Assembly: GCA_015478645.1 (NCBI GenBank)
Contig: JADMIL010000001.1
Location: 124,001-188,000 of the forward strand
DNA length: 64,000 nt
Origin: Candidatus Binataceae bacterium
GTDB lineage: Bacteria; Desulfobacterota; Binatia; Binatales; Binataceae
Direction of reading: 5' to 3'
The translations under genes were made by a program, and so were the position numbers. The notes beneath the pieces were generated by a model. The model was not told where the DNA came from and ran no database searches. It saw only the letters and a list, made by a program, of their open reading frames with translations. Positions 1 to 64,000 of this stretch are shown piece by piece (the stretch's first letter is position 1; every line of letters starts with the position of its first letter).

Positions 1-924
1 CACTGATTGGACATAGCCGCTGGGATGGGCAAGTTGGATTCCGTATTCGCGGGCGCGCTCGCGCCATTCCGCCTTGAGGCTCTCTTCGTCGCGGCGGTCC
101 TTGGAGCCCCTGGTCTGATGCGCAAGGTTCTGCGCGGCGGCGGCGCCGCTCAGTCCCTGCCGCGCCATCGCGGCCTCGATATCCTGGCGCCGGCGCGAAA
201 ACGCCATCACCCGCTCGCGCGTGAAGCCTTCCAATTCCCAACGCCCATCGGCGCCCGTCACATCGATGCGATAGCCGAGTTGCTGTACTTCGCGCGAAAG
301 CTCCGAGCGATACACCGCAGTTGCAAAGCTCTGCGAGCGGTAAATCTCGACCGGATCGAGTCCGCGCCACGCGCCGTCGGGGCGCATCGTCATGTTGGCG
401 ATCACGACGTGGGTATGTAGATGCGGGTCGGGACCGTAGCCGTCGTCAGAGCCCTGTGAAGGACGGGCTGCGATATGGTCGAAGCGGGCCGCGACAAGGT
501 TCCCGGTGATCACCCATTCGTGTCCGCCGTGCTGGCGCGACAGCGCGTAGCCCTCAAGCTCGCCAAGCGCCCGCTCAACCGCCGCGCGATGCGCATCGGC
601 AAGCCGTGCGTCAGTCCCAACCAGCGCCTGAATGCTAACCGACTTGGGCGCATTGAACGTCGCGTCCCATCCGGCGCGGCGTTCGTCGCTCCGCTTGGCG
701 TTTGGTACCAGCACTTGGCCGCTCGCCGGATTCTGCCCATGCAATACGGCGCGAAAATCATCGGGCGAAATCTGGTGCGCTAGTCCGAGCGCTTCCGCTC
801 CTCGGCCGAACCACTGTCCGACCACTCGGCACTCCTCGGTGTAGTAGTCGTCCTGGGAGTATTTCTCCTGATAATAAGTCTCGGCCTGTTTGGCGCTGAG
901 CGCACCTTTCGACATTACCAACAT
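1..924 (-). CDS. Conjugative relaxase, TrwC/TraI (MOBF) family, N-terminal part; runs off the left edge
   Basis: Minus-strand frame absent from the ORF track reads MLVMSKGALSAKQAETYYQEKYSQDDYYTEECRVVGQWFGRGAEALGL...GWDATFNAPKSVSIQALVG...GPDPHLHTHVVIANMTMRPDGAWRGLDPVEIY; HxHxH motif (HLHTH) and FNAPKSVS motif typical of TrwC relaxases. Confidence 0.92.
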   Translation of the reverse strand, partial: MLVMSKGALSAKQAETYYQEKYSQDDYYTEECRVVGQWFGRGAEALGLAHQISPDDFRAVLHGQNPASGQVLVPNAKRSDERRAGWDATFNAPKSVSIQALVGTDARLADAHRAAVERALGELEGYALSRQHGGHEWVITGNLVAARFDHIAARPSQGSDDGYGPDPHLHTHVVIANMTMRPDGAWRGLDPVEIYRSQSFATAVYRSELSREVQQLGYRIDVTGADGRWELEGFTRERVMAFSRRRQDIEAAMARQGLSGAAAAQNLAHQTRGSKDRRDEESLKAEWRERAREYGIQLAHPSGYVQSV

Positions 925-927
925 CGC

Positions 928-2754
928 TTATGCCCTTAGCCGTCTGCCGACCGGCACCTTCTGGCCACCCACAGCGTTGATTACGCTCTCGCTCGGTTTG
1001 CGGAGATCACGCTCCGGGATTGGCGTGGCGCTTTGATCGGTCGGCTGCCCAGCCATCAGCCGCCGAACGAAGCCTGGATGCCGCTTGACCGGCGCCAGAT
1101 ATGGAATCGTCACTCGCGCGCGATGATGCCCGGTGATGCACAGGTAGCCCTCGAAGGGTTGCAGCATCTGGATCTCGCTGCCGAGCACCGCGCTCTCGAT
1201 CAGGCGCTGCGGATGCACGCTGAAACTGTCCCGCTGCTCGCGAACAGCGGTATTGGTTCCGATCTGGGTGCGGCTGATTTCGCGCTCGCCGATCTGCGCG
1301 CTTGACCAGCGCGCCGTGTCAGCCTCGCCGGTGCGCAAAATCAGCTTGGTCGCCGGCGCCGCCGCGAGCGTCGCGGTCTGCTCGTGACCGTAGATCGCGC
1401 GCAGCTGGGTAATCGCCTGAAACCCTAGCACCGCGCACAGCCCGCGTTTGCGGCCGCGAACCACCAACGCCTCGAGCTGGCTCTGGCGCTTCAGAACCGG
1501 CAACTCGTCGGCGATAATCCAAACCTGCTCGCGCCGATCTTGTTCCGCCATCAGCCTGCGGACGATGCAGTCAAGCCACACGCTTTGCAGCGGTAGTGCT
1601 GCATCTCGCGAGTCCTCGGTCGAAGTCAGGAACAGCCAACCCGCACGTGATTGCGCCCATTCGAGCGCGCTCCACGCCCGGTCCGCTTCACCAACCAGAT
1701 AACGAAACGGGTTGGTCGCGTTGAAGGCGGTCGCGACGATTCCCGCACCCTGATCGTGCGCGCCGGGATCGATAAGCGCCTCGGCCGGCGCGCCCCGCAA
1801 CGCTTCCTTGAGCTTCGCTCGCGGTAGCGCGAGCAGCTTCGGGATGTCGCCGGCCTCGCGCGACTTCACGCATTGAAGGAGGCTGACGATCAGGGTGCGA
1901 GCTGATTGCCGGAAGAAAAAATCAGCGCCGCTCTGGCCGAACATATTGGACGGGTCCGGAATTAGCGCCGCCGCCAGCGCCTCAGCGTCCATCGCCTCGC
2001 TGCCGGGCTTTAGCTCCCACCACGGCGACCACGTCGGGCAGCGCGCATCGAGCGGATTCAGGATGAGGTCGCCGCGCGCGGGCCGGTAGAACTCGGGGAG
2101 GTATTCGCACTCGGGGTCGAGCACCACTGCGGTTTGGCCACGTTCCTCGATTTGGCGCAGCATGCGCCGGATTGCAGTCGATTTCCCTGAGCCGGGTGCG
2201 CCGACGAAGAGGAAGTGCTGCGGCTCGATCTGGCGCGAAATGCGGATGCCGCCGATCTCGACGCCGTCGCCGCCAAGCTCACGGCGCAGACGGCGCTGCG
2301 GAATCACGTCGGCGCCACGAACGTAGCGGTCGTCCGTATGGTCGCGCGCGGGCCGGAAGATGACCCAGACCGCCACGAAGAAGATGACGGCCGTAATCAG
2401 GAAGCCCCACGGCGCATAGTGCCAGAACCATCCGGGGAATGAACCGCCGAGGTAGTACTTGTAGCAGAGGAAGCGGTACATGCTCGGGATGGTGTAGCGC
2501 CCGCCGCGATAGGGGACCGAGCCGAACGGCAGCGGAATCAGGTCGGTAAAGAACCAGGTCAGAATCCAGCGCCAGAAATACCGGTGCGCGGCGAATCCCC
2601 CGTAGTAGCCGGTCCAGTACCAGACCAGCGTGAACGTCAGGAGCGCAGACGAGAGCAGGGCCACGACGACCGCTCGCGCCGCCATCTGGGTCCAGAGCGC
2701 GAACGATGCCCCGCCTGACCGCCATCTGATCGCCCGATAAATTCCTGCGCTCAT
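928..2754 (-). CDS. Type IV coupling protein, TrwB/TraD/VirD4 family
   Basis: N-terminal TM segments, Walker A GAPGSGKST, ...VVLDPECEYLPEFY..., WIIADELPVL Walker B; adjacent to relaxase. Confidence 0.9.
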   Translation of the reverse strand: MSAGIYRAIRWRSGGASFALWTQMAARAVVVALLSSALLTFTLVWYWTGYYGGFAAHRYFWRWILTWFFTDLIPLPFGSVPYRGGRYTIPSMYRFLCYKYYLGGSFPGWFWHYAPWGFLITAVIFFVAVWVIFRPARDHTDDRYVRGADVIPQRRLRRELGGDGVEIGGIRISRQIEPQHFLFVGAPGSGKSTAIRRMLRQIEERGQTAVVLDPECEYLPEFYRPARGDLILNPLDARCPTWSPWWELKPGSEAMDAEALAAALIPDPSNMFGQSGADFFFRQSARTLIVSLLQCVKSREAGDIPKLLALPRAKLKEALRGAPAEALIDPGAHDQGAGIVATAFNATNPFRYLVGEADRAWSALEWAQSRAGWLFLTSTEDSRDAALPLQSVWLDCIVRRLMAEQDRREQVWIIADELPVLKRQSQLEALVVRGRKRGLCAVLGFQAITQLRAIYGHEQTATLAAAPATKLILRTGEADTARWSSAQIGEREISRTQIGTNTAVREQRDSFSVHPQRLIESAVLGSEIQMLQPFEGYLCITGHHRARVTIPYLAPVKRHPGFVRRLMAGQPTDQSATPIPERDLRKPSESVINAVGGQKVPVGRRLRA

Positions 2755-3167
2755 TGCTTTGCCTCCGGCGCGGCGTCCCGACGCACGAGGTACTGACGCG
2801 CGCTCTGCTCGGACGCTTCGATGATCTCGTCAACCGCATTCGCGCCCATCGTCTGGTCGAGCGAGTGAAAGAGCGCCGAGCGGGTCTTGATGACTTCGAA
2901 CAGGAGCTGGCCGTAGCGCTCGGCCTCGGCCTGCGCGAGCTGCTCGCATACCTTTCGAACGGCTTCGAGTTTCGCGGCGAGCGCAGCGAGGGGCGCGCTA
3001 TCAAAACTGGTTTGGCCGCCGCTCTCGAAGTGGTGGACGATGAGCGATTGGAGCAGCGTGGTTGGCGTTACGTTCATGCTCGCCGCCTGGGTCTCCGTCT
3101 GCGCGGCCACCGTCTCCGGCAGCCGGATCGTGTAGGTCTTCTTCGTTTCCTCCGCCATGTTGCTCAA
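2751..3167 (-). CDS. Ribbon-helix-helix-type mobilization accessory/regulatory protein
   Basis: TYTIRLPETVAAQTETQAASMNVTPTTLLQSLIVHHF N-terminus; overlaps start of the coupling protein gene, TrwA-like position. Confidence 0.6.
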   Translation of the reverse strand: MSNMAEETKKTYTIRLPETVAAQTETQAASMNVTPTTLLQSLIVHHFESGGQTSFDSAPLAALAAKLEAVRKVCEQLAQAEAERYGQLLFEVIKTRSALFHSLDQTMGANAVDEIIEASEQSARQYLVRRDAAPEAKQ

Positions 3168-3170
3168 CCT

Positions 3171-3337
3171 CCTGCTTGCAAGCGGGGGTATACCGCCTGC
3201 TTACATCGGAAAATCAAAGGGTTTTTCGTTCTGCTACTTTCTCTCCGGATTCCTGCAAGCACGTCACGAATCCCGCTGCTTGCATAATGAATTCGCGGGC
3301 TTCTCCCGCTCCCGCCTCTCCGCTGCTGCAAGCAACC
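3171..3337. promoter_or_regulatory. Cluster of TGCTTGCA/TGCAAGCA motifs upstream of the RHH gene (candidate operator and/or oriT)
   Basis: CCTGCTTGCAAGCGG (3171), CCTGCTTACA (3196), CCTGCAAGCA (3252), CTGCTTGCAT (3276), CTGCTGCAAGCAA (3323). Confidence 0.45.
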
Positions 3338-3526
3338 TTCATCAAGGGATGAGTGACGTGTCATACCCTCCCACGTGCGAGGCCCTTGGCCGAGCACGTC
3401 CGTGGAGGTGCTTGAATGGCAGTAAGTTTCGCACATCGAGGCTATGGCATCGGCAATGCCCGGACGAAGGAGCCGCGTGTGACGAAAACCCATCATGGTT
3501 CTCTAAATTCGGCGGCTGCGTCGTCT

Positions 3527-3838
3527 CTAATTGGGCAGGAAATAGTTGAGGAGCTTCACTGCTTCGATGGCGAGGGTCATCACGAACCCCGCCTTCAGCA
3601 GCCGGCCAGCAGCTTCCGACTTTCCCGCCACTCCGTAAACAATGACGCCCGCCGCAAATGCAAATGCCATAAAGGCGTGCGCCACTGGCCCGCTGAAGAT
3701 GTTCGCAAGCTGCTCCAGCACGGGATCCCAAGGAAGCGTGCCGACGGAGGTCTGCACCCAAATCGACCTGAGTGCTGTTCGTGTGGGTTCATTTCTCAGC
3801 AGGGTCGCCGCAGCCCCGCCCAAAATCGCTCGCGTCAT
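3527..3838 (-). CDS. VirB2/TrbC-like small membrane protein (candidate conjugative pilin)
   Basis: 103 aa with two hydrophobic segments: LEQLANIFSGPVAHAFMAFAFAAGVIVYGVAGKSEAAGRLLKAGFVMTLAIEAVKLLNYFLPN. Confidence 0.55.
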   Translation of the reverse strand: MTRAILGGAAATLLRNEPTRTALRSIWVQTSVGTLPWDPVLEQLANIFSGPVAHAFMAFAFAAGVIVYGVAGKSEAAGRLLKAGFVMTLAIEAVKLLNYFLPN

Positions 3839-4263
3839 GTGTCCACCTCTACATGCATGTATGCGGATTTACTAGCAAGGCTCATCCCGATATGCAAGAC
3901 ACCCGGCGTGACGCGCAATCTCTGGATGCTTGCCTGCAGACGCTTGAAGTCGGCGGCTCGCCAACTGAATGACGATCTAACATGGGCGACGCGCGCTTGG
4001 CTTCGAGCGTCGAGCGAACCGAAACGTCAGATGCCGACGTGTCGAAGCGCCGGGGGCGCATGGCCGCCCATTGTACGAGGGGTCTGAAGGCCGCCGCGCA
4101 CGGCGAAGCGCCGCGAGATGGATTCCAGGGCCAGATGAGCTGGACGCGGGCCGACCGGCAGCAAATTCAGCGGTGAGAAACCGGAGCGTTGCGTACACTT
4201 CGTATCCGAGATCGAATTTCCTTGACGTCGGCGGGGGTTCGCTGAGACGATGGGCGCGCAAAT

Positions 4264-4319
4264 GGTGATGGGGTTCACCGGTTAACCGCTCTCTATTTCA
4301 GAGGGCTGATGACCCCTAC
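4264..4319 (+). ncRNA. Fluoride riboswitch (crcB motif) aptamer upstream of ilvD
   Basis: GGTGATGGGGTTCACCGGTTAACCGCTCTCTATTTCAGAGGGCTGATGACCCCTAC; pseudoknot GGGGT/ACCCC. Confidence 0.92.
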
Positions 4320-4350
4320 GGGAAAACCCGTAGGGGTTTATGTTTTTTTT
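4313..4350 (+). terminator. Intrinsic terminator forming the riboswitch expression platform
   Basis: CCCCTACGGG-AAAA-CCCGTAGGGG followed by a T-rich tract; overlaps the 3' strand of the pseudoknot. Confidence 0.9.
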
Positions 4351-4389
4351 ACGGAAGGGCAAGCGACCTTCAACTGAGGATGGGACATC

Positions 4390-6063
4390 ATGAAAGAGAA
4401 TCTAAGAAGCAAGACCATCACGCAGGGCGTGCAGCGCTCGCCTAACCGGTCGATGCTGCGTGCGGTCGGCTTTACCGACCGCGACTTCGACAAGCCGATC
4501 GTCGGTATTGCGAATTCCTACAGCACGATCACGCCTTGCAACATGAGTCTGAACGTCCTCGCGCAGCAGGCCGAAGCAGCAGCGAGGAGCGGAGGCGCGA
4601 TGCCGCAGGTGTTCGGCACGATCACGGTCAGCGACGGAATCGCGATGGGGACCGAGGGGATGAAGTATTCCCTGGTCTCGCGCGAGGTGATCGCGGACTC
4701 GATCGAGACCGTGTGCGGCGCTCAGGCGATGGATGGGATCGTCGCGATCGGTGGATGCGACAAGAACATGCCTGGCGCGATGATCGCGATTGCGCGGATG
4801 AATATCCCGGCGATCTTCGTTTACGGCGGCACGATCAAGCCGGGCCATTACAACGGCCGCGACCTGACGATCGTCAGCGCCTTCGAGGCAGTCGGCGAGT
4901 TCAGCGCCCACAAGATCGGCGAGCAGGAGTTGCTGGAGATCGAACGCCACGCCTGCCCCGGCGCAGGGTCGTGCGGCGGGATGTACACTGCCAACACGAT
5001 GTCGTCGGCGATCGAGGCGATGGGCATGAGCCCGCCCTACTCTTCCACCATGGCGGCGGTTGAACCGGAGAAGGCCGAGAGTGCGGCGCTGTCGGGGCAG
5101 ACGCTGGTCGAGGTGATTAGCCGCCAGCTTCTGCCCCGCCAGATCATGACGAGGCAGGCGTTCGAGAACGCAATCGCTGTGGTCATGGCGGTTGGCGGAT
5201 CGACCAACGCCGTGCTCCATCTGCTCGCGATGGCGCACGCGGCACAGGTGCCGCTCACTATCGATGACTTCGAGACCATTCGTCAGCGGGTGCCGGTATT
5301 GTGCGACCTGAAGCCGTCGGGACCTTACGCCACAACGGATCTGCATCGGGCCGGTGGTATTCCGCAAATCATGAAGATGCTTTTGAACCACGGACTTCTG
5401 CACGGGGACGCAATCACGATTACGGGCAAGACCGTCGCCGAGAATCTGGCCGCGGCTCCCGATGCCCCCGCCAAGGACCAGGCTGTCATCCATCAATGGG
5501 AGGCGCCGGTATATCCCCAGGGGCATCTCGCGATCTTGAAAGGCAACCTCGCGACCGAGGGCGGCGTTGCGAAGGTCACGGGAATCAAGAGCCATCACAT
5601 CACGGGACCCGCTCGAGTATTCGAGTGCGAAGAGGATTGCCTGAAGGCGATTCTCGACGCGAAGATCAAGTCTGGCGACGTAATAGTAATTCGTTATGAG
5701 GGGCCGAAAGGCGGCCCTGGGATGCGCGAGATGCTATCGCCCACATCGGCGCTGATCGGCGCTGGCCTTGGCGGCTCGGTGGGCTTGATCACCGACGGCC
5801 GCTTTTCAGGTGGCACCTATGGACTGGTGGTCGGACACGTCGCACCGGAAGCGCAGGTGGGCGGATTGATCGCGCTGGTGAACGAGGGCGATTCGATCAC
5901 AATCGATGCGGATGGACGTAAACTGACGCTGAACGTACCGGAAGCCGAAATCGCGCGCCGCCGTGCGGCCTGGAAGGCGCCGGCGCCGCGATATACCCGT
6001 GGCGTACTGGCTAAGTACGCCGCTCAAGTGTCGTCCAGCAGCATCGGGGCGGTAACGGACTAA
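4390..6063 (+). CDS. ilvD: Dihydroxy-acid dehydratase
   Basis: [54 protein letters not shown] motifs; full length 557 aa. Confidence 0.96.
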
Positions 6064-6117
6064 CTTCGCCTGCCCCGCCCGTCTCGCCAATACGCGTTGG
6101 CATAGAAGTGCGGTCCG

Positions 6118-7650
6118 ATGACCTTCCAGAGCATACTTTATCCGGATCGATCTCACGGTGTTTCAGACGCACAATGTGCCGCGCCCGAGTGTTTTGTCGA
6201 TCTCAATCTCGATCAGGTCGTCGCCGCCATCACGGTTGGTAAAGATGAATATGACCTGACGCCCTTCTTCCATACCTCACTGCGTGACGTTGACGCTATT
6301 ACGTACCGGCACGAGGTTATGCGGGCTCTCGAAGATGTCACCCTGGCGGATAGCATCAAGTCATTTGCCGAAAAGATGCATGCGATGCGGCAGCATCTTG
6401 CGCAATCCGGGGCGCTCTCGGGCCGCCAGAAAGAACGCTGGTTCCTTGATGCGATGAACGTTTATTGCGACGCCGTGACGCGCCTGGTGCATGACCTGTC
6501 GCATACCGAGCTTACCTCGCGCGGCCTGATAGCCTTCCGGGAATATATGACCCGGTATGCCGCATCAGAGTCCTTCGCCTCCCTTTTGAAGGAAACGAAA
6601 GAGATCCATGCCGAGATCTGCTCGATAGATTACTGCGTGCTCATCGACAGTCCCCACGTCCAGGTCCGCAAGAGCAAAGGTGAGTCCGACTACAGCGCGG
6701 ACGTCCAGGCGACGTTCGAGAGGTTCAGGCGGGGAGCGGTAACAGGATTCCATTTCAGGTTCCGCGATTCACCCGAGATGGACCACATCGAGGAAAAGGT
6801 CCATGAACTGGTTGCGCGGCTGTATCCGGATATATTTGCCAGATTGCACACCTACTGCTCGGAACACAAAGACTATCCTGACGAGGCGATTTTCACTTTC
6901 GACCGGGAGATACAATTCTATATCGCCTACCTGGACCATATAGCCAAGTTCAAGAAGGCCGGACTGGACTTCTGCTATCCGCGAATCACCACGGCATGCA
7001 AAGAGGTTTACAGCTATCGAGGCTTCGATCTCGCGCTGGCCAACAAGCTAATAGGTGAATGTGCTATACCTGTCCGCAATGATTTTCACCTCAAGGGTCG
7101 AGAACGGATCATCGTCGTCTCGGGTCCGAATCAGGGCGGCAAGACGACTTTTGCCCGGACCTTCGGACAGTTGCATTATCTCGCGAGCCTGGGCTGTCCG
7201 GTGCCCGGAAGTAAAGCGCAACTCTTTCTCTTCGACGAGCTTTTCACTCATTTCGAGCGGGAAGAAAGTATAAGCAATCTCCGCGGCAAGCTACATGATG
7301 ATCTCGTCCGAGTTCATCAGATTCTGAACCACGCGACGCCCAACAGTATCATCATCATGAATGAAATCTTCACGTCCACCACGCTGCAGGATGCGATCGC
7401 CCTCAGCAAGCGCATCGCAACCAAGCTCCTGGAACTGGATCTATTGTGTGTCTGGGTGACCTTCGTCGACGAATTGGCGTCTTTGGGCGAGCAGACCGTC
7501 AGCATGGTCAGCACGATGGTACCCGGCAGTCCAGCACTGCGGACGTACGAGGTTGTCAGGCGGCCCGCGGATGGCCTTTCCTACGCAACGTCGATCGCGG
7601 AGAAGTACCGGCTGACCTATAAGATGATTATGGAGCGCATCGGCTGGTGA
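6118..7650 (+). CDS. MutS-like ATPase (paralog A)
   Basis: Walker A GPNQGGKTTFART, Walker B-like SIIIMNEIFTSTT; 510 aa, MutS domain V-like C-terminus. Confidence 0.85.
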   Translation: MTFQSILYPDRSHGVSDAQCAAPECFVDLNLDQVVAAITVGKDEYDLTPFFHTSLRDVDAITYRHEVMRALEDVTLADSIKSFAEKMHAMRQHLAQSGALSGRQKERWFLDAMNVYCDAVTRLVHDLSHTELTSRGLIAFREYMTRYAASESFASLLKETKEIHAEICSIDYCVLIDSPHVQVRKSKGESDYSADVQATFERFRRGAVTGFHFRFRDSPEMDHIEEKVHELVARLYPDIFARLHTYCSEHKDYPDEAIFTFDREIQFYIAYLDHIAKFKKAGLDFCYPRITTACKEVYSYRGFDLALANKLIGECAIPVRNDFHLKGRERIIVVSGPNQGGKTTFARTFGQLHYLASLGCPVPGSKAQLFLFDELFTHFEREESISNLRGKLHDDLVRVHQILNHATPNSIIIMNEIFTSTTLQDAIALSKRIATKLLELDLLCVWVTFVDELASLGEQTVSMVSTMVPGSPALRTYEVVRRPADGLSYATSIAEKYRLTYKMIMERIGW

Positions 7651-9143
7651 AGGCGCATCTCCTATTCGAGGATCAGGATTTTCTTCTCGAGCGGTCTCTG
7701 CCGTGGAACGAGGGTGCGCTCGTCAAGGATTTGTCGCTGGATACCCTGTTCACCGCGATGGCCAGAGGCGACGCATTCGTCTTTGAAGTGAGCAAGAGGG
7801 TCGTCTTGCTGGGTTCCGACAACGGCCTTGAAACGATCCGGTACAGGCAGAGGATTTTGCAAGACTGCCTCAACCAGCCGGAGGTCGTCCGCGAGCTTTA
7901 CTCTGTCTCGGTCGAGGCGATGGTTGAGCAGAAGAGACACTATCTTGGGGTCTTCGCCCGTTCCCCCGACTCGGTTCTTCGCTACTCGATCGAACTGATG
8001 GAAGGATTCCTCGGCATGCTTAAGGCGTTGAGGAGGAGCGCCGATTTGCACGCTGACAAGTTTGTTTCGGAGGGATGGACCGCGTTTTATGCGATGCTGA
8101 GACGCGAACTTAGCGACGATTTCTTTGCCCGCGTCGATTATCATCTGGACCGATTGAAATTCCGGGACGGGGTTTTGCTCAGCGCCCACCTCGGCCAAGG
8201 CAACAAGGGCGACCGGTATGTATTGCGTGAACCGCCTGACCGAAAGGGGACCTTCCTGACTCGGCTTTTCACGCGGCAGCCGCCCGCGTACAGCTTCACG
8301 CTGCATCCCCGCGATGAAAGTGGTTTCAGCGCTCTCGCAGACCTGCGAAACAGGGGGATCGGCCTCGTTGCCGATACGATTGCGCAATCGACGGGACATA
8401 TACGGAGTTTTTTCGACATGCTCCGAACGGAATTGGCCTTTTACGTCGGGTGCGTTAACCTGCACCAGGTTCTCCAGCGAAGGGGAGTGTCCATGGCCCT
8501 TCCCTCGCCCGTGGCCGCGCAGGAGCGCCGACTCTCGTTTCAAGGATTACGCGATGCCTGTCTGGCATTGAGCACGGACGAGTATGTGGTCGGCAATGAT
8601 GGCGACGCTGACGGGCAAGACCTCGTGATCGTCACAGGCGCCAACCAAGGTGGCAAATCGACTTTCCTGCGCAGCGTAGGATTAGCCCAGTTGATGATGC
8701 AGTGCGGGATGTTCGTGAGCGCTGGATCGCTATGCTCCAGCGTTCGCGCCGGCCTCTTCACGCACTACAAGCGCGAAGAAGATACTGCCATGAATAGTGG
8801 CAAGCTCGACGAAGAGCTCAGCCGGATGAGCGACATTATCGACCATATAACCCCGAATTCCATGATCCTGTTCAATGAATCCTTCGCGGCGACCAACGAG
8901 CGCGAGGGTTCGGAGATCGCGAAGCAGATTGTATCCGCACTGTTGGACAAGCGGGTCAAGATTGTATTCGTGACGCACCTGCATGAGTTGGCGCGCGGTT
9001 TCCATGAAAACAATAGTGGTGACGTTCTGTTCCTGCGGGCCGAAAGGCAGGCCGACGGTGTCCGAACATACAAGTTGCTCGAAGGAGAGCCGTTAAAAAC
9101 AAGCTTCGGAGAGGATCTGTACAATAGTATTTTCGGCGGCTGA
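7647..9143 (+). CDS. MutS-like ATPase (paralog B)
   Basis: Walker [14 protein letters not shown], Walker B-like [27 protein letters not shown]; start overlaps stop of paralog A. Confidence 0.87.
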
Positions 9144-9166
9144 CTCCCGGCTCATCGGTTTACGGA

Positions 9167-9220
9167 CCCGGACCGCCGGTGGACGCCTTTGCTGCTTGCT
9201 CCGGCGCCATCAGTACCTTC
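9167..9220 (-). repeat. Fragment similar to the 3' end of the dynamin-like gene at 11526-13298
   Basis: cccggaccgccggtggacgcctttgctgcttgctccggcgccatcagtaccttc aligns with 11533-11586; minus-strand peptide [18 protein letters not shown] versus VVMAPEQAATASTDDSGP. Confidence 0.7.
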
Positions 9221-9528
9221 AATGGGAGGTGCCGGTATATCCCCCAGGGGATTCTCGCGATCATGAAGGGCAACCGTGCGGCCGAGGGCGCTATCGCGAA
9301 GATCACGGATCCTGCGCGCGTATTCGAGTGCGAAGAGGATTGCCTGAAGGCGATTCTCGACGGGAAGATCAAGGCGGAAAACGCCTGCTGGTGCTGAATG
9401 TGCCGGAAGCCGAGATCGCGCGCCGACGCTCAGCATGGAAGCCACCGACGGCGCGATACACCCGCAGTGTGCTCGCAAAATACGCTGCGCAAGTATCGTC
9501 CAGCAGTTTGGGCGCGGTAACGGATTAG
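9220..9528 (+). pseudogene. Degenerate second copy of the 3' part of ilvD with internal deletion and frame disruption
   Basis: Frames read WEVPVYPPG..., [41 protein letters not shown] and [44 protein letters not shown], matching ilvD at 5494-6063. Confidence 0.9.
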
Positions 9529-9645
9529 ATCATTCAGGGTTCATGGCGTTGCTTCTTGGGTATTCGTGAAGCGGCGAAGTCGCGTTTGCGCTTGAGCGTG
9601 ATGCAGGGGAATGCACAGATCCGGGGGACCGTGAGCGAGACGCCT

Positions 9646-9777
9646 CTAGGAAAGGTGCCAGAACCAAACAAACGCGATGGCGACGCCCAAGAGGATGACC
9701 GCTGCCAGCCAAACGGGTAGTTCTCGATCCTCGACCTTGGGCCAAAAGGGCCACCACGGAAAGGGGTTCGATTTCAT
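9646..9777 (-). CDS. Small single-TM protein (43 aa) downstream of the MgtC-like gene
   Basis: MKSNPFPWWPFWPKVEDRELPVWLAAVILLGVAIAFVWFWHLS; starts one base after the MgtC-like stop. Confidence 0.5.
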   Translation of the reverse strand: MKSNPFPWWPFWPKVEDRELPVWLAAVILLGVAIAFVWFWHLS

Positions 9778-9778
9778 G

Positions 9779-11092
9779 TCATCTCCGCCCGACGGGATCG
9801 GTCCGGACTTGGACCGAGTGCAGAGCACTCGACGCAACCCGCTCGAGGGTCCGGTTCTCGAGATCACTGAAACCGAGAAACACCAACCCCAAGATCACGA
9901 CGAGTGCCGATGCAACAGCAAGACGGCGAACCAGTGCGGTCGCGCGCGTCTGTTGATAAACGATTGGCAAGTTGACAAGCGCAATGGTCATCGAGGTCAG
10001 AACCACAGCGACTCCGGCGGTCTCGGGTGTGATTTTGCCTGTCGTGGCGAGCGCGGCGGCGGTAGCCGTGGTGCTTGCACTGCTCACGAGACCGCCAACC
10101 ACGCTTAGCCCGAGAAACCCGAAGCTGCCGAAGCATCTTTGCGCTAGGGTGCCGAGAGCCGTCAGAGTGACGAAGAGCGCGGCGAACTTAAGCACGTAAG
10201 GAACTGAGACGGGAGAGGACAATTGGAGTTGAGGTATCAAAGCCTCTGCGTGGTCTCGCCGCAGCCATACCAGAGCCAGTGACCCGGCGGTCATGACAGC
10301 GAGTGGGAGTAGCGCGGTGGCGAGGGAAGCTGGTGCAAAGATAGCGAGAATGAGGAGGTTGCGCAGGAACATCGCGAGACTGGTGAGCATAAGGACAGCC
10401 ACTGCAAGCGACACAGAGTTGGCTACTCCTCTAAATACTTTCGACAGTTCGGCCGCGGCGGCGGTGCTGTTCACGAGACCTCCCAAGAAGGCGGCGTAGT
10501 AGGTGCCGCACGGACCATACATTCGGAGCATCACGTAATTCGTGAAGCCGAGGCCCGCGATGACGACGACGATGACCCACGCCTGTCGGGGATTCAGAAG
10601 TTGCCATGGATCCACGAACACGTTTGGTAGAAGCGGATAGATGACGAAAGTAAGAAGGCCTAACAGCACCGCACTGCGAATCTCCTCCGGCTGCAGAGTC
10701 CCTGCGAAACGTGCAAGCCCGGCCTTCCAGGCAAGCAGCATGGTCATGAGGATGGCCGATGTGATGCCGGTAAAGTAGTGGCCTTGCCCTATCAGCGCGC
10801 CGACCAAAAACATCACCAATAGGGCTGCCGAGGTGGTCATCTCGAGCGAAGCATCCTTGATGAGGCTTTGAACCTTCAACAATGCCACCAGCAGGAATGT
10901 GCCGGCCAGAGCGGCGCCAAGAAGCTGGGGGGCCGCGAGGGAAGTCAACGTGCCGAACAGCGCGATAATCGCAAAGGTGCGGACACCGACCTCCTTTTGT
11001 GCCCATTCGCGTTCGAGGCCGACCAAAAGCCCAGCCCCCAACGCTAACGCGATTTGGGATGCGACCTCGGTGTAGGGAAATGACGGAAACAT
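9779..11092 (-). CDS. MgtC/SapB-type membrane protein with DUF4010-like C-terminal region
   Basis: QIALALGAGLLVGLEREWAQKEVGVRTFAIIALFGTLTSL N-terminus; polytopic. Confidence 0.8.
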   Translation of the reverse strand: MFPSFPYTEVASQIALALGAGLLVGLEREWAQKEVGVRTFAIIALFGTLTSLAAPQLLGAALAGTFLLVALLKVQSLIKDASLEMTTSAALLVMFLVGALIGQGHYFTGITSAILMTMLLAWKAGLARFAGTLQPEEIRSAVLLGLLTFVIYPLLPNVFVDPWQLLNPRQAWVIVVVIAGLGFTNYVMLRMYGPCGTYYAAFLGGLVNSTAAAAELSKVFRGVANSVSLAVAVLMLTSLAMFLRNLLILAIFAPASLATALLPLAVMTAGSLALVWLRRDHAEALIPQLQLSSPVSVPYVLKFAALFVTLTALGTLAQRCFGSFGFLGLSVVGGLVSSASTTATAAALATTGKITPETAGVAVVLTSMTIALVNLPIVYQQTRATALVRRLAVASALVVILGLVFLGFSDLENRTLERVASSALHSVQVRTDPVGRR

Positions 11093-11232
11093 TTTCGATG
11101 ATTCTGGAGCAATCCTATTTTTGTTCGAACATATGCTTAAGCGTCCAACCAGTCACGGAGGGCTAATAAGGCCACCGATCTCGTCCGAATGACTTGGGCA
11201 GCGCGCGCGAGTGGACGGCTGAAAGCGGCTGC

Positions 11233-11529
11233 TCACTTGCCCGCGTGATCACGGCGATCGTTCGTATGATCGTGGCGCTTCTGCTGGGACTCGCTCAGAA
11301 CGGCGCGCTTGAGGCTCAGCCACCACTGTGCGGTTGCCTCGGGCTTTTCCTCGCGTACCCGGTGAAGCATCTCAATTACCCAGTCGATATTTGAGAGCGT
11401 CGCCTGGCGCTCGCGCGCGGGTGACGTCGGCCGTATGCGCGCGAGCATGCGCTGCAGGAGCGTCGGGCGCCGAATCGCCGGACCAGCGACCGCCTTTTCC
11501 GTCCGTCTGATTCCGACTGGCCGCTTCAT
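11233..11529 (-). CDS. Hypothetical protein, 98 aa, overlapping the 3' end of the dynamin-like gene
   Basis: Same strand, 4-nt overlap with the upstream GTPase gene. Confidence 0.45.
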   Translation of the reverse strand: MKRPVGIRRTEKAVAGPAIRRPTLLQRMLARIRPTSPARERQATLSNIDWVIEMLHRVREEKPEATAQWWLSLKRAVLSESQQKRHDHTNDRRDHAGK

Positions 11530-13298
11530 GGACCTGAATCATCGGTGGATGCCGTTGCCGCTTGCTCCGGCGCCATCACTACCTTCGCGTGGAGATGCTC
11601 AAGACGTTCGAGGCTTGACCTGACTGCCTCGGTTCCGGCGGCACGGGTGGCCTCCGCACGGACAAGTGTAGTTTCGGCGGCGGTGCGCAATTCGTTGAGC
11701 ATCTCCCTGATCTCCGCTTCCAGCCGGCGTCCGCTCTCGCGAACGATCTCGTCGAAGTCGTTAAGTACTCGCGTGCTGTTGAGGGACAGGAGAGTGTCAA
11801 GATAGCGGGCGACTTCTCTTTCGATGGTCTGAAGTTGGCGGCGGCGGGGATTGAAAATGTTGATGATTTGCTCTGCGGCCGTCTGGCGCGGGAAGCCGAA
11901 ATGCTCGCCGAAGTAGAGCCGGCCTTTCACGCGGAATCCGGACTCTTCGCTTACCGCTGGCGGTAAGTCAGCGAGCGCCGGGTCGCCCGAATCGGCGATT
12001 CGCCTCAGCAAGTCATTGGCTAGAGCGACGAAGCGACGAGCCGACTCGCGGTACATCGCCTCGGCAACGGGACGCTCTTTCTCCAGCCACTGATTTAGAA
12101 GCCGCCGCGAAATGGACTGAGCGATTTCCGCTGCACGGCTATGAAGCGCGGCTCCATGCCGCTCCGTCGCCCGGAGGATTGCGTCGTGGAACTCCTTGCG
12201 GGCGGCCGGAATGGCCGTGACCAAAAACTGGTCTCGCCGGTCGGTGCAACGGCGGCTGACCCGTTCCTGCTCGGCCTTGAAAAGATGGCTCAGGTCGCTC
12301 AGCGAGCGTTCGGCATTGGCGATCACCTCCCGCATGCGCGCCGCGACGCGTTGAAATTCTTCGACCGGCGCAATCAGCACGTTGCGCTGGTTGTCGATCT
12401 CACGGATGAGCGCGGCTGAGAGCCGCTCGATGCCGCGCCGCTCCGCCGCCTCGACGAGGGCGGGGCCGGACTCGCGCGCGATGCGTTCAAGCTCGGCTTG
12501 GAGCATTGGCGCGTCGCGTGATGGGCCCGCACCATCGAGCCATTCGGACGCGCTAACCAGAAACACCTTTCCGATATCGCGTCCGATTTTTTGAGCCAAG
12601 GTGCGACGCGCGAAATCGGTAGCTTGAGCGCACTCGTTCGGCGTCAGGCGGTCCGCTTTGCTGAGGACGAACACCATCTCGTCCACATGGGCAGTGAGCT
12701 CTTCGAGCAGCGCCAACTCCTCGCCCGAGATCGGCGGGTCGGCGCCGAGTACGACCAGGGCGGCATCGATGTGGGGAACGAATGCCTTCGTCACCGCGGT
12801 ATTGCCCGCGTAAACCGAACCGATACCGGGGGTGTCCACGAGGCACATGCCGCTTGCGAGGAGCTCCGCCGGCAGGAAGACCTCGACAGCCGCCACGCCC
12901 CGAAAATTTGTGGGATTACGTTCCTCGGACACGTAGTCGGAGATCGACTGGACGGGAATGTTCTGGCGCGATCCATTCTCGAAATGGACGAGTGCGTGCA
13001 GTATCGCCCCGTGACGAAGGATCGTAACGATGGCTGTGACCGGTATAACGCCCGTCGGCAGCACCGGGGTTCCGACGAGCGCATTCAAGAGGCTGGACTT
13101 ACCGCGTTTGAATTGGCCCAGACAGGCGACGAAAAAGCGCTTGTCGGCCACGCGATCAGCCAGCGCCCGCGTCGCTCGCTCGATACGTTGGCTTCCCAGT
13201 TCCTTCGCGACGTCGATCAACGCCAAGAGCGGAAGATGGCGCGAGATCCTCGCGTTGTTCGCGGGATCGTCGAATGCGTGTCGTCGAAGCGGTTCCAC
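11526..13298 (-). CDS. Dynamin-like large GTPase
   Basis: G1 GQFKRGKSSLLNAL, DTPGIGS, SKAD motifs; long helical C-terminal region. Confidence 0.88.
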   Translation of the reverse strand: MEPLRRHAFDDPANNARISRHLPLLALIDVAKELGSQRIERATRALADRVADKRFFVACLGQFKRGKSSLLNALVGTPVLPTGVIPVTAIVTILRHGAILHALVHFENGSRQNIPVQSISDYVSEERNPTNFRGVAAVEVFLPAELLASGMCLVDTPGIGSVYAGNTAVTKAFVPHIDAALVVLGADPPISGEELALLEELTAHVDEMVFVLSKADRLTPNECAQATDFARRTLAQKIGRDIGKVFLVSASEWLDGAGPSRDAPMLQAELERIARESGPALVEAAERRGIERLSAALIREIDNQRNVLIAPVEEFQRVAARMREVIANAERSLSDLSHLFKAEQERVSRRCTDRRDQFLVTAIPAARKEFHDAILRATERHGAALHSRAAEIAQSISRRLLNQWLEKERPVAEAMYRESARRFVALANDLLRRIADSGDPALADLPPAVSEESGFRVKGRLYFGEHFGFPRQTAAEQIINIFNPRRRQLQTIEREVARYLDTLLSLNSTRVLNDFDEIVRESGRRLEAEIREMLNELRTAAETTLVRAEATRAAGTEAVRSSLERLEHLHAKVVMAPEQAATASTDDSGP

Positions 13299-13337
13299 GT
13301 GCTCTCCTTGGCCGTCACACTTAGAGTCCGCGGAAAT

Positions 13338-13370
13338 AAAAAACTCCCACGGCTCTATCTGCCGTAGGAG
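13338..13370 (-). terminator. Riboswitch terminator upstream of the dynamin-like gene
   Basis: On minus strand CTCCTACGGC-AGATAGA-GCCGTGGGAG-TTTTTT. Confidence 0.88.
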
Positions 13371-13418
13371 TCATTGGCCGTTTACCGGAAAACGGCAATT
13401 CGGGCGAACTCCACCGCC
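13361..13418 (-). ncRNA. Fluoride riboswitch aptamer upstream of the dynamin-like gene
   Basis: Minus strand GGCGGTGGAGTTCGCCCGAATTGCCGTTTTCCGGTAAACGGCCAATGACTCCTACGGC. Confidence 0.9.
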
Positions 13419-13559
13419 TGATCGGATTCTAGTCGCTATCGGTCCCAGCGCAAGAGATCCGCCGGACTCGAGAATCCGGCATCGGCGCCCGCGTCGGTTT
13501 TCTGACTCGACTATCCCGGCCGGCGCATGGTTCAGATGAACGCGGGGCAAAACTCGCTC

Positions 13560-14093
13560 TCATCCGTTCACAGACTTCCGCGCTGCTCGAGCGATTGCGC
13601 CGCTGATGTACTCGAAGGTCTCGTCGAGTTCCATCCAGTGAGAGACGCTCAGCCGATTGCCTTCTTCAAGGTCCTTGTAGTGGTTGAAGAAATGGCTGAT
13701 CTGTTCATGCAGAATGGCCGGGAGATCAGCCAAGGTGTGAACATCAATATAGTATGGGTTCAATCTGTCCACGGGGACGGCGATGATTTTCTGATCACCG
13801 TCTTCCATCGCAAGCCCGCCAATCGGGCGGCAGCGAACGACCGCGAGCGGGATGATCGGAACTTGTGAGACAACCAGCACGTCGCAGGGATCCGCGTCGC
13901 GACAGAGCGTGTGCGGAATAAATCCATAATTGGCCGGGTAGGACATGGGGGTATGCAGGAACCGATCAACGAAAAGGCAACCCGAGGCCGGATCGAACTC
14001 GTACTTGATCGGCGCACCGCCTTGCGAAATTTCAATTATCACGTTGACCTCAGATGGGGGGCTGTCGCCGCTTGAAATTTTGCTGATATCCAT
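13560..14093 (-). CDS. ppa: Inorganic pyrophosphatase, family I
   Basis: VIIEI...PIKYEFD...DRFLHTPMSYPANYGFIPHT...DADPCDVLV...HFFNHYKDLE. Confidence 0.96.
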   Translation of the reverse strand: MDISKISSGDSPPSEVNVIIEISQGGAPIKYEFDPASGCLFVDRFLHTPMSYPANYGFIPHTLCRDADPCDVLVVSQVPIIPLAVVRCRPIGGLAMEDGDQKIIAVPVDRLNPYYIDVHTLADLPAILHEQISHFFNHYKDLEEGNRLSVSHWMELDETFEYISGAIARAARKSVNG

Positions 14094-14228
14094 CTTTTCG
14101 AGCCTCTTCTCGACGTTGCTAGCTTCCTATCGTCAGCGAGTTCATTCTGCGTTCAACTTTGGCGGGAGCGGTTCGTGCCGGCACGGTGGCGCTGATTTGA
14201 CGGCTAAGCATCAGGGCGCCCGATCAGA

Positions 14229-14263
14229 TAAAAAACTCCCACGGCTTCTGTCTGCCGTAGGAG
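14229..14263 (-). terminator. Riboswitch terminator upstream of ppa
   Basis: Minus strand CTCCTACGGC-AGACAGAA-GCCGTGGGAG-TTTTTT. Confidence 0.88.
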
Positions 14264-14310
14264 TCATTGGCCGCTCTGCGAGAGCGGCAGTTTTGGTGGA
14301 CTCCACCGCC
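14254..14310 (-). ncRNA. Fluoride riboswitch aptamer upstream of ppa
   Basis: Minus strand GGCGGTGGAGTCCACCAAAACTGCCGCTCTCGCAGAGCGGCCAATGACTCCTACGGC. Confidence 0.92.
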
Positions 14311-14357
14311 TTTGAGATCAACTTAGCAGAGCGGTCGGTCCACTGGCCAGCTTTCAA

Positions 14358-14693
14358 TCATTCCAAAAGATCAGGAAAGCGGCGGAGACGAAAGGCGGCG
14401 GCGAAAGCGTAAATCGCGTCCGGCATGGCAACCGACATCAGCAGCGGATCGGCGAACGCAACCCGCCAGACTTTGGTAGCGGCGGAGGCATACCAGGGGT
14501 AGCAAAAAACAACCCGTCGCTCATCTGGCAAAATTAAGGCGCTCAGGGCCTTGGCCACTGGGCACTCGGCTTCGGCTCTGTGGGTTGCGCCGCGCGGAAG
14601 CGCCGCGAGCACGGGCTCGCCAACTTCGCGTCTTACGGCATTGACCAGTTGGAGTGCGTTCGCGACAAGTTCTGACGCGCATCTTACGCGCAT
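14358..14693 (-). CDS. Small uncharacterised protein (111 aa)
   Basis: MRVRCASELVANALQLVNAVRREVGEPVLAALPRGATHRAEAECPVAKALSALILPDERRVVFCYPWYASAATKVWRVAFADP...; starts directly after a riboswitch-like leader. Confidence 0.65.
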   Translation of the reverse strand: MRVRCASELVANALQLVNAVRREVGEPVLAALPRGATHRAEAECPVAKALSALILPDERRVVFCYPWYASAATKVWRVAFADPLLMSVAMPDAIYAFAAAFRLRRFPDLLE

Positions 14694-14696
14694 GGC

Positions 14697-14760
14697 GGAC
14701 TCCGATGCAGGAGTCATCGGCATGCCGCGGGGGCGACAGCGTAACAGCGGACTCCACCGC
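14697..14760 (-). ncRNA. Divergent fluoride riboswitch with putative translational (SD-sequestering) platform
   Basis: Minus strand GCGGTGGAGTCCGCTGTTACGCTGTCGCCCCCGCGGCATGCCGATGACTCCTGCATCGGAGTCCGCC-ATG; GGAGTC/GACTCC pseudoknot; GACTCC can alternatively pair with GGAGTC beside the start codon. Confidence 0.75.
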
Positions 14761-14812
14761 GTCCCGCGCGATGGTCGCGCGCGGGCGAAATTGCCAGTAC
14801 CAGCGCAGCAGC

Positions 14813-16141
<1,329 letters not shown>

Positions 16142-16266
16142 CTATCAGTCGCGTGTTGATTGCCGGGTTCTATCGATGTCTGATGGTATGCGCAACCGGT
16201 GACGGATTAAACCGAAAAGGCGCGCCCCTTCCGGTCGCAGATATTAAGAGCCCGAGGCTAGTCATT

Positions 16267-18027
16267 TCAGGTCTGCCCGCTGGCATATTTGGTGAATCGC
16301 TCCACCCTGCTTATCCCTTGCGAAAGACGCCCCCGATGGGCTCGCTGATGGCCGAGCAGGATGTTCAGGATTGCAAGCCTGCCATCTATGCGTCGCATAC
16401 GATCCAGGAAAACAGACACCGTAACCGTCGACGCTGCTTCAATCACGTCGAAGCGATCAAGCCATCCGCTTACGCGCTCCTCGATTTGCGCAATCTCCGT
16501 CAGAAGGTTTTCCCGCGTGGCGCCAGAGTAGAGGCGAGACGCTCGATCGCGTTCCAACCCGGACAACACCTTGTCGCCAATCCAATCGGCGCGAAGAATC
16601 AAGAGCTCGATAAGGGTTCGCGGCAATGGACGCGCCGCCGCGGAAGCGGCTGCCAGGTACTCGACTGCTTCGGAAACGTACAGGGGATTACCGTTAGCTC
16701 TGGAAACGATCTCGCGCAAGGCGCCGGCCGGAAAGTTGAGGCCAGTGTAAGATGGCGACGCTTCGACAAGCTGCTTGATTTCGTTATTGGACAGCGGGGT
16801 GAGCCGAAACCGGAACTCGACCATGGAGGAATTCATTTCCTCAGCCTGAACGAATGATGGCCGGTAAGAGAGAATTGTCAGGGACCGATCAAGACTCCCG
16901 ATCATCTCCGACATGCGGCTGCGCGATTGCCAGTCGATCCAGTGCACGTCGTCGATGACCATCAGTGTCTGGCCACCCAGTTTTCGGAGCCGGTCCAGAA
17001 TTTCCGTCACCGAGGGCATTGATGAACCGCCATCAAGGGCGCCGCTACCGAGGGGTTCAATTAGCCGGAGCCAGGATCGGCCCGCATAGTCGCCATAGGG
17101 CACGCCGCTGCAACCGAGTCGCGTCCAGCCGTCGAGAACACCCGATCGATCGCCTCCGCCCAGCCATTCACGGATGAGACGGGACTTGCCCTGCCCTGCC
17201 TCACCGATAAGACGACAGACCACGGCTGTATTGGCGGCCAGACGGAGCGCCACGTCCAACTGCTCCGCAACCTCATCTCTCCCGACCATTGGCGTCCTGT
17301 CCAGACCTACATGAGCGGTTCCGGAACGCTCGTCCTTCCGGCCCAGCAGCTCGAATACCGTGAATCCGCCCTCCATCCTGGAGAGGTTGAGATTCAGACC
17401 ATTGAAATCGAATTGATCCACTATTCGCAGATATGCCGACTGGCCGAAGAACACCCGTCCCGGCTGAGCGAGCGACGCCAGGCGAAAAGCTTGCGCCGTG
17501 GAATTCGACTCAGCACTCAACACCACGCCCAGCGCTGTGTTGAGTGCTGAAGATTTGTCCAGCGCGGTCCCCAGCAATCCAAGCTTCCTTATAGCCAAAG
17601 CTGCCCGGGCCGCCTGTTCGGGACCGCCGCCAGCATCGGTCCAACACGCGATGGCGCCGCGCCGGCGAATGATCCGAACAATTCCACCGAATGCGGCAAA
17701 TCGCGCGAGTATTTCCTTGAAGCTGTTGCGCGCGTGGGCGGTAACGCTGGCGGTTTTCGAGCCGGATCTCAACTCGACCGCTATGATTGCGGCGCCGATC
17801 GCTTCCTGAACATCCTCCGGCTCTCCTTCCGCCGGAACGACTCGGCAGATGCGCTCGTTGTGCTCGCAGCCATGCAACCAGGTAGCGCAGTCGTTGCAGT
17901 AATCCCAATCGGCCGGCCAATGACTGTGACACCGTGGACATTCGCGAAGGGTAACCTCGCTCGAAGAAACGACGAGGTGAGGCCATCCCGGTGTTGAGTG
18001 TTTAGGTGAGTGTTTAAAGGAAGCCAA
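16267..18027 (-). CDS. Zinc-ribbon, cyclase-homology-like region and STAND/AAA ATPase multidomain protein
   Basis: N-terminal CPRCHSHWPADWDYCNDC; class III cyclase-like middle region (FGGIVRIIRRRGAIACW...PEQAARAALAIRKLG...FFGQSAYLRI); ATPase P-loop GEAGQGKSRLIREWL and LMVIDDVHW. Confidence 0.75.
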   Translation of the reverse strand: MASFKHSPKHSTPGWPHLVVSSSEVTLRECPRCHSHWPADWDYCNDCATWLHGCEHNERICRVVPAEGEPEDVQEAIGAAIIAVELRSGSKTASVTAHARNSFKEILARFAAFGGIVRIIRRRGAIACWTDAGGGPEQAARAALAIRKLGLLGTALDKSSALNTALGVVLSAESNSTAQAFRLASLAQPGRVFFGQSAYLRIVDQFDFNGLNLNLSRMEGGFTVFELLGRKDERSGTAHVGLDRTPMVGRDEVAEQLDVALRLAANTAVVCRLIGEAGQGKSRLIREWLGGGDRSGVLDGWTRLGCSGVPYGDYAGRSWLRLIEPLGSGALDGGSSMPSVTEILDRLRKLGGQTLMVIDDVHWIDWQSRSRMSEMIGSLDRSLTILSYRPSFVQAEEMNSSMVEFRFRLTPLSNNEIKQLVEASPSYTGLNFPAGALREIVSRANGNPLYVSEAVEYLAAASAAARPLPRTLIELLILRADWIGDKVLSGLERDRASRLYSGATRENLLTEIAQIEERVSGWLDRFDVIEAASTVTVSVFLDRMRRIDGRLAILNILLGHQRAHRGRLSQGISRVERFTKYASGQT

Positions 18028-18050
18028 CGTGAAAATCCTGTGATGCCAGC

Positions 18051-18114
18051 CATCGCAGGAGTCATTGGCCGCTACGAAAACGGCAGGTTGTCAGAAGGCG
18101 GACTCCACCACCCC
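18051..18114 (-). ncRNA. Fluoride riboswitch upstream of the ATPase-eno gene pair
   Basis: Minus strand GTGGTGGAGTCCGCCTTCTGACAACCTGCCGTTTTCGTAGCGGCCAATGACTCCTGC; followed by terminator-like TCCTGCGATG-GCTGG-CATCACAGGA-TTTT. Confidence 0.85.
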
Positions 18115-18245
18115 AGCTACATAAGATACGCAATACAACTTCCCTAGATCAAGACGAATTGAAAAGGTCGATATTGGTTCGGCGGGCCAGCGCCGAACCA
18201 CGCTGCTGTTGCTTCCTAGTAAGATTATGCTATTGTCCGCACGCT

Positions 18246-18302
18246 GGTGGTGGAGTTCACCGTAACCGCTCTTCCTGACGGAATAGCCAATAACTCCTAA
18301 GG
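18246..18302 (+). ncRNA. Fluoride riboswitch upstream of the YkoP-like gene and metK
   Basis: GGTGGTGGAGTTCACCGTAACCGCTCTTCCTGACGGAATAGCCAATAACTCCTAAGG; pseudoknot GGAGTT/AACTCC. Confidence 0.9.
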
Positions 18303-18328
18303 CAATGAATTTGTCTTGGGAGTTTTTT
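18292..18328 (+). terminator. Riboswitch terminator
   Basis: AACTCCTAAGGCAATGAATTTGTCTTGGGAGTTTTTTTT. Confidence 0.85.
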
Positions 18329-18360
18329 TTGCTGCGTTTTGTCTGCGGAGAGGATGAAAA

Positions 18361-19089
18361 ATGGACTCCAATCGACTCGCGCCGCTTTCGTTTGCTGCAA
18401 GCTCTTCAGCTCCTTACCACAACCTTAGAAAATGGACTGCGGATTGGACCCTGACCGGCCATGATCGTAGACCGCCCCATTCGCCTGGCGTATACCCCTT
18501 ATGGCGCCTGATTGCGGGTAGAAGCGGCCGTGGAAGGCCGGGCGGTCTCTTGGTAGCATGGACACTCTGGGAGCGATGCGCCAATCGGATATGGCCTTCC
18601 AGATCGATTCCAGGTGCGCCTTTTGGCCTGCTGCGATTCCGTCCGATGCGATACTGCGGTAATCCGCTGCTATTGCCCGACGGCGCCCTTATAGTTCCTG
18701 GCGATCTGGTAGGCGAGCTTCACTGCAACAATACTGCCCTCGCCACCCTCATTGAGTTCCGTGAGATAAGCCGGCTGCGTGCGTGCCGCGCCGATCTTAA
18801 CAGCCTCGGGCGCTGGCTCGGGCAAAGCGGCGAGCTTCCCACGCTCAAGGCATTCTACGGCGTAACTCTCCTCTGGTGGGCCGCTGCGAGACTGGGATTC
18901 AACGTCCGAGAGCGGCAAGCACCATTACGTAATTGGTTCGACTGGATCTTTATGGGCGGGCTTCTGTTGATTTACGCAGCCGATGGAGCTACCCGAGCAA
19001 AACTCGGAACCACTCTGAGCCGTACACCTCGCGAAGTTTGGATTTCACGTAAAGAACTCTCGCGTGGATACGCGGACAGTGTACGGTAA
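18361..19089 (+). CDS. Uncharacterised protein, YkoP-like region
   Basis: 242 aa; GALIVPGDLVGELHCNN...ARLGFNVRERQAPLRNWFDWIFMGGLLLIY resembles YkoP-type proteins from memory. Confidence 0.55.
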   Translation: MDSNRLAPLSFAASSSAPYHNLRKWTADWTLTGHDRRPPHSPGVYPLWRLIAGRSGRGRPGGLLVAWTLWERCANRIWPSRSIPGAPFGLLRFRPMRYCGNPLLLPDGALIVPGDLVGELHCNNTALATLIEFREISRLRACRADLNSLGRWLGQSGELPTLKAFYGVTLLWWAAARLGFNVRERQAPLRNWFDWIFMGGLLLIYAADGATRAKLGTTLSRTPREVWISRKELSRGYADSVR

Positions 19090-19178
19090 TTGCATTCGCT
19101 CCAAGTGGAAGAGGGATTACTCCGCGATCGAATGCTCCTTTACTCGAACTTTGAGATGATCGGCGAGGAGGAACAATC

Positions 19179-20354
<1,176 letters not shown>

Positions 20355-20506
20355 TCGCTGGACGTGGAGGATGGCGCTTGGGTGCGAGTCTCGCGTTGGA
20401 TGGAGACCGATGAGTCGTGAACGATGAGACAAATTCTGTGTCTCTGGGAAGTATCGTTGCATAGGTCGAACGGACTGCCGAAAATCGTGCGCATGGAACT
20501 GATTAC

Positions 20507-20563
20507 GGTGATGAGGTTCCACCGAAACCGCTCCAGGCTTGTGTGATCTGGTGAACCCTACTG
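20507..20563 (+). ncRNA. Fluoride riboswitch upstream of the DUF190-CBS gene and crcB
   Basis: GGTGATGAGGTTCCACCGAAACCGCTCCAGGCTTGTGTGATCTGGTGAACCCTACTGC; pseudoknot GGTT/AACC. Confidence 0.83.
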
Positions 20564-20592
20564 CTGTTGATCATGCGTAGGGAGCTTTTTTT
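20556..20592 (+). terminator. Riboswitch terminator
   Basis: CCCTAC-tgctgttgatcatgc-GTAGGG-AGCTTTTTTT. Confidence 0.85.
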
Positions 20593-20719
20593 GGGAGGTC
20601 TCTGCCGAAAGGTAAAGGGTCCTTTTGTGATCGTGAACATCGCCCATCTGATACGCTTTCGGAAGCGCGGTCCGCAGGGGCGCGCCAGCGCTTTCGCAAT
20701 GCCAGGAGGGCAGTGATCA

Positions 20720-22000
20720 ATGTTCACCGGAAGGGCTAAACAGATCACGATCTTTATCGGCGAAACGGATCAATACCATCACCAGGCGCTGTATATGGCG
20801 ATTATCGAGATGCTCCGGCGCGAGGGCTGCAGCGGCGCGACTGCGACTCGCGGCGTGGCGGGCTTTGGGGCCTCATCGTTGATTCACACCGCGATGATTC
20901 TTCGACTGTCCTTCGATCAGCCACTCGTGATCACAGTCGTGGACCGCCCCGAGCGGATCGATCGCGTCCTCGCTCCTCTGCGGGAAATGGCTCCGAACGC
21001 CCTGATCACGGTTCAGGAAGTGGAAGTCGTCCAATCGGGTGCTCCCTTCAAAGAGGGACTGCCCGATTTGAAAGTTTCCGAAGTGATGCGTCGTGAAGTC
21101 GCCACGGTGCATCCCGACAGCGCAATTACCCAAGTTGTCGAATTGTTGCTGGATAAGGACTTCACGGCGGTGCCGGTGATCGACGATGAGGGCAGGGTTG
21201 TCGGGATGGTGAGCGACAACGACCTGCTGACGCGCGGCGGGATGAACGTCACGATCAGTCTGAAAAAGGCGACCGATTTGGATTATGTGCGCGAGCTTCA
21301 CGAGTCTCTTGAGAACGCGAACCGCAAAGTGTCGGAAGTGATGACGCGCGAGGTGGTGACGACTACTCCCGACGCCATTCTCGGACGAGCGGCCAGACTG
21401 ATGGTCGAAAAACATCTCAAGCGGCTACCGGTCGTGAACAGCGATGGAAGGCTGGTGGGCATCCTGGGCCGCCTGGATGTTTTGAACACGATTGCGGCGG
21501 TCCATCTGCCGGAGTGGCATCCCGAGGCGCATGCCAACGGCGCACAGTCTACGGTGGCCGGCGTGATGACCCGCGAAGTTCCCACCGTCCACGAAACTGC
21601 GACAGTTGAAGAAATTTTCGATCTGCTCGTTTCATCGTCGCACAAGCGGGTAGTCGTGGTGGACGACAAAAGGCATGTTGTTGGAATTGTCGCCGACTCT
21701 GATTTGATTTCGAAGGTGAGCCGTGAGAGCTGGCCGGGGATAATGGAAATCCTCATCTCCAAGGTTCCAATCGGCCGAGTCAGCGCAGAAGCGCGCAAGC
21801 ACATCCAGAAGTTGCGTGCCCGCTCCGCAAAGGAACTGATGACGCGCAACGTCGTCACGGTTCGCGAGAAGATGCCCGTGGCGAGCGCCTTGGCGTTGTC
21901 TGCGGAAAAGCGGGTTAAGCGGCTGCCGGTGGTGGACGCTGAAGGCGAGCTGGTAGGAATCGTCGGACGCACGGAAATGATGCGCGCACTGCTGGCCTAA
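20720..22000 (+). CDS. DUF190 domain plus four CBS domains
   Basis: N-terminal KQITIFIGETDQYHHQALYMAIIEMLRREGCSGATATRGVAGFG (DUF190) then four VxDxxGxxVGxVxxxDLL-type CBS repeats. Confidence 0.88.
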   Translation: MFTGRAKQITIFIGETDQYHHQALYMAIIEMLRREGCSGATATRGVAGFGASSLIHTAMILRLSFDQPLVITVVDRPERIDRVLAPLREMAPNALITVQEVEVVQSGAPFKEGLPDLKVSEVMRREVATVHPDSAITQVVELLLDKDFTAVPVIDDEGRVVGMVSDNDLLTRGGMNVTISLKKATDLDYVRELHESLENANRKVSEVMTREVVTTTPDAILGRAARLMVEKHLKRLPVVNSDGRLVGILGRLDVLNTIAAVHLPEWHPEAHANGAQSTVAGVMTREVPTVHETATVEEIFDLLVSSSHKRVVVVDDKRHVVGIVADSDLISKVSRESWPGIMEILISKVPIGRVSAEARKHIQKLRARSAKELMTRNVVTVREKMPVASALALSAEKRVKRLPVVDAEGELVGIVGRTEMMRALLA

Positions 22001-22025
22001 ACCGCGACATGGAGGAACTTGGAGA

Positions 22026-22400
22026 GTGCTGGGAGTTTTGTTTGTCGCGATTGGCGGGGCCATCGGGTCGGCGACTCGTTATCTGGTGGGCGGATGGTTT
22101 GCATCCCGGTTTGGCCCGTCGTTTCCGTACGGAACCTTCGTGATCAATGTGACAGGGAGCTTCATTATTGGACTTTTCCTCGCATTTGCTCAGGAGCGGG
22201 TTTCGCTCAGCCCTTATTGGCGACTGTTCTTTGCGGTGGGCGTTGTCGGAGGCTATACTACCTTTTCGACCTTCGAGTATGAGTCGGTTCGATTGCTTCA
22301 GGATGGGGAGATGCTGCTGGGGTCAGTTTATCTGGTAGGGAGCGTTGCGATGGGCGCTATCGGCGCCGTGGCCGGAATCACGCTTGGCAGTTGGATTTGA
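22026..22400 (+). CDS. crcB: Fluoride exporter CrcB/FluC
   Basis: GGAIGSATRYLVGG, YGTFVINVTGSFIIG, VGGYTTFSTFEYE. Confidence 0.96.
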   Translation: MLGVLFVAIGGAIGSATRYLVGGWFASRFGPSFPYGTFVINVTGSFIIGLFLAFAQERVSLSPYWRLFFAVGVVGGYTTFSTFEYESVRLLQDGEMLLGSVYLVGSVAMGAIGAVAGITLGSWI

Positions 22401-22463
22401 TTTCGCCGCCCAGATTCCAATTGACAGTCGGACAGCGCCTGCTACACTTCTATGGACAGCGTT

Positions 22464-22521
22464 GGTGATGGGGTTCACCGCCACAACCGCCCTTTCCTGA
22501 GCAGGGCTGATAACCCCTACC
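22464..22521 (+). ncRNA. Fluoride riboswitch upstream of the hydrogenase-4/Ehr-like operon
   Basis: GGTGATGGGGTTCACCGCCACAACCGCCCTTTCCTGAGCAGGGCTGATAACCCCTACCG; pseudoknot GGGGTT/AACCCC. Confidence 0.92.
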
Positions 22522-22550
22522 GAGGTGTACGCCGGTAGGGGTTGATTTGT
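22512..22550 (+). terminator. Riboswitch terminator
   Basis: AACCCCTACCG-aggtgtacg-CCGGTAGGGGTT-GATTTGTT. Confidence 0.78.
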
Positions 22551-22650
22551 TCAGGTTCCCTACTTGGTCATTCGAAATCTCTCCCGATCAGCACTTTCCA
22601 CGCGCTGAAGGGGAGAGATATAACGCCGCATGGAGTGAGCGTAGCGGAGG

Positions 22651-23601
22651 ATGGCGCGTTCGGTCGGGTTCAACCTGCTTCAAGTGCTGTTCGTTGTCGC
22701 GCTGGCTCCGCTGGCGTCGGGCGTGTTGTCGCGCCTGAAGGAGATCGTTCAATCGCGGCGCGGTCCCAGCATTTTTCAGCCCTATCGCGACCTTCGAAAG
22801 CTGTTCAACAAAGACGAAGTCGTTTCGGAACACGCTTCGTGGATCTTCCGGTTTACGCCGTATGTCGTGTTTGTCGCGCCGATCTTCGTGACCACGTTGA
22901 TTCCGGTGCTTACGAACTATCCGCTCTTTTTCGCCTTCATGGGCGATATGCTGGGCGGTGGGTTTGTGCTCGCGCTGGGTGGGTTTTTCGCGACGCTCGC
23001 CGCCGTGGATACCGCTAATCCTTACGGTGCGATGGGCGCGAGCCGGACACGGATGGTCGGCTTCCTTGCAGAACCGGTCTTCATGATCGTTTTCTTTACG
23101 GTTTCGTTCGTGGCTGGTTCTACAATCCCCTACATCGTGCAGCAGCATTGGGTGACGCCGCTCACAAACTTTTTCGCGCCATCGCACGTGCTGCTGGTGA
23201 TTGCGTTTATCATGCTCATCCTCGCCGAGGCGGGCCGCATTCCGGTGGACAATCCGGCGGGCCATTTCGAACTCGCCATGATCGACGAATCGAAAAGCCT
23301 CGAGTATTCGGGTCCCGGCATGGCGCTGATGAAATGGGGCGGTCAGATGAAGCTGCTCGTGCTGATATGTATTCTGCTCAACGTGTTGGTTACACCGTGG
23401 GGACTTGCCGGCGGCCGGAGCACCGCCGAAGTCCTGCTGGCGGCGCCGCTGGTGCTGTTCAAGGTGGGGATTTTTCTACTCGTGCTGGTGGTGATTGAAT
23501 CCTCGTTCGCTAAATTGCGGCTCTTTCGGGTCAGTGAGTTTCTGGGCGCTGCTTTCGTAACCTCGGTCGTCGCAATGATCACCGGGCTATTGAGCTTTTA
23601 G
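22651..23601 (+). CDS. HyfC/HycD/NuoH-like membrane subunit
   Basis: RRGPSIFQPYRDLRKLFNKDEV...AEAGRIPVDNPAGHFELAMIDESKSLEYSGPGMALMKWG. Confidence 0.9.
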   Translation: MARSVGFNLLQVLFVVALAPLASGVLSRLKEIVQSRRGPSIFQPYRDLRKLFNKDEVVSEHASWIFRFTPYVVFVAPIFVTTLIPVLTNYPLFFAFMGDMLGGGFVLALGGFFATLAAVDTANPYGAMGASRTRMVGFLAEPVFMIVFFTVSFVAGSTIPYIVQQHWVTPLTNFFAPSHVLLVIAFIMLILAEAGRIPVDNPAGHFELAMIDESKSLEYSGPGMALMKWGGQMKLLVLICILLNVLVTPWGLAGGRSTAEVLLAAPLVLFKVGIFLLVLVVIESSFAKLRLFRVSEFLGAAFVTSVVAMITGLLSF

Positions 23602-23613
23602 CCGGAGAATCAA

Positions 23614-24294
23614 GTGGCGAACTCAAACGCACTGTTGACCTCGCTGAACGGGTTGGCCGCGGGTCTGTTCCTTATGAGTTCATTCGGGCTGGCGGCAACC
23701 CGCCAGATGCAGGGGTGCCTGCGATTCTACATTACCCAGTCGATATGCCTGGTTGTGTCCGCACTATTACTCGGACTTGGTTTGCATGCTCCGGACTTGC
23801 TGGCGGTGGCCGTGCTCGACGCGGTCGTAAAGCCTATCGTGATCCCTGTGTTGCTTCGACGCACGGTACCCGAGGCGGTTTTTCGAAGACGCGAGATCGC
23901 TCAGGTGCTGAATATTCCCAGTTCGCTTCTGATCGCGCTTGCGCTGACTCTGTTGGCGTATTTCCTGAGCGGATATCTCCCGCCCGCCACGGGGAGCCTG
24001 GCAAGCATCAATCTCCCGGTTGGCCTTGCCGGGCTATTCATCGGCGTTTACACGCTCACGGTCCGGCGGGAGGCGGTGCCTCAACTGATTGGAATCTTTG
24101 GCATCGAGAACGGCGCTCTTCTTTGCGGCTTCGCGATTGCGTCTGGCCTGCCGCTGGTCATCGAGATGGCCTTCCCGTTCGACATGCTGATCATCGCGCT
24201 GGTGATCGGAATTCTGACGCGGATGACGCACGAACGCGTTGGAACGACTGAAGTCGGCGGCTTCACCAGTCTTCGGGAAGGTATCGGCAAGTGA
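23614..24294 (+). CDS. HyfE-like membrane subunit
   Basis: GTG start; MSSFGLAATRQMQGCLRFYITQSICLVV... polytopic, between HyfC- and HyfF-like genes. Confidence 0.82.
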   Translation: MANSNALLTSLNGLAAGLFLMSSFGLAATRQMQGCLRFYITQSICLVVSALLLGLGLHAPDLLAVAVLDAVVKPIVIPVLLRRTVPEAVFRRREIAQVLNIPSSLLIALALTLLAYFLSGYLPPATGSLASINLPVGLAGLFIGVYTLTVRREAVPQLIGIFGIENGALLCGFAIASGLPLVIEMAFPFDMLIIALVIGILTRMTHERVGTTEVGGFTSLREGIGK

Positions 24295-25739
24295 TCCTCT
24301 TATTTATACTCGGCCTTCCGCTAATGGCCGCGTTGATTTCAGCGCTCCCGCTCGGTCGCCGTGTTGCGCCCGCTGTAACCGTTGCTACGTGTGTCGCCGT
24401 ACTGGTGCTAACGGTCGCGGCGGCGCTGCGAGTCGTGGCGGGAGAATCGGTGGTTACAATACGGAACTGGATCGCGATTGACGGACTGAGTGCGTTGATA
24501 TTGCTGCTGGTGGCGACGGTGGGGAGCACAGCGGCTCTTTTTTCCTGGGGCTACATTGCTCGGGAGAAGAGTTCCCGTCATCTGCGCCGCTATTACGCGA
24601 ATTACAACCTGTTTGTCTTCGCGATGCTCTCGGTGCCGATGCTGGACGAACCGAACCTGGTGTGGACCGGAGTGGAACTGACCACGATACTTTCTGTTTA
24701 TTTGGTCGCATTTGAAAATACCGGCGAAGCCCTGGAGGCGGCGTGGAAGTATTCAGTGCTCACGATCATGGGGGGAGCGATCGCTCTGCTTGGATTCCTC
24801 GCACTATACGCTGCGACGCGGGGCCGGTATGCGGAAGGGGCTTATACCTGGCGCACACTAATCGTGCTGGCGCCCGGCGTTTCGCCGCGCGTGCTCGAGA
24901 CCGCGTTCGTTCTGATTCTCGTTGGGTTCGGGGCCAAGGCGGGGTTGGTTCCGTTGCATACGTGGCTGCCCGACGCGCATAGCCAGGCGCCGAGCCCGAT
25001 ATGCGCCCTGCTTTCCGGTATCAAGACAACCGTCATCCTGTACGTGATATTGCGCCTCATCCCAGTATTGAACTCGTCTGGAAAGATAGATGTCGACGAG
25101 TGGGCGATGGTCGTAGGATTGTTCTCGGTGGGTATCGCCGCGTTTCTGATTATTCAGGTGACTGACTATAAACGCCTGTTCGCATTCTCCACGGTCGAGC
25201 ATATGGGAATCATCCTGACCGCGGCGGGGATTGGCGGCGCCGCGGGTCATTACGGCGCCGTATATCAAATTCTCAATCACACGCTGACCAAGTCGTTTTG
25301 TTTTTTTGCGGCCGGGGCAACATTGCTCGCGGTGGACACGCGACAAATCGCGGACGTCCGGGGGCTGATACGAACCTCACCGCCGGCGGGCGTGGCCCTC
25401 CTGTTTGGGGGAATCGCGATCGCCGGCGCTCCGCCGCTCGCGGTCTTTCTGAGCGAATTTTCGATCCTGCGCTCAGGAATCGCGAAGCAACACTACGTTG
25501 CAACCGCTTTGCTCGCTGGATTCGTTATAGTCGCTTTTTTCGGCATTCTCTATCACCTTAACCGGATGGTCTTCGGGCAGCCAGACCCGGCAATCGAAAG
25601 CGCCGCTCCGATAAGACTGCCGGTGAGTTGCGTACTGACCCTCATTCTGGCCGCGGCACCCATCATCATACTCGGGGTCTATATGCCAGAGCCGCTCCAC
25701 AAGCTCCTTCTAATGGCTGCGGACGGTCTGACGAGGTGA
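24291..25739 (+). CDS. HyfF/NuoN-type antiporter-like subunit
   Basis: GAKAGLVPLHTWLPDAHSQAPSPICALLSG, KRLFAFSTVEHMGIILTAAGIGG. Confidence 0.9.
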   Translation: MILLFILGLPLMAALISALPLGRRVAPAVTVATCVAVLVLTVAAALRVVAGESVVTIRNWIAIDGLSALILLLVATVGSTAALFSWGYIAREKSSRHLRRYYANYNLFVFAMLSVPMLDEPNLVWTGVELTTILSVYLVAFENTGEALEAAWKYSVLTIMGGAIALLGFLALYAATRGRYAEGAYTWRTLIVLAPGVSPRVLETAFVLILVGFGAKAGLVPLHTWLPDAHSQAPSPICALLSGIKTTVILYVILRLIPVLNSSGKIDVDEWAMVVGLFSVGIAAFLIIQVTDYKRLFAFSTVEHMGIILTAAGIGGAAGHYGAVYQILNHTLTKSFCFFAAGATLLAVDTRQIADVRGLIRTSPPAGVALLFGGIAIAGAPPLAVFLSEFSILRSGIAKQHYVATALLAGFVIVAFFGILYHLNRMVFGQPDPAIESAAPIRLPVSCVLTLILAAAPIIILGVYMPEPLHKLLLMAADGLTR

Positions 25740-25742
25740 GCG

Positions 25743-27332
25743 ATGCCAGCCGAACGGAAGCAAGTGCTCGATGAGGTTGCGGCTCGTTGGAACGGCAGAG
25801 TTCAATTGAGCCCGGAAGACGGTTCGGAATCGGCTTATCGGCTGGAGTGTGAACCTGCGGAGCTATCGGAGGTTTGCAATTGGTTGTTCTCCGATCTGCA
25901 TTACAGTTTCGGCGGTCTGGTAGTCGAGCAACTAACGCGGTGGGAACTGCGGTACGTATTCTATGGCGGGCCGGGAGCGGGCTGGTTGCATGTGCTGACT
26001 CATCTAGCTCCGTCGGATTATCGGGTGCCCAGCGTCAGCAGGCTCGTGCATGCGGCTGACTGGCACGAACGCGAGGTCGAGGACCTGTTCGGGCTGGTCT
26101 TCGAGGGGCATCCGCGCCTCGGCGATTTCGTACTTCACGACGACGCCTGGCATGAGGGCGTCGCTCCGATGCGTAAGAGCTTCGATGGGCGCCAACCGGT
26201 GACGCATCGTGCGCCCGACCAGAACTGGAAGCCGCGCCAGATCGTCGAGGAGGCGGGAGCGTTCTTGATGCCGATCGGACCCATCTATGCCACCGCAACC
26301 GGGCCGGTGCACTTTCAGCTTGAAACCGTGGGCGAAGATGTAATCCGCGTGCAGCCGCGCCTCTTCTATGCATACCGCGGGCTGGAAAAGATCGCCGAGG
26401 GGCGCCGGGCTGAGGACGTTCTACTGATAGCGGAGCGTATCAGCGCAACATCAGCATTCGCTCATTCACTCGCGGTCTGTCAGGCCGTGGAGCGTATCTG
26501 CCACATGGAGGTGCCTCCGAGAGCGCGCGCGCTAAGAATATTCGTTGCGGAGTTCGAACGCCTTCGGCATCACGTCGCGGCGATCGAGGGAATCTGTGAA
26601 TCGACCGGCCTTGCGGTTGCAGCCGCCCAGGCCTCGATTCTCGAAGAGGACCTGCTGCGACTTTCCTGTGTGCTGACGGGGCATCGTTATCTCTTCGGCC
26701 TCGGAACCTTCGGTGGCTTGACGATCAACCTTGACGATTCGGCCTGCAACCGAGCCGCAGCACAGGTGCGAGAAGTGGCCGAAAAGCTCTCGCGCCTTGA
26801 GCGGATGTTGAGCATATCCAGCAGTTTTCTAGACCGACTGGAGGAGGTCGGCCACGTTTCCGCAGGCGAGGCCGGCGACTTCGGGCTGGTCGGACCGATC
26901 GCCCGCGCCTCAGGTGTCTCGCGGGATATGAGGAAGGCCCAGCCATATTCCGGCTATGACCAGATCGAGTTTGAGGTTCCCCACGAATCGGAAGGAGACG
27001 GATACGCACGGTTGCGTATGTTCTTTCGAGAGGCGGCGCAATCAGTGCGGATCATCTCGACGGTTGGCCAAGCGGTTCCTGGGGGGCAGGTTCGCGCGCC
27101 GGAAGTCAGCTTCAGGCCGGGTGCCGCGCTGGGCTGGGTCGAAGCACCGCGCGGGGCCGCGTTGCATTGGATTCGCCTCGGCGAGGACGGCGTGGTGGAT
27201 CGCTACCGAATCATCACGCCGTCATTCGCGAACTGGCATGGCTTCAGGCTCGCGGCCGAAAACTTTGCGTTTCAGGATTTTCCGATAATCCTCGCGACGT
27301 TCGCGCTCTCAGTTCACGAGAACGATCGCTAG
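25743..27332 (+). CDS. HyfG/HycE-like fused NuoC-NuoD subunit lacking NiFe-binding cysteines
   Basis: N-terminal NuoC-like region (HEREVEDLFGLVFEGHPRL) and NuoD-like region; L1 position reads ERISATSAFAHS (no CxxC); C-terminus DFPIILATFALSVHENDR (no DPCxxC). Confidence 0.88.
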   Translation: MPAERKQVLDEVAARWNGRVQLSPEDGSESAYRLECEPAELSEVCNWLFSDLHYSFGGLVVEQLTRWELRYVFYGGPGAGWLHVLTHLAPSDYRVPSVSRLVHAADWHEREVEDLFGLVFEGHPRLGDFVLHDDAWHEGVAPMRKSFDGRQPVTHRAPDQNWKPRQIVEEAGAFLMPIGPIYATATGPVHFQLETVGEDVIRVQPRLFYAYRGLEKIAEGRRAEDVLLIAERISATSAFAHSLAVCQAVERICHMEVPPRARALRIFVAEFERLRHHVAAIEGICESTGLAVAAAQASILEEDLLRLSCVLTGHRYLFGLGTFGGLTINLDDSACNRAAAQVREVAEKLSRLERMLSISSSFLDRLEEVGHVSAGEAGDFGLVGPIARASGVSRDMRKAQPYSGYDQIEFEVPHESEGDGYARLRMFFREAAQSVRIISTVGQAVPGGQVRAPEVSFRPGAALGWVEAPRGAALHWIRLGEDGVVDRYRIITPSFANWHGFRLAAENFAFQDFPIILATFALSVHENDR

Positions 27333-27350
27333 TAGGTACGGCTAACCATC

Positions 27351-28121
27351 ATGAGCCAATGGGTAATCAAGGGTCTCAGAACCGGCGTTAAGAGCACCCG
27401 CTACCCGCGCGCCGAGGAAACTGCGGCTGGAATTTCGCCGGGCCTGCCGACTGCCGCGACACTCCCCTTGGAAGTGGCCCAGTCACTCGTGGCGCGTTGT
27501 CCGGCCGACGCTCTTGAACTGGCTCCGGCCGGCGTGGACGTGAACCTGCGCCGATGTATTCACTGCTTCCGCTGCGTGCGTGGCACGAACAGTCCGCTCG
27601 GATGGGAACACAGCTACGAATGGGCCACCGCAGTTTCGGGTGGCAATGATCAAAAGCGGCAGTTCGGTCCGGCGTTCGATCGATCGGTTCACATCCTCGT
27701 GGTCGATACAGGCGACTGCGGGGCGTGCCTGAACGAGGTCCGACAGCTCAACAATCCCTACTACAACATGCATCGCCTCGGCTTCTTTCTCACTCCAACG
27801 CCACGTCATGCCGATGTGTTGCTGGTAGTCGGAGCGCTGACCGACCACATGCGAGTGCCGCTGCGCAAGGCCTACGACGCGATGCCCAGCCCGAAACGGG
27901 TCGTAGCCGTTGGGGCCTGCGCGCTATCGGGAGGAATCTTTGGCCGCAGCTTTATGTGCGCAGGCGGAGTGGCCGAGCTGCTCCCGGTCGATGTCGAGGT
28001 GCCGGGCGATCCGCCACCGCCACTCGCGATTCTGCACGGACTGTTGGTTGCGGTTGGCCGGAAACCCCCGGCCCGTTTGCATCGCGCAGTGAGCGACTCG
28101 GTGGGGAACGCGTCGGGATGA
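27351..28121 (+). CDS. HyfI/HycG/NuoB-like subunit with N-terminal ferredoxin-like (HyfH-type) extension
   Basis: QWVIKGLRTGVKSTRYPR, RCPADAL...RCIHCFRCVRG, then TGDCGACLNEVRQLNNPYYNMHRLG...AVGACALSGGIFG...VEVPGDPPPP. Confidence 0.87.
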   Translation: MSQWVIKGLRTGVKSTRYPRAEETAAGISPGLPTAATLPLEVAQSLVARCPADALELAPAGVDVNLRRCIHCFRCVRGTNSPLGWEHSYEWATAVSGGNDQKRQFGPAFDRSVHILVVDTGDCGACLNEVRQLNNPYYNMHRLGFFLTPTPRHADVLLVVGALTDHMRVPLRKAYDAMPSPKRVVAVGACALSGGIFGRSFMCAGGVAELLPVDVEVPGDPPPPLAILHGLLVAVGRKPPARLHRAVSDSVGNASG

Positions 28122-30268
28122 CCTCCATGGGCCTGCTACTGGTCATTATCGTGGCGCTGTGCGGCGCCGGCGTGGTTTTGCCGCTGGCCATTGAAGAACG
28201 GCGAACGCCAGCGATCGTGGGCTGGTTCGGAGCGTGCGCGGCGGGCGTCTTGCTCTGCTTCAGCGGAGCCTCACTGTTTGCGGGCGCGCCGTTTCACGCG
28301 ACGCTGTGGACCATTCCATCGCTGGCGACGCTCACGCTGTCACTCGACCGGCTCTCTGCGCTGTTTCTTTTTATTTCAGGCCTGGTCCTGCTTCCCGGTT
28401 CGATTTTCGCGGCTGGCAATCTCCATAGGTACATGGGCCGTTACAGTCTTAGGGCCTTTAGCGTTCTATATTTCGCGCTCTATGCGACGCTGGTGCTGAT
28501 TCCCCTGTCGGCCGACGCGGTCTCCTTTCTGATGTTGTGGGAATCGATGTCGATCCTGATCTACCTGCTGGTGAACTACGAAGACGAAATGGAAGAACAC
28601 CTGCGGGCGGGATACTTGATGCTGGCGGTTGGCGAGGCCGGCACACTCCTCATCGCGCTGGCGTTCATAGTACTCGCCAATAATGGCTCGCTTGAATTCG
28701 TCGCGATGGAGGCTGGGGGAGGTGCGCTGGGCGAATACGCGCGATGGGCTGTCTTCCTGCTCGCGTTCTTCGGCTTCGGAGTCAAGGCCGGTCTCATCCC
28801 GGTTAATTTCTGGCTCCCGCAGGCGTACGCCGCGGCGCCGGATGCTTTCGTCCCGGTGCTGGCTGGAGCAACCTTGAACCTCGGTCTTTACGGAATCGTC
28901 AGAGTGAACGGTGACCTGCTGCCGGTTGCGGCGATCGGCCCCGGCCTCGTCGCGCTCATCGTCGGCAGCGTTACCGCGCTGCTCGGCATTCTCTACGCGA
29001 CGACGCAGAGCGATCTCAAGACCATGCTCGCGCACAGTTCGATCGAGAATGCCGGCATTATCACAGCGGCGCTCGGCGCGGGGTTTATCTTCGTGGCCTT
29101 GGCGCATCCGTCGCTTGCGGCGATCGCGTTTGCGGCGGCCTTCTACCACATGGTGAACCATTCGATTTACAAGGCCCTGTTGTTCTTCGCGACCGGCGCG
29201 GTTGATTCGAATACCGGAACCCGAAACATCGACCGGCTGGGAGGCTTGATAAAGGCGATGCCTCTCACCGCGTTGTTCTTTCTGGTTGGCGCACTGTCGA
29301 TCGCGGCGCTGCCGCCGTTCAACGGATTCGTTAGTGAATGGCTCACGTTGCAGGCGATGCTGCAAAGCGCGGGACTTGCTTCGACTGGCGTGAAAATCGT
29401 CTTTGCGCTTTGCGGCGCGATCCTCGCCCTGACGGCGGCGCTTGCGGTGACCTGCTTCGTTAAGGCGTTCGCGATGAGTTTCCTCGGGATGCCACGGTCT
29501 GATTCGGCGGCGCAGGCCCGGTCGGCGCGAGCCTCGGCGACTATTCCGATGGCATTCCTCGCCGTGCTCTGCTTCATCCTGGGAGTGACTCCGACCTACG
29601 TCATTCCGGTGCTCGACGGAGCTATCGCGCCGATCGCGGAGCAGGCGCGCGCCGCCGACGCCCTGGTGCCACCCTTCTTTGCTGGCAACGTCCATCACGG
29701 CGAGCTGCCCGCATCCTTCGTCGCGGATTTTCACGCGCTTGGCGCGCAAGTCGGGCAGAGCGTAATGCCGGGACGTGGACTCATTGTGATGCATCGCGGC
29801 GGCGCGGCCAATCCGGTGGTGTTCGCGATGTCCACCACGTACATGGCCGTGGTCCTGGCGCTGATGCTGCTCGCTACCTACGTCGTGTTTCGATTGATTG
29901 TCGCGCGAAGCCGCGCCGTCGAACGGCGCGCGGTCTGGGATGGTGGAATCCGACGCTTGCTGCCGGAGATGACCTACACCGGTACCGGATTCTCGAACCC
30001 GGTGCGCGTCATCTTCGAAGCGGTATTCAGGCCCACAACCGTGGAAGACACCCGGGAGACGGTCGGCAAGCATTTCCGGGCCGCGATTCGGCGCACGCAC
30101 GGCGAAAACCATGTGCTGGACCGCTTGGTGCTCAATCCGATCGCGGACGCCGCGCTATGGGTATCAAACGGTTTTGCCCGGATGCATCATGGCTTCCTCA
30201 ATGCCTACGTTCTCTACGGGCTCATCGCGCTGATTGTGGCGCTTCTGATCGCGAGGTTCTCCTCATGA
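28118..30268 (+). CDS. HyfB/NuoL-like antiporter-type subunit
   Basis: ATG overlaps previous TGA (ATGA); LLMLWESMSILIYLLVNYE, GFGVKAGLIPVNFWLPQAYAAAP, KTMLAHSSIENAGII. Confidence 0.9.
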   Translation: MTSMGLLLVIIVALCGAGVVLPLAIEERRTPAIVGWFGACAAGVLLCFSGASLFAGAPFHATLWTIPSLATLTLSLDRLSALFLFISGLVLLPGSIFAAGNLHRYMGRYSLRAFSVLYFALYATLVLIPLSADAVSFLMLWESMSILIYLLVNYEDEMEEHLRAGYLMLAVGEAGTLLIALAFIVLANNGSLEFVAMEAGGGALGEYARWAVFLLAFFGFGVKAGLIPVNFWLPQAYAAAPDAFVPVLAGATLNLGLYGIVRVNGDLLPVAAIGPGLVALIVGSVTALLGILYATTQSDLKTMLAHSSIENAGIITAALGAGFIFVALAHPSLAAIAFAAAFYHMVNHSIYKALLFFATGAVDSNTGTRNIDRLGGLIKAMPLTALFFLVGALSIAALPPFNGFVSEWLTLQAMLQSAGLASTGVKIVFALCGAILALTAALAVTCFVKAFAMSFLGMPRSDSAAQARSARASATIPMAFLAVLCFILGVTPTYVIPVLDGAIAPIAEQARAADALVPPFFAGNVHHGELPASFVADFHALGAQVGQSVMPGRGLIVMHRGGAANPVVFAMSTTYMAVVLALMLLATYVVFRLIVARSRAVERRAVWDGGIRRLLPEMTYTGTGFSNPVRVIFEAVFRPTTVEDTRETVGKHFRAAIRRTHGENHVLDRLVLNPIADAALWVSNGFARMHHGFLNAYVLYGLIALIVALLIARFSS

Positions 30269-30309
30269 AGCTTGACCGGCGGTGCGGCTAGACTTAGCTT
30301 ATGGGTACA

Positions 30310-30380
30310 GGTGGTGGAGTCCACCAGGAACCGCCATCCGGCCAATGACTCCTGCAGCGGGTAGAGACCCGCGGCGGGAG
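30310..30380 (+). ncRNA. Fluoride riboswitch aptamer with long hairpin at the head of the uncharacterised operon
   Basis: GGTGGTGGAGTCCACCAGGAACCGCCATCCGGCCAATGACTCCTGCAGCGGG...; pseudoknot GGAGTC/GACTCC; then CTCCTGC-A-GCGGGT-AGAG-ACCCGC-GGCGGGAG hairpin. Confidence 0.87.
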
Positions 30381-30440
30381 GACTCCTTCCGACTCTCGGG
30401 TCTCGAGACCGCTCCGACGATTGTTGATCGGAGACCGGAA

Positions 30441-31271
30441 GTGCTCGAGCGCCTGACAAAGAATTTCCGAGAACTCCTCAAGCAGTTCGGTGGCGCCTCG
30501 TGCTCCCTGTGCGCCGTATTGAAACGGCGGGAGGAAGAGGAAATCGAGCGAGTGCGCGCTAGCAGTGCCTCGGCCAGAGTCTTGTGCGGCCCGCATCTCG
30601 AGATGGTGCTGTTCGCGGTTGCCAGCCCGATGACAAGGGCGGGAGTGACTCGCAGTGCGATCGAATCGGTCCTCGCCGACCGATCCGATTGCGACGCGTG
30701 CTCAAGGCTCAGCCAAATCGAGCTTAGGCTTGCACGCGCGATCCGCCGTTTGGACGGCGGGATGCGCTTCAGGAAGGCGCTCGAATCGGCGCCGCTTTTC
30801 TGCCGCAAGCATGCGGATATCGTCGCGCAACAGGATGTCGCGGTTAACTTTGCACAGGTTCAGAGGGCGAAGCTCCTCCACTTACGCGATGCGCTCGCTC
30901 AGGCCGAGTTGCGTAACGGCGCAGAGATGGAATCGCTGATATTGACGGCGCTCACCTATCTGGCCGCTCCTCTTCAGCAAGAACCGCCGCCGGTGGAAGT
31001 CCACGATTCCTCCGATTGCACGGAGAACGAGGCGGCGGAATTCGAGCGATGGGAGGAAGCACGCCAGTTCAAGCATCTGGCCGACCTCGAGAGCGAAGCG
31101 GCAGGCCTGCGCTATCGCAACGCCGTGCTTTCTGAAGAGAACCGCAGACTCAAGCTCGCCCATGTCGCTGGCGAAGCGATCCGGCGCGACCTTGAGCACG
31201 ATCGAGCACAGCTCCTCGCCGCGGCGAAGGAACAGGATGCAAAACCGCTGAAGTTTTCGAGCCGACATTAA
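30441..31271 (+). CDS. Cys/His-motif helical protein of unknown function (start assigned to GTG downstream of riboswitch)
   Basis: VLERLTKNFRELLKQFGGASCSLCAVLKRR...LCGPHLEMVL...DCDACSRLSQ...LFCRKHADIV; repeated CxxC...CxxH pattern. Confidence 0.68.
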   Translation: MLERLTKNFRELLKQFGGASCSLCAVLKRREEEEIERVRASSASARVLCGPHLEMVLFAVASPMTRAGVTRSAIESVLADRSDCDACSRLSQIELRLARAIRRLDGGMRFRKALESAPLFCRKHADIVAQQDVAVNFAQVQRAKLLHLRDALAQAELRNGAEMESLILTALTYLAAPLQQEPPPVEVHDSSDCTENEAAEFERWEEARQFKHLADLESEAAGLRYRNAVLSEENRRLKLAHVAGEAIRRDLEHDRAQLLAAAKEQDAKPLKFSSRH

Positions 31272-31289
31272 AAAGAGCCAATCACTCAT

Positions 31290-31985
31290 ATGCGAATCTG
31301 CATCATTTCAGACCTGCACGCGAACCTCGAAGCTCTTTCCGCCCTGCCACGCGACTATGATGAGTTGTGGGTATTGGGTGACCTGGTGAACTATGGTCCT
31401 GATCCGGCCGAAACGATCGACTTTGTGCGATCTCACGCGTCAACTGTCATCCGCGGAAACCACGACAACGCGGTGGGATTTGGAACGAATTGTGGGTGCT
31501 CGCCTCGATTCCGCACTATGGCCGAAGCGACGCGCCAATACACGACGTCGGTCCTGAGTGCTAGAGACAAACAGTTTCTTAGGGAGCTACCGACATGCGC
31601 CTGCCGCCAGGTCGACGGGCGGATATTCTTTCTCTGCCACGCGACTCCATCGGATCTGCTCTATGAGTACCGCGCGCCCGACTCGCCGCTGTGGGCGCGG
31701 GAAGAGGAGTCCAGTTCGGGAGCGAATGTCATCCTGGCGGGACACACACATCTGCCGTTCGCGCGCGTCTTTGGCGAACGTATCGTCGCTAATCCAGGAA
31801 GCCTTGGACAATCGAAAGCAGGAGACCCGCGCGCCCGCTACGCCGTCTGGCAGGATGACCATATTGAGCTAAAGGCCTACGAATATCCCGTCGACAAGAC
31901 GGTCGAGAAAATCTTGGCGCTTCCGTTACCCGAGGAAGTAAAGCACGACCTCGTCTGCGTGCTTCGTACGGGGACAGCGCCGTGA
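31290..31985 (+). CDS. Metallophosphoesterase family protein
   Basis: MRICIISDLHANLEAL...VLGDLVNYGPDP...VIRGNHDNAV...ILAGHTHLPF...VANPGSLGQ. Confidence 0.92.
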   Translation: MRICIISDLHANLEALSALPRDYDELWVLGDLVNYGPDPAETIDFVRSHASTVIRGNHDNAVGFGTNCGCSPRFRTMAEATRQYTTSVLSARDKQFLRELPTCACRQVDGRIFFLCHATPSDLLYEYRAPDSPLWAREEESSSGANVILAGHTHLPFARVFGERIVANPGSLGQSKAGDPRARYAVWQDDHIELKAYEYPVDKTVEKILALPLPEEVKHDLVCVLRTGTAP

Positions 31986-32977
31986 GTACCAATAGTCATC
32001 GAAACACCGCTCCGGAGCCGGCTGCGATCACGGCTGACGCCGTAAAACTAGGCGATCTGAGACATCACCTCCGATCGCTGCACGATGGAGACGGCGCGGT
32101 GATTGAGGCAATCGGCATCGGCGCTCCAGCGATTCCGGTCCTGCGGGAACTCCTGTTTGAGCGAGATCCCAGCGGGATTTTCGAGCCGCGGATGCGTGCC
32201 GCTCAGGCGCTGGCCGCGCTCAGAGCCACGAGCGAATTGCAGGAGTTTGTCCGCGAATGGAAATCGGCTTCGGACCCAGTCGAGCGGTTTGGAGACGAAG
32301 CGGTGCTGGGAGCCGTCGCCAGATTTTTGGGCGCCACGATGGAAGAAGACGTCTATGACATCCTGATGGCGATCGGCCGAAAGTATCCGGTGCCGGGCGT
32401 TATCGAAGCCTTAGGGCGATATGGCCGTTCGGAATCGGTTTCAATGATGCTCAGAGCCCTTGCCGATGACATCAGCCGGACCGCGGCGGAACAGGCATTA
32501 AGGATCCTCGGCGAGGCGGGAGTTCCCGCGCTCATCGAGGCCGCCATGCGGCCGGTCGCGAATTTTTGGGGCAGAGAAATTCCATCCAGTGTGCTTAGGC
32601 GGCGCAGCGCGTTAATGCTGCTGCTAGAATTTGGTGTTACGCGCGATACTTGGGACCGCATCCGCAGGTTGGTATCAGACTCAGACGACGAAATTTCGGT
32701 CCGTGCATGCGCAATTGGATTGACGGCGGGCATTCGTGCAGACCAGCGCGACTGCGCGTGGCGGATGTTGGAGTTACTGCGCGGGGTCGCGTGGCCGCTT
32801 CATCAGGAAATCGAAAACTGCCTGATAGACAATTTCGCAATCGCTCGGGAGTTCGTCGATCAGGCTATCAAAGGACCGACGGACGACATCGCGGATGACT
32901 TCGCGCGCGCCCGATTCAAGCGATCACTCCGTCGGATCGCGGCAAGGGCGTTAACCAGACAGGAGCCCGGGAGTTGA
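31982..32977 (+). CDS. HEAT-repeat-like helical protein
   Basis: Repeated amphipathic helices (AAQALAALRATSELQEFV, GVIEALGRYGRSESVSMMLRAL); overlaps upstream stop. Confidence 0.6.
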   Translation: MSTNSHRNTAPEPAAITADAVKLGDLRHHLRSLHDGDGAVIEAIGIGAPAIPVLRELLFERDPSGIFEPRMRAAQALAALRATSELQEFVREWKSASDPVERFGDEAVLGAVARFLGATMEEDVYDILMAIGRKYPVPGVIEALGRYGRSESVSMMLRALADDISRTAAEQALRILGEAGVPALIEAAMRPVANFWGREIPSSVLRRRSALMLLLEFGVTRDTWDRIRRLVSDSDDEISVRACAIGLTAGIRADQRDCAWRMLELLRGVAWPLHQEIENCLIDNFAIAREFVDQAIKGPTDDIADDFARARFKRSLRRIAARALTRQEPGS

Positions 32978-35475
32978 CCTCGATGCCGGAAGCAGCGCCG
33001 CAGCTCTCCAATATCGCGGGTGACGCACTCCGCCACTATGACCATCTCAAACTCGAGATTGCGGCGATCGGGCAAGCGGCGATGCTTCAGTGCGCGAAGG
33101 ATAAGGACGAGGAAGGCGAACGCGCTTTCCAGCGGTTGCTGGCGCGATTGGCGGAGGACCGCTTCAACCTTGCTGTGGTGGGTCCTTTCAGCCGGGGTAA
33201 GAGCAGCCTGATGAACGCAATTCTCGGCTTCGATGGTTTGCCGACCGGCCTTCTTCCGCACACTTCCGTTATCACGACGGTCAGTTATGGACCACACGAA
33301 CGAGTTCTGGTTCGCTGCGAGGGGTGGTCGCTTCCCCAGGAGATTCGACTGGATGGGCTCGCGGAGTACGTTACTGAACGCGGAAATCCGGGAAATCGGC
33401 GGCGGGTGATGCAGGCGGAGATCGAACTGCCCGCTGAGATTCTCCGCCACGGCCTCCATTTCATCGATACGCCCGGTGTTGGTTCCGCGATCGTTGCAAA
33501 CACCGAGACAACGGACCGATTCCTCCCGGAGCTTGATGCGGCGATATTCGTCTCCAGTTTCGATTTTCCGCTCAGCGAGATCGATATCGAGTTTTTCCGA
33601 AAGGTTCGCGGGGCCGTCGGCGTCGTGTTCTTGGTGCTGAACAAACTTGATCTGGTCTCGGAGTCAGAGGCAGAAGAAGTAGTGAGATTCGTCCGCGAAC
33701 GGCTCGACCGTGAACTGGGTATTGGGCGCTACGCGCTTTTCGCGGTTTCAGCCAAGCGCGGGTTAGAGGCGAGACTGCATGGAGACTCGAACGCTCTGTC
33801 CCAGTCGGGGTTGACCGAATTGGAAGCGGCGCTGGCGGCGTTCATGGCCGGCGATAAGACGCGCCAGTTGGCCGTGCGCGTGATGGACCGCCTCGTAACC
33901 CTGCTGCAACGCGAGGTCACGCATGGCGGGTTCTCACTTGATCCAAAGCGGTCGCCTGGGCAGGTCTCCCAAGCCCTCGCCGGGTTCGATGAAAAGACGG
34001 CCGTCCTCAAAGCGCGGCGCGCGGAGCTCGTGAACCGCCTTGAAACGCTTGGCAATGATGCGTTGCGTGCCGTTGAGCGTCGTCTCGACTCCGCGTTCAC
34101 GAACCTCAAGCAAAGCGCAGCTCATAAATTCACGCCGGACTTTCTCGCCGGTCGAATATTCTCCAGGCCGAATGCCTTCGATGCGTTCGCGCGCAATGTG
34201 CCGGCGTTTTGTGAGCGCGCTCTCACGCGCGAGTTACGAGTTTACGAGGCAGCCCTGAATGAGCATTTGGACCGGAGCGCCGGTCCGGTACGCTCGGAAA
34301 TCCTTGCGCTACCCGACGAACTCTTCGATATCGCGACGAATGGTAACGGAGGCGCTCGCGAGTTATCAGAGCTCTCCGCACAAGAGCGCGAAGCCGCACC
34401 ACCATCGGTGGAAATCGCAGGGATCGCACGCGTCGAGTGGAGACCGCGGCTGCCGTGGTGGATATACCTGGCGCCACTGCGCTGGTCTTCGGCGGCGATG
34501 AAAAGAACATTTGCCGTTGCGCTCGGCGAGTTGCTCGCGCAGTACCGATCCCGCATCGATGCGTCGATCCGCATCGACATGAACGAATATGCGGAGAAAC
34601 TGGGCCGCGAGATTGAAAAAACAATCGACGGTCGAGCGGCTCGCGTCAGGAAATTACTCGCGTCGGGAGGTTTCGCACAGAATCGCAAGGTGTTCGAAGC
34701 GCTGCTGGATCGGGCCAGAGATCTGCGTGGACAATTTGAAGATAAGGGAGACTGCCGATCGCGGTCTGAGGAGGGCGACCTCGGTGGCTCCGACGCAGTC
34801 GCTGCAAGTTCCGTGGCTTCCGTCGGCAGTGCGCATGGGTGTCCCGTCTGTCGTGCAGTCATCCGGACAGTTTTCGATTACCTGAGCAAGCTGCAATATG
34901 AATTGAGCATCGACGCCGACGCTCAACACGAACACGCCGAAAGCGGCGGCTTCTGTTCAGTACACACGTGGATTTACTCCAGTATGACCTCGCCGGTAGC
35001 AATCTCGCGGGCCTATCCGCCACTGCTTGACTCGCTTGCCACGCGGCTGAAACGTGCCGCGCGTGATGCGGTCTCGGTCGAAGAACTGAACCGGAAAATC
35101 CGCGATCTATCGCCTTCGCCGGAGAGCTGTAGAGTCTGCGCGGTCGCGCATCACGCGACCGATCAAGCGGTCACGGATATCGTCCGGATTCTCGACCCAG
35201 ACGGACGCAGCGAGGCGCCGACCTTATGCTTGCCTCACTTGGCGATTGCACTTCAGCTCGGATCAGATTTGAAGAGCGCCCATCTGCTATCCACACAATG
35301 TGCGCGCGCTCTGCTCCGGGATGCCGATGACATGCGCCATCACGCTCTGAAGCACGACGCGATCCGGCGAGGCCTGATGACGACGGACGAGCGTGATGCG
35401 CATCAGGCCGGCCTCAGAAGATTGGCCGGCAACATGCTGCTGACATTGCCACCCCGTGGTGATGATCGGCTTTGA
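32974..35475 (+). CDS. Dynamin-like large GTPase with C-terminal CxxC...CxxH modules
   Basis: GPFSRGKSSLMNAILG, DTPGVGSAIVANTETTDRFL, LNKLDLVS; C-term GCPVCRAVI...GFCSVHTWI...SCRVCAVAHH...LCLPHLAIA. Confidence 0.87.
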   Translation: MTSMPEAAPQLSNIAGDALRHYDHLKLEIAAIGQAAMLQCAKDKDEEGERAFQRLLARLAEDRFNLAVVGPFSRGKSSLMNAILGFDGLPTGLLPHTSVITTVSYGPHERVLVRCEGWSLPQEIRLDGLAEYVTERGNPGNRRRVMQAEIELPAEILRHGLHFIDTPGVGSAIVANTETTDRFLPELDAAIFVSSFDFPLSEIDIEFFRKVRGAVGVVFLVLNKLDLVSESEAEEVVRFVRERLDRELGIGRYALFAVSAKRGLEARLHGDSNALSQSGLTELEAALAAFMAGDKTRQLAVRVMDRLVTLLQREVTHGGFSLDPKRSPGQVSQALAGFDEKTAVLKARRAELVNRLETLGNDALRAVERRLDSAFTNLKQSAAHKFTPDFLAGRIFSRPNAFDAFARNVPAFCERALTRELRVYEAALNEHLDRSAGPVRSEILALPDELFDIATNGNGGARELSELSAQEREAAPPSVEIAGIARVEWRPRLPWWIYLAPLRWSSAAMKRTFAVALGELLAQYRSRIDASIRIDMNEYAEKLGREIEKTIDGRAARVRKLLASGGFAQNRKVFEALLDRARDLRGQFEDKGDCRSRSEEGDLGGSDAVAASSVASVGSAHGCPVCRAVIRTVFDYLSKLQYELSIDADAQHEHAESGGFCSVHTWIYSSMTSPVAISRAYPPLLDSLATRLKRAARDAVSVEELNRKIRDLSPSPESCRVCAVAHHATDQAVTDIVRILDPDGRSEAPTLCLPHLAIALQLGSDLKSAHLLSTQCARALLRDADDMRHHALKHDAIRRGLMTTDERDAHQAGLRRLAGNMLLTLPPRGDDRL

Positions 35476-35525
35476 CCCGCTGCCGGTGAGGACAACCCAC
35501 AAGGGATGAGCGAGGAAATTGAAGA

Positions 35526-36734
35526 ATGGATGGAAGACCGGCGCCGGCTGTTCGGAAAATCGAAACCGCCGACTCGCGTGCGACGTGGTTTAACCGCAAC
35601 GTCGCGGGTATGTGCCTGGCGAGTCTGCTCTCCGATCTGGGACATGAGATGGCAACCTCGATCCTGCCGCTGTTCCTGACCGCGATTGGAGCATCGCCTT
35701 CGGCGCTGGGGATTATTGAGGGCGCGTCGGATGGAGCCGCGACGTTCGCCAAACTGATTGGCGGCAGGATCGCAGACCGCAAGGGCTTGCGCCAAAAGGT
35801 TGCAAGTCTCGGATACCTGGTCACCGGTCTCGCGACAGGATCATTCGCGGCGGCGATGACTTGGTTTGAACTACTGATCGCGCGGACTGTGGGATGGTTT
35901 GGCAGGGGGACACGCGGGCCGTCGCGCGACAATCTTCTGGTTGATTCGGTACCCCACGCGAAGGTCGGCGCGGCGCTGGGGCTTCACCGAACCGCCGACA
36001 CTCTGGGAGCGATCTTGGGGCCGCTGACCGCGATGTTCCTTCTCCATCGAATCGGATTCCGCAACATCTTCCTGCTGAGTCTCGTGCCTGGCGTGTTCGC
36101 CGCCGCGGCGTTCTACTTCCTTGTGCGCGAACCCGATGGCGCAAACTTGGCACAAGCGCCGGAGTTTCGAGGCTGGCACGCGGCGCTGCCCTCCTCCTTC
36201 CGGACGTTTCTCGCGACGATTCTACTGTTTGGAATCGGAGACTTCGCGCACAGCATGCTGGTGCTTCGGGCTGCACAACTGCTCGGATCGACACCCAAGG
36301 CAATGAGCATCGCGATCGGTTTATACGTCATTCACAACACGGCGCATGCGGCTTTGTCTTATCCGATAGGAGTTACAGGCGACCGCATCGAGCGTCGGCG
36401 CCTGCTCGCGGTTGCTTATGTGATCGCGGCGGTCGCCGCGGCTGGCTTCGCCATCGGACCACACAGCGTAGGTGCGCTGGTGGTGCTCTTCATTCTCGAA
36501 GGCGCCGTAATGGCTGCTCAGGAAACGCTCGATTCGGCCGTGGCGACAGATCTTCTGCCAGCCGACTCGCGCGGCGCGGGATTCGGCGTAATGAATGCCA
36601 CAAGCGGCGTCGGCGACTTCGTGTCGAGCATTGTCGTCGGATTTCTTTGGACTGGCATATCCGGCCATGCCGCATTTGCGTATAGCGCAACCTTGAGCTT
36701 GCTGGCCGCGGCATTGATGACCTGGGGGATCTGA
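35526..36734 (+). CDS. Major facilitator superfamily transporter
   Basis: 12-TM-like; SLLSDLGHEMATSILPLFL..., GRIADRKGLRQKVASLGYL. Confidence 0.85.
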   Translation: MDGRPAPAVRKIETADSRATWFNRNVAGMCLASLLSDLGHEMATSILPLFLTAIGASPSALGIIEGASDGAATFAKLIGGRIADRKGLRQKVASLGYLVTGLATGSFAAAMTWFELLIARTVGWFGRGTRGPSRDNLLVDSVPHAKVGAALGLHRTADTLGAILGPLTAMFLLHRIGFRNIFLLSLVPGVFAAAAFYFLVREPDGANLAQAPEFRGWHAALPSSFRTFLATILLFGIGDFAHSMLVLRAAQLLGSTPKAMSIAIGLYVIHNTAHAALSYPIGVTGDRIERRRLLAVAYVIAAVAAAGFAIGPHSVGALVVLFILEGAVMAAQETLDSAVATDLLPADSRGAGFGVMNATSGVGDFVSSIVVGFLWTGISGHAAFAYSATLSLLAAALMTWGI

Positions 36735-36752
36735 GAGAGAGGCCTGGAACTG

Positions 36753-37247
36753 GTGATAAGGAGAATGAATTCCTTTTGCTGGAACTGCTTCCAAATGATC
36801 GATAGCGACGACACGCTGTGCCCCTATTGCGCGCGGCAGCAACACCCGGTACCGGGCGATCTTCGCGAGAAGCTGATTCGAGCGCTTAAGCATCCAATAG
36901 GAGAGACACGAAGACGGGCGTCATTCGTACTTGGAGAGAAGCGAATGAGCGAAGCCGCGACCAACCTTATCGACCTCGTCGAGCACGATCCCGACCTCTA
37001 TGTGGCCGCTGAAGCAGTTACGGCGTTGGAAAAAATCGGGACTCCGGACGCGCTGTATGGAATTGAGCGTGCGGCTTCGCACGAATCATTCGTCGTCCGG
37101 GAACGTGCCGTCGAAGCGCTCGTGGCGGCCGGCGGTGAGTGGGCGGATGCAGCGAGCGAAATAGCAGAAAACGACCCCAGTCCGTCGGTCAGAGAAGCCG
37201 CGCAAAGCAACCCTGCGAAAAAGGACCCCTTGGCTCGCCATCTGTGA
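36753..37247 (+). CDS. Zinc-ribbon plus HEAT-repeat protein
   Basis: SFCWNCFQMIDSDDTLCPYCARQQHP then helical repeats LIDLVEHDPDLYVAAEAVTALEKIGTPDAL. Confidence 0.65.
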   Translation: MIRRMNSFCWNCFQMIDSDDTLCPYCARQQHPVPGDLREKLIRALKHPIGETRRRASFVLGEKRMSEAATNLIDLVEHDPDLYVAAEAVTALEKIGTPDALYGIERAASHESFVVRERAVEALVAAGGEWADAASEIAENDPSPSVREAAQSNPAKKDPLARHL

Positions 37248-37663
37248 ACTATTCGCACACACTACGGCTGTCTATCGTGATGCGCGCAGTTGAGGACGCG
37301 GTAATCGAGATAGAGCGCGCGCTCGATCCAGCGGCGCAAGCTCCCCGGCGCGTGATGACCGAGTATCAGAACGACCTCCCCGACTCGGCAAGATGTGCGA
37401 TGCGGGCGAAGCTCGGGGAGATTCGTGCAGAAATCCAAGATGCGAAGGATTGCTATGATTTGTACGCCGACACTGTTTCTAATCGTCGGCGTCTCTCGAC
37501 CAAGTTGTCGATTCTCGCGATTGATTTGACCGACTGCAGACCAGCGTATATGCGCGGCTACGGGGAGGTGCCGGATGAAGAGCGTCAGCCGCTTGACGAG
37601 CGAATGTCACGACTGGAGGCGATGGTTAATGCTCTAAACAGAATGCTTACATCGCACGAATGA
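37244..37663 (+). CDS. Uncharacterised small helical protein, translationally coupled (GTGA overlap)
   Basis: GTG start overlaps upstream TGA; RAVEDAVIEIERALDPAAQAP...ERMSRLEAMVNALNRMLTSHE. Confidence 0.55.
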   Translation: MNYSHTLRLSIVMRAVEDAVIEIERALDPAAQAPRRVMTEYQNDLPDSARCAMRAKLGEIRAEIQDAKDCYDLYADTVSNRRRLSTKLSILAIDLTDCRPAYMRGYGEVPDEERQPLDERMSRLEAMVNALNRMLTSHE

Positions 37664-38029
37664 TCGGAATCGCTCACGCCCCCGGAATTGAGGCTCATCG
37701 CGTTGGCGCCCTGGACCCCGCTACGATCGACAGGATTATCGATGCATGAGACATGCACGACGTGACGGTCTTTGATTCGCCAACGCGCAACGAACGTGGA
37801 CGAACCCTGCTCAAACCTTCGAGGAGCAGATTCGCGGCTCGAAAGCCGGCCCGCATATGGGCACAATGGCTGCGGCAGTCTGCCAAAGCCCTTGGGCAGA
37901 ACTTGGGCAGATTTGGCCGAAAAATGGGGCGAAAGTGAACAAAAGGCGGCAAAGCGCAGAAGCTGGAAGAGCGCGAAATCATTGGGTTTCTTTTGGTGGT
38001 TTTGGTTTTGCTTTGTCCGTGTCTTCAGT

Positions 38030-38054
38030 CCGGGTTCGATTCCCGGCCGGGGCA
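38030..38054 (+). other. Isolated tRNA 3' fragment (T-arm plus 3' acceptor strand): candidate att site
   Basis: CCGGG-TTCGATT-CCCGG-CCGGGGC-A with no tRNA body upstream. Confidence 0.72.
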
Positions 38055-38323
38055 CTCATAGCGCAGAAAATTCTTGAATTACTCGGCCGGTTTCATCGGC
38101 CGACGTTCTTGGAGAAAAATTCTTGGCAACGCTGGGCTTGAGGCTTGCCGCTGAACAATTCCAGCTGTCTACCAATCCGGCGGGATTAATACACCATCGA
38201 AGAAAGCTACGATATGTCAGCGCCGGAGATCTTCCGGACCAAATGTAGCTGCGTTATAAATCAATCATAGCTGGAAGAAACGGCCGGACCTATTAAGATT
38301 CTTTATGTAATGGGAGGACTGGT

Positions 38324-38719
38324 TTGAAGCGGACATTGTTAGTCGTTCTGTTGGCGTGTCTGTGCGTCCTATCAGGATGTTTCCAATGGACTGAAGATTC
38401 GCAGGGCAATCTGCAGTCAGCCGGTCTGCCGGGACTTCCGATTTGGCAATCAAAAGCACCTCCCGCGCCAATGAATCCGACCGATCTTGGCTTTACACCC
38501 GAAGAGGCCTCGAAGCTCGGTGGCGAGGTACTGGTGATGCCGACCGCAAACTCGAAAGGCTTACGCTACAGGTACTACCAGATTGGTCAGAATCATTGTG
38601 AAGATGATCTCAAGAAGATGCTGGCCGATCGCGCCCAGCAGAATATGACTGATCCGGCGCCCTACTGCACGGATAATCCTACGCGACCGACAATGACGGG
38701 AAATGCACTCGTGTTCTGA
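38324..38719 (+). CDS. Putative lipoprotein
   Basis: TTG start; MKRTLLVVLLACLCVLSGCFQW lipobox. Confidence 0.65.
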   Translation: MKRTLLVVLLACLCVLSGCFQWTEDSQGNLQSAGLPGLPIWQSKAPPAPMNPTDLGFTPEEASKLGGEVLVMPTANSKGLRYRYYQIGQNHCEDDLKKMLADRAQQNMTDPAPYCTDNPTRPTMTGNALVF

Positions 38720-38800
38720 ATGCGGATTGCGTTAGGAGTCACGTCCAGAACTGACCTTCGCGATCTACCGCCTCAGACTGGCGCACCAGGTCACTAGGAA

Positions 38801-39178
38801 ATGTTCAAGCGCGCGCAACCGGCACGTCTCCTGGCGGTCAATCAGCCGCCGATGGGACCACGGCTCATGATTCTGGGGCGGAGTGACGTGGTGGTCGGCA
38901 ACGGTAGCGCAAGCGCATTGCAAATCGCGGACTCGAGCCTGGCGCATAGTCACGCGGTCATCAGCCGCCGGCGCGGACGTTATGTAGTTTCCAACACTAA
39001 ATCGGCCGGCGGCACGTTCGTCAACGACAAGCGGGTGCGCCGCAGCCGAACACTTAAGCATCGTGACTCGATTCGGTTCCGCCATTCGCAGCGGCGACTC
39101 TCTTGGTGCCGCCACGCATGGCGAGGACCCAGCCAAACCCGGATACACCAGCGGCGGTTCGTCGGTCGCCGAGAATAG
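38801..39178 (+). CDS. FHA-domain-like protein, possibly truncated
   Basis: LMILGRSDVVVGNGSASALQIADSSLAHSHAVISRRRGRYVVSNTKSAGGTFVNDKRV. Confidence 0.55.
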   Translation: MFKRAQPARLLAVNQPPMGPRLMILGRSDVVVGNGSASALQIADSSLAHSHAVISRRRGRYVVSNTKSAGGTFVNDKRVRRSRTLKHRDSIRFRHSQRRLSWCRHAWRGPSQTRIHQRRFVGRRE

Positions 39179-39446
39179 CCAGTTCGCCTGGGGATGCGGA
39201 TCGCTGGACCTGGAGGCGCAAATAAATCAATGGATCGCCGGTCCCTTTCACGAGCATTGCGCGTTCGATTCGCATAGCTATCTCAACCCGGACCGCGATG
39301 CACAGGAATATGGTCGCTGGACGCTGCGCAGCTCAGGTGCAGTGGTGCTTATACCACGCGAGCCGCTGATTCGAGGTGCGCAGTATTCGGTCTCGATTAC
39401 CGTGCAAGGACATACCTACGCATGGACATTCAGGATTGCCGGTTGA
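39063..39446 (+). pseudogene. C-terminal CAP/SCP-like domain fragment overlapping the FHA ORF
   Basis: TSGGSSVAENSQFAWGCGSLDLEAQINQWIAGPFHEHCAFDSHSYLN...; N-terminal part missing. Confidence 0.45.
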
Positions 39447-39471
39447 TCGGGCAGGCCCAACGCGCGAACTG

Positions 39472-39696
39472 CTAGCGTCTTTGGTAAAGTCCGCCGCCGA
39501 TGAGGATAACGCCTAAGATTAGTACGCCAGCGCCCAATGCTGGAGGAACCATGTGCGTCGATTTCTCGGTGCTCTGGACTTTAACGGCGCCGAGATTTAC
39601 CACGTCCCTGGTATGCGAGGTTGAAAACTCCGGAATCACGAGTCCTAAAATCCCTAACAGCGCGAACAGCGCACCCAGCCATACGATTGATTTCAT
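39472..39696 (-). CDS. Small two-TM membrane protein
   Basis: MKSIVWLGALFALLGILGLVIPEFSTS...PALGAGVLILGVILIGGGLYQRR. Confidence 0.6.
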   Translation of the reverse strand: MKSIVWLGALFALLGILGLVIPEFSTSHTRDVVNLGAVKVQSTEKSTHMVPPALGAGVLILGVILIGGGLYQRR

Positions 39697-39889
39697 GAGT
39701 TTTACCTCTCGTTCCGGCCTCAGCCGCAAAAGTAATAGCAATTGATTCTACCATCAAGACCGCGAGCGCGATCCAACGACGAAGCGCGAAAAAAAATGGC
39801 AACCTCCCGCTCTTGGGCGGGCTCCGGCGGCGGATCATGCGGGCCGACACTTTGTCGGGTTTTATGCCGACCCGATCGTCTCGAGCGGC

Positions 39890-40582
39890 CTACGGTGAGG
39901 CGGTCTTGCGGATGTCCGAGGCCACGACCTCCGGAGCGATCGACATCCCGTGGTACTGACGCACCATCTGGCCGTTGCTGCCAATCAGGTAGAGCGCGAA
40001 GACGTGGGTCAGTTCGTCCTGCTCGTCTTCGTGCGGAACATTGTAGACGGCGAGCACCCGGTCGACCTGGTCGGGCGGGCCGGTCAGAAACAGCCAGCCG
40101 TTGGCGTCGACACCCTCTTTCTTCGCATAGGCGAGCAGTTGCGGCGGCCGATCTTCGGCCGGGTCGGTGGTGATCGAGACCATCGTCACCCGCGCAGCGG
40201 CATCGCTGCCGAGATTGTCCGCGACCTGCCGCATCTTGGCGGTCAGCATCTCGCAGACGCCGCGGCACGAGGTGTGGATAAAGCTGACCAGGACGATCTT
40301 GCCCTTGAGTGACGCGAGCGATACCGGATGGCCGTTCTGATCGATCAGCTTCGCCGCCGGCAGCCAATCCCTGGGTTCGCTTGCCCCAGGCGCAGACGGC
40401 GTGACCGCCTCCGCACCGGCCCGCGCCGGCGGCCCGCCGATCGCGATTGCGATTAGCGCTCCCGCGCATACTCGGGCGATCAGTCCCCGCCAGTGACGGC
40501 GCCTCGCGACGCTGCGTGGTGCTGCGCCCTGGAATGCGATCGGCTGGGTCAATGCTGCGCGTGGCATGACTAATCCTCTCAC
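39890..40582 (-). CDS. SCO1/SenC family protein
   Basis: GKIVLVSFIHTSCRGVCEMLTAKMRQV...ITTDPAEDRP...YHGMSIAPEVVASDI. Confidence 0.85.
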   Translation of the reverse strand: MRGLVMPRAALTQPIAFQGAAPRSVARRRHWRGLIARVCAGALIAIAIGGPPARAGAEAVTPSAPGASEPRDWLPAAKLIDQNGHPVSLASLKGKIVLVSFIHTSCRGVCEMLTAKMRQVADNLGSDAAARVTMVSITTDPAEDRPPQLLAYAKKEGVDANGWLFLTGPPDQVDRVLAVYNVPHEDEQDELTHVFALYLIGSNGQMVRQYHGMSIAPEVVASDIRKTASP

Positions 40583-40658
40583 AATTCCGGGGTTCCGACT
40601 AACGACGCCCGTTTCCGCCGATTACCATCGGCGCGATGCTCTGTGCGGGCCACGCCTG

Positions 40659-42227
40659 TTAAAGATTTTTCTTTGCGCATTCGCCGGCAATATAGTCGGC
40701 CTGCCGAATCGCCAGCGTCACGATCGTCAGCGTCGGATTTTCCCCCGCGCTGGTGGTGAATTGGCTGCCATCGGAAATGAACAGGTTCTTCAGATCGTGG
40801 GTCTGTCCCCACTTGTTGCAGACGCCATCGCGCGGACTTTCGCTCATCCGGCAGGTGCCGAGATTGTGCGTCGACGGATAGGGCGGCGTCTCGATCGTGC
40901 GGATCGCGCCGACCGCGTCGTAGACCGCAGCGCCGCGCTTATAGCCATACGCGCGCATCGCCAGGTCGTTGGGATGATCGTCGTAATGCACGTTCGGAAT
41001 CGGCAAGCCGAACTGATCTTTTTCCGTCGGATTGAGCGTGACCGCGTTGCTCTCCTGCGGCATATCCTCGCCGACGATCCACATCCCGGCCATGTTGTTA
41101 TGCTGATCGAGCATCCCGGCGTAATCGCGGCCCCACGCGCCGGGATTCAGGAACGCGGCGGTGAACGGCAGCCCCAGCGAGATCGTCTCCATCTCGAAAC
41201 CGCCGGCGAAGCCCCGGCTCGTGTCGAGCCCCGATTCGTCCTGAATAATTCCCGCCATCACGGTGCCGCGATACATATGCACGGGCTTTTTGAAAATCGC
41301 GAAGACCGATCCGGTGGTATGCCGCATGTAGTTCTTGCCAACCTGGCCCGACGAATTGGCCAGCCCCGACGAGTAGGTCGAGGTTGCCGAGTTGAGCAGC
41401 AGCCGCGGACTTTCGATCGAGTTGCACGCGACGCATACGATTCGCGCCTTCTGCACGTTGTGCTGGCCGTTCGCGTCGGCGTAGAGCACGCCCGTCGCCT
41501 TGCCGTTTTTGTCGGCGAGAATCTGCAGCGCCTGCGATTGCGGCCGCAAGTCGAGCTTGCCGGTCGCTTCGGCCTTGGGAATCTCAGTGTAGAGCGTTGA
41601 CCATTTCGCGCCCGACTTGCATCCCTGGAAGCAAAACCCCAACTGCCAGCACGACGATCGATCGTCGCGCGGCCGGCTGTTGATCGCCATCCGCCCGGTA
41701 TGCACGGTCTTGTAACCGACCCGCGTCGCCCCGTTGTACATCACCTTGAAGTTATTATTGCCGGGCAGACCGGGAATATCGTTGGTCCGCGTCACCCCCA
41801 TCTTGTCTTCGGCCTTGGCATAGTACGGCGCGAGATCCGCAAGCCCGATCGGCCAGTCGAGCAGGTTGGCGCCGGTGATATTCGAGTAGTTAGTCTTCGC
41901 CTTGAACTCATGCTCTTGCAGGCGCAACGAGGCGCCCGCCCAATGCACCGTGGTGCCGCCGACCGTTTTGCAAATCCACGCCGGCAGGTTCGGAAAATCC
42001 TTTGCCACGCGCCAACTGCCCGAGGTCGTGCGCTTGTCGAGCCACGCCAACTGGTTGAACGCGAACCATTCGTCGTTGTGAAAAGTGGCCGAGGATTGGC
42101 GCTGGCCGGCTTCGAGCAATACTACTTTCAAGCCCTTTTGCGTAAGCTCGTTGGCGAGCGTACCGCCGCCGGCGCCAGAACCGATAATCACCACTACTGA
42201 GTCATCGCCTGAATCAAAGCGCGCCAC
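40659..42227 (-). CDS. GMC-type oxidoreductase (large subunit of a dehydrogenase complex)
   Basis: VVIIGSGAGGGTLANELTQKGLKVVLLEAG; SESPRDGVCNKWGQTHDLKNLFISDGSQFTTSAGENPTLTIVTLAIR. Confidence 0.88.
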   Translation of the reverse strand: MARFDSGDDSVVVIIGSGAGGGTLANELTQKGLKVVLLEAGQRQSSATFHNDEWFAFNQLAWLDKRTTSGSWRVAKDFPNLPAWICKTVGGTTVHWAGASLRLQEHEFKAKTNYSNITGANLLDWPIGLADLAPYYAKAEDKMGVTRTNDIPGLPGNNNFKVMYNGATRVGYKTVHTGRMAINSRPRDDRSSCWQLGFCFQGCKSGAKWSTLYTEIPKAEATGKLDLRPQSQALQILADKNGKATGVLYADANGQHNVQKARIVCVACNSIESPRLLLNSATSTYSSGLANSSGQVGKNYMRHTTGSVFAIFKKPVHMYRGTVMAGIIQDESGLDTSRGFAGGFEMETISLGLPFTAAFLNPGAWGRDYAGMLDQHNNMAGMWIVGEDMPQESNAVTLNPTEKDQFGLPIPNVHYDDHPNDLAMRAYGYKRGAAVYDAVGAIRTIETPPYPSTHNLGTCRMSESPRDGVCNKWGQTHDLKNLFISDGSQFTTSAGENPTLTIVTLAIRQADYIAGECAKKNL

Positions 42228-42243
42228 TACACAGACCTCCGCG

Positions 42244-42783
42244 TCACGAAGCTTTGGGACTGGCCGAGGCCGGCGGATCCGGCAGCCATTTCAGATCGTT
42301 GAAGCCATGATGGAGGTAGCCGCCAAACGGATATGACGCTCCTGGATAGCCAAAGCGTTTCCACACGGCGGGATTATTGTAGAGCGATACCAGCTCGATA
42401 CCGCGGACCTTCTGAAAGAACGGCGTCGTCTCGATCCGCTTTAGCCCGGCCACCTGCTCGGCGCTCGAGCGCGCGGCGAATTTCTTGGCGCCGCCGGCGT
42501 CAAGCTGCGCGATCCCGTCATGCATCATTTGCGCACTGGCCGGCGTGGCCTGGGCCTCCTGATCGAGATCGTGCACCACCTTGATGTAGTAGCTATCGGC
42601 AAGGCGATCGTGCGGAAAAATCTCCCGCACCATCTTGAGCAGCGTCTCGCCCTCATGCTCGCTGAAGGCCTTCAGTTCGGCAGTCCACGAAGCCGCGAAA
42701 CTGACCGCCGCGGCCCCCGATGTGGCAATCGCCACGCCAGCTACCGCGATTGCCCCCTTCTGCAAGAATTCGCGTCGCTTCAT
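42244..42783 (-). CDS. Gluconate 2-dehydrogenase subunit 3-like protein
   Basis: MKRREFLQKGAIAVAGVAIA signal and ...HEGETLLKMVREIFPHDRLADSYYIKVVHDLDQEA. Confidence 0.8.
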   Translation of the reverse strand: MKRREFLQKGAIAVAGVAIATSGAAAVSFAASWTAELKAFSEHEGETLLKMVREIFPHDRLADSYYIKVVHDLDQEAQATPASAQMMHDGIAQLDAGGAKKFAARSSAEQVAGLKRIETTPFFQKVRGIELVSLYNNPAVWKRFGYPGASYPFGGYLHHGFNDLKWLPDPPASASPKAS

Positions 42784-42921
42784 CTCCGCTGCGTCCTTCC
42801 CTGCGCCACATCCTTGCCCTGCGCAGGCGCTTCATCGGCCCCGCGGGCCAATGCCCTCATCGTTACGAAATGCCAGTTCGCCGCGAACTGCCTATCGCCG
42901 CAAAATGCCGGCCACCATGCA

Positions 42922-43374
42922 TTACTTACCCAGCTTGCGCACGCGCTCGACCAGCGCGGCGACTACCGCCGGTTCATTTTCGAGGTCCGGATTCGAGGCC
43001 ATCTCGGCACTCAAGCCCACCGCCTTGCCACCCTGGACGATCGCCTGAGCGATGCGCGCGTCGGTCACCGAACGCTGCCATTTGCGGCTGTGGAAATTGA
43101 CTGGCCGCGGGTTCAGATTGGCCGCCGCCGGACCGTTGCCGCGACCCTGGTCGCCATGGCACGTGGCGCATCGCGAGGTAAAGATCTCCGCCGCCTGCGC
43201 GCGCGCATCCGCGGTGACCGCGGCCGGCGGCGCGCTATCATGATTATCCGTCGAGGCCGCCTGCGCGAGCATTTGATAGGAATTCGCCGCCCGACTGACT
43301 AACGGCGCAGCGCCCGCCGCGGTCATCGCCATGACTGCGGCGACGAAGCCATAACCGAACCTACGCGCTTTCAT
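42922..43374 (-). CDS. Cytochrome c (class I, single heme)
   Basis: Signal peptide; AAEIFTSRCATCHGDQGRGNGPAAANLNPRPVNF. Confidence 0.87.
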   Translation of the reverse strand: MKARRFGYGFVAAVMAMTAAGAAPLVSRAANSYQMLAQAASTDNHDSAPPAAVTADARAQAAEIFTSRCATCHGDQGRGNGPAAANLNPRPVNFHSRKWQRSVTDARIAQAIVQGGKAVGLSAEMASNPDLENEPAVVAALVERVRKLGK

Positions 43375-43403
43375 CCGCTACGCGCGCCCTGCCGTCCGCC
43401 CGA

Positions 43404-44444
43404 TCAAGGTATCAGTACCGCGCGCCCTTTGATCTGGCCGTTCTTAAGATCCTGCAGGGCGGTATTAGCTTCGCTGAGACGGTATTCTCTGGTCGTCAGA
43501 TTGACTAATCCGCGATCCGCCAGCGCCATCAGTTCGACCAGGTCTGAGTAGGTACCGACCAGGTTGCCGACGATCGTCTTCTCAGTGACGATCATCTCCA
43601 TCGTCGCGATCTCAACTTTGCCGCCGTAGCCGACGATATAGTAGTAACCGGCGTTGCAGGTCATCTTGAGCCCGTTGGCCACCGCGGCCCCTTCGCCGAC
43701 AAAATCGATCACCGCCTGCGCGCCCGCGCCGCCGGTCAGTGCGAGCACCGCATCGACCTCGTTGCCGTCGGCGCGGACCGTATGCGTCGCGCCGCACTCA
43801 CGCGCGAGCTTCAGCGCGGCTTCCGATCGGTCAACCACGATCACATCGGCGGCACACAGCGCCTTGAGCACCTGTATACCTATATGTCCGAGTCCGCCCG
43901 CGCCGATCGCGACCGCACAGTCGCCCGGCAGCAGATGCGCCGCGGCCTTCTTCACCGCATGGTACGCCGTTAGGCCGGCGTCGGCGTAAGGCGCGACGTC
44001 CTTGGGTGCGAGTGTGCGCGGCAGCTTGATCAGTGCGCGCTCGGCGGTCTTGAGCAACTCGGCGTATCCGCCGTTCGAATCGATTCCCGGAAATGCGCCG
44101 CCCGCATGCATATCGTTGCCGCGCCGCGCCGCCAGCGTCTCGCCATGGCTCAACAGCGGATGACAGATCACCGGGTCGCCGACCTTCACGCCCGTGACGC
44201 CCGCGCCGACGGCCTCGATCCAGCCGGCGTTTTCGTGGCCCATGATGTACGGCAGTTGGACCGGCACGCGATCGCGCCACAGCCCCTCGATCACGTGGAG
44301 GTCGGTGCGGCATACGCCGGCGCCGCCGACCCGCACGATCACGTCGAACAGGCTCTCGATCTTCGGTTCGGGCACGTCCTTGTAGACCACGAACTCGGGC
44401 CGTTCGAGCTTCAGATCGTACTGGTTTAGAACTGCTGCCTTCAT
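43404..44444 (-). CDS. Zinc-dependent alcohol dehydrogenase (MDR)
   Basis: GGAGVCRTDLHVIEGLW...GHENAGWIEAVG...AIGAGGLGHIGIQVLKAL. Confidence 0.88.
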   Translation of the reverse strand: MKAAVLNQYDLKLERPEFVVYKDVPEPKIESLFDVIVRVGGAGVCRTDLHVIEGLWRDRVPVQLPYIMGHENAGWIEAVGAGVTGVKVGDPVICHPLLSHGETLAARRGNDMHAGGAFPGIDSNGGYAELLKTAERALIKLPRTLAPKDVAPYADAGLTAYHAVKKAAAHLLPGDCAVAIGAGGLGHIGIQVLKALCAADVIVVDRSEAALKLARECGATHTVRADGNEVDAVLALTGGAGAQAVIDFVGEGAAVANGLKMTCNAGYYYIVGYGGKVEIATMEMIVTEKTIVGNLVGTYSDLVELMALADRGLVNLTTREYRLSEANTALQDLKNGQIKGRAVLIP

Positions 44445-44649
44445 TTAATTATAACCGCGGCTTCGCAGACTCGCCCGCACCCCATGCCCGCTTCGCCCGA
44501 TGCGAACTTCACTCGCCTACGCGCCATGACCAACCGCGGCTTTGACTGGGATGCGGACGAGTCCGCGAAGTCGCGCTTTAGGTCTCGCCACACCCCATGC
44601 CTGACCGCGGTGCACCTGCGTTTCGCTCAATAGCCACTCCGCGCTCGCT

Positions 44650-45942
44650 CTACGGCAGGTACTGCGGCTGAAATTCGGTCGGGATCAGCACCGATTTGAC
44701 GGTCACCAGATCGTATTTTCTCCGCTCGCCCTGAAAATGCACGAGCCCCGCGATTAGCTGCTGCGGATCGTGCAACGGAATCAGCCGCTCGTCGTTGAAT
44801 ACGTCGCCGCTCATCGTGAGCTTCACCGCGCGGGTCTCGCCCGGCGCGATCGGTGTATTGGGCTCGACGTCGAGTTTGCCGGTATAGTCGGCCGGTCCCG
44901 CCTGCGCGATCGCCGCCGCGTCGCCATTGACGAACGTCGTCATCGCCATCGAGTATTCGGTCAGCGTCAGCGGCATATCGCTGATATTCTTGATCTGGGT
45001 ATTAAGGATCAGCGTGCTGGTCTTCTCGTCATAGGTTGCGCCGGTGCCGCGCACCGTCGCCAGATTCACGCCAGGCGCAGCCGAGACCGGCTCAAAGCGA
45101 TCGGTCTGCTGCGGCAGCCGCACTGGAAATTTTGCCGCCATGTAGACCCAGCCACCGACCATCATCGCGACGGTGATACCCGCCAGCACGCTCATCCAGA
45201 AATGATCGCGCGGTGTGATCAATCCAATATCCGGCGCGTCGTCGTTGATCGGCAGTTGAATCGTCACCGCCAGGCGGGTCACCGTGCGCTTGGGCACCGT
45301 CCAGTAGAGCATCCAGATGACGCCGATGATGAATCCGGCGAGCGACCACCACCAGACGAACGCACCGCCGTAATGCTCGAGGTTAACTTTCTGCCCATCG
45401 AGCAGCGACACGTCGAAGCGAAATGGCGTCGCACTGGGCTCGACCGTGACCCATTCGCCCGGGCCGATCAGCGTGCCGGTGCCCTGGATCGCAATCCCGG
45501 GATGGACGTGCCAGCGGCCCGGATTACGTCCGCGCATCACCATATTGAAATTGTAGACGCCGCCCTTTTCCACGAAGATCGATCCCATGTCGGGTTCGCC
45601 ATTGACCGTGCGATCGGCCAGCACAAATACCGGGCCGGGCACCACCGGCGTGATATACGCCGTGGCCGGCGGATCGAGCGTGTAGGGCCAGGTCTCGAGG
45701 ATCTTGAGGCTCCCGGTGATCGTGACCGGATCGCCAACCTTGATCACGGTCGGCGAGATATGGACATTGAAGAACGCGACCGTCAGGTCCTTGAGAAACG
45801 GCTCGTCGGCCGCTTCGCCATGGGCCCAGGCGCCGCGTGCGCCGCACAGGATAATCAGAACGGCCGCCGTCAGACCGGCCGCAAATCGCAATCGCATCTG
45901 CGCACTCCTCACCGGGCGGCGGCCCATAACGGGCCGCGCCAC
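44650..45942 (-). CDS. pmoB: Copper membrane monooxygenase subunit B (PmoB/AmoB family)
   Basis: AHGE after signal peptide; NPGRWHVHPGIAIQGTGTLIGPGEWVTVE. Confidence 0.92.
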   Translation of the reverse strand: MARPVMGRRPVRSAQMRLRFAAGLTAAVLIILCGARGAWAHGEAADEPFLKDLTVAFFNVHISPTVIKVGDPVTITGSLKILETWPYTLDPPATAYITPVVPGPVFVLADRTVNGEPDMGSIFVEKGGVYNFNMVMRGRNPGRWHVHPGIAIQGTGTLIGPGEWVTVEPSATPFRFDVSLLDGQKVNLEHYGGAFVWWWSLAGFIIGVIWMLYWTVPKRTVTRLAVTIQLPINDDAPDIGLITPRDHFWMSVLAGITVAMMVGGWVYMAAKFPVRLPQQTDRFEPVSAAPGVNLATVRGTGATYDEKTSTLILNTQIKNISDMPLTLTEYSMAMTTFVNGDAAAIAQAGPADYTGKLDVEPNTPIAPGETRAVKLTMSGDVFNDERLIPLHDPQQLIAGLVHFQGERRKYDLVTVKSVLIPTEFQPQYLP

Positions 45943-45961
45943 TGCGCAATCGGGCGGATTC

Positions 45962-46228
45962 TTATCTACTAATCGCCCGTCGTTTCAGGTTTTGTGACTT
46001 CGAGACCGGCGGCTCGCGCCGCGTCGGCCACAGAATCATGATCCAGTAACAGATGATTCCGAGCCCCACCGACAGGCCTACCGGCGGTCCCAGCTCCCCC
46101 GGACCCGCCATCCCGCCGTGAGCGCTCGCCGACGGAGCGAATAGGCCGATCCACGAGATCGCGAGCGCCATTCGCCGCGCCCATCGGTAATTATGCGTTC
46201 TTCGTGTCATCGCCTGCCAGATACTCAA
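45962..46228 (-). CDS. Small single-TM protein within the CuMMO locus
   Basis: Signal/TM then HGGMAGPGELGPPVGLSVGLGIICYWIMILWP; between pmoA and pmoB. Confidence 0.6.
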   Translation of the reverse strand: MSIWQAMTRRTHNYRWARRMALAISWIGLFAPSASAHGGMAGPGELGPPVGLSVGLGIICYWIMILWPTRREPPVSKSQNLKRRAISR

Positions 46229-46249
46229 TTGACGCCAGTTACTGAATAC

Positions 46250-47047
46250 TCAGATCGTCTTGATAAAACGCCCGATCGGCCACACCGCGAGATAGCGGCC
46301 GATGAATTGTCCGATCCAATAGCCTATCACCGCCATGGTCCCGCCAAATACCAGTGAGACGTACTGAGTCTCACCCAAAAAGCTCCGCAATGCGCCACGC
46401 TCGATATGCCGCATGTACTCGGGCGTCTGCGAACGGATATAGCCGATGCCCTGCACGTCCGACACCGTCATCACGTGATGCATGAACACGGCGGGCTGCA
46501 GAAACGGAGCGAGCGGTATGTAATTGAACGCCCAGACCATAAAGGCCCACGTCGCCCCTCCGATCAGCGATGTGAGCACAAAACTTCGCGTCTTCATCAA
46601 TAGCCAGTCCAGGATGATCGCAGCCGGCACGGTCGAAATCGGCCAGACGAAATTCAGCGGATAGGTCTCGGCCACGTGCCATTGAAAATAGCGCCCGATC
46701 CACGAGGCCAGGAACAGGCACACGCAGGTATAGGTCGCGCCGGTCGGAAAGCGCCACGCCACCCATTGAATCCATTGCAGCGCCGACGGAATGATAATCG
46801 TTGCGAAGGCCGTGATCACCGGCCACCACTGCGCGTCTTTCCAATCGGTCCAGAAATCCCAGTCGCCGGCGAACAGCAGCTTGGTGATATCCGCCGCCCC
46901 CGCCACGATAAATATCGCCGTGACCCAGAAGACCACGTCCCAGGTCCGATCGATATACTTGTATTTCGCGTTCAGCAGGTCGCGCAGTTCGAGCCGCCGC
47001 TGGCGTTCAGCCGCGGACATCGTTAGCGCAGAAGGTGTCGACGCCAT
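46250..47047 (-). CDS. pmoA: Copper membrane monooxygenase subunit A (PmoA/AmoA family)
   Basis: TWDVVFWVTAIFIVAGAADITKLLFAGDWDFWTDWKDAQWWPV; WRFPTGATYTCVCLFLASWIGRYFQW. Confidence 0.93.
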   Translation of the reverse strand: MASTPSALTMSAAERQRRLELRDLLNAKYKYIDRTWDVVFWVTAIFIVAGAADITKLLFAGDWDFWTDWKDAQWWPVITAFATIIIPSALQWIQWVAWRFPTGATYTCVCLFLASWIGRYFQWHVAETYPLNFVWPISTVPAAIILDWLLMKTRSFVLTSLIGGATWAFMVWAFNYIPLAPFLQPAVFMHHVMTVSDVQGIGYIRSQTPEYMRHIERGALRSFLGETQYVSLVFGGTMAVIGYWIGQFIGRYLAVWPIGRFIKTI

Positions 47048-47103
47048 CTATTCTCCCCCAAGCTCCCCAAGCTATTGCGCGCCGGTCCCTCCCGGCGCAT
47101 TAC

Positions 47104-47910
47104 TCAACCAGCGGCCGCACTATGGATTGGCGCTTCCTCGCTGGCCTGCGCCGACTTCTCGATCTGATAGAGCCGCAGGATACTCTCGCCCCAGACCGCG
47201 AACATGCCGCTCGCCAGCCATCCGTAGGCCACAAACGGCCAATGGAACGGCACCGAGAAAAATTCTTCCGATAGCCACAGGCTGTGGCCCCATTCGTTGA
47301 ACGCGACCTGCATGAACTCGAGCACCGCCGCCGAGATCAGCAGGAAAAACGACCACGGAAAGCCCTTGTCGGGACTGTACAGCGCGGGTATCCGGTAGCG
47401 TCCGTAGATATACGCGCCCAGCGCGAGCACCACCGAGAGCGGAAAGAAAAAGTAGAACATCGGGATATGCGTCGGCGTCAGCGCCGTATCGCGCACCATC
47501 GTCTGATGCCACGCGCCGTCCCAGTTCGGCCAGAAACTCGCCTCGATGTAGAGCGACAGGCTGGTCGCGCCGATAATCCCCCACAGCACCGCGATCCGCC
47601 GCACCTCTTCGCGCGGCGCCGCCTGCGGATTTTCGAGCGCACGGCCGGTCCGGATCAGCCATCCGTACCACAGCCCGCAGAAGATCCCGTTGGTCAACAG
47701 TTCCGCCCAGAACAGCGCCCGGTAATGCGTCGTGAAGGCATGCGTCGCCGAATTCAGGCCAATCGTGAAGGCGTATTTGTAGTCGAAGAGCCAGAGAAAC
47801 AGGTTCGCCGCCAGCAGCGCCGCACAGCCGACAAACAGCGTCTTCCAGCCTCCGAGCCAATCCGTCGGGCCGCGGCCGCCCGCTTCATCCAGTCCCCGTG
47901 TCGAGTCCAT
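47104..47910 (-). CDS. pmoC: Copper membrane monooxygenase subunit C (PmoC/AmoC family)
   Basis: SFWPNWDGAWHQTMVRDTALTPTHIPMFYFFFP; D-x3-H-x12-H metal-site pattern. Confidence 0.93.
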   Translation of the reverse strand: MDSTRGLDEAGGRGPTDWLGGWKTLFVGCAALLAANLFLWLFDYKYAFTIGLNSATHAFTTHYRALFWAELLTNGIFCGLWYGWLIRTGRALENPQAAPREEVRRIAVLWGIIGATSLSLYIEASFWPNWDGAWHQTMVRDTALTPTHIPMFYFFFPLSVVLALGAYIYGRYRIPALYSPDKGFPWSFFLLISAAVLEFMQVAFNEWGHSLWLSEEFFSVPFHWPFVAYGWLASGMFAVWGESILRLYQIEKSAQASEEAPIHSAAAG

Positions 47911-48033
47911 CCAGATCTTCCCCTGTGACCAGAGATTGACTTATCAATCAAGGGCTTACACCGCATTGACGCGCGGCGTCAACCATTGCGATTGCCCTCG
48001 TCCGGCGCGATCGTCCCAATCGGCGCTGCGCGT

Positions 48034-48537
48034 TCAGGCCGGCGGACGCGGGCGGCTCGCGATCTCTTTCGATTCCGCCACCTTGAGCTTGCGCGCGGCC
48101 GCCGCCCGCCGCCGCGCGTAGACCGCCGGGTCGGCCAATGGCGAATGGTCATGCCCATGCGGATGCGGTTGATTCTTGGCCGCGGGCACGCCGAGTTGCG
48201 CTGAGCGCTCGGCGCGCGCCGCCACCGTATCGTCGTATTCCGCACCGCGGCCATGCTTATAGGCCGCAAAACGCGACGCCGACTTGTCGTCCATCCAGCA
48301 CAGCCGCGCGCCCGGCGGCACCTTGAGGCTGGTCACTTCCGGCCGCGACGGATCGCTCCGTCCCACAGCCGGTGGCGGACTTCCACCGCCCATCATGAAG
48401 CTCACCGCCGAGATTATCCGCCGCGCCGGCCGCGCGCATCGCGGACATGGCCGCGCGCGCATCCGCGCCGCACTAAGCGGCACCAGCACCTCGAAAGTTA
48501 CTCCGCAGGGCTCACAGCGGCATTCATACAACGGCAT
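48034..48537 (-). CDS. FmdB-type zinc-ribbon protein
   Basis: MPLYECRCEPCGVTFEVLVPL...ARPCPRCARPARRIISAVSF. Confidence 0.8.
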   Translation of the reverse strand: MPLYECRCEPCGVTFEVLVPLSAARMRARPCPRCARPARRIISAVSFMMGGGSPPPAVGRSDPSRPEVTSLKVPPGARLCWMDDKSASRFAAYKHGRGAEYDDTVAARAERSAQLGVPAAKNQPHPHGHDHSPLADPAVYARRRAAAARKLKVAESKEIASRPRPPA

Positions 48538-48620
48538 CGCAATCTCTTTACGCGCTCGCGGCGCGGCGCAGGCCATTCGATCGACGCGCGCCGCGCCGCC
48601 CCATCGAATCGATTCGAACC

Positions 48621-49397
48621 CTATTCAACCAGATGCGGATGTTCCTTCCAGTCGTCGGGGTCGTGCGTGATCCAGACCGTTGCGCCATGCATATCGCGAA
48701 TCGCCTTCACCCGCCGGATCGATTTCACCGACTGAATCGGGTCGGTGTCGATCCCCATCGTCGCCTCCTGAGTAATCGCGGCGCGCAGATGCACGGTGTC
48801 GCCGGTCAGCAGGAACTTGCGATTGGACAGGTTGACCAGTAGCGAGCATTCGCCGGGCGTATGGCCGGGGGTGTAGAGAAATTTGAGCGCGCCGTCGCCG
48901 AACAGGTCGAGGTCCTGGTCAAACTCAAGCCAGTTGTACGCGCGGGTCGGCAGAAAATCGTTCAGGATAAACGCCCAGCGCCGATCCGGGTCCGGCCAGT
49001 AGGCGTATTGCAGTTCGTTGGCGCCGACGATAAACGTGGCCTTCGGGAAATACGTCAGGCCGCCCGAATGATCCAGATGCGAATGTGACAGGATGACGTA
49101 TTTCACGTCGGACGCCTTATAGCCGACGCCCGCGATCTGCTTGTCGAGCGTGTCCGACTTGCTCCATTTGATCGGCAGCGCCTGCGCCACTTCGCCCCAG
49201 TAGCCCGCCGCGTCGTCGATAATCTTGGGGTTACATCCGCTGTCGAACAGCACCAGCCCCTTGGGATGTTCGATCAGGAACGAGGGGCACGGCAACTGCA
49301 ACAGGCTCGCGTCGCCGCCATGCATCAGGAGCGACGCCGGCGCGGTCAGTTCCGCGCCCGGCAGGGCCCACATCTTCTTCGCTTTGCCGTCAGCCAT
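48621..49397 (-). CDS. Metallo-beta-lactamase fold hydrolase, N-acyl homoserine lactonase-like
   Basis: LFDSGCNP...ILSHSHLDHSGGL...YTPGHTPGECSLL...LTGDTVH. Confidence 0.82.
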   Translation of the reverse strand: MADGKAKKMWALPGAELTAPASLLMHGGDASLLQLPCPSFLIEHPKGLVLFDSGCNPKIIDDAAGYWGEVAQALPIKWSKSDTLDKQIAGVGYKASDVKYVILSHSHLDHSGGLTYFPKATFIVGANELQYAYWPDPDRRWAFILNDFLPTRAYNWLEFDQDLDLFGDGALKFLYTPGHTPGECSLLVNLSNRKFLLTGDTVHLRAAITQEATMGIDTDPIQSVKSIRRVKAIRDMHGATVWITHDPDDWKEHPHLVE

Positions 49398-49503
49398 TGG
49401 TCCACTCCAATCGATATTTCGTTAAGTACAATTGCCGCAATTGCCACGCACGGCGCATCGTCCGCCAGATTGCCGCCAAGCTAGATCGGGCCGTCCGACA
49501 CTG

Positions 49504-51063
49504 TCAAGCAAAGGCCGCCGCGACGATCCCGCGCGCCTCGAGATACGCCGCGATCGTCGCCGCCCGCGCCTGCGCATCGGCCAGCGCCACGTAACCGTCC
49601 GGCCGCACCAGGTAGAGCGCGTTTTGCCGCAGTCCGGCCCGGCCCATCGCCGCGCGCCATCGAAATTGATGCAACGGCAGCTTGCGCTCGTCGCACACCG
49701 CGCGGATCTCGGGCGCCGCCTCACCATAGACATGGACTTGCCACGCGATCGCCGCCAGCGGCGTGAAGTTATCGCCCGCGACGCCCTCGCGCTCCGCCTC
49801 CACCCACGGCAAGCGGTCGCCGCCGTATACGGCTCCCGCATTCCCCTCACTCAGGAGGCTGGTGCGATAGCTCACGGCGGTCTGCGAGATCGTGCGAAAC
49901 ATGAAGCGGCGCACCGCCGCTACCCTGAATAGCCACGGAATCACCCGCGGCACGATCTGAAGCCGCACGCGCCGCGCGATCGCGCCACGGTTGGTAACCG
50001 CGCTGAACGCCCGATCGGTGGTCGCGACCAGCCGCCGCGCAAAGGCGCTTCGCTCCGGCTCGTAGCTGTCCAGGATCGCCGCGCCCGCCCGTCCCTGGAT
50101 CACCGCCGCGAGTTTCCACGACAGGTTCACCGCGTCGCCGATCCCGGTGTTCATCCCCTGTCCGCCCACCGGACTATGGATATGCGCGGCGTCACCCAGG
50201 ATGAATGCGCGCCCCTTGCGGAAATAATCCGCCACCCGATGATGCACGCGGTAGGTCGAAAACCAGTTCACCCGCTCGACCTCGATCTTCATCTCCGCGA
50301 TCACGCGATTGCTCACGTCCGCCCATCCGAGCCCCTCGCGCCGATCCTCGGCCGATTCCTGCAGCGTGCCGATCAGCCGCGCATGCCCGTCGGCCTTGAG
50401 CGGAAAAGCCGCGAGAAAATCGCTCGCGTCGAGCCCGACATGCAGCTCGCCGTTGATCGCGGGTCCACGCGCCGCCACGTCGGCGACGTAGTAAAGATGT
50501 GCATACGAGCCGCCCGGAAAGCCGATCCTGAGTCCCTCGCGGACCGTCGAATGGGCCCCGTCGCATCCCGCGAGGTACGCCGCCGTGCAAGTCTCGAGCG
50601 CGCCATGAGGCCCCTTGAGCCGCGCCACCACGCCGGCCGCCATCTCCTCGAATTCCATCAGCTCCGTGCACCGCTCGACCGTGACGCCGGCCGCGCCGAG
50701 GCGCTCGACCAACAGCCGCTCGTGCTCGTCCTGGGGAAAGATAATCGGATACGAAAACGGGCTCATGCCCGCGCCCAGTTCGCCGATAATCGCCCGCGCC
50801 GTATGCGCGCCGGCGACCCAGAAGTTGACCGCCGCGACCTTCCGTCCGCGCGCGACCACCTCGTCGGCAATTCCGATCTGATTGTAAAACTCGAGCGTGC
50901 GCGCCTGCACCACGAGCGCCCGCGAGGTCGTCCCCGGCTCGGCCGTCTTATCGACGATCCTCACGCGCACGCCAATCCGCGTGAGCCACATCGCCATCAC
51001 CAGCCCGGTCGGCCCCGCGCCGACGATCAATACGTCCACGGCGTCCGTCCCGCTCATCGTCAA
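49504..51063 (-). CDS. FAD-dependent aromatic monooxygenase (PheA/TfdB type)
   Basis: VLIVGAGPTGLVMAMWLTRIGVRVRIVDK; AFILGDAAHIHSPVGGQGMNTGIGDAVNLSWKL. Confidence 0.9.
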   Translation of the reverse strand: MTMSGTDAVDVLIVGAGPTGLVMAMWLTRIGVRVRIVDKTAEPGTTSRALVVQARTLEFYNQIGIADEVVARGRKVAAVNFWVAGAHTARAIIGELGAGMSPFSYPIIFPQDEHERLLVERLGAAGVTVERCTELMEFEEMAAGVVARLKGPHGALETCTAAYLAGCDGAHSTVREGLRIGFPGGSYAHLYYVADVAARGPAINGELHVGLDASDFLAAFPLKADGHARLIGTLQESAEDRREGLGWADVSNRVIAEMKIEVERVNWFSTYRVHHRVADYFRKGRAFILGDAAHIHSPVGGQGMNTGIGDAVNLSWKLAAVIQGRAGAAILDSYEPERSAFARRLVATTDRAFSAVTNRGAIARRVRLQIVPRVIPWLFRVAAVRRFMFRTISQTAVSYRTSLLSEGNAGAVYGGDRLPWVEAEREGVAGDNFTPLAAIAWQVHVYGEAAPEIRAVCDERKLPLHQFRWRAAMGRAGLRQNALYLVRPDGYVALADAQARAATIAAYLEARGIVAAAFA

Positions 51064-51128
51064 TCCATTCCTTGGGCGAGACTATGCGCGGGCCGCGGCA
51101 CATCGCGATCGCCCGCGGCGCGCGCCGC

Positions 51129-52013
51129 TCACCCGGTATGCGCCAGGACGAACTGGCCCATCTTGTCGATCGCCTGCTGTCCCTCCGGCAGGATCTTCGC
51201 GAACACGTGCCATACGTGCATCATGTCCTGCCACACTTCCAGCTCGACCTTGACCCCGGCGGCCTTGGCCCGTTCCGCGACCCGCGTGGAATCGTCGAGC
51301 AGGATCTCCGCCTCGCCCACCTGGATCAGCATCGGCGGCATCCCGCGATAGTCGCCATGCAGCGGCGAGGCCAGCGGATTGCGCGGGTCCTGGTCACCGA
51401 CGTAAACCTTGGCCATCGGCTTGAGGCTCGCCTGATCGACCATCGGATCGCGCGCCGCCTTGGTCGTCACCGAATCACCCGTCGCCTCCATGTCGGTCCA
51501 CGGCGAGATCGTCGCCGTCGCGGCCGGCAGCGCGACGCCCTGATCGCGCAGCGCCAGGATCGTCGCGAGGGTCAATCCTCCGCCCGCCGAATCGCCAGAG
51601 ATCACGATCTTGCCCGGCTTGTAGCCCTGCGCGAGCAGCCACTTGTAGACCGCTGTGGCGTCGTCGACCGCCGCCGGAAACGGATCCTCGGGCGCCAGCC
51701 GGTAATCAATCGCGAGCGCCTTGGCCTGCGCCGCGCGTGCGATCCGCGCGACCATCGCGCGATGCGTATTGACCGAACCCATCACGTAGCCGCCGCCATG
51801 CAGATACAGGATCACCCGATCGTCGGCGGCGCCCGGCGGCACGATCCATTCGCCCTTGACGCCCGCTGCCGCGACCGGCGTGCAGGTCACGTCCTTGGCC
51901 ACGCGCTCGGCGAACTTCTCCATTCCGCCGCGCATCTGGCCGAAGCTGGCGTTGGGGTTGCGTGGTTGCGCCTTGAGGATTTCCAGAACCTTGCCAAGTT
52001 GTTCACTCGCCAT
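51129..52013 (-). CDS. Alpha/beta hydrolase, hormone-sensitive-lipase-like
   Basis: VILYLHGGGYVMGS; ISGDSAGGGLTLA. Confidence 0.9.
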   Translation of the reverse strand: MASEQLGKVLEILKAQPRNPNASFGQMRGGMEKFAERVAKDVTCTPVAAAGVKGEWIVPPGAADDRVILYLHGGGYVMGSVNTHRAMVARIARAAQAKALAIDYRLAPEDPFPAAVDDATAVYKWLLAQGYKPGKIVISGDSAGGGLTLATILALRDQGVALPAATATISPWTDMEATGDSVTTKAARDPMVDQASLKPMAKVYVGDQDPRNPLASPLHGDYRGMPPMLIQVGEAEILLDDSTRVAERAKAAGVKVELEVWQDMMHVWHVFAKILPEGQQAIDKMGQFVLAHTG

Positions 52014-52149
52014 TCGCGCGCTCCTCCGAAACTGTTTCGCGGATGCTAAGGGTTCAGCCGCTGCGCCCCGTCAGGTCGCGCGCGGCCACGAGTTACTTGC
52101 GCTAGCACAGTCCCGCCCGCCCCGTACAGGATAGCCCCCGCCGCGCTTC

Positions 52150-53121
52150 ATGCTATTCACGATCGCGACCGCTCGCCGCGGTCACGGAGTTCGTCTATTG
52201 AATCACCCCGCTCGTCTGACGCTCGCCGCGCTCGCCTTCGCCGCCCTCTTCTGCCGCGCAACTCCGGCCTGGGCGTGGGGTAATCAGGGCCACGAGATTG
52301 TCGCGATCATCGCCGCCGATAACCTTACCCCTGCGGCCCAATCCCACGTCGCCCAAATCCTCGGCACGAGCGACACCCCCGAAGCGATCGCGCGCGCGAT
52401 GGCCGAGGCGTCGACCCGACCCGATACCGAATTTCGCGACGAAGATCGCGCGACGGCGCCCTGGCACTTCATCGATATCTGCCTGCGGGACGGGCCCGCC
52501 GACATCGCCGCGCGATGCCGCGGCGGAGCCTGCGTCACCGCCAAAATCGACGATTACGTAGAGCGCCTGCGCGACGGGCGCTACGACAACTGGGGTCGGT
52601 CGGGCGATCTGGCCTTCGTCATCCATCTGGTCGGCGACGTTCATCAGCCGCTGCACGCCACCAACGACGCCGACGAAGGCGGCAATTGCATCGCCGTGGA
52701 TCGCCCCGCCCGCGCGCGTAATCTGCACGCCCTGTGGGACAATACCCTCGTCTACCGGCTTGAGGGCGATCTTGAGGCGCGCGGCGCCGCGGCCACCGCC
52801 CACGACCTCGAACGAACTTACGCCGCCGAGCGGGCCACCGACGTATGGCGCGCGAACAGCGCCGACGACATCGCCTGGGAATCGCATCAGATTGCCCGCA
52901 CGGAGATCTATGGCGCGCTGCACCTGCCGATCAAGCCGTGCCCCTCGGCGGTCCACGGATGCTCGAATGCCCCGGGGGTGACGCTCGACCTCGACGATTC
53001 CTACCTCGATCACGCCAGCGTCATCGCGGGCCATCAGCTTGCGAAAGCGGGCTTTCGCCTGGCCAGCCTCTTAAACGGTATTTGGAGCGGTCCGGCCCGC
53101 GCCACCGATCTCACGCGATGA
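52150..53121 (+). CDS. S1/P1-type nuclease, secreted
   Basis: Signal then AWGNQGHEIVAIIAADNLTPAAQ; FVIHLVGDVHQPLHATNDADEGGN. Confidence 0.88.
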   Translation: MLFTIATARRGHGVRLLNHPARLTLAALAFAALFCRATPAWAWGNQGHEIVAIIAADNLTPAAQSHVAQILGTSDTPEAIARAMAEASTRPDTEFRDEDRATAPWHFIDICLRDGPADIAARCRGGACVTAKIDDYVERLRDGRYDNWGRSGDLAFVIHLVGDVHQPLHATNDADEGGNCIAVDRPARARNLHALWDNTLVYRLEGDLEARGAAATAHDLERTYAAERATDVWRANSADDIAWESHQIARTEIYGALHLPIKPCPSAVHGCSNAPGVTLDLDDSYLDHASVIAGHQLAKAGFRLASLLNGIWSGPARATDLTR

Positions 53122-53282
53122 CGCGCGGCAGGAATCAGTAGAATGCGTCGGTTGACGAGCGGGGGGAAGAGGCCAATCCAGGAGACCGCCGCGAGGGCGA
53201 GCATCAATCCATCCGCACAGCCGAGCGCCGGGCCGCGTTCAGCTCCGCCAGGCCTCGGACGTTAACCGGTCGCAGCCGCCGA

Positions 53283-54497
53283 TCAGTTGCTGCGGACCAT
53301 CTTCCTGACGAACTTGCCACCGCACGCCTCGATCCCTTCCGCGATGGTCGAGCCCCTGGTCGCCGTCAGATGCGGCGCACCACCCCAGCAGTTGCCCTGC
53401 GAGAGGATATGGCCGTCGAGCGTGAGACTGTTCAACGCGATCGAGTTGTCGGTCAGTGTGATGATCGATCTCGGGCCGCCGACCAATTGGAAGGTCGGGC
53501 TGTTGCCCAGCATGAAGAAGGTCGAGGCCGTGATGAACAGCGACCCGGTGCTCTGGTAGTCGATAATCGGCGCGTTGGCCGGCGAGAACTTGTAGTCGAC
53601 ATTGGTCAGGCTGACGTTGACGCCGTCGGTCCCCGTGCGCAGCAGGGTCGCCTGGTCGCCTTCCGCCGACACGTTCACGATTTCGATCGAATGCTGGTAA
53701 AAGCCCCAGGTGCCGTTCGACACGTTCTCGAAATCAAAAGCGACGTCGGTCAGGTCGTCGAAGTGCGTGCCCGACATCTTGATCGAACCGCCTTGCATGT
53801 AGACTCCGATCGGGCCGTAGCCGACGATCCCGCCCTGGATCGTCAGGCCGAGCGGATTGACGCCGCTGATCGAGTAGCCGGCGTGGGTGAAATTGTTGAT
53901 ATCGACATTCTCGATGAAGCCCAGGTCGTTGTTCCAGTCCGCATTGGCCGGATTATAGTACTTGATGCCGTCGACGATGCTGGCGGCGCTCAGCGATCCG
54001 ACTTCGACATCCTTGATCGTCAGGTGGGTCGCTTCGCCGCCGGCCGCCGAGTCCGACTCGATTCCGGCCGAAGGTGGCGCGCCGCTCAGCCCAAAGACCG
54101 AGAGGTTCTCGATCGTGCAGTGCATCGCGTCGGTGAACAGCACCACCGGCTTGCCGGCCATCCCGGAGGTCGGCTGCAGGTCGGTGGCAAATACGCCGTC
54201 GCCCAGAATCCGCAGGCCCATTACCTTGGTGATCGTGAGACTCGCGCTGATCCCGTAATTCCCGGCGGGAAGGTAGATCGTGTCGCCATTGCCGCCAGCG
54301 CTGTTGATCGCCGCCTGAATCGCCGCCGTGGCGTCGCTGCCGTCGCCCTTGGCACCGAAGTCCGCGACGTTGATAAAGGCCGCCGCGGTTCCCGCATAGC
54401 CGGCCAGCAGGAGTATCGCTCCGGCCGCGGCAGGCGCCCATCGGTTGAGCCTGAAGTTCGGAGCGCTGGCGATGCGGTTAATGTTGCGTTTGAGCAT
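53283..54497 (-). CDS. Secreted right-handed beta-helix (pectate-lyase superfamily-like) protein
   Basis: INVADFGAKGDGSDATAAIQAAINSAGGNGDTIYLPAGNYGIS. Confidence 0.85.
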   Translation of the reverse strand: MLKRNINRIASAPNFRLNRWAPAAAGAILLLAGYAGTAAAFINVADFGAKGDGSDATAAIQAAINSAGGNGDTIYLPAGNYGISASLTITKVMGLRILGDGVFATDLQPTSGMAGKPVVLFTDAMHCTIENLSVFGLSGAPPSAGIESDSAAGGEATHLTIKDVEVGSLSAASIVDGIKYYNPANADWNNDLGFIENVDINNFTHAGYSISGVNPLGLTIQGGIVGYGPIGVYMQGGSIKMSGTHFDDLTDVAFDFENVSNGTWGFYQHSIEIVNVSAEGDQATLLRTGTDGVNVSLTNVDYKFSPANAPIIDYQSTGSLFITASTFFMLGNSPTFQLVGGPRSIITLTDNSIALNSLTLDGHILSQGNCWGGAPHLTATRGSTIAEGIEACGGKFVRKMVRSN

Positions 54498-54922
54498 GCC
54501 ATGAGTAAGTGCAACTGCGGGGCCAGCAATCGCCGGCTACCGTATCCCACTATCAACTGACTAATCAGACGATAGCGAATCGCCAGGTCCAATCTGGAAC
54601 AGCCCGCGAGGCCGCTGCGGGTTGAATTGGCGCAATCGTTACGAACGAATTCCCACTTCCGGGACGCGCGGCGCATTTCCATCTTCATCCGAACACTACA
54701 GCGCGTATATGACGTGTCAGACTAATCAAAGCCCCGTCAGGACGAAGCATTTCACTTCTCGACCTTCAATCGCTCACCGCGCCAACTGATTCCGATTCCC
54801 AATTTGCCACGAACCATCGGCCGTGCGTGTGCTATTGGTTAATATGATCGATCAGTTGACCGGGCGCGCGCCCTGAACTAACTATCGATCAAAGCGCACG
54901 CTATGAATAACTACCAGATCCG

Positions 54923-56509
54923 GTGAACGAATCAGCGACAGTGCTCCGTGATCACGCGGCCCTTGCGGCCGACGACGCCGCCCGCCCAATCGACGCGGCG
55001 CGCATGCGTTCGTGGTACGAGATCGTCACGCGTCCACCCGCCGGATCGTTCACTCTCGCCCGGCGCGTGGCCTTCATTCTCGCTTTCGCATTGCTGATCG
55101 CCGCGCTCAATCTCTTCGGCTCGTCCAATCCGACCGTGCGCGAGCGACTGCTCGCGTCGGCAATTATCGCGCTCTCCGCCGTGCCCGCGTGGCTCTGGAT
55201 GGACGGGCGGGATCCGGGGCTGCCGCTGATGCCGTTCTTCGGACTGATCTTCACGACCTACTATGCCGCGCCGCTCTTCATAGTCCGGGATTACGGCACG
55301 ATGTGGGTCGCCGCGCCGATCTCGCATCTCTATGTCGCGCGCGCGCTCGAACTGATTCTGCTCGGGCTGGCCTGCGTGATGGCGGGCTATTACGGACCGC
55401 AGCGCCTGCTCCTGCAAGAGGTGCTGCCGCGAGTCACGATGCGTTGGCGGCGCGTCGGCAACATCAAGTTCGACGGCATATTGTTCAGTATCGCCGGCTT
55501 GGCCGTCTATCTGATCGACCGGACGGTCGAGATTCCCGCAAGCGTCGCCCAGCTTGCGACCTTCGCCTCCGATCTCTGCCTCATCGGCATGTGCATCCTG
55601 CTGGTGCTGCAACTGATCGGCCGGCTGGATCGCGCGACCGGACTGTTCCTGTGGCTCGTCCTGGTGCCGCTGCGCTTCTGGTTCGGACTCGGTTCGGGCC
55701 TGACCTCGCAAGGCCTGATCGTCGCCGTCACGCTGATCTTCACTTATGCCGCGATCCGCCGACGCATCCCATGGCTCATCCTGATGATCGGCGGCGCGGC
55801 GTTCTTCATCCTGCGGCCGGCCGAGGGCGCCTTTCGCCTGATGACCTGGAGCGGCGGCATCATGCAGCAGGCGTCGCAGCTCGATCAGACCCGGATGCTC
55901 GCCCAACTGGTCGGCCAAACCGCGACCGGACTCGTCGCGGGTGAGGACGGATCGACCGACGAGCTGGTCCAGATTTCGCTGCGCCGCCTCGAGACCGATA
56001 CGCTGACCTTCGCCGACGTGCTGCACGATACGCCCGGGATCGTGCCCTACTGGTACGGCGCGAGTTACTATCCGCTGCTGTACAAGCCGATTCCGCGCTT
56101 TATCTGGCCCGACAAGCCCGCGGAGATCACCGGCCAGACCTTCGGCCATCGCTACGGCCTGCTCGATCAGAATAATTCAAGTACTTCTTTCAATTTATCC
56201 CAGCTTATCGAGGGCTATAGCAACTTCGGCGTGCCCGGCCTGATCATCTCGATGTTCCTGTTCGGGATGCTCTATCGCGCGACCCAGATACTGTTCGTGC
56301 ATCCGGGAATGGGCCTTGGCGCAGTCGTCGGCGCGGTCTACACCTGCGTCAACCTACTGCAGATCGAATCGGCGACCTCACTGGTGCTCGGCGGCACGCT
56401 GTGGGGATTGATCTACCTAGTGCTGCTCAATTTGCTGATCCAGTCGGCCGAACTCGCTTCCCCTCCGTCCGCGACCGCGATTGGCACGGCACGCGCCACA
56501 TCGCCATAG
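54923..56509 (+). CDS. Polytopic membrane protein, possibly polysaccharide polymerase-like
   Basis: About 12 hydrophobic segments; GTG start; ...NNSSTSFNLSQLIEGYSNFGVPGLIISMFLFGMLYR. Confidence 0.6.
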   Translation: MNESATVLRDHAALAADDAARPIDAARMRSWYEIVTRPPAGSFTLARRVAFILAFALLIAALNLFGSSNPTVRERLLASAIIALSAVPAWLWMDGRDPGLPLMPFFGLIFTTYYAAPLFIVRDYGTMWVAAPISHLYVARALELILLGLACVMAGYYGPQRLLLQEVLPRVTMRWRRVGNIKFDGILFSIAGLAVYLIDRTVEIPASVAQLATFASDLCLIGMCILLVLQLIGRLDRATGLFLWLVLVPLRFWFGLGSGLTSQGLIVAVTLIFTYAAIRRRIPWLILMIGGAAFFILRPAEGAFRLMTWSGGIMQQASQLDQTRMLAQLVGQTATGLVAGEDGSTDELVQISLRRLETDTLTFADVLHDTPGIVPYWYGASYYPLLYKPIPRFIWPDKPAEITGQTFGHRYGLLDQNNSSTSFNLSQLIEGYSNFGVPGLIISMFLFGMLYRATQILFVHPGMGLGAVVGAVYTCVNLLQIESATSLVLGGTLWGLIYLVLLNLLIQSAELASPPSATAIGTARATSP

Positions 56510-56527
56510 CGAGATCCGGACCAGGCG

Positions 56528-57280
56528 CTATTTCACCATTCGGCCGAAAATATCGGCGCGGATCCCCGCCAGCATATCGAAGCGATTGACCACGCGCTCG
56601 TAGCCGACGCCGGCCAAAAAAGCGATCGGATTGAAGACCAGGTAGCTTGGCTCGGCCTCGCACATCCGCAGTTCGACCGACGCGAAATCCGCCGCGCGCG
56701 CGATTTGGCCCAGCGCCGCGCGCGAGTTCATCCGATGGTACGTCGGGTAGGGTTCATGGTTCGCCGTGTCCAGTCCGCGCACCCGGTTGGCGAAGCGCGT
56801 GTGAAACCAATGCGGCGTGGCGCGCGCGACGATCGATACATAGTGCATACGGTTGGGCGTGCGGAAAAAAAATGATCCGCCGGGCCGCAGCACGCGGCGC
56901 ACCTCGCCGGCGAATTGCAGCGGATGCTCGATATGTTCGAGCACGAAATCGCTCAGCACCAGGTCGAACTCGCCGGCCCCGTAGGGCATCGGCGCGCCGG
57001 CCTTGAACACGCGCGCGTCGTCGAGTTCGCGGTTTTCAAGCACGGCCGGGTCGACGTCGGCGCCGGCCACGCGCGCGACCGCGCCCTTGAAGATGCGCAG
57101 GGGCTGATTGGTCGCAGGCCCCGCGCCCAGGTTGAGCATCACGGTCGCCGGCGTGACGAACTCGCGCACCCATCCGTAGAACGCCGCCGTACCGTTGCGC
57201 GCGCCGCCGGGATAGTAGCGATCGATGAGTTTTTTCCTGCCGGGGTGCGCGATGGCCTCTCCGGTTCGCGGACGGCGCCG
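56528..57280 (-). CDS. Class I SAM-dependent methyltransferase (start uncertain)
   Basis: VMLNLGAGPATNQPL...FDLVLSDFVLEHIEHPLQFAGEVRRVLRPGGSFFFRTPN. Confidence 0.8.
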   Translation of the reverse strand, partial: RRRPRTGEAIAHPGRKKLIDRYYPGGARNGTAAFYGWVREFVTPATVMLNLGAGPATNQPLRIFKGAVARVAGADVDPAVLENRELDDARVFKAGAPMPYGAGEFDLVLSDFVLEHIEHPLQFAGEVRRVLRPGGSFFFRTPNRMHYVSIVARATPHWFHTRFANRVRGLDTANHEPYPTYHRMNSRAALGQIARAADFASVELRMCEAEPSYLVFNPIAFLAGVGYERVVNRFDMLAGIRADIFGRMVK

Positions 57281-57282
57281 CG

Positions 57283-57876
57283 CTACTCGGCCTCGCCCGC
57301 CTTCATGCTGCGAAACAGCCGCAGCAGGACCGCGTGAAACTGCGGCTCCTGTTCGCCAATCGGCCCAAAGCATTGTTCGTAGGCGCGTTCGACGATCGGA
57401 ATACATTGCAGGATGATCGCGCGTCCCTCGTCGGTCAGGGTGAGCAGTTTTCTGCGCGTATCGTGCGGATCGGGAGTGCGCGCGATCGCGCGGCGCTTCT
57501 CGAGCGCGCGCACCACCTTCGAGATCAGCATCGGGTCCATCGCGCAGAACTCCGCCAGCCGCACCTGCGACGGCGGCTGGCCGATACGCGTCAGCCACAG
57601 CGTCGATCCGAGCGCGATAAATTGCAGATGAGTAATGCCGTGCGGGACGAACTCGCTGTTCAGCCGGCGCATCCAGCCGTGCGCGGTCTGCCACAGCAGA
57701 TAGCCGAGGCTGTCCTCGGGCTGCTTGAAGCGCGAGACCGAGTCCCAGTCGAACTGCTCAGCCGCACCGACTGCGGCGGAGCTCGCCGCGGGCGCCTTGA
57801 CGGCCGCGGGCGCTAGCTCCCGACCGTCGTCGCGCGCCTCGCTATCCTTCAATTTTTCCACCCCGGAGAGATCCAA
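57283..57876 (-). CDS. MarR family transcriptional regulator
   Basis: PPSQVRLAEFCAMDPMLISKVVRALEKRRAIARTPDPHDTRRKLLTLTDEGR. Confidence 0.88.
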   Translation of the reverse strand: MDLSGVEKLKDSEARDDGRELAPAAVKAPAASSAAVGAAEQFDWDSVSRFKQPEDSLGYLLWQTAHGWMRRLNSEFVPHGITHLQFIALGSTLWLTRIGQPPSQVRLAEFCAMDPMLISKVVRALEKRRAIARTPDPHDTRRKLLTLTDEGRAIILQCIPIVERAYEQCFGPIGEQEPQFHAVLLRLFRSMKAGEAE

Positions 57877-58085
57877 CCAGATTTGGCGAATGGATCATAG
57901 TTGGATCGGCAGTTGAAACAAACGTCGCGCGAGCTTGTTCGGCGGCGCTATGATAAATTAGACGGGCACGATTCGCGCTCGAAATTCGACTGGGATTGTA
58001 GCGTACTTTCGACTGGTTACCGCAGGAGCGTCAGCCGCGTGAATAGACCGTGAACGCGCGAAGCACGCGAGGGACAAGGAGCAAG

Positions 58086-60068
58086 ATGGAATCGAACGGT
58101 GAACATGCGGTGGCGCTCTCCGCGCCGGTATGGTTTCCCAGCGCGGATTACGTGACCGGCAGCCAGCTTGCCCGGCTCGCCGCCGCGATGGGTATCGCCG
58201 CCGACCCCGCCCATCCCGAAGCCGCGTACGCCGAGCTTTACCGCCGCAGTATCACCGACAGCGATACTTTCTGGCGCAAGACGCTCGACCTGCTCGGCAT
58301 CGAATGGTTCGCGCCGTTCACCGCGGTCGTCGACACCTCGGCCGGCGTGCAATGGCCGCGATGGTTCCCGGGCGGCCGCCTCAACCTGACGCACAACGCG
58401 CTCCATCGCCATGCGCGGGGCGCGGACGCTGCCGAGCCAGCAATTATTTGGGAGGGCGAAGACGGCGCGACTGCCACGCTGAGCTACGCGGAGCTGGCGC
58501 GCGAGGTCGGCCGCGCGGCCAATGCCTTGCGCAAGCTCGGCGTCGGTATCGGCGATCGGGTGGGACTGTTTCTGCCGATGATCCCCGAGACCGCAATCGC
58601 GACCCTGGCGATCGCGCAGATCGGCGCAATCTTCATCCCGATCTTCTCGGGTTACGGCGCCGAGGCCGCCGCCGTCCGCCTGAGCGACGCCGGCGCGAAG
58701 GTTCTGATCACCGCCGACGGCTTCTGGCGCCGCGGGCACCCGGTCGCGCTGGCCGACTTCGCCCGCCACGCCGCCGAACTCGCCGGATGCGTCCGGCATA
58801 TCGTCGCGGTGCGCCGCATGGATCGGTCGGCGCCCGTCGCCGGCGCGCTCCATTGGGACGAAATCGTCGCCGCCGAAGCCACCGACGCCCCGGTCGAGTC
58901 GATGGCCAGTATGGACCCGTTCATGATCATCTACACCTCGGGCACCACCGGCCGGGCCAAGGGCACCGTGCATTACCACGCCGGCTTCCCGCTCAAGGGT
59001 GCGCAAGACATGGCGCATCTGTTCGACGTGCGCGCGGGCGAGCGCGTCTTCTGGTTCAGCGACATGGGCTGGATGATGGGTCCGTGGCTGATTATCGGCG
59101 CGCTGACGCTCGGCGCGACCGCCTTCCTCTATGAAGGTGCGCCCGACTTTCCCGCCCCCGATCGGCTGTGGAGCATGATCGCGCGCCATCGCATTACTCA
59201 TCTCGGCATCTCGCCGACGCTGGTGCGCGCGCTGATTCCGTCGGGCGCCGCGCATGCCGATCGGCACGATCTGTCGTCGCTGCGCATCCTCGGATCGACC
59301 GGCGAGGTCTGGAATCCCGAGGCCTGGACCTGGCTGTTCGATCAGGTTGGGCATCGCCGCCGCCCGATCATCAATTATTCGGGCGGCACCGAAATCGCGG
59401 GCGGCCTGCTCGGATGCGTTACGATGCGCCCGATCAGCCCGTGCGGCTTCAACACCGCCGTGCCGGGAATCCACGTCGCCGCACTGGACGACGAAGGGCG
59501 CGAAGTGGTCAACGTGGTCGGCGAACTGGCCGCGCTCAACGTCTGGCCGGGGATGACCAACGGCTTCTGGAACGACCCCGATCGCTATCTCGAAACCTAC
59601 TGGAGCCGCTTCACCGACACCTGGGTGCATGGCGATTGGGCGCTGACCGACGCCGCCGGCAACTGGATGCTGCTCGGGCGCTCCGACGATACGCTCAAGA
59701 TTGCTGGCAAACGGCTGGGCCCGGCCGAAGTCGAGTCGGCGGCGACCGCGATTACCGCGCTTAAGGAGGCGGCGGCGATCGGCGTGCCCCATCCGACCAA
59801 GGGCGAAGTGCCGGTGGTCTTCGCCGTGCTCAAGCCAGGAGCGCAGGCCACGGCGCAACTCGCCGGGCGCGTCGCCGACAAGGTCGCCGAGGTGCTGGGC
59901 AAGCCGCTGCGGCCGCAGGCGGTCTACTTCGTGCCCGATCTGCCGCGCACGCGCAACGGCAAGATCATGCGCCGGGTACTGCGCGCGATTCATCTGGGCA
60001 AGCCGCCGGGCGACCTCGCCGCGCTCGAGAATCCGGCCGCGCTCGAGCATATCCCGCGCTTGCCCTAG
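58086..60068 (+). CDS. AMP-dependent acyl-CoA synthetase (acetyl/acetoacetyl-CoA synthetase-like)
   Basis: MIIYTSGTTGRAKGTVHYHAGFPL; TDTWVHGDWALTDAAGNWMLLGRSDDTLKIAGKRLGPAEVE; PRTRNGKIMRR. Confidence 0.9.
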   Translation: MESNGEHAVALSAPVWFPSADYVTGSQLARLAAAMGIAADPAHPEAAYAELYRRSITDSDTFWRKTLDLLGIEWFAPFTAVVDTSAGVQWPRWFPGGRLNLTHNALHRHARGADAAEPAIIWEGEDGATATLSYAELAREVGRAANALRKLGVGIGDRVGLFLPMIPETAIATLAIAQIGAIFIPIFSGYGAEAAAVRLSDAGAKVLITADGFWRRGHPVALADFARHAAELAGCVRHIVAVRRMDRSAPVAGALHWDEIVAAEATDAPVESMASMDPFMIIYTSGTTGRAKGTVHYHAGFPLKGAQDMAHLFDVRAGERVFWFSDMGWMMGPWLIIGALTLGATAFLYEGAPDFPAPDRLWSMIARHRITHLGISPTLVRALIPSGAAHADRHDLSSLRILGSTGEVWNPEAWTWLFDQVGHRRRPIINYSGGTEIAGGLLGCVTMRPISPCGFNTAVPGIHVAALDDEGREVVNVVGELAALNVWPGMTNGFWNDPDRYLETYWSRFTDTWVHGDWALTDAAGNWMLLGRSDDTLKIAGKRLGPAEVESAATAITALKEAAAIGVPHPTKGEVPVVFAVLKPGAQATAQLAGRVADKVAEVLGKPLRPQAVYFVPDLPRTRNGKIMRRVLRAIHLGKPPGDLAALENPAALEHIPRLP

Positions 60069-60179
60069 GGAACCTCTGCACAAGTTAGGTTGTCATTCTG
60101 AGCGCAGCGAAGAATCCCGGATCCGGGACCCATGCGCTTCGCTCAGGGTGACACCAGAGCCTGGTGCAGAGGTTCCCTA
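60066..60179 (+). repeat. MITE-like imperfect palindromic repeat, copy 1
   Basis: Perfect 16-bp terminal inverted repeats TAGGGAACCTCTGCAC / GTGCAGAGGTTCCCTA. Confidence 0.85.
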
Positions 60180-60232
60180 GCGGGCGCCGCGTCGATAACA
60201 TCGACGCGGCATCTGCGATAGAATCGCTCGCG

Positions 60233-61015
60233 ATGACTTCGTATCGACGCCGCCCGCATCCGGAAAACGATCGCCCTGCCCGCCCACGCCATGTTGCCGC
60301 AAGGCCCAGCCGCCTGGCTCGCTATGCGATCGCGCTAGCCACGGCCGCGTGGCTGGTTGCCGCGACGCCGCACGGGGTGGCCTATGCCGATCCGCCAAGC
60401 GCCATCGCGGGCGCGCCCGGCGAGGCGATTAACGATCCGATGCGCCTCGTGCAGGGCGGGGTCGGCGAAGTGATCGCGGTGTTCAACGATAAACAGATGG
60501 CGCTGCGCGATCGGCGCGAAAAGCTGCGCACGCTGGCCGGGAAGTATTTCGATTTCGAGTCGATGGCGCGCTCAGTGATGGGCTACCATTGGCGCGAGTT
60601 GACGGCCGCCCAACGCGCGCAATTCGTGCCGCTGTTCGCCAGCTTTATCCAGGATGCCTACCTGAGCAAACTGCAGGACTACACAGTGCAAAAGGTCCAG
60701 CAGGAATTGCTTACGGTCAAGGTGCAATTCACCCATGAAACCTTCGAGGACGCCGACTACGCGCAGGTCTTCAGCAATATCAACGTGACCGAGCAGAAGG
60801 ACGCTATCCCGGTCAATTACCTGATGCACCTGAGCCATGGCGAATGGAAAATCTACGACGTGACGGTCGACGCGATCAGCGTGATCGCGAACTACCGCAA
60901 CCAGTTCAACCGCGTAATGAACACCGGCGGCTTCGACAAGCTGGTCGCCGATCTGAATCTCAAGCTGGCCGGCCTCCAGAACGATCTCGAAAACCCGCCG
61001 GCCCGGCACGAATAG
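60233..61015 (+). CDS. MlaC/Ttg2D family phospholipid-transport periplasmic protein
   Basis: RREKLRTLAGKYFDFESMARSVMGYHWRELTAAQRAQFVPLFASFIQDAYLSKLQDY. Confidence 0.85.
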   Translation: MTSYRRRPHPENDRPARPRHVAARPSRLARYAIALATAAWLVAATPHGVAYADPPSAIAGAPGEAINDPMRLVQGGVGEVIAVFNDKQMALRDRREKLRTLAGKYFDFESMARSVMGYHWRELTAAQRAQFVPLFASFIQDAYLSKLQDYTVQKVQQELLTVKVQFTHETFEDADYAQVFSNINVTEQKDAIPVNYLMHLSHGEWKIYDVTVDAISVIANYRNQFNRVMNTGGFDKLVADLNLKLAGLQNDLENPPARHE

Positions 61016-61055
61016 CCATCGCCGACGATGCGCCGCGGCGATCGCGGCCGTCGGT

Positions 61056-61418
61056 CTACGCGCCGATTAGTTTGCGCAGGATGTCGAGTCGGAGCGCCAG
61101 CTTCTCGCCAAGCCACAGCGCATGGATCGCGTGATCGGCATAGGCGTCGCCGGATTCGGGATGAATCAGGATCGTCAGCCCGTCGCGATTGAGCATCAAC
61201 CACGGCACGATCATCGCGAATTCCGTCGCCGCGAACGCCACCTGGTACATGGCTTGCGGATGCGGGCCGACCGGCTGATCGCGCCAGCGCCCCATCGCCA
61301 CCGCAAAGCGCCCTTCGATCAGCTCGCGCAGGCGCGCCGCATGCGGACGCGATTCGTCGTCGTAGTAGATATGGGCGTGGTAGCCCGTGATCAGAGCGGT
61401 ATCAGCCGGCTCGGCCAT
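61056..61418 (-). CDS. DOPA 4,5-dioxygenase-like protein
   Basis: ITGYHAHIYYDDESRPHAARLRELI...RWRDQPVGPHPQAMYQVAF...LTILIHPESGDAYADHAIHALWLGE. Confidence 0.88.
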   Translation of the reverse strand: MAEPADTALITGYHAHIYYDDESRPHAARLRELIEGRFAVAMGRWRDQPVGPHPQAMYQVAFAATEFAMIVPWLMLNRDGLTILIHPESGDAYADHAIHALWLGEKLALRLDILRKLIGA

Positions 61419-61556
61419 CGCTAGTCACCCGCAGCGTGTGGATATTGTTCACCATAAGCGTATTGACTCTATTTGTGGATATGCGAATCTCTCCGCGGAT
61501 GTTCGCGGTCGCGGCTTGCGATCGCGGGCGCATGTTTGCTCCGCGCATTCGCCGTC

Positions 61557-61670
61557 AAGGCAACCTCTGCACAAGGCTCTGCTGTCACCCTGAGCGAAGC
61601 GAATGGGTCTCGGATCCGGGATTCTTCGCTGCGCTCAGAATGACAACCTGACTTGTGCAGAGGTTCCCTA
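61557..61670 (-). repeat. MITE-like imperfect palindromic repeat, copy 2 (inverted relative to copy 1)
   Basis: AACCTCTGCACAAG...GTCACCCTGAGCGAAGCGAATGGGTCTCGGATCCGGGATTCTTCGCTGCGCTCAGAATGAC...GTGCAGAGGTTCCCTA. Confidence 0.85.
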
Positions 61671-63185
61671 GCGGGCGCGACGCCAGTCGAAGTTGCGCTC
61701 GAAGGCGTCGCCAATCCGCAGCAGCGCAAGCTCGTCGAAATGCCGTCCGGTAAGCATCAGGCCCACCGGCAGACCACCCGCCAGCGCGCACGGCACGCTC
61801 AGTGACGGATGGCCGGTCATGTCGAATGGGGCGGTATTGCCGAGCATGTTCCATCCATGAGCGACGATTTCGCCGGGGCGCAGGTTGGGCTGGTAGCGAT
61901 GCGCGCGCATCGGCGTGGTCGGCATCGCAATCGCGTCGCATCCGCCGAGCACGGAATCGTAGGCGGCGCGCAGCGTCCCGCGCAGATTTTGCGCCTTGGC
62001 ATAAAGCCGGCCGTGGTAGCGGCGATTCAGGTAGCTGCCGACCAGCGCGACCAGCTTGACGGTCGGTGGCAGGTCGTCGCCCTGCGCCTGGCAGAAGCGC
62101 CCGAAGGCCGAGGCGAAGCCGGCGTCGTATTCGCCCTGGTAGTGATAGCCGATGCCGTTGCCATAGATTAGCGCCGCCGCACCCTCCGCCATCAGGGCCC
62201 ACGCGATACCGTCGGCCTGGCGATGCATCGGAATCGAGACCTCCTCGACCTGCGCACCCATTTTGCCGAGCGCCGCGATCGCGCCCTGCACGGCGCTGTC
62301 AACCTCGGGCTCCGAGACCGGCCAGCCAAAACCCTCGCGGACCACGCCGATGCACATGCCCTTCAAGTCCTTGCCGAGCGCCGCGGTGTAGCGTTCAACC
62401 TTGATCTCGCCCTGGCGCGGATCGCCGGGATGCTTACCCGCGATCACTTCGAGCAGCAGCGCGACGTCGGCCACCGTCCGGCCCATCGGTCCGGCATGGT
62501 CGAAGGTCGGATCGATCCCGACGCATCCGGTGTACGGCACCAGGCTGTGGGTGGGTTTGAGACCGACCACGCCGCACCACGACGAGGGGATGCGGATCGA
62601 GCCGCCCTGGTCGCCGCCGACGGTGAGGTCGAAGTCGTCATAGGCGAGCGCCGCAGCCGAACCGCCTGACGATCCGCCGGCTAAGTGGTCGCGATTGAGC
62701 GGGTTGCGCGTCGGTCCGAAGGCGCTCGTATCGCCCGCGCCGGAGAAGGCGAAGTTATCCAAGTTGAGCTTGGCGACGATCTCGCCGCCGGCGTCCAGGA
62801 TGCGGGTTACCAGGGTCGCGTCGTGCTCCGGCACGTAACCTTCCATCACCAGCGAGCCGCAGGTCATCGGGATTCCCGCTACGCTGATATTGTCCTTGAT
62901 GCCGATACGCTTGCCGGCCAGCGCTCCGCCGCGCGCGCCCTTGACCGAGCAGCGCCGGATGATCGCGTTGAGCGGATCGTCCTTGGGATGCGGACGCGAA
63001 CCGGGATCGCGATCGGTATATTTCAGCGGACGCGACGGCACGGGCATCTGATCGAGTCCGTCGAGCACGGCGAACATCGCCGGTGTCAGCGCCTGAAAAT
63101 CGGTCAGCTCATCAGCACTCAGGTGAAAGTGATTGGCCGCCGCCAACTCATTCAGTTCTGCCGCCGTCGGAATTCGCAGTGCCAT
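61668..63185 (-). CDS. Amidase (amidase-signature family)
   Basis: GKRIGIKDNISVAGIPMTCGS...GGSSGGSAAALAYDDFDLTVGGDQGGSIRIPSSWCGVVGLKPTH. Confidence 0.93.
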   Translation of the reverse strand: MALRIPTAAELNELAAANHFHLSADELTDFQALTPAMFAVLDGLDQMPVPSRPLKYTDRDPGSRPHPKDDPLNAIIRRCSVKGARGGALAGKRIGIKDNISVAGIPMTCGSLVMEGYVPEHDATLVTRILDAGGEIVAKLNLDNFAFSGAGDTSAFGPTRNPLNRDHLAGGSSGGSAAALAYDDFDLTVGGDQGGSIRIPSSWCGVVGLKPTHSLVPYTGCVGIDPTFDHAGPMGRTVADVALLLEVIAGKHPGDPRQGEIKVERYTAALGKDLKGMCIGVVREGFGWPVSEPEVDSAVQGAIAALGKMGAQVEEVSIPMHRQADGIAWALMAEGAAALIYGNGIGYHYQGEYDAGFASAFGRFCQAQGDDLPPTVKLVALVGSYLNRRYHGRLYAKAQNLRGTLRAAYDSVLGGCDAIAMPTTPMRAHRYQPNLRPGEIVAHGWNMLGNTAPFDMTGHPSLSVPCALAGGLPVGLMLTGRHFDELALLRIGDAFERNFDWRRAR

Positions 63186-63795
63186 GGATGGATCCTCCGT
63201 GAGCGTCGCGCGCAATTAGGGAACGCCGCGCCCGCCGCATTCTAAATCGACCGCCTGGAGGGTCGTCGTGTCAAGTGGTGACCGCGCGCGCATCGGTCGC
63301 ATCGCCGCGCAGGCCGGGGTTAGGATCGTCTCGCACCGGAGCGCCGATCGTCTCTGAATGACACGCTGAGTAAGGCCGCGCCAAAGACGAAATCGCGACT
63401 GAAATGCCAGCTATTGAATAATTAAAGTCGATTGAATGTATTAGAGAAAAACATATCCTACATTGTCTGCAACAGCGTGTTGCTCCGCTGCATCAATGTT
63501 GCAGCAACTCCAATAACCATTGTAAATCACCAGCGCGAAATCCCGCACAGGAAGGATCGATACAGGGCCGTTGAGGTCTCTCAAGACAGGCAATTCATGT
63601 GGCGTATCAACATGTTACGTGATGTCCACGTGAGTTATTGCGATGCGCTAAGCCGGGCCGCGACTGGGTGGCCCGGAGGCGCTAGTAGGTGCGGGCAGCG
63701 GGGATGGTGCGGCCGACTGTAACTTCCGGCATCGAGCTTGCTTGCAGGTTTCTCGGAAGCCACAGAAATGCGGCGCCGCAAGACCAAGGTGCAGC

Positions 63796-64000
63796 ATGGC
63801 ATCTGAGCCAATGATTCGGAATATCGAAGCGGAAGAGAGCGAACGACGCCACAGTGGCTTCTTCGCCTCTGGAATCACCCGCTACAGCGACGCGATCGAG
63901 GACGCGAACGAGGATCAGATACTGCGCTTCAGCCGCTTCGGGATGGCGGCGATTCTGGTGTTCGAACTGACTCATCTGTGTCTCGGCCTCTATTTTGCCC
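63796..64000 (+). CDS. N-terminal fragment of an unknown membrane protein, cut by window end
   Basis: MASEPMIRNIEAEESERRHSGFFASGITRYSDAIEDANEDQILRFSRFGMAAILVFELTHLCLGLYFA. Confidence 0.5.
   Translation, partial: MASEPMIRNIEAEESERRHSGFFASGITRYSDAIEDANEDQILRFSRFGMAAILVFELTHLCLGLYFA

Follow-up and report, generated by a model that had tools for sequence, protein, structure and literature searches.

The window analysed here, 64,000 nt of contig JADMIL010000001.1 (C61; positions 124,001-188,000, forward strand) from a MAG of a Candidatus Binataceae bacterium (3.06 Mb, assembly GCA_015478645.1), was examined for a set of fluoride riboswitches and for the mobility of the DNA that bears them. Most genomes contain zero to two fluoride riboswitches. 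In a preliminary description of the window, nine fluoride aptamers and a coherent regulon had been proposed. The results make it very likely that the locus represents an integrative mobilizable element, about 43.8-44 kb long and located at the 3′ end of a tRNA-Arg(CCG) gene, the cargo of which is one fluoride-response regulon under nine fluoride riboswitches. Its approximately 27 genes are probably switched on together by the nine RNAs.

Identification of Nine Fluoride Aptamers

The cmsearch that had been suggested as a check yielded not merely one or two RF01734 matches, but eight, of which five exceeded the gathering score (34 bits) and three did not reach it (Table 1). No RF01734 match beyond these eight was found in the 3.06-Mb genome (E ≤ 0.001). 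The ninth aptamer, rs4, was not detected by RF01734. It was recovered with the local covariance model R2, which was built from the other eight aptamers of the window with rs4 left out; rs4 scored 19.0 bits (E=2.4e-4), with 11.1 bits for the runner-up within the 64 kb. The R2 scores of the eight other aptamers are not independent evidence, because the model had been trained on them. In four other genomes, aptamers were present in the same position before the orthologues of the 111-aa gene, with scores of 47.3, 41.6, 40.2, and 27.1 bits, and an alignment of the orthologous ninth aptamers retains GGTGGAGTCC and GCC[AG]ATGACTCCT. All nine proposed aptamers could thus be verified, eight by RF01734 and one by the local model and orthology, and their positions had been given correctly to within about 10 nt. 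The number is indeed unusual, as at least five aptamer matches were present in only 6 of 395 genomes of a phylum-wide sample, including the source genome. Multi-aptamer fluoride islands are nevertheless not unique, and for fluoride islands on acquired DNA that are controlled by a riboswitch a precedent has been published (PMC5533749).

The published P1/P3 layout was used for the aptamers, because the structure proposed by RNAalifold itself was poor. In a set of 37 aptamers, P1, P3, and the pseudoknot were 98.5% paired, compared to 40-55% when slid, and covariation (six pairs altered on both sides) supports all three elements. The pseudoknot of rs7 has a shifted register and is weaker. Fluoride binding and switching are predicted from this structure.

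The aptamers are located in 5′ leaders together with candidate expression platforms that exclude the ligand-bound fold, imperfectly so at rs8. Control by termination is clearly predicted for rs1, rs2, rs3, rs6, and rs7, and it is probable for rs5 and rs8. The 3′ pseudoknot strand of rs4 can pair with the Shine-Dalgarno sequence GGAG, and rs9 is devoid of a U tract and has the Shine-Dalgarno sequence of the next gene inside its second hairpin, so that translational control is probable for both. Judging from the operon layout, all of the about 27 cargo genes would belong to transcription units controlled by these RNAs; read-through is assumed for the enolase gene from rs5 (128-nt gap) and for the MgtC gene from rs2 (140-nt gap).

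Table 1. Features of the element, in window coordinates unless a contig is named; bit scores of aptamers refer to RF01734 unless R2 is named.
Feature	Position	Strand	Evidence and remarks
Tyrosine integrase	C61:118290-119633	-	Open ORF; adjoins tRNA-Arg(CCG)
Left attachment site	C61:118293-118321 (window -5707..-5679)		Identical over 29 bp; adjoins integrase gene
TrwC (MOBF) relaxase-helicase, 902 aa	1..924 (whole gene -1784..924, C61:122216-124924)	-	Pfam TrwC E=2e-82, AAA_30, TraI_hel_assoc_N
TrwB/TraD-type coupling protein, 608 aa	928..2754	-	Pfam TrwB_AAD_bind E=2e-90
Fluoride aptamer rs1	4255..4325	+	52.4 bits, above gathering; terminator with U8 after aptamer, ilvD 65 nt on
Dihydroxy-acid dehydratase ilvD	4390..6063	+	TIGR00110 above cut-off; other copy on C73
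MutS-like ATPase a	6118..7650	+	Pfam MutS_V (domain V only)
MutS-like ATPase b	7647..9143	+	Pfam MutS_V; overlaps partner gene
MgtC-DUF4010 membrane protein	9779..11092	-	Pfam MgtC, DUF4010; possibly rs2 operon
98-aa protein	11233..11529	-	Homologues in L059, L043; overlaps dynamin gene
Dynamin-like GTPase, 590 aa	11526..13298	-	Pfam Dynamin_N
Fluoride aptamer rs2	13358..13427	-	39.8 bits, above gathering; terminator U6
Family I inorganic pyrophosphatase	13560..14093	-	Pfam
Fluoride aptamer rs3	14251..14319	-	36.0 bits, above gathering; terminator U6
111-aa conserved protein	14358..14693	-	Orthologues 57-59% identical, four genomes
Fluoride aptamer rs4	14701..14769	-	R2 19.0 bits; orthologous aptamers, fold
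Enolase, second copy	14813..16138	-	TIGR01060 633 bits; tree
AAA_16 ATPase, 586 aa	16267..18027	-	Pfam AAA_16; first gene behind rs5
Fluoride aptamer rs5	18049..18121	-	30.2 bits, E=1e-4, below gathering; hairpin then UUUU
Fluoride aptamer rs6	18237..18306	+	32.0 bits, E=3e-5, below gathering; terminator U8
YkoP-domain protein	18361..19089	+	Pfam YkoP E=2e-28
S-adenosylmethionine synthetase metK, second copy	19179..20354	+	TIGR01034
Fluoride aptamer rs7	20498..20567	+	22.2 bits, E=0.05, below gathering; terminator U7
DUF190 + four CBS domains	20720..22000	+	Pfam
CrcB/Fluc fluoride channel	22026..22400	+	Pfam CRCB 103 bits; second copy on C53
Fluoride aptamer rs8	22455..22526	+	47.3 bits, above gathering; strong hairpin, U tract imperfect
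Six-gene Ehr-like membrane complex	22651..30268	+	Pfam, NCBIfam, cysteine check
Fluoride aptamer rs9	30301..30361	+	42.0 bits, above gathering; no U tract; orthologues known, fold
276-aa CxxC-type protein, very weakly DUF6062-like	30441..31271	+	GTG start at 30441 taken from orthologues
Calcineurin-like metallophosphoesterase	31290..31985	+	Pfam
HEAT-repeat protein	31982..32977	+	Pfam
Dynamin-like GTPase, 833 aa	32974..35475	+	Pfam
MFS transporter	35526..36734	+	Pfam
HEAT-repeat protein	36753..37247	+	Pfam
174-aa protein	37139..37663	+	Conserved in sister islands
Right attachment site	38027..38055	+	Exact 29-bp copy of tRNA-Arg(CCG) 3′ end

The Cargo Genes

The cargo spans positions 4255-37663, and its last gene ends exactly at the end point that had been proposed for the island. 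The genes eno, metK, ilvD, and crcB of the island are second copies in the genome, and the pyrophosphatase is the only family I copy that was found in a search of the own genome. Of 41 genomes of the family, only 6 had a second enolase, and each time fluoride aptamers were located next to it; in one of the six (G022) it lies on a contig that is probably mis-binned (see below). Cargo genes of the island are also located under aptamers in sister islands and in other phyla. The 111-aa protein had no match in Pfam or NCBIfam, and its single-sequence AlphaFold model had a pLDDT of 41.5, which is too low for use. The AAA_16 ATPase has a weak likeness to a part of the TOMM kinase/cyclase (TIGR03903, 65 bits).

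The membrane complex had been described as formate-hydrogenlyase-like. Its six subunits are NuoH/HyfC-like, HyfE-like, an antiporter-like HyfF, a NuoC/D-like large subunit, NuoB-like, and a HyfB-like antiporter subunit. No CxxC was found in the large subunit (12 of 12 homologues). The two Ni-holding CxxC motifs of group 4 NiFe hydrogenases are absent, and the respective sites read ERISATSAFAH and FALSVHENDR. As all four NiFe cysteines are missing, an identity as formate hydrogenlyase or group 4 NiFe hydrogenase was ruled out. A group-4-like large subunit without Ni-Fe ligands, combined with antiporter-like membrane subunits, is instead the arrangement of an Ehr complex.

The description of a MutS-like pair proved to be correct with respect to MutS domain V, which is present in both proteins, but not with respect to the mismatch-binding domains. 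In the Pfam analysis domain V alone was matched and the mismatch-recognition domain I was lacking, and the scores were 65-81 bits, compared to MutS cut-offs of 400-642. An identity as MutS mismatch-repair proteins was rejected. The two genes stay together at 80 of 80 named loci, and at 42 of these, in many phyla, an aptamer is located directly upstream, compared to about 3 expected. The pair is better read as a broad fluoride-linked ATPase family, as far as sequence and gene linkage indicate. A scan of viral contigs yielded no match to the MutS-like protein. Aptamers were found directly upstream of dynamins at 18 loci, and homologues of the 590-aa dynamin are located directly under aptamers in other genomes. 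In the part of the literature that was covered, no paper was found in which fluoride, riboswitch, and dynamin occur together.

The Ends and the Mobility of the Element

The mobile nature of the island had merely been asserted, and it is now anchored by the attachment repeats and by the genes for integrase, relaxase, and coupling protein. The three ORFs are open and look full-length. With a site-specific integrase at a tRNA gene, flanking direct repeats, and its own relaxase and coupling protein without a full mating-pair apparatus, the island is an integrative mobilizable element, and its excision and transfer are predicted from sequence. No type IV secretion gene was recognised among the ORFs of the element that were searched (small ORFs only in part), and therefore transfer would need a helper. 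The GC content of the element is mostly 0.57-0.62, compared to about 0.65, and the tetranucleotides inside it are deviant. The tRNA gene and the left flank are present in genomes of the same genus, which carry at most one aptamer. In the fetched stretches around the sister islands no homologues of integrase, TrwC, or TrwB were found, and therefore mobility of this kind is ascribed to the present copy only.

A 65-kb contig assigned to a genome of another genus (G022:C227) was found to be 99.86% identical. A very recent transfer was considered and rejected, because the contig also covers the host-like flank, which is syntenic with same-genus genomes (75-78%). Because G022 has its own copy of that flank (69%), mis-binning is likelier than transfer, and the contig is probably mis-binned.

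Discussion

The following mode of action is proposed. When cytoplasmic fluoride rises, every aptamer would bind a Mg-F complex, and the pseudoknot would hold the ACYCC strand. The terminator hairpins of rs1, rs2, rs3, rs6, and rs7 (clearly) and of rs5 and rs8 (probably), as well as the hairpins of rs4 and rs9 that would hide the ribosome-binding site, could therefore not form, and the nine units would be switched on together. The gene products would form several layers of response. Fluoride would be exported by CrcB, with the DUF190-CBS protein alongside. Four spare Mg-dependent enzymes with ordinary sequences (enolase, pyrophosphatase, SAM synthetase, and dihydroxy-acid dehydratase) would make up for inhibited capacity by dose. 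Once HF has entered the cell, the Ehr-like complex with its two antiporter-like subunits, the MFS transporter, and the MgtC-type protein would bring protons and ions back into balance. The least certain step is the one ascribed to the MutS-like ATPases and the dynamins, which might act on inhibited enzymes or on membranes by repair or remodelling. It is tempting to speculate further, with a good deal of doubt, that the pair is not involved in DNA repair, but is a dedicated fluoride-stress machine of many bacterial phyla and some archaea, which, in the way of a reactivase, would use ATP to strip Mg-fluoride-phosphate complexes from the enzymes trapped by them, or to reopen these enzymes; the dynamins would be a GTP-driven partner layer for membranes, and the island the most complete mobile kit.

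Several alternatives have to be weighed. The divergent sequences of rs7 (22 bits) and rs4 (19 bits by R2) could mean that some of the nine aptamers sense another ligand or are dead, and that there are fewer fluoride-responsive units. This is improbable, as both positions are kept before the same genes in other genomes (for rs7 at seven family loci), the aptamers there score much higher, and both RNAs retain plausible off-state hairpins. It is also unlikely, to a lesser degree, that real aptamers lie in a chromosomal cluster of the ordinary kind that is no longer mobile, in which the mobility genes are remnants and the co-location stems from family inheritance rather than from transfer. The sister islands without mobility genes in the fetched regions and the probable mis-binning of the identical copy in another genus would fit to this, and the island enolases form a clade within the family that is sister to the housekeeping enolases, so that the set would have arisen in-house. 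However, integrase, relaxase, and coupling protein have retained open reading frames, both attachment copies are identical, and the island genes have a patchy distribution in the family, which argues for a mobilizable element.

The MutS-like pair and the dynamins might alternatively serve DNA repair or phage defence and share the island by chance. The domain V homology, the weak LeoA/LeoBC matches of the dynamins (their only ones in a PADLOC search for anti-phage defence), and the DNA-damage link proposed by Weinberg et al. for mutS behind crcB RNAs (PMC2864571) point in this direction. The absence of mismatch-binding domains, the lack of a PADLOC match for the pair, and the aptamers directly upstream of both gene classes stand against it and make it a rather remote explanation. 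Very improbable is a role of the island in protecting its host against fluoride of the host's own making, released by oxidation of fluorinated hydrocarbons with a neighbouring copper monooxygenase. A pmoCAB-like operon is indeed present 6.6 kb past the element (44650-47910, minus strand), but it is located outside of the attachment sites, its composition is nearly host-like, and the stretches fetched around sister islands yielded no homologue; as a fluoride source it was rejected, because it is outside of the element. A fluoride-response regulon on a mobilizable element thus remains the preferred reading.

The island represents a nearly complete parts list of bacterial anti-fluoride genes on a single transferable unit whose ends are defined, and the function of each gene class behind fluoride riboswitches therefore becomes testable. 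Genes for mutS and formate hydrogen lyase have been recorded behind crcB RNAs (PMC2864571), and two labels used since 2010 are corrected: the hydrogenlyase-like genes here encode no hydrogenase, and the mutS genes no classical mismatch repair. The dynamins, ilvD, metK, and the conserved 111-aa protein are added to the set of genes that directly follow fluoride aptamers or belong to operons under them. Fluoride kits would be useful for organofluorine degradation, where growth is limited by the released fluoride.

Comparison With Known Systems

The nine RNAs share with the known fluoride riboswitch (crcB motif, RF01734) the core of P1, P3, and pseudoknot, the location before genes, and the overlap with terminator or ribosome-site hairpins; the difference is that nine are present in 26 kb and drive nine separate units. 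The membrane complex resembles the Ehr (energy-converting hydrogenase-related) complexes as defined earlier in that Hyf/Nuo-like subunits are combined with antiporter-like ones and NiFe ligands are absent (PMC6349859), and differs from them in being located under a fluoride riboswitch. The MutS-like pair has the ATPase domain V in common with MutS/MutS2 and KamC, but mismatch-binding domains are absent from it, and its scores do not come near the cut-offs for MutS or KamC.

Multi-aptamer fluoride islands recur in the family, in other phyla, and on plasmids. Plasmid clusters of Rhodococcus, Citrobacter, Klebsiella, B. cenocepacia, Caballeronia, Alicyclobacillus, and Rubrobacter resemble the present island in having the MutS-like pair, which is accompanied by eno, crcB, MFS, and Hyf-like genes in varying combinations; the number of candidate aptamers in each stretch ranges from one to eight. 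In contrast to the island they encode UspA, PAP2, gpmA, and CLC-type channels, and in the stretches read no homologue of dynamin, metK, ilvD, or the 111-aa protein was found. The riboswitch-controlled GI3 of Enterobacter cloacae FRM raises fluoride resistance (PMC5533749). As in GI3, crcB, an extra enolase, and a pyrophosphatase are located on a horizontally acquired island under fluoride riboswitch control, and the present island is of the GI3 type, with the resistance itself being predicted. In GI3, the operon comprises six genes under one aptamer, including a Mn-dependent (ppaC) pyrophosphatase, UspA, and gpmA (PMC5533749), whereas the present island has nine aptamers and about 27 genes, including a family I pyrophosphatase, ilvD, metK, the Ehr-like complex, the MutS-like pair, and dynamins, on a relaxase-bearing element. 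Taken together, the system is not unique, and the island is a large mobile form of an already known kind.

Fluoride Aptamers and Their Predicted Switching

Eight of the nine aptamers in the preliminary description were matched by the Rfam fluoride model (RF01734) where they had been placed, five above the gathering score and three below it, and in the whole genome (3.06 Mb) these eight were the sole Rfam matches at E ≤ 0.001. The ninth (rs4) was missed by this model. It was recovered with a local covariance model, which was built from 37 aptamers from the window and its relatives with rs4 left out of training, at 19.0 bits (E = 2.4e-4); the runner-up elsewhere in the 64 kb reached 11.1 bits. 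The 111-aa protein gene 3′ of rs4 has orthologues in four genomes (G018, G023, G028, G062), and each of them is preceded by an aptamer at the equivalent place (27–47 bits). The window contains nine aptamers, the ninth being supported by the local model and by the aptamers of the orthologues.

Across the 37 aptamers 98.5% of cells were paired under the published pairing, compared with 40–55% when the partner was slid, and two-sided changes were present at six pairs, three of them within the pseudoknot. The sequence of rs7 is divergent, and its pairing follows a shifted register; at seven loci of the family the orthologue of its gene has a strong aptamer upstream.

In rs1, rs2, rs3, rs6, and rs7 a hairpin begins at the 3′ pseudoknot strand and terminates in 6–8 U. 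The rs5 hairpin is followed by 4 U, and the U tract behind the strong hairpin of rs8 is interrupted. The 3′ pseudoknot strand pairs with GGAG ahead of the ATG in rs4 and with GGGAG in rs9. The gene behind rs9 has a conserved start, GTG 30441, and its ribosome-binding GGAG lies inside a second hairpin, which exhibits matching changes in orthologues. From these sequences we infer that all nine would be ON switches, with the ligand turning expression on.

Any match was found in 158 of 395 genomes of the phylum, and five or more in only six, including this one. Within the family G028 had eleven, this genome eight, and G023 and G062 six each, with the six of G022, which belong to the mis-binned copy, set aside. 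Beyond the family, similar stretches occur in Xanthobacteraceae JOPF206 (L154, eight candidate aptamers), Ca. Formimonas warabiya (L121, seven), and an Alicyclobacillus plasmid (L083, eight). The aptamer density is rare yet recurrent. In Lucifera butyrica three tandem fluoride aptamers lie ahead of one Hyf/Ehr-like gene cluster (L132, 6666-6931, minus strand).

The Mobilizable Element

The location on a mobile element was borne out. A tyrosine integrase (447 aa) adjoins tRNA-Arg(CCG), followed by a TrwC relaxase-helicase (902 aa), which spans the left window edge, and by the gene for a TrwB-type coupling protein. A run of 29 bases from the 3′ end of the tRNA gene, AGTCCGGGTTCGATTCCCGGCCGGGGCAC, has one further exact copy in 246 kb, 364 bp past the final cargo gene. 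Because no mating-channel gene was recognised among the element ORFs searched, the element, about 43.8 kb long, is called integrative mobilizable. The G+C content is mostly 0.57–0.62 across the cargo, compared with about 0.65 for the contig, and tetranucleotide use is deviant over the same stretch. The left flank and the same tRNA are present in genomes of the same genus, each with at most one aptamer; no relative with the two element flanks joined directly was found. Partial copies of the tRNA end in same-genus genomes, 3–14 kb from the intact gene (G003:C12:23573-23619, G006:C86:2993-3037, G002:C19:92485-92512), suggest other elements at this site, which may therefore be a hot spot.

Features of the element and its surroundings (window positions unless marked C61, the full contig)
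Feature	Position	Strand	Content
tRNA-Arg(CCG)	C61:118249-118323		left of the window
rs1 unit			ilvD, MutS-like a, MutS-like b
rs2 unit			dynamin, 98-aa protein, possibly MgtC-DUF4010
rs3 unit			family I pyrophosphatase
rs4 unit	14769-14701 (aptamer)	-	111-aa protein
rs5 unit			AAA ATPase, probably enolase
rs6 unit			YkoP protein, metK
rs7 unit			DUF190-CBS, crcB
rs8 unit			six-gene Hyf-like complex
rs9 unit			CxxC protein, phosphoesterase, HEAT protein, second dynamin, MFS, HEAT protein, 174-aa protein
Right copy of tRNA end	38027-38055		29 bases
FHA-domain ORF	38801-39178	+	immediately beyond the right attachment site
Copper membrane monooxygenase operon	44650-47910	-	AmoC/PmoC, PmoA, PmoB types; outside the fluoride element
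Inverted repeat pair	60065-60186 / 61550-61671		122 nt, 93% identity, flanking 1.36 kb

A contig binned in another genus, G022:C227, is 99.86% identical over 65 kb to the present contig (within the window, 13248-64000), which could be read as a recent transfer. It also covers the host-like flank right of the element, which is collinear with same-genus genomes at 75–78%, and G022 has a separate copy of this flank at 69%, like its true relative G007. The flank comparison points to mis-binning as the most likely explanation, and the transfer reading was therefore dropped. The mis-binned contig inflates the G022 counts for aptamers, enolase, metK, and crcB.

GMC oxidoreductase and alcohol dehydrogenase genes lie near the pmoCAB-like operon; CuMMO genes have been published for Binatota. 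The 122-nt repeat has more copies (about 87–123 bp, 93–97% identity) at many places on the same contig and is perhaps MITE-like.

Cargo Genes

Enolase, metK, ilvD, and crcB have two genome copies each, one of them in the island, and the island's pyrophosphatase is the sole copy in a search limited to the family I type. A second enolase is present in only six of 41 family genomes, all island-bearing, that of G022 being on the mis-binned contig. In the enolase tree seven of eight island-linked family enolases form one clade (100/96) and the family housekeeping enolases a separate one (98/95). Both clades, with a G028 copy (L047) unplaced between them, share one group (100/99) apart from the island enolases of other phyla, and this topology points to a duplication within the family. 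Since the catalytic motifs of the island enolase and pyrophosphatase are intact, as judged by eye, the simpler reading is that the island would provide more enzyme, not resistant enzyme.

The six-gene complex had been labelled formate-hydrogenlyase-like. The CxxC motif was absent from the large subunit in 12 of 12 homologues, including plasmid ones, with ERISATSAFAH and FALSVHENDR in place of the Ni-binding motifs. Under the definition of PMC6349859 the complex is Ehr-like.

The proteins described as a MutS-like pair matched MutS domain V only; their link to aptamers was upheld. A scan of named genomes for this protein family retained the 80 best-scoring of at least 578 loci, the rates of which may not extend to all, from many bacterial phyla and two archaea. 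The partner gene was present in all 80, and in 42 a same-strand aptamer lay no more than 500 nt upstream, compared with about 3 expected from the hit density. At least one aptamer lay within the stretch at 65 of the 80 loci, an enolase also at 30, and a dynamin at 25. At 22 sites the first gene recognised after an aptamer encodes a dynamin homologue, and at 18 of these the aptamer lies outside the family of this genome.

Comparison with Known Systems

Both mutS and formate hydrogen lyase were among the genes that Weinberg et al. had listed downstream of crcB RNAs (PMC2864571). The tested precedent is GI3 of Enterobacter, in which resistance depends on the island (PMC5533749); it has one fluoride riboswitch and six genes, whereas the element described here has nine aptamers and a larger gene set. 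Plasmids carry related gene sets including the MutS pair. The fluoride cluster of a Rhodococcus qingshengii plasmid (L080, 13400-31515), with the MutS pair, eno, two crcB, UspA, and MFS, adjoins TniQ/TniB/TnsA-like transposition genes. Novel aspects are the size and unit number, the delimited mobilizable element, the assignment of the Hyf-like complex to the Ehr type, how strongly the MutS pair is linked to aptamers, and the further genes.
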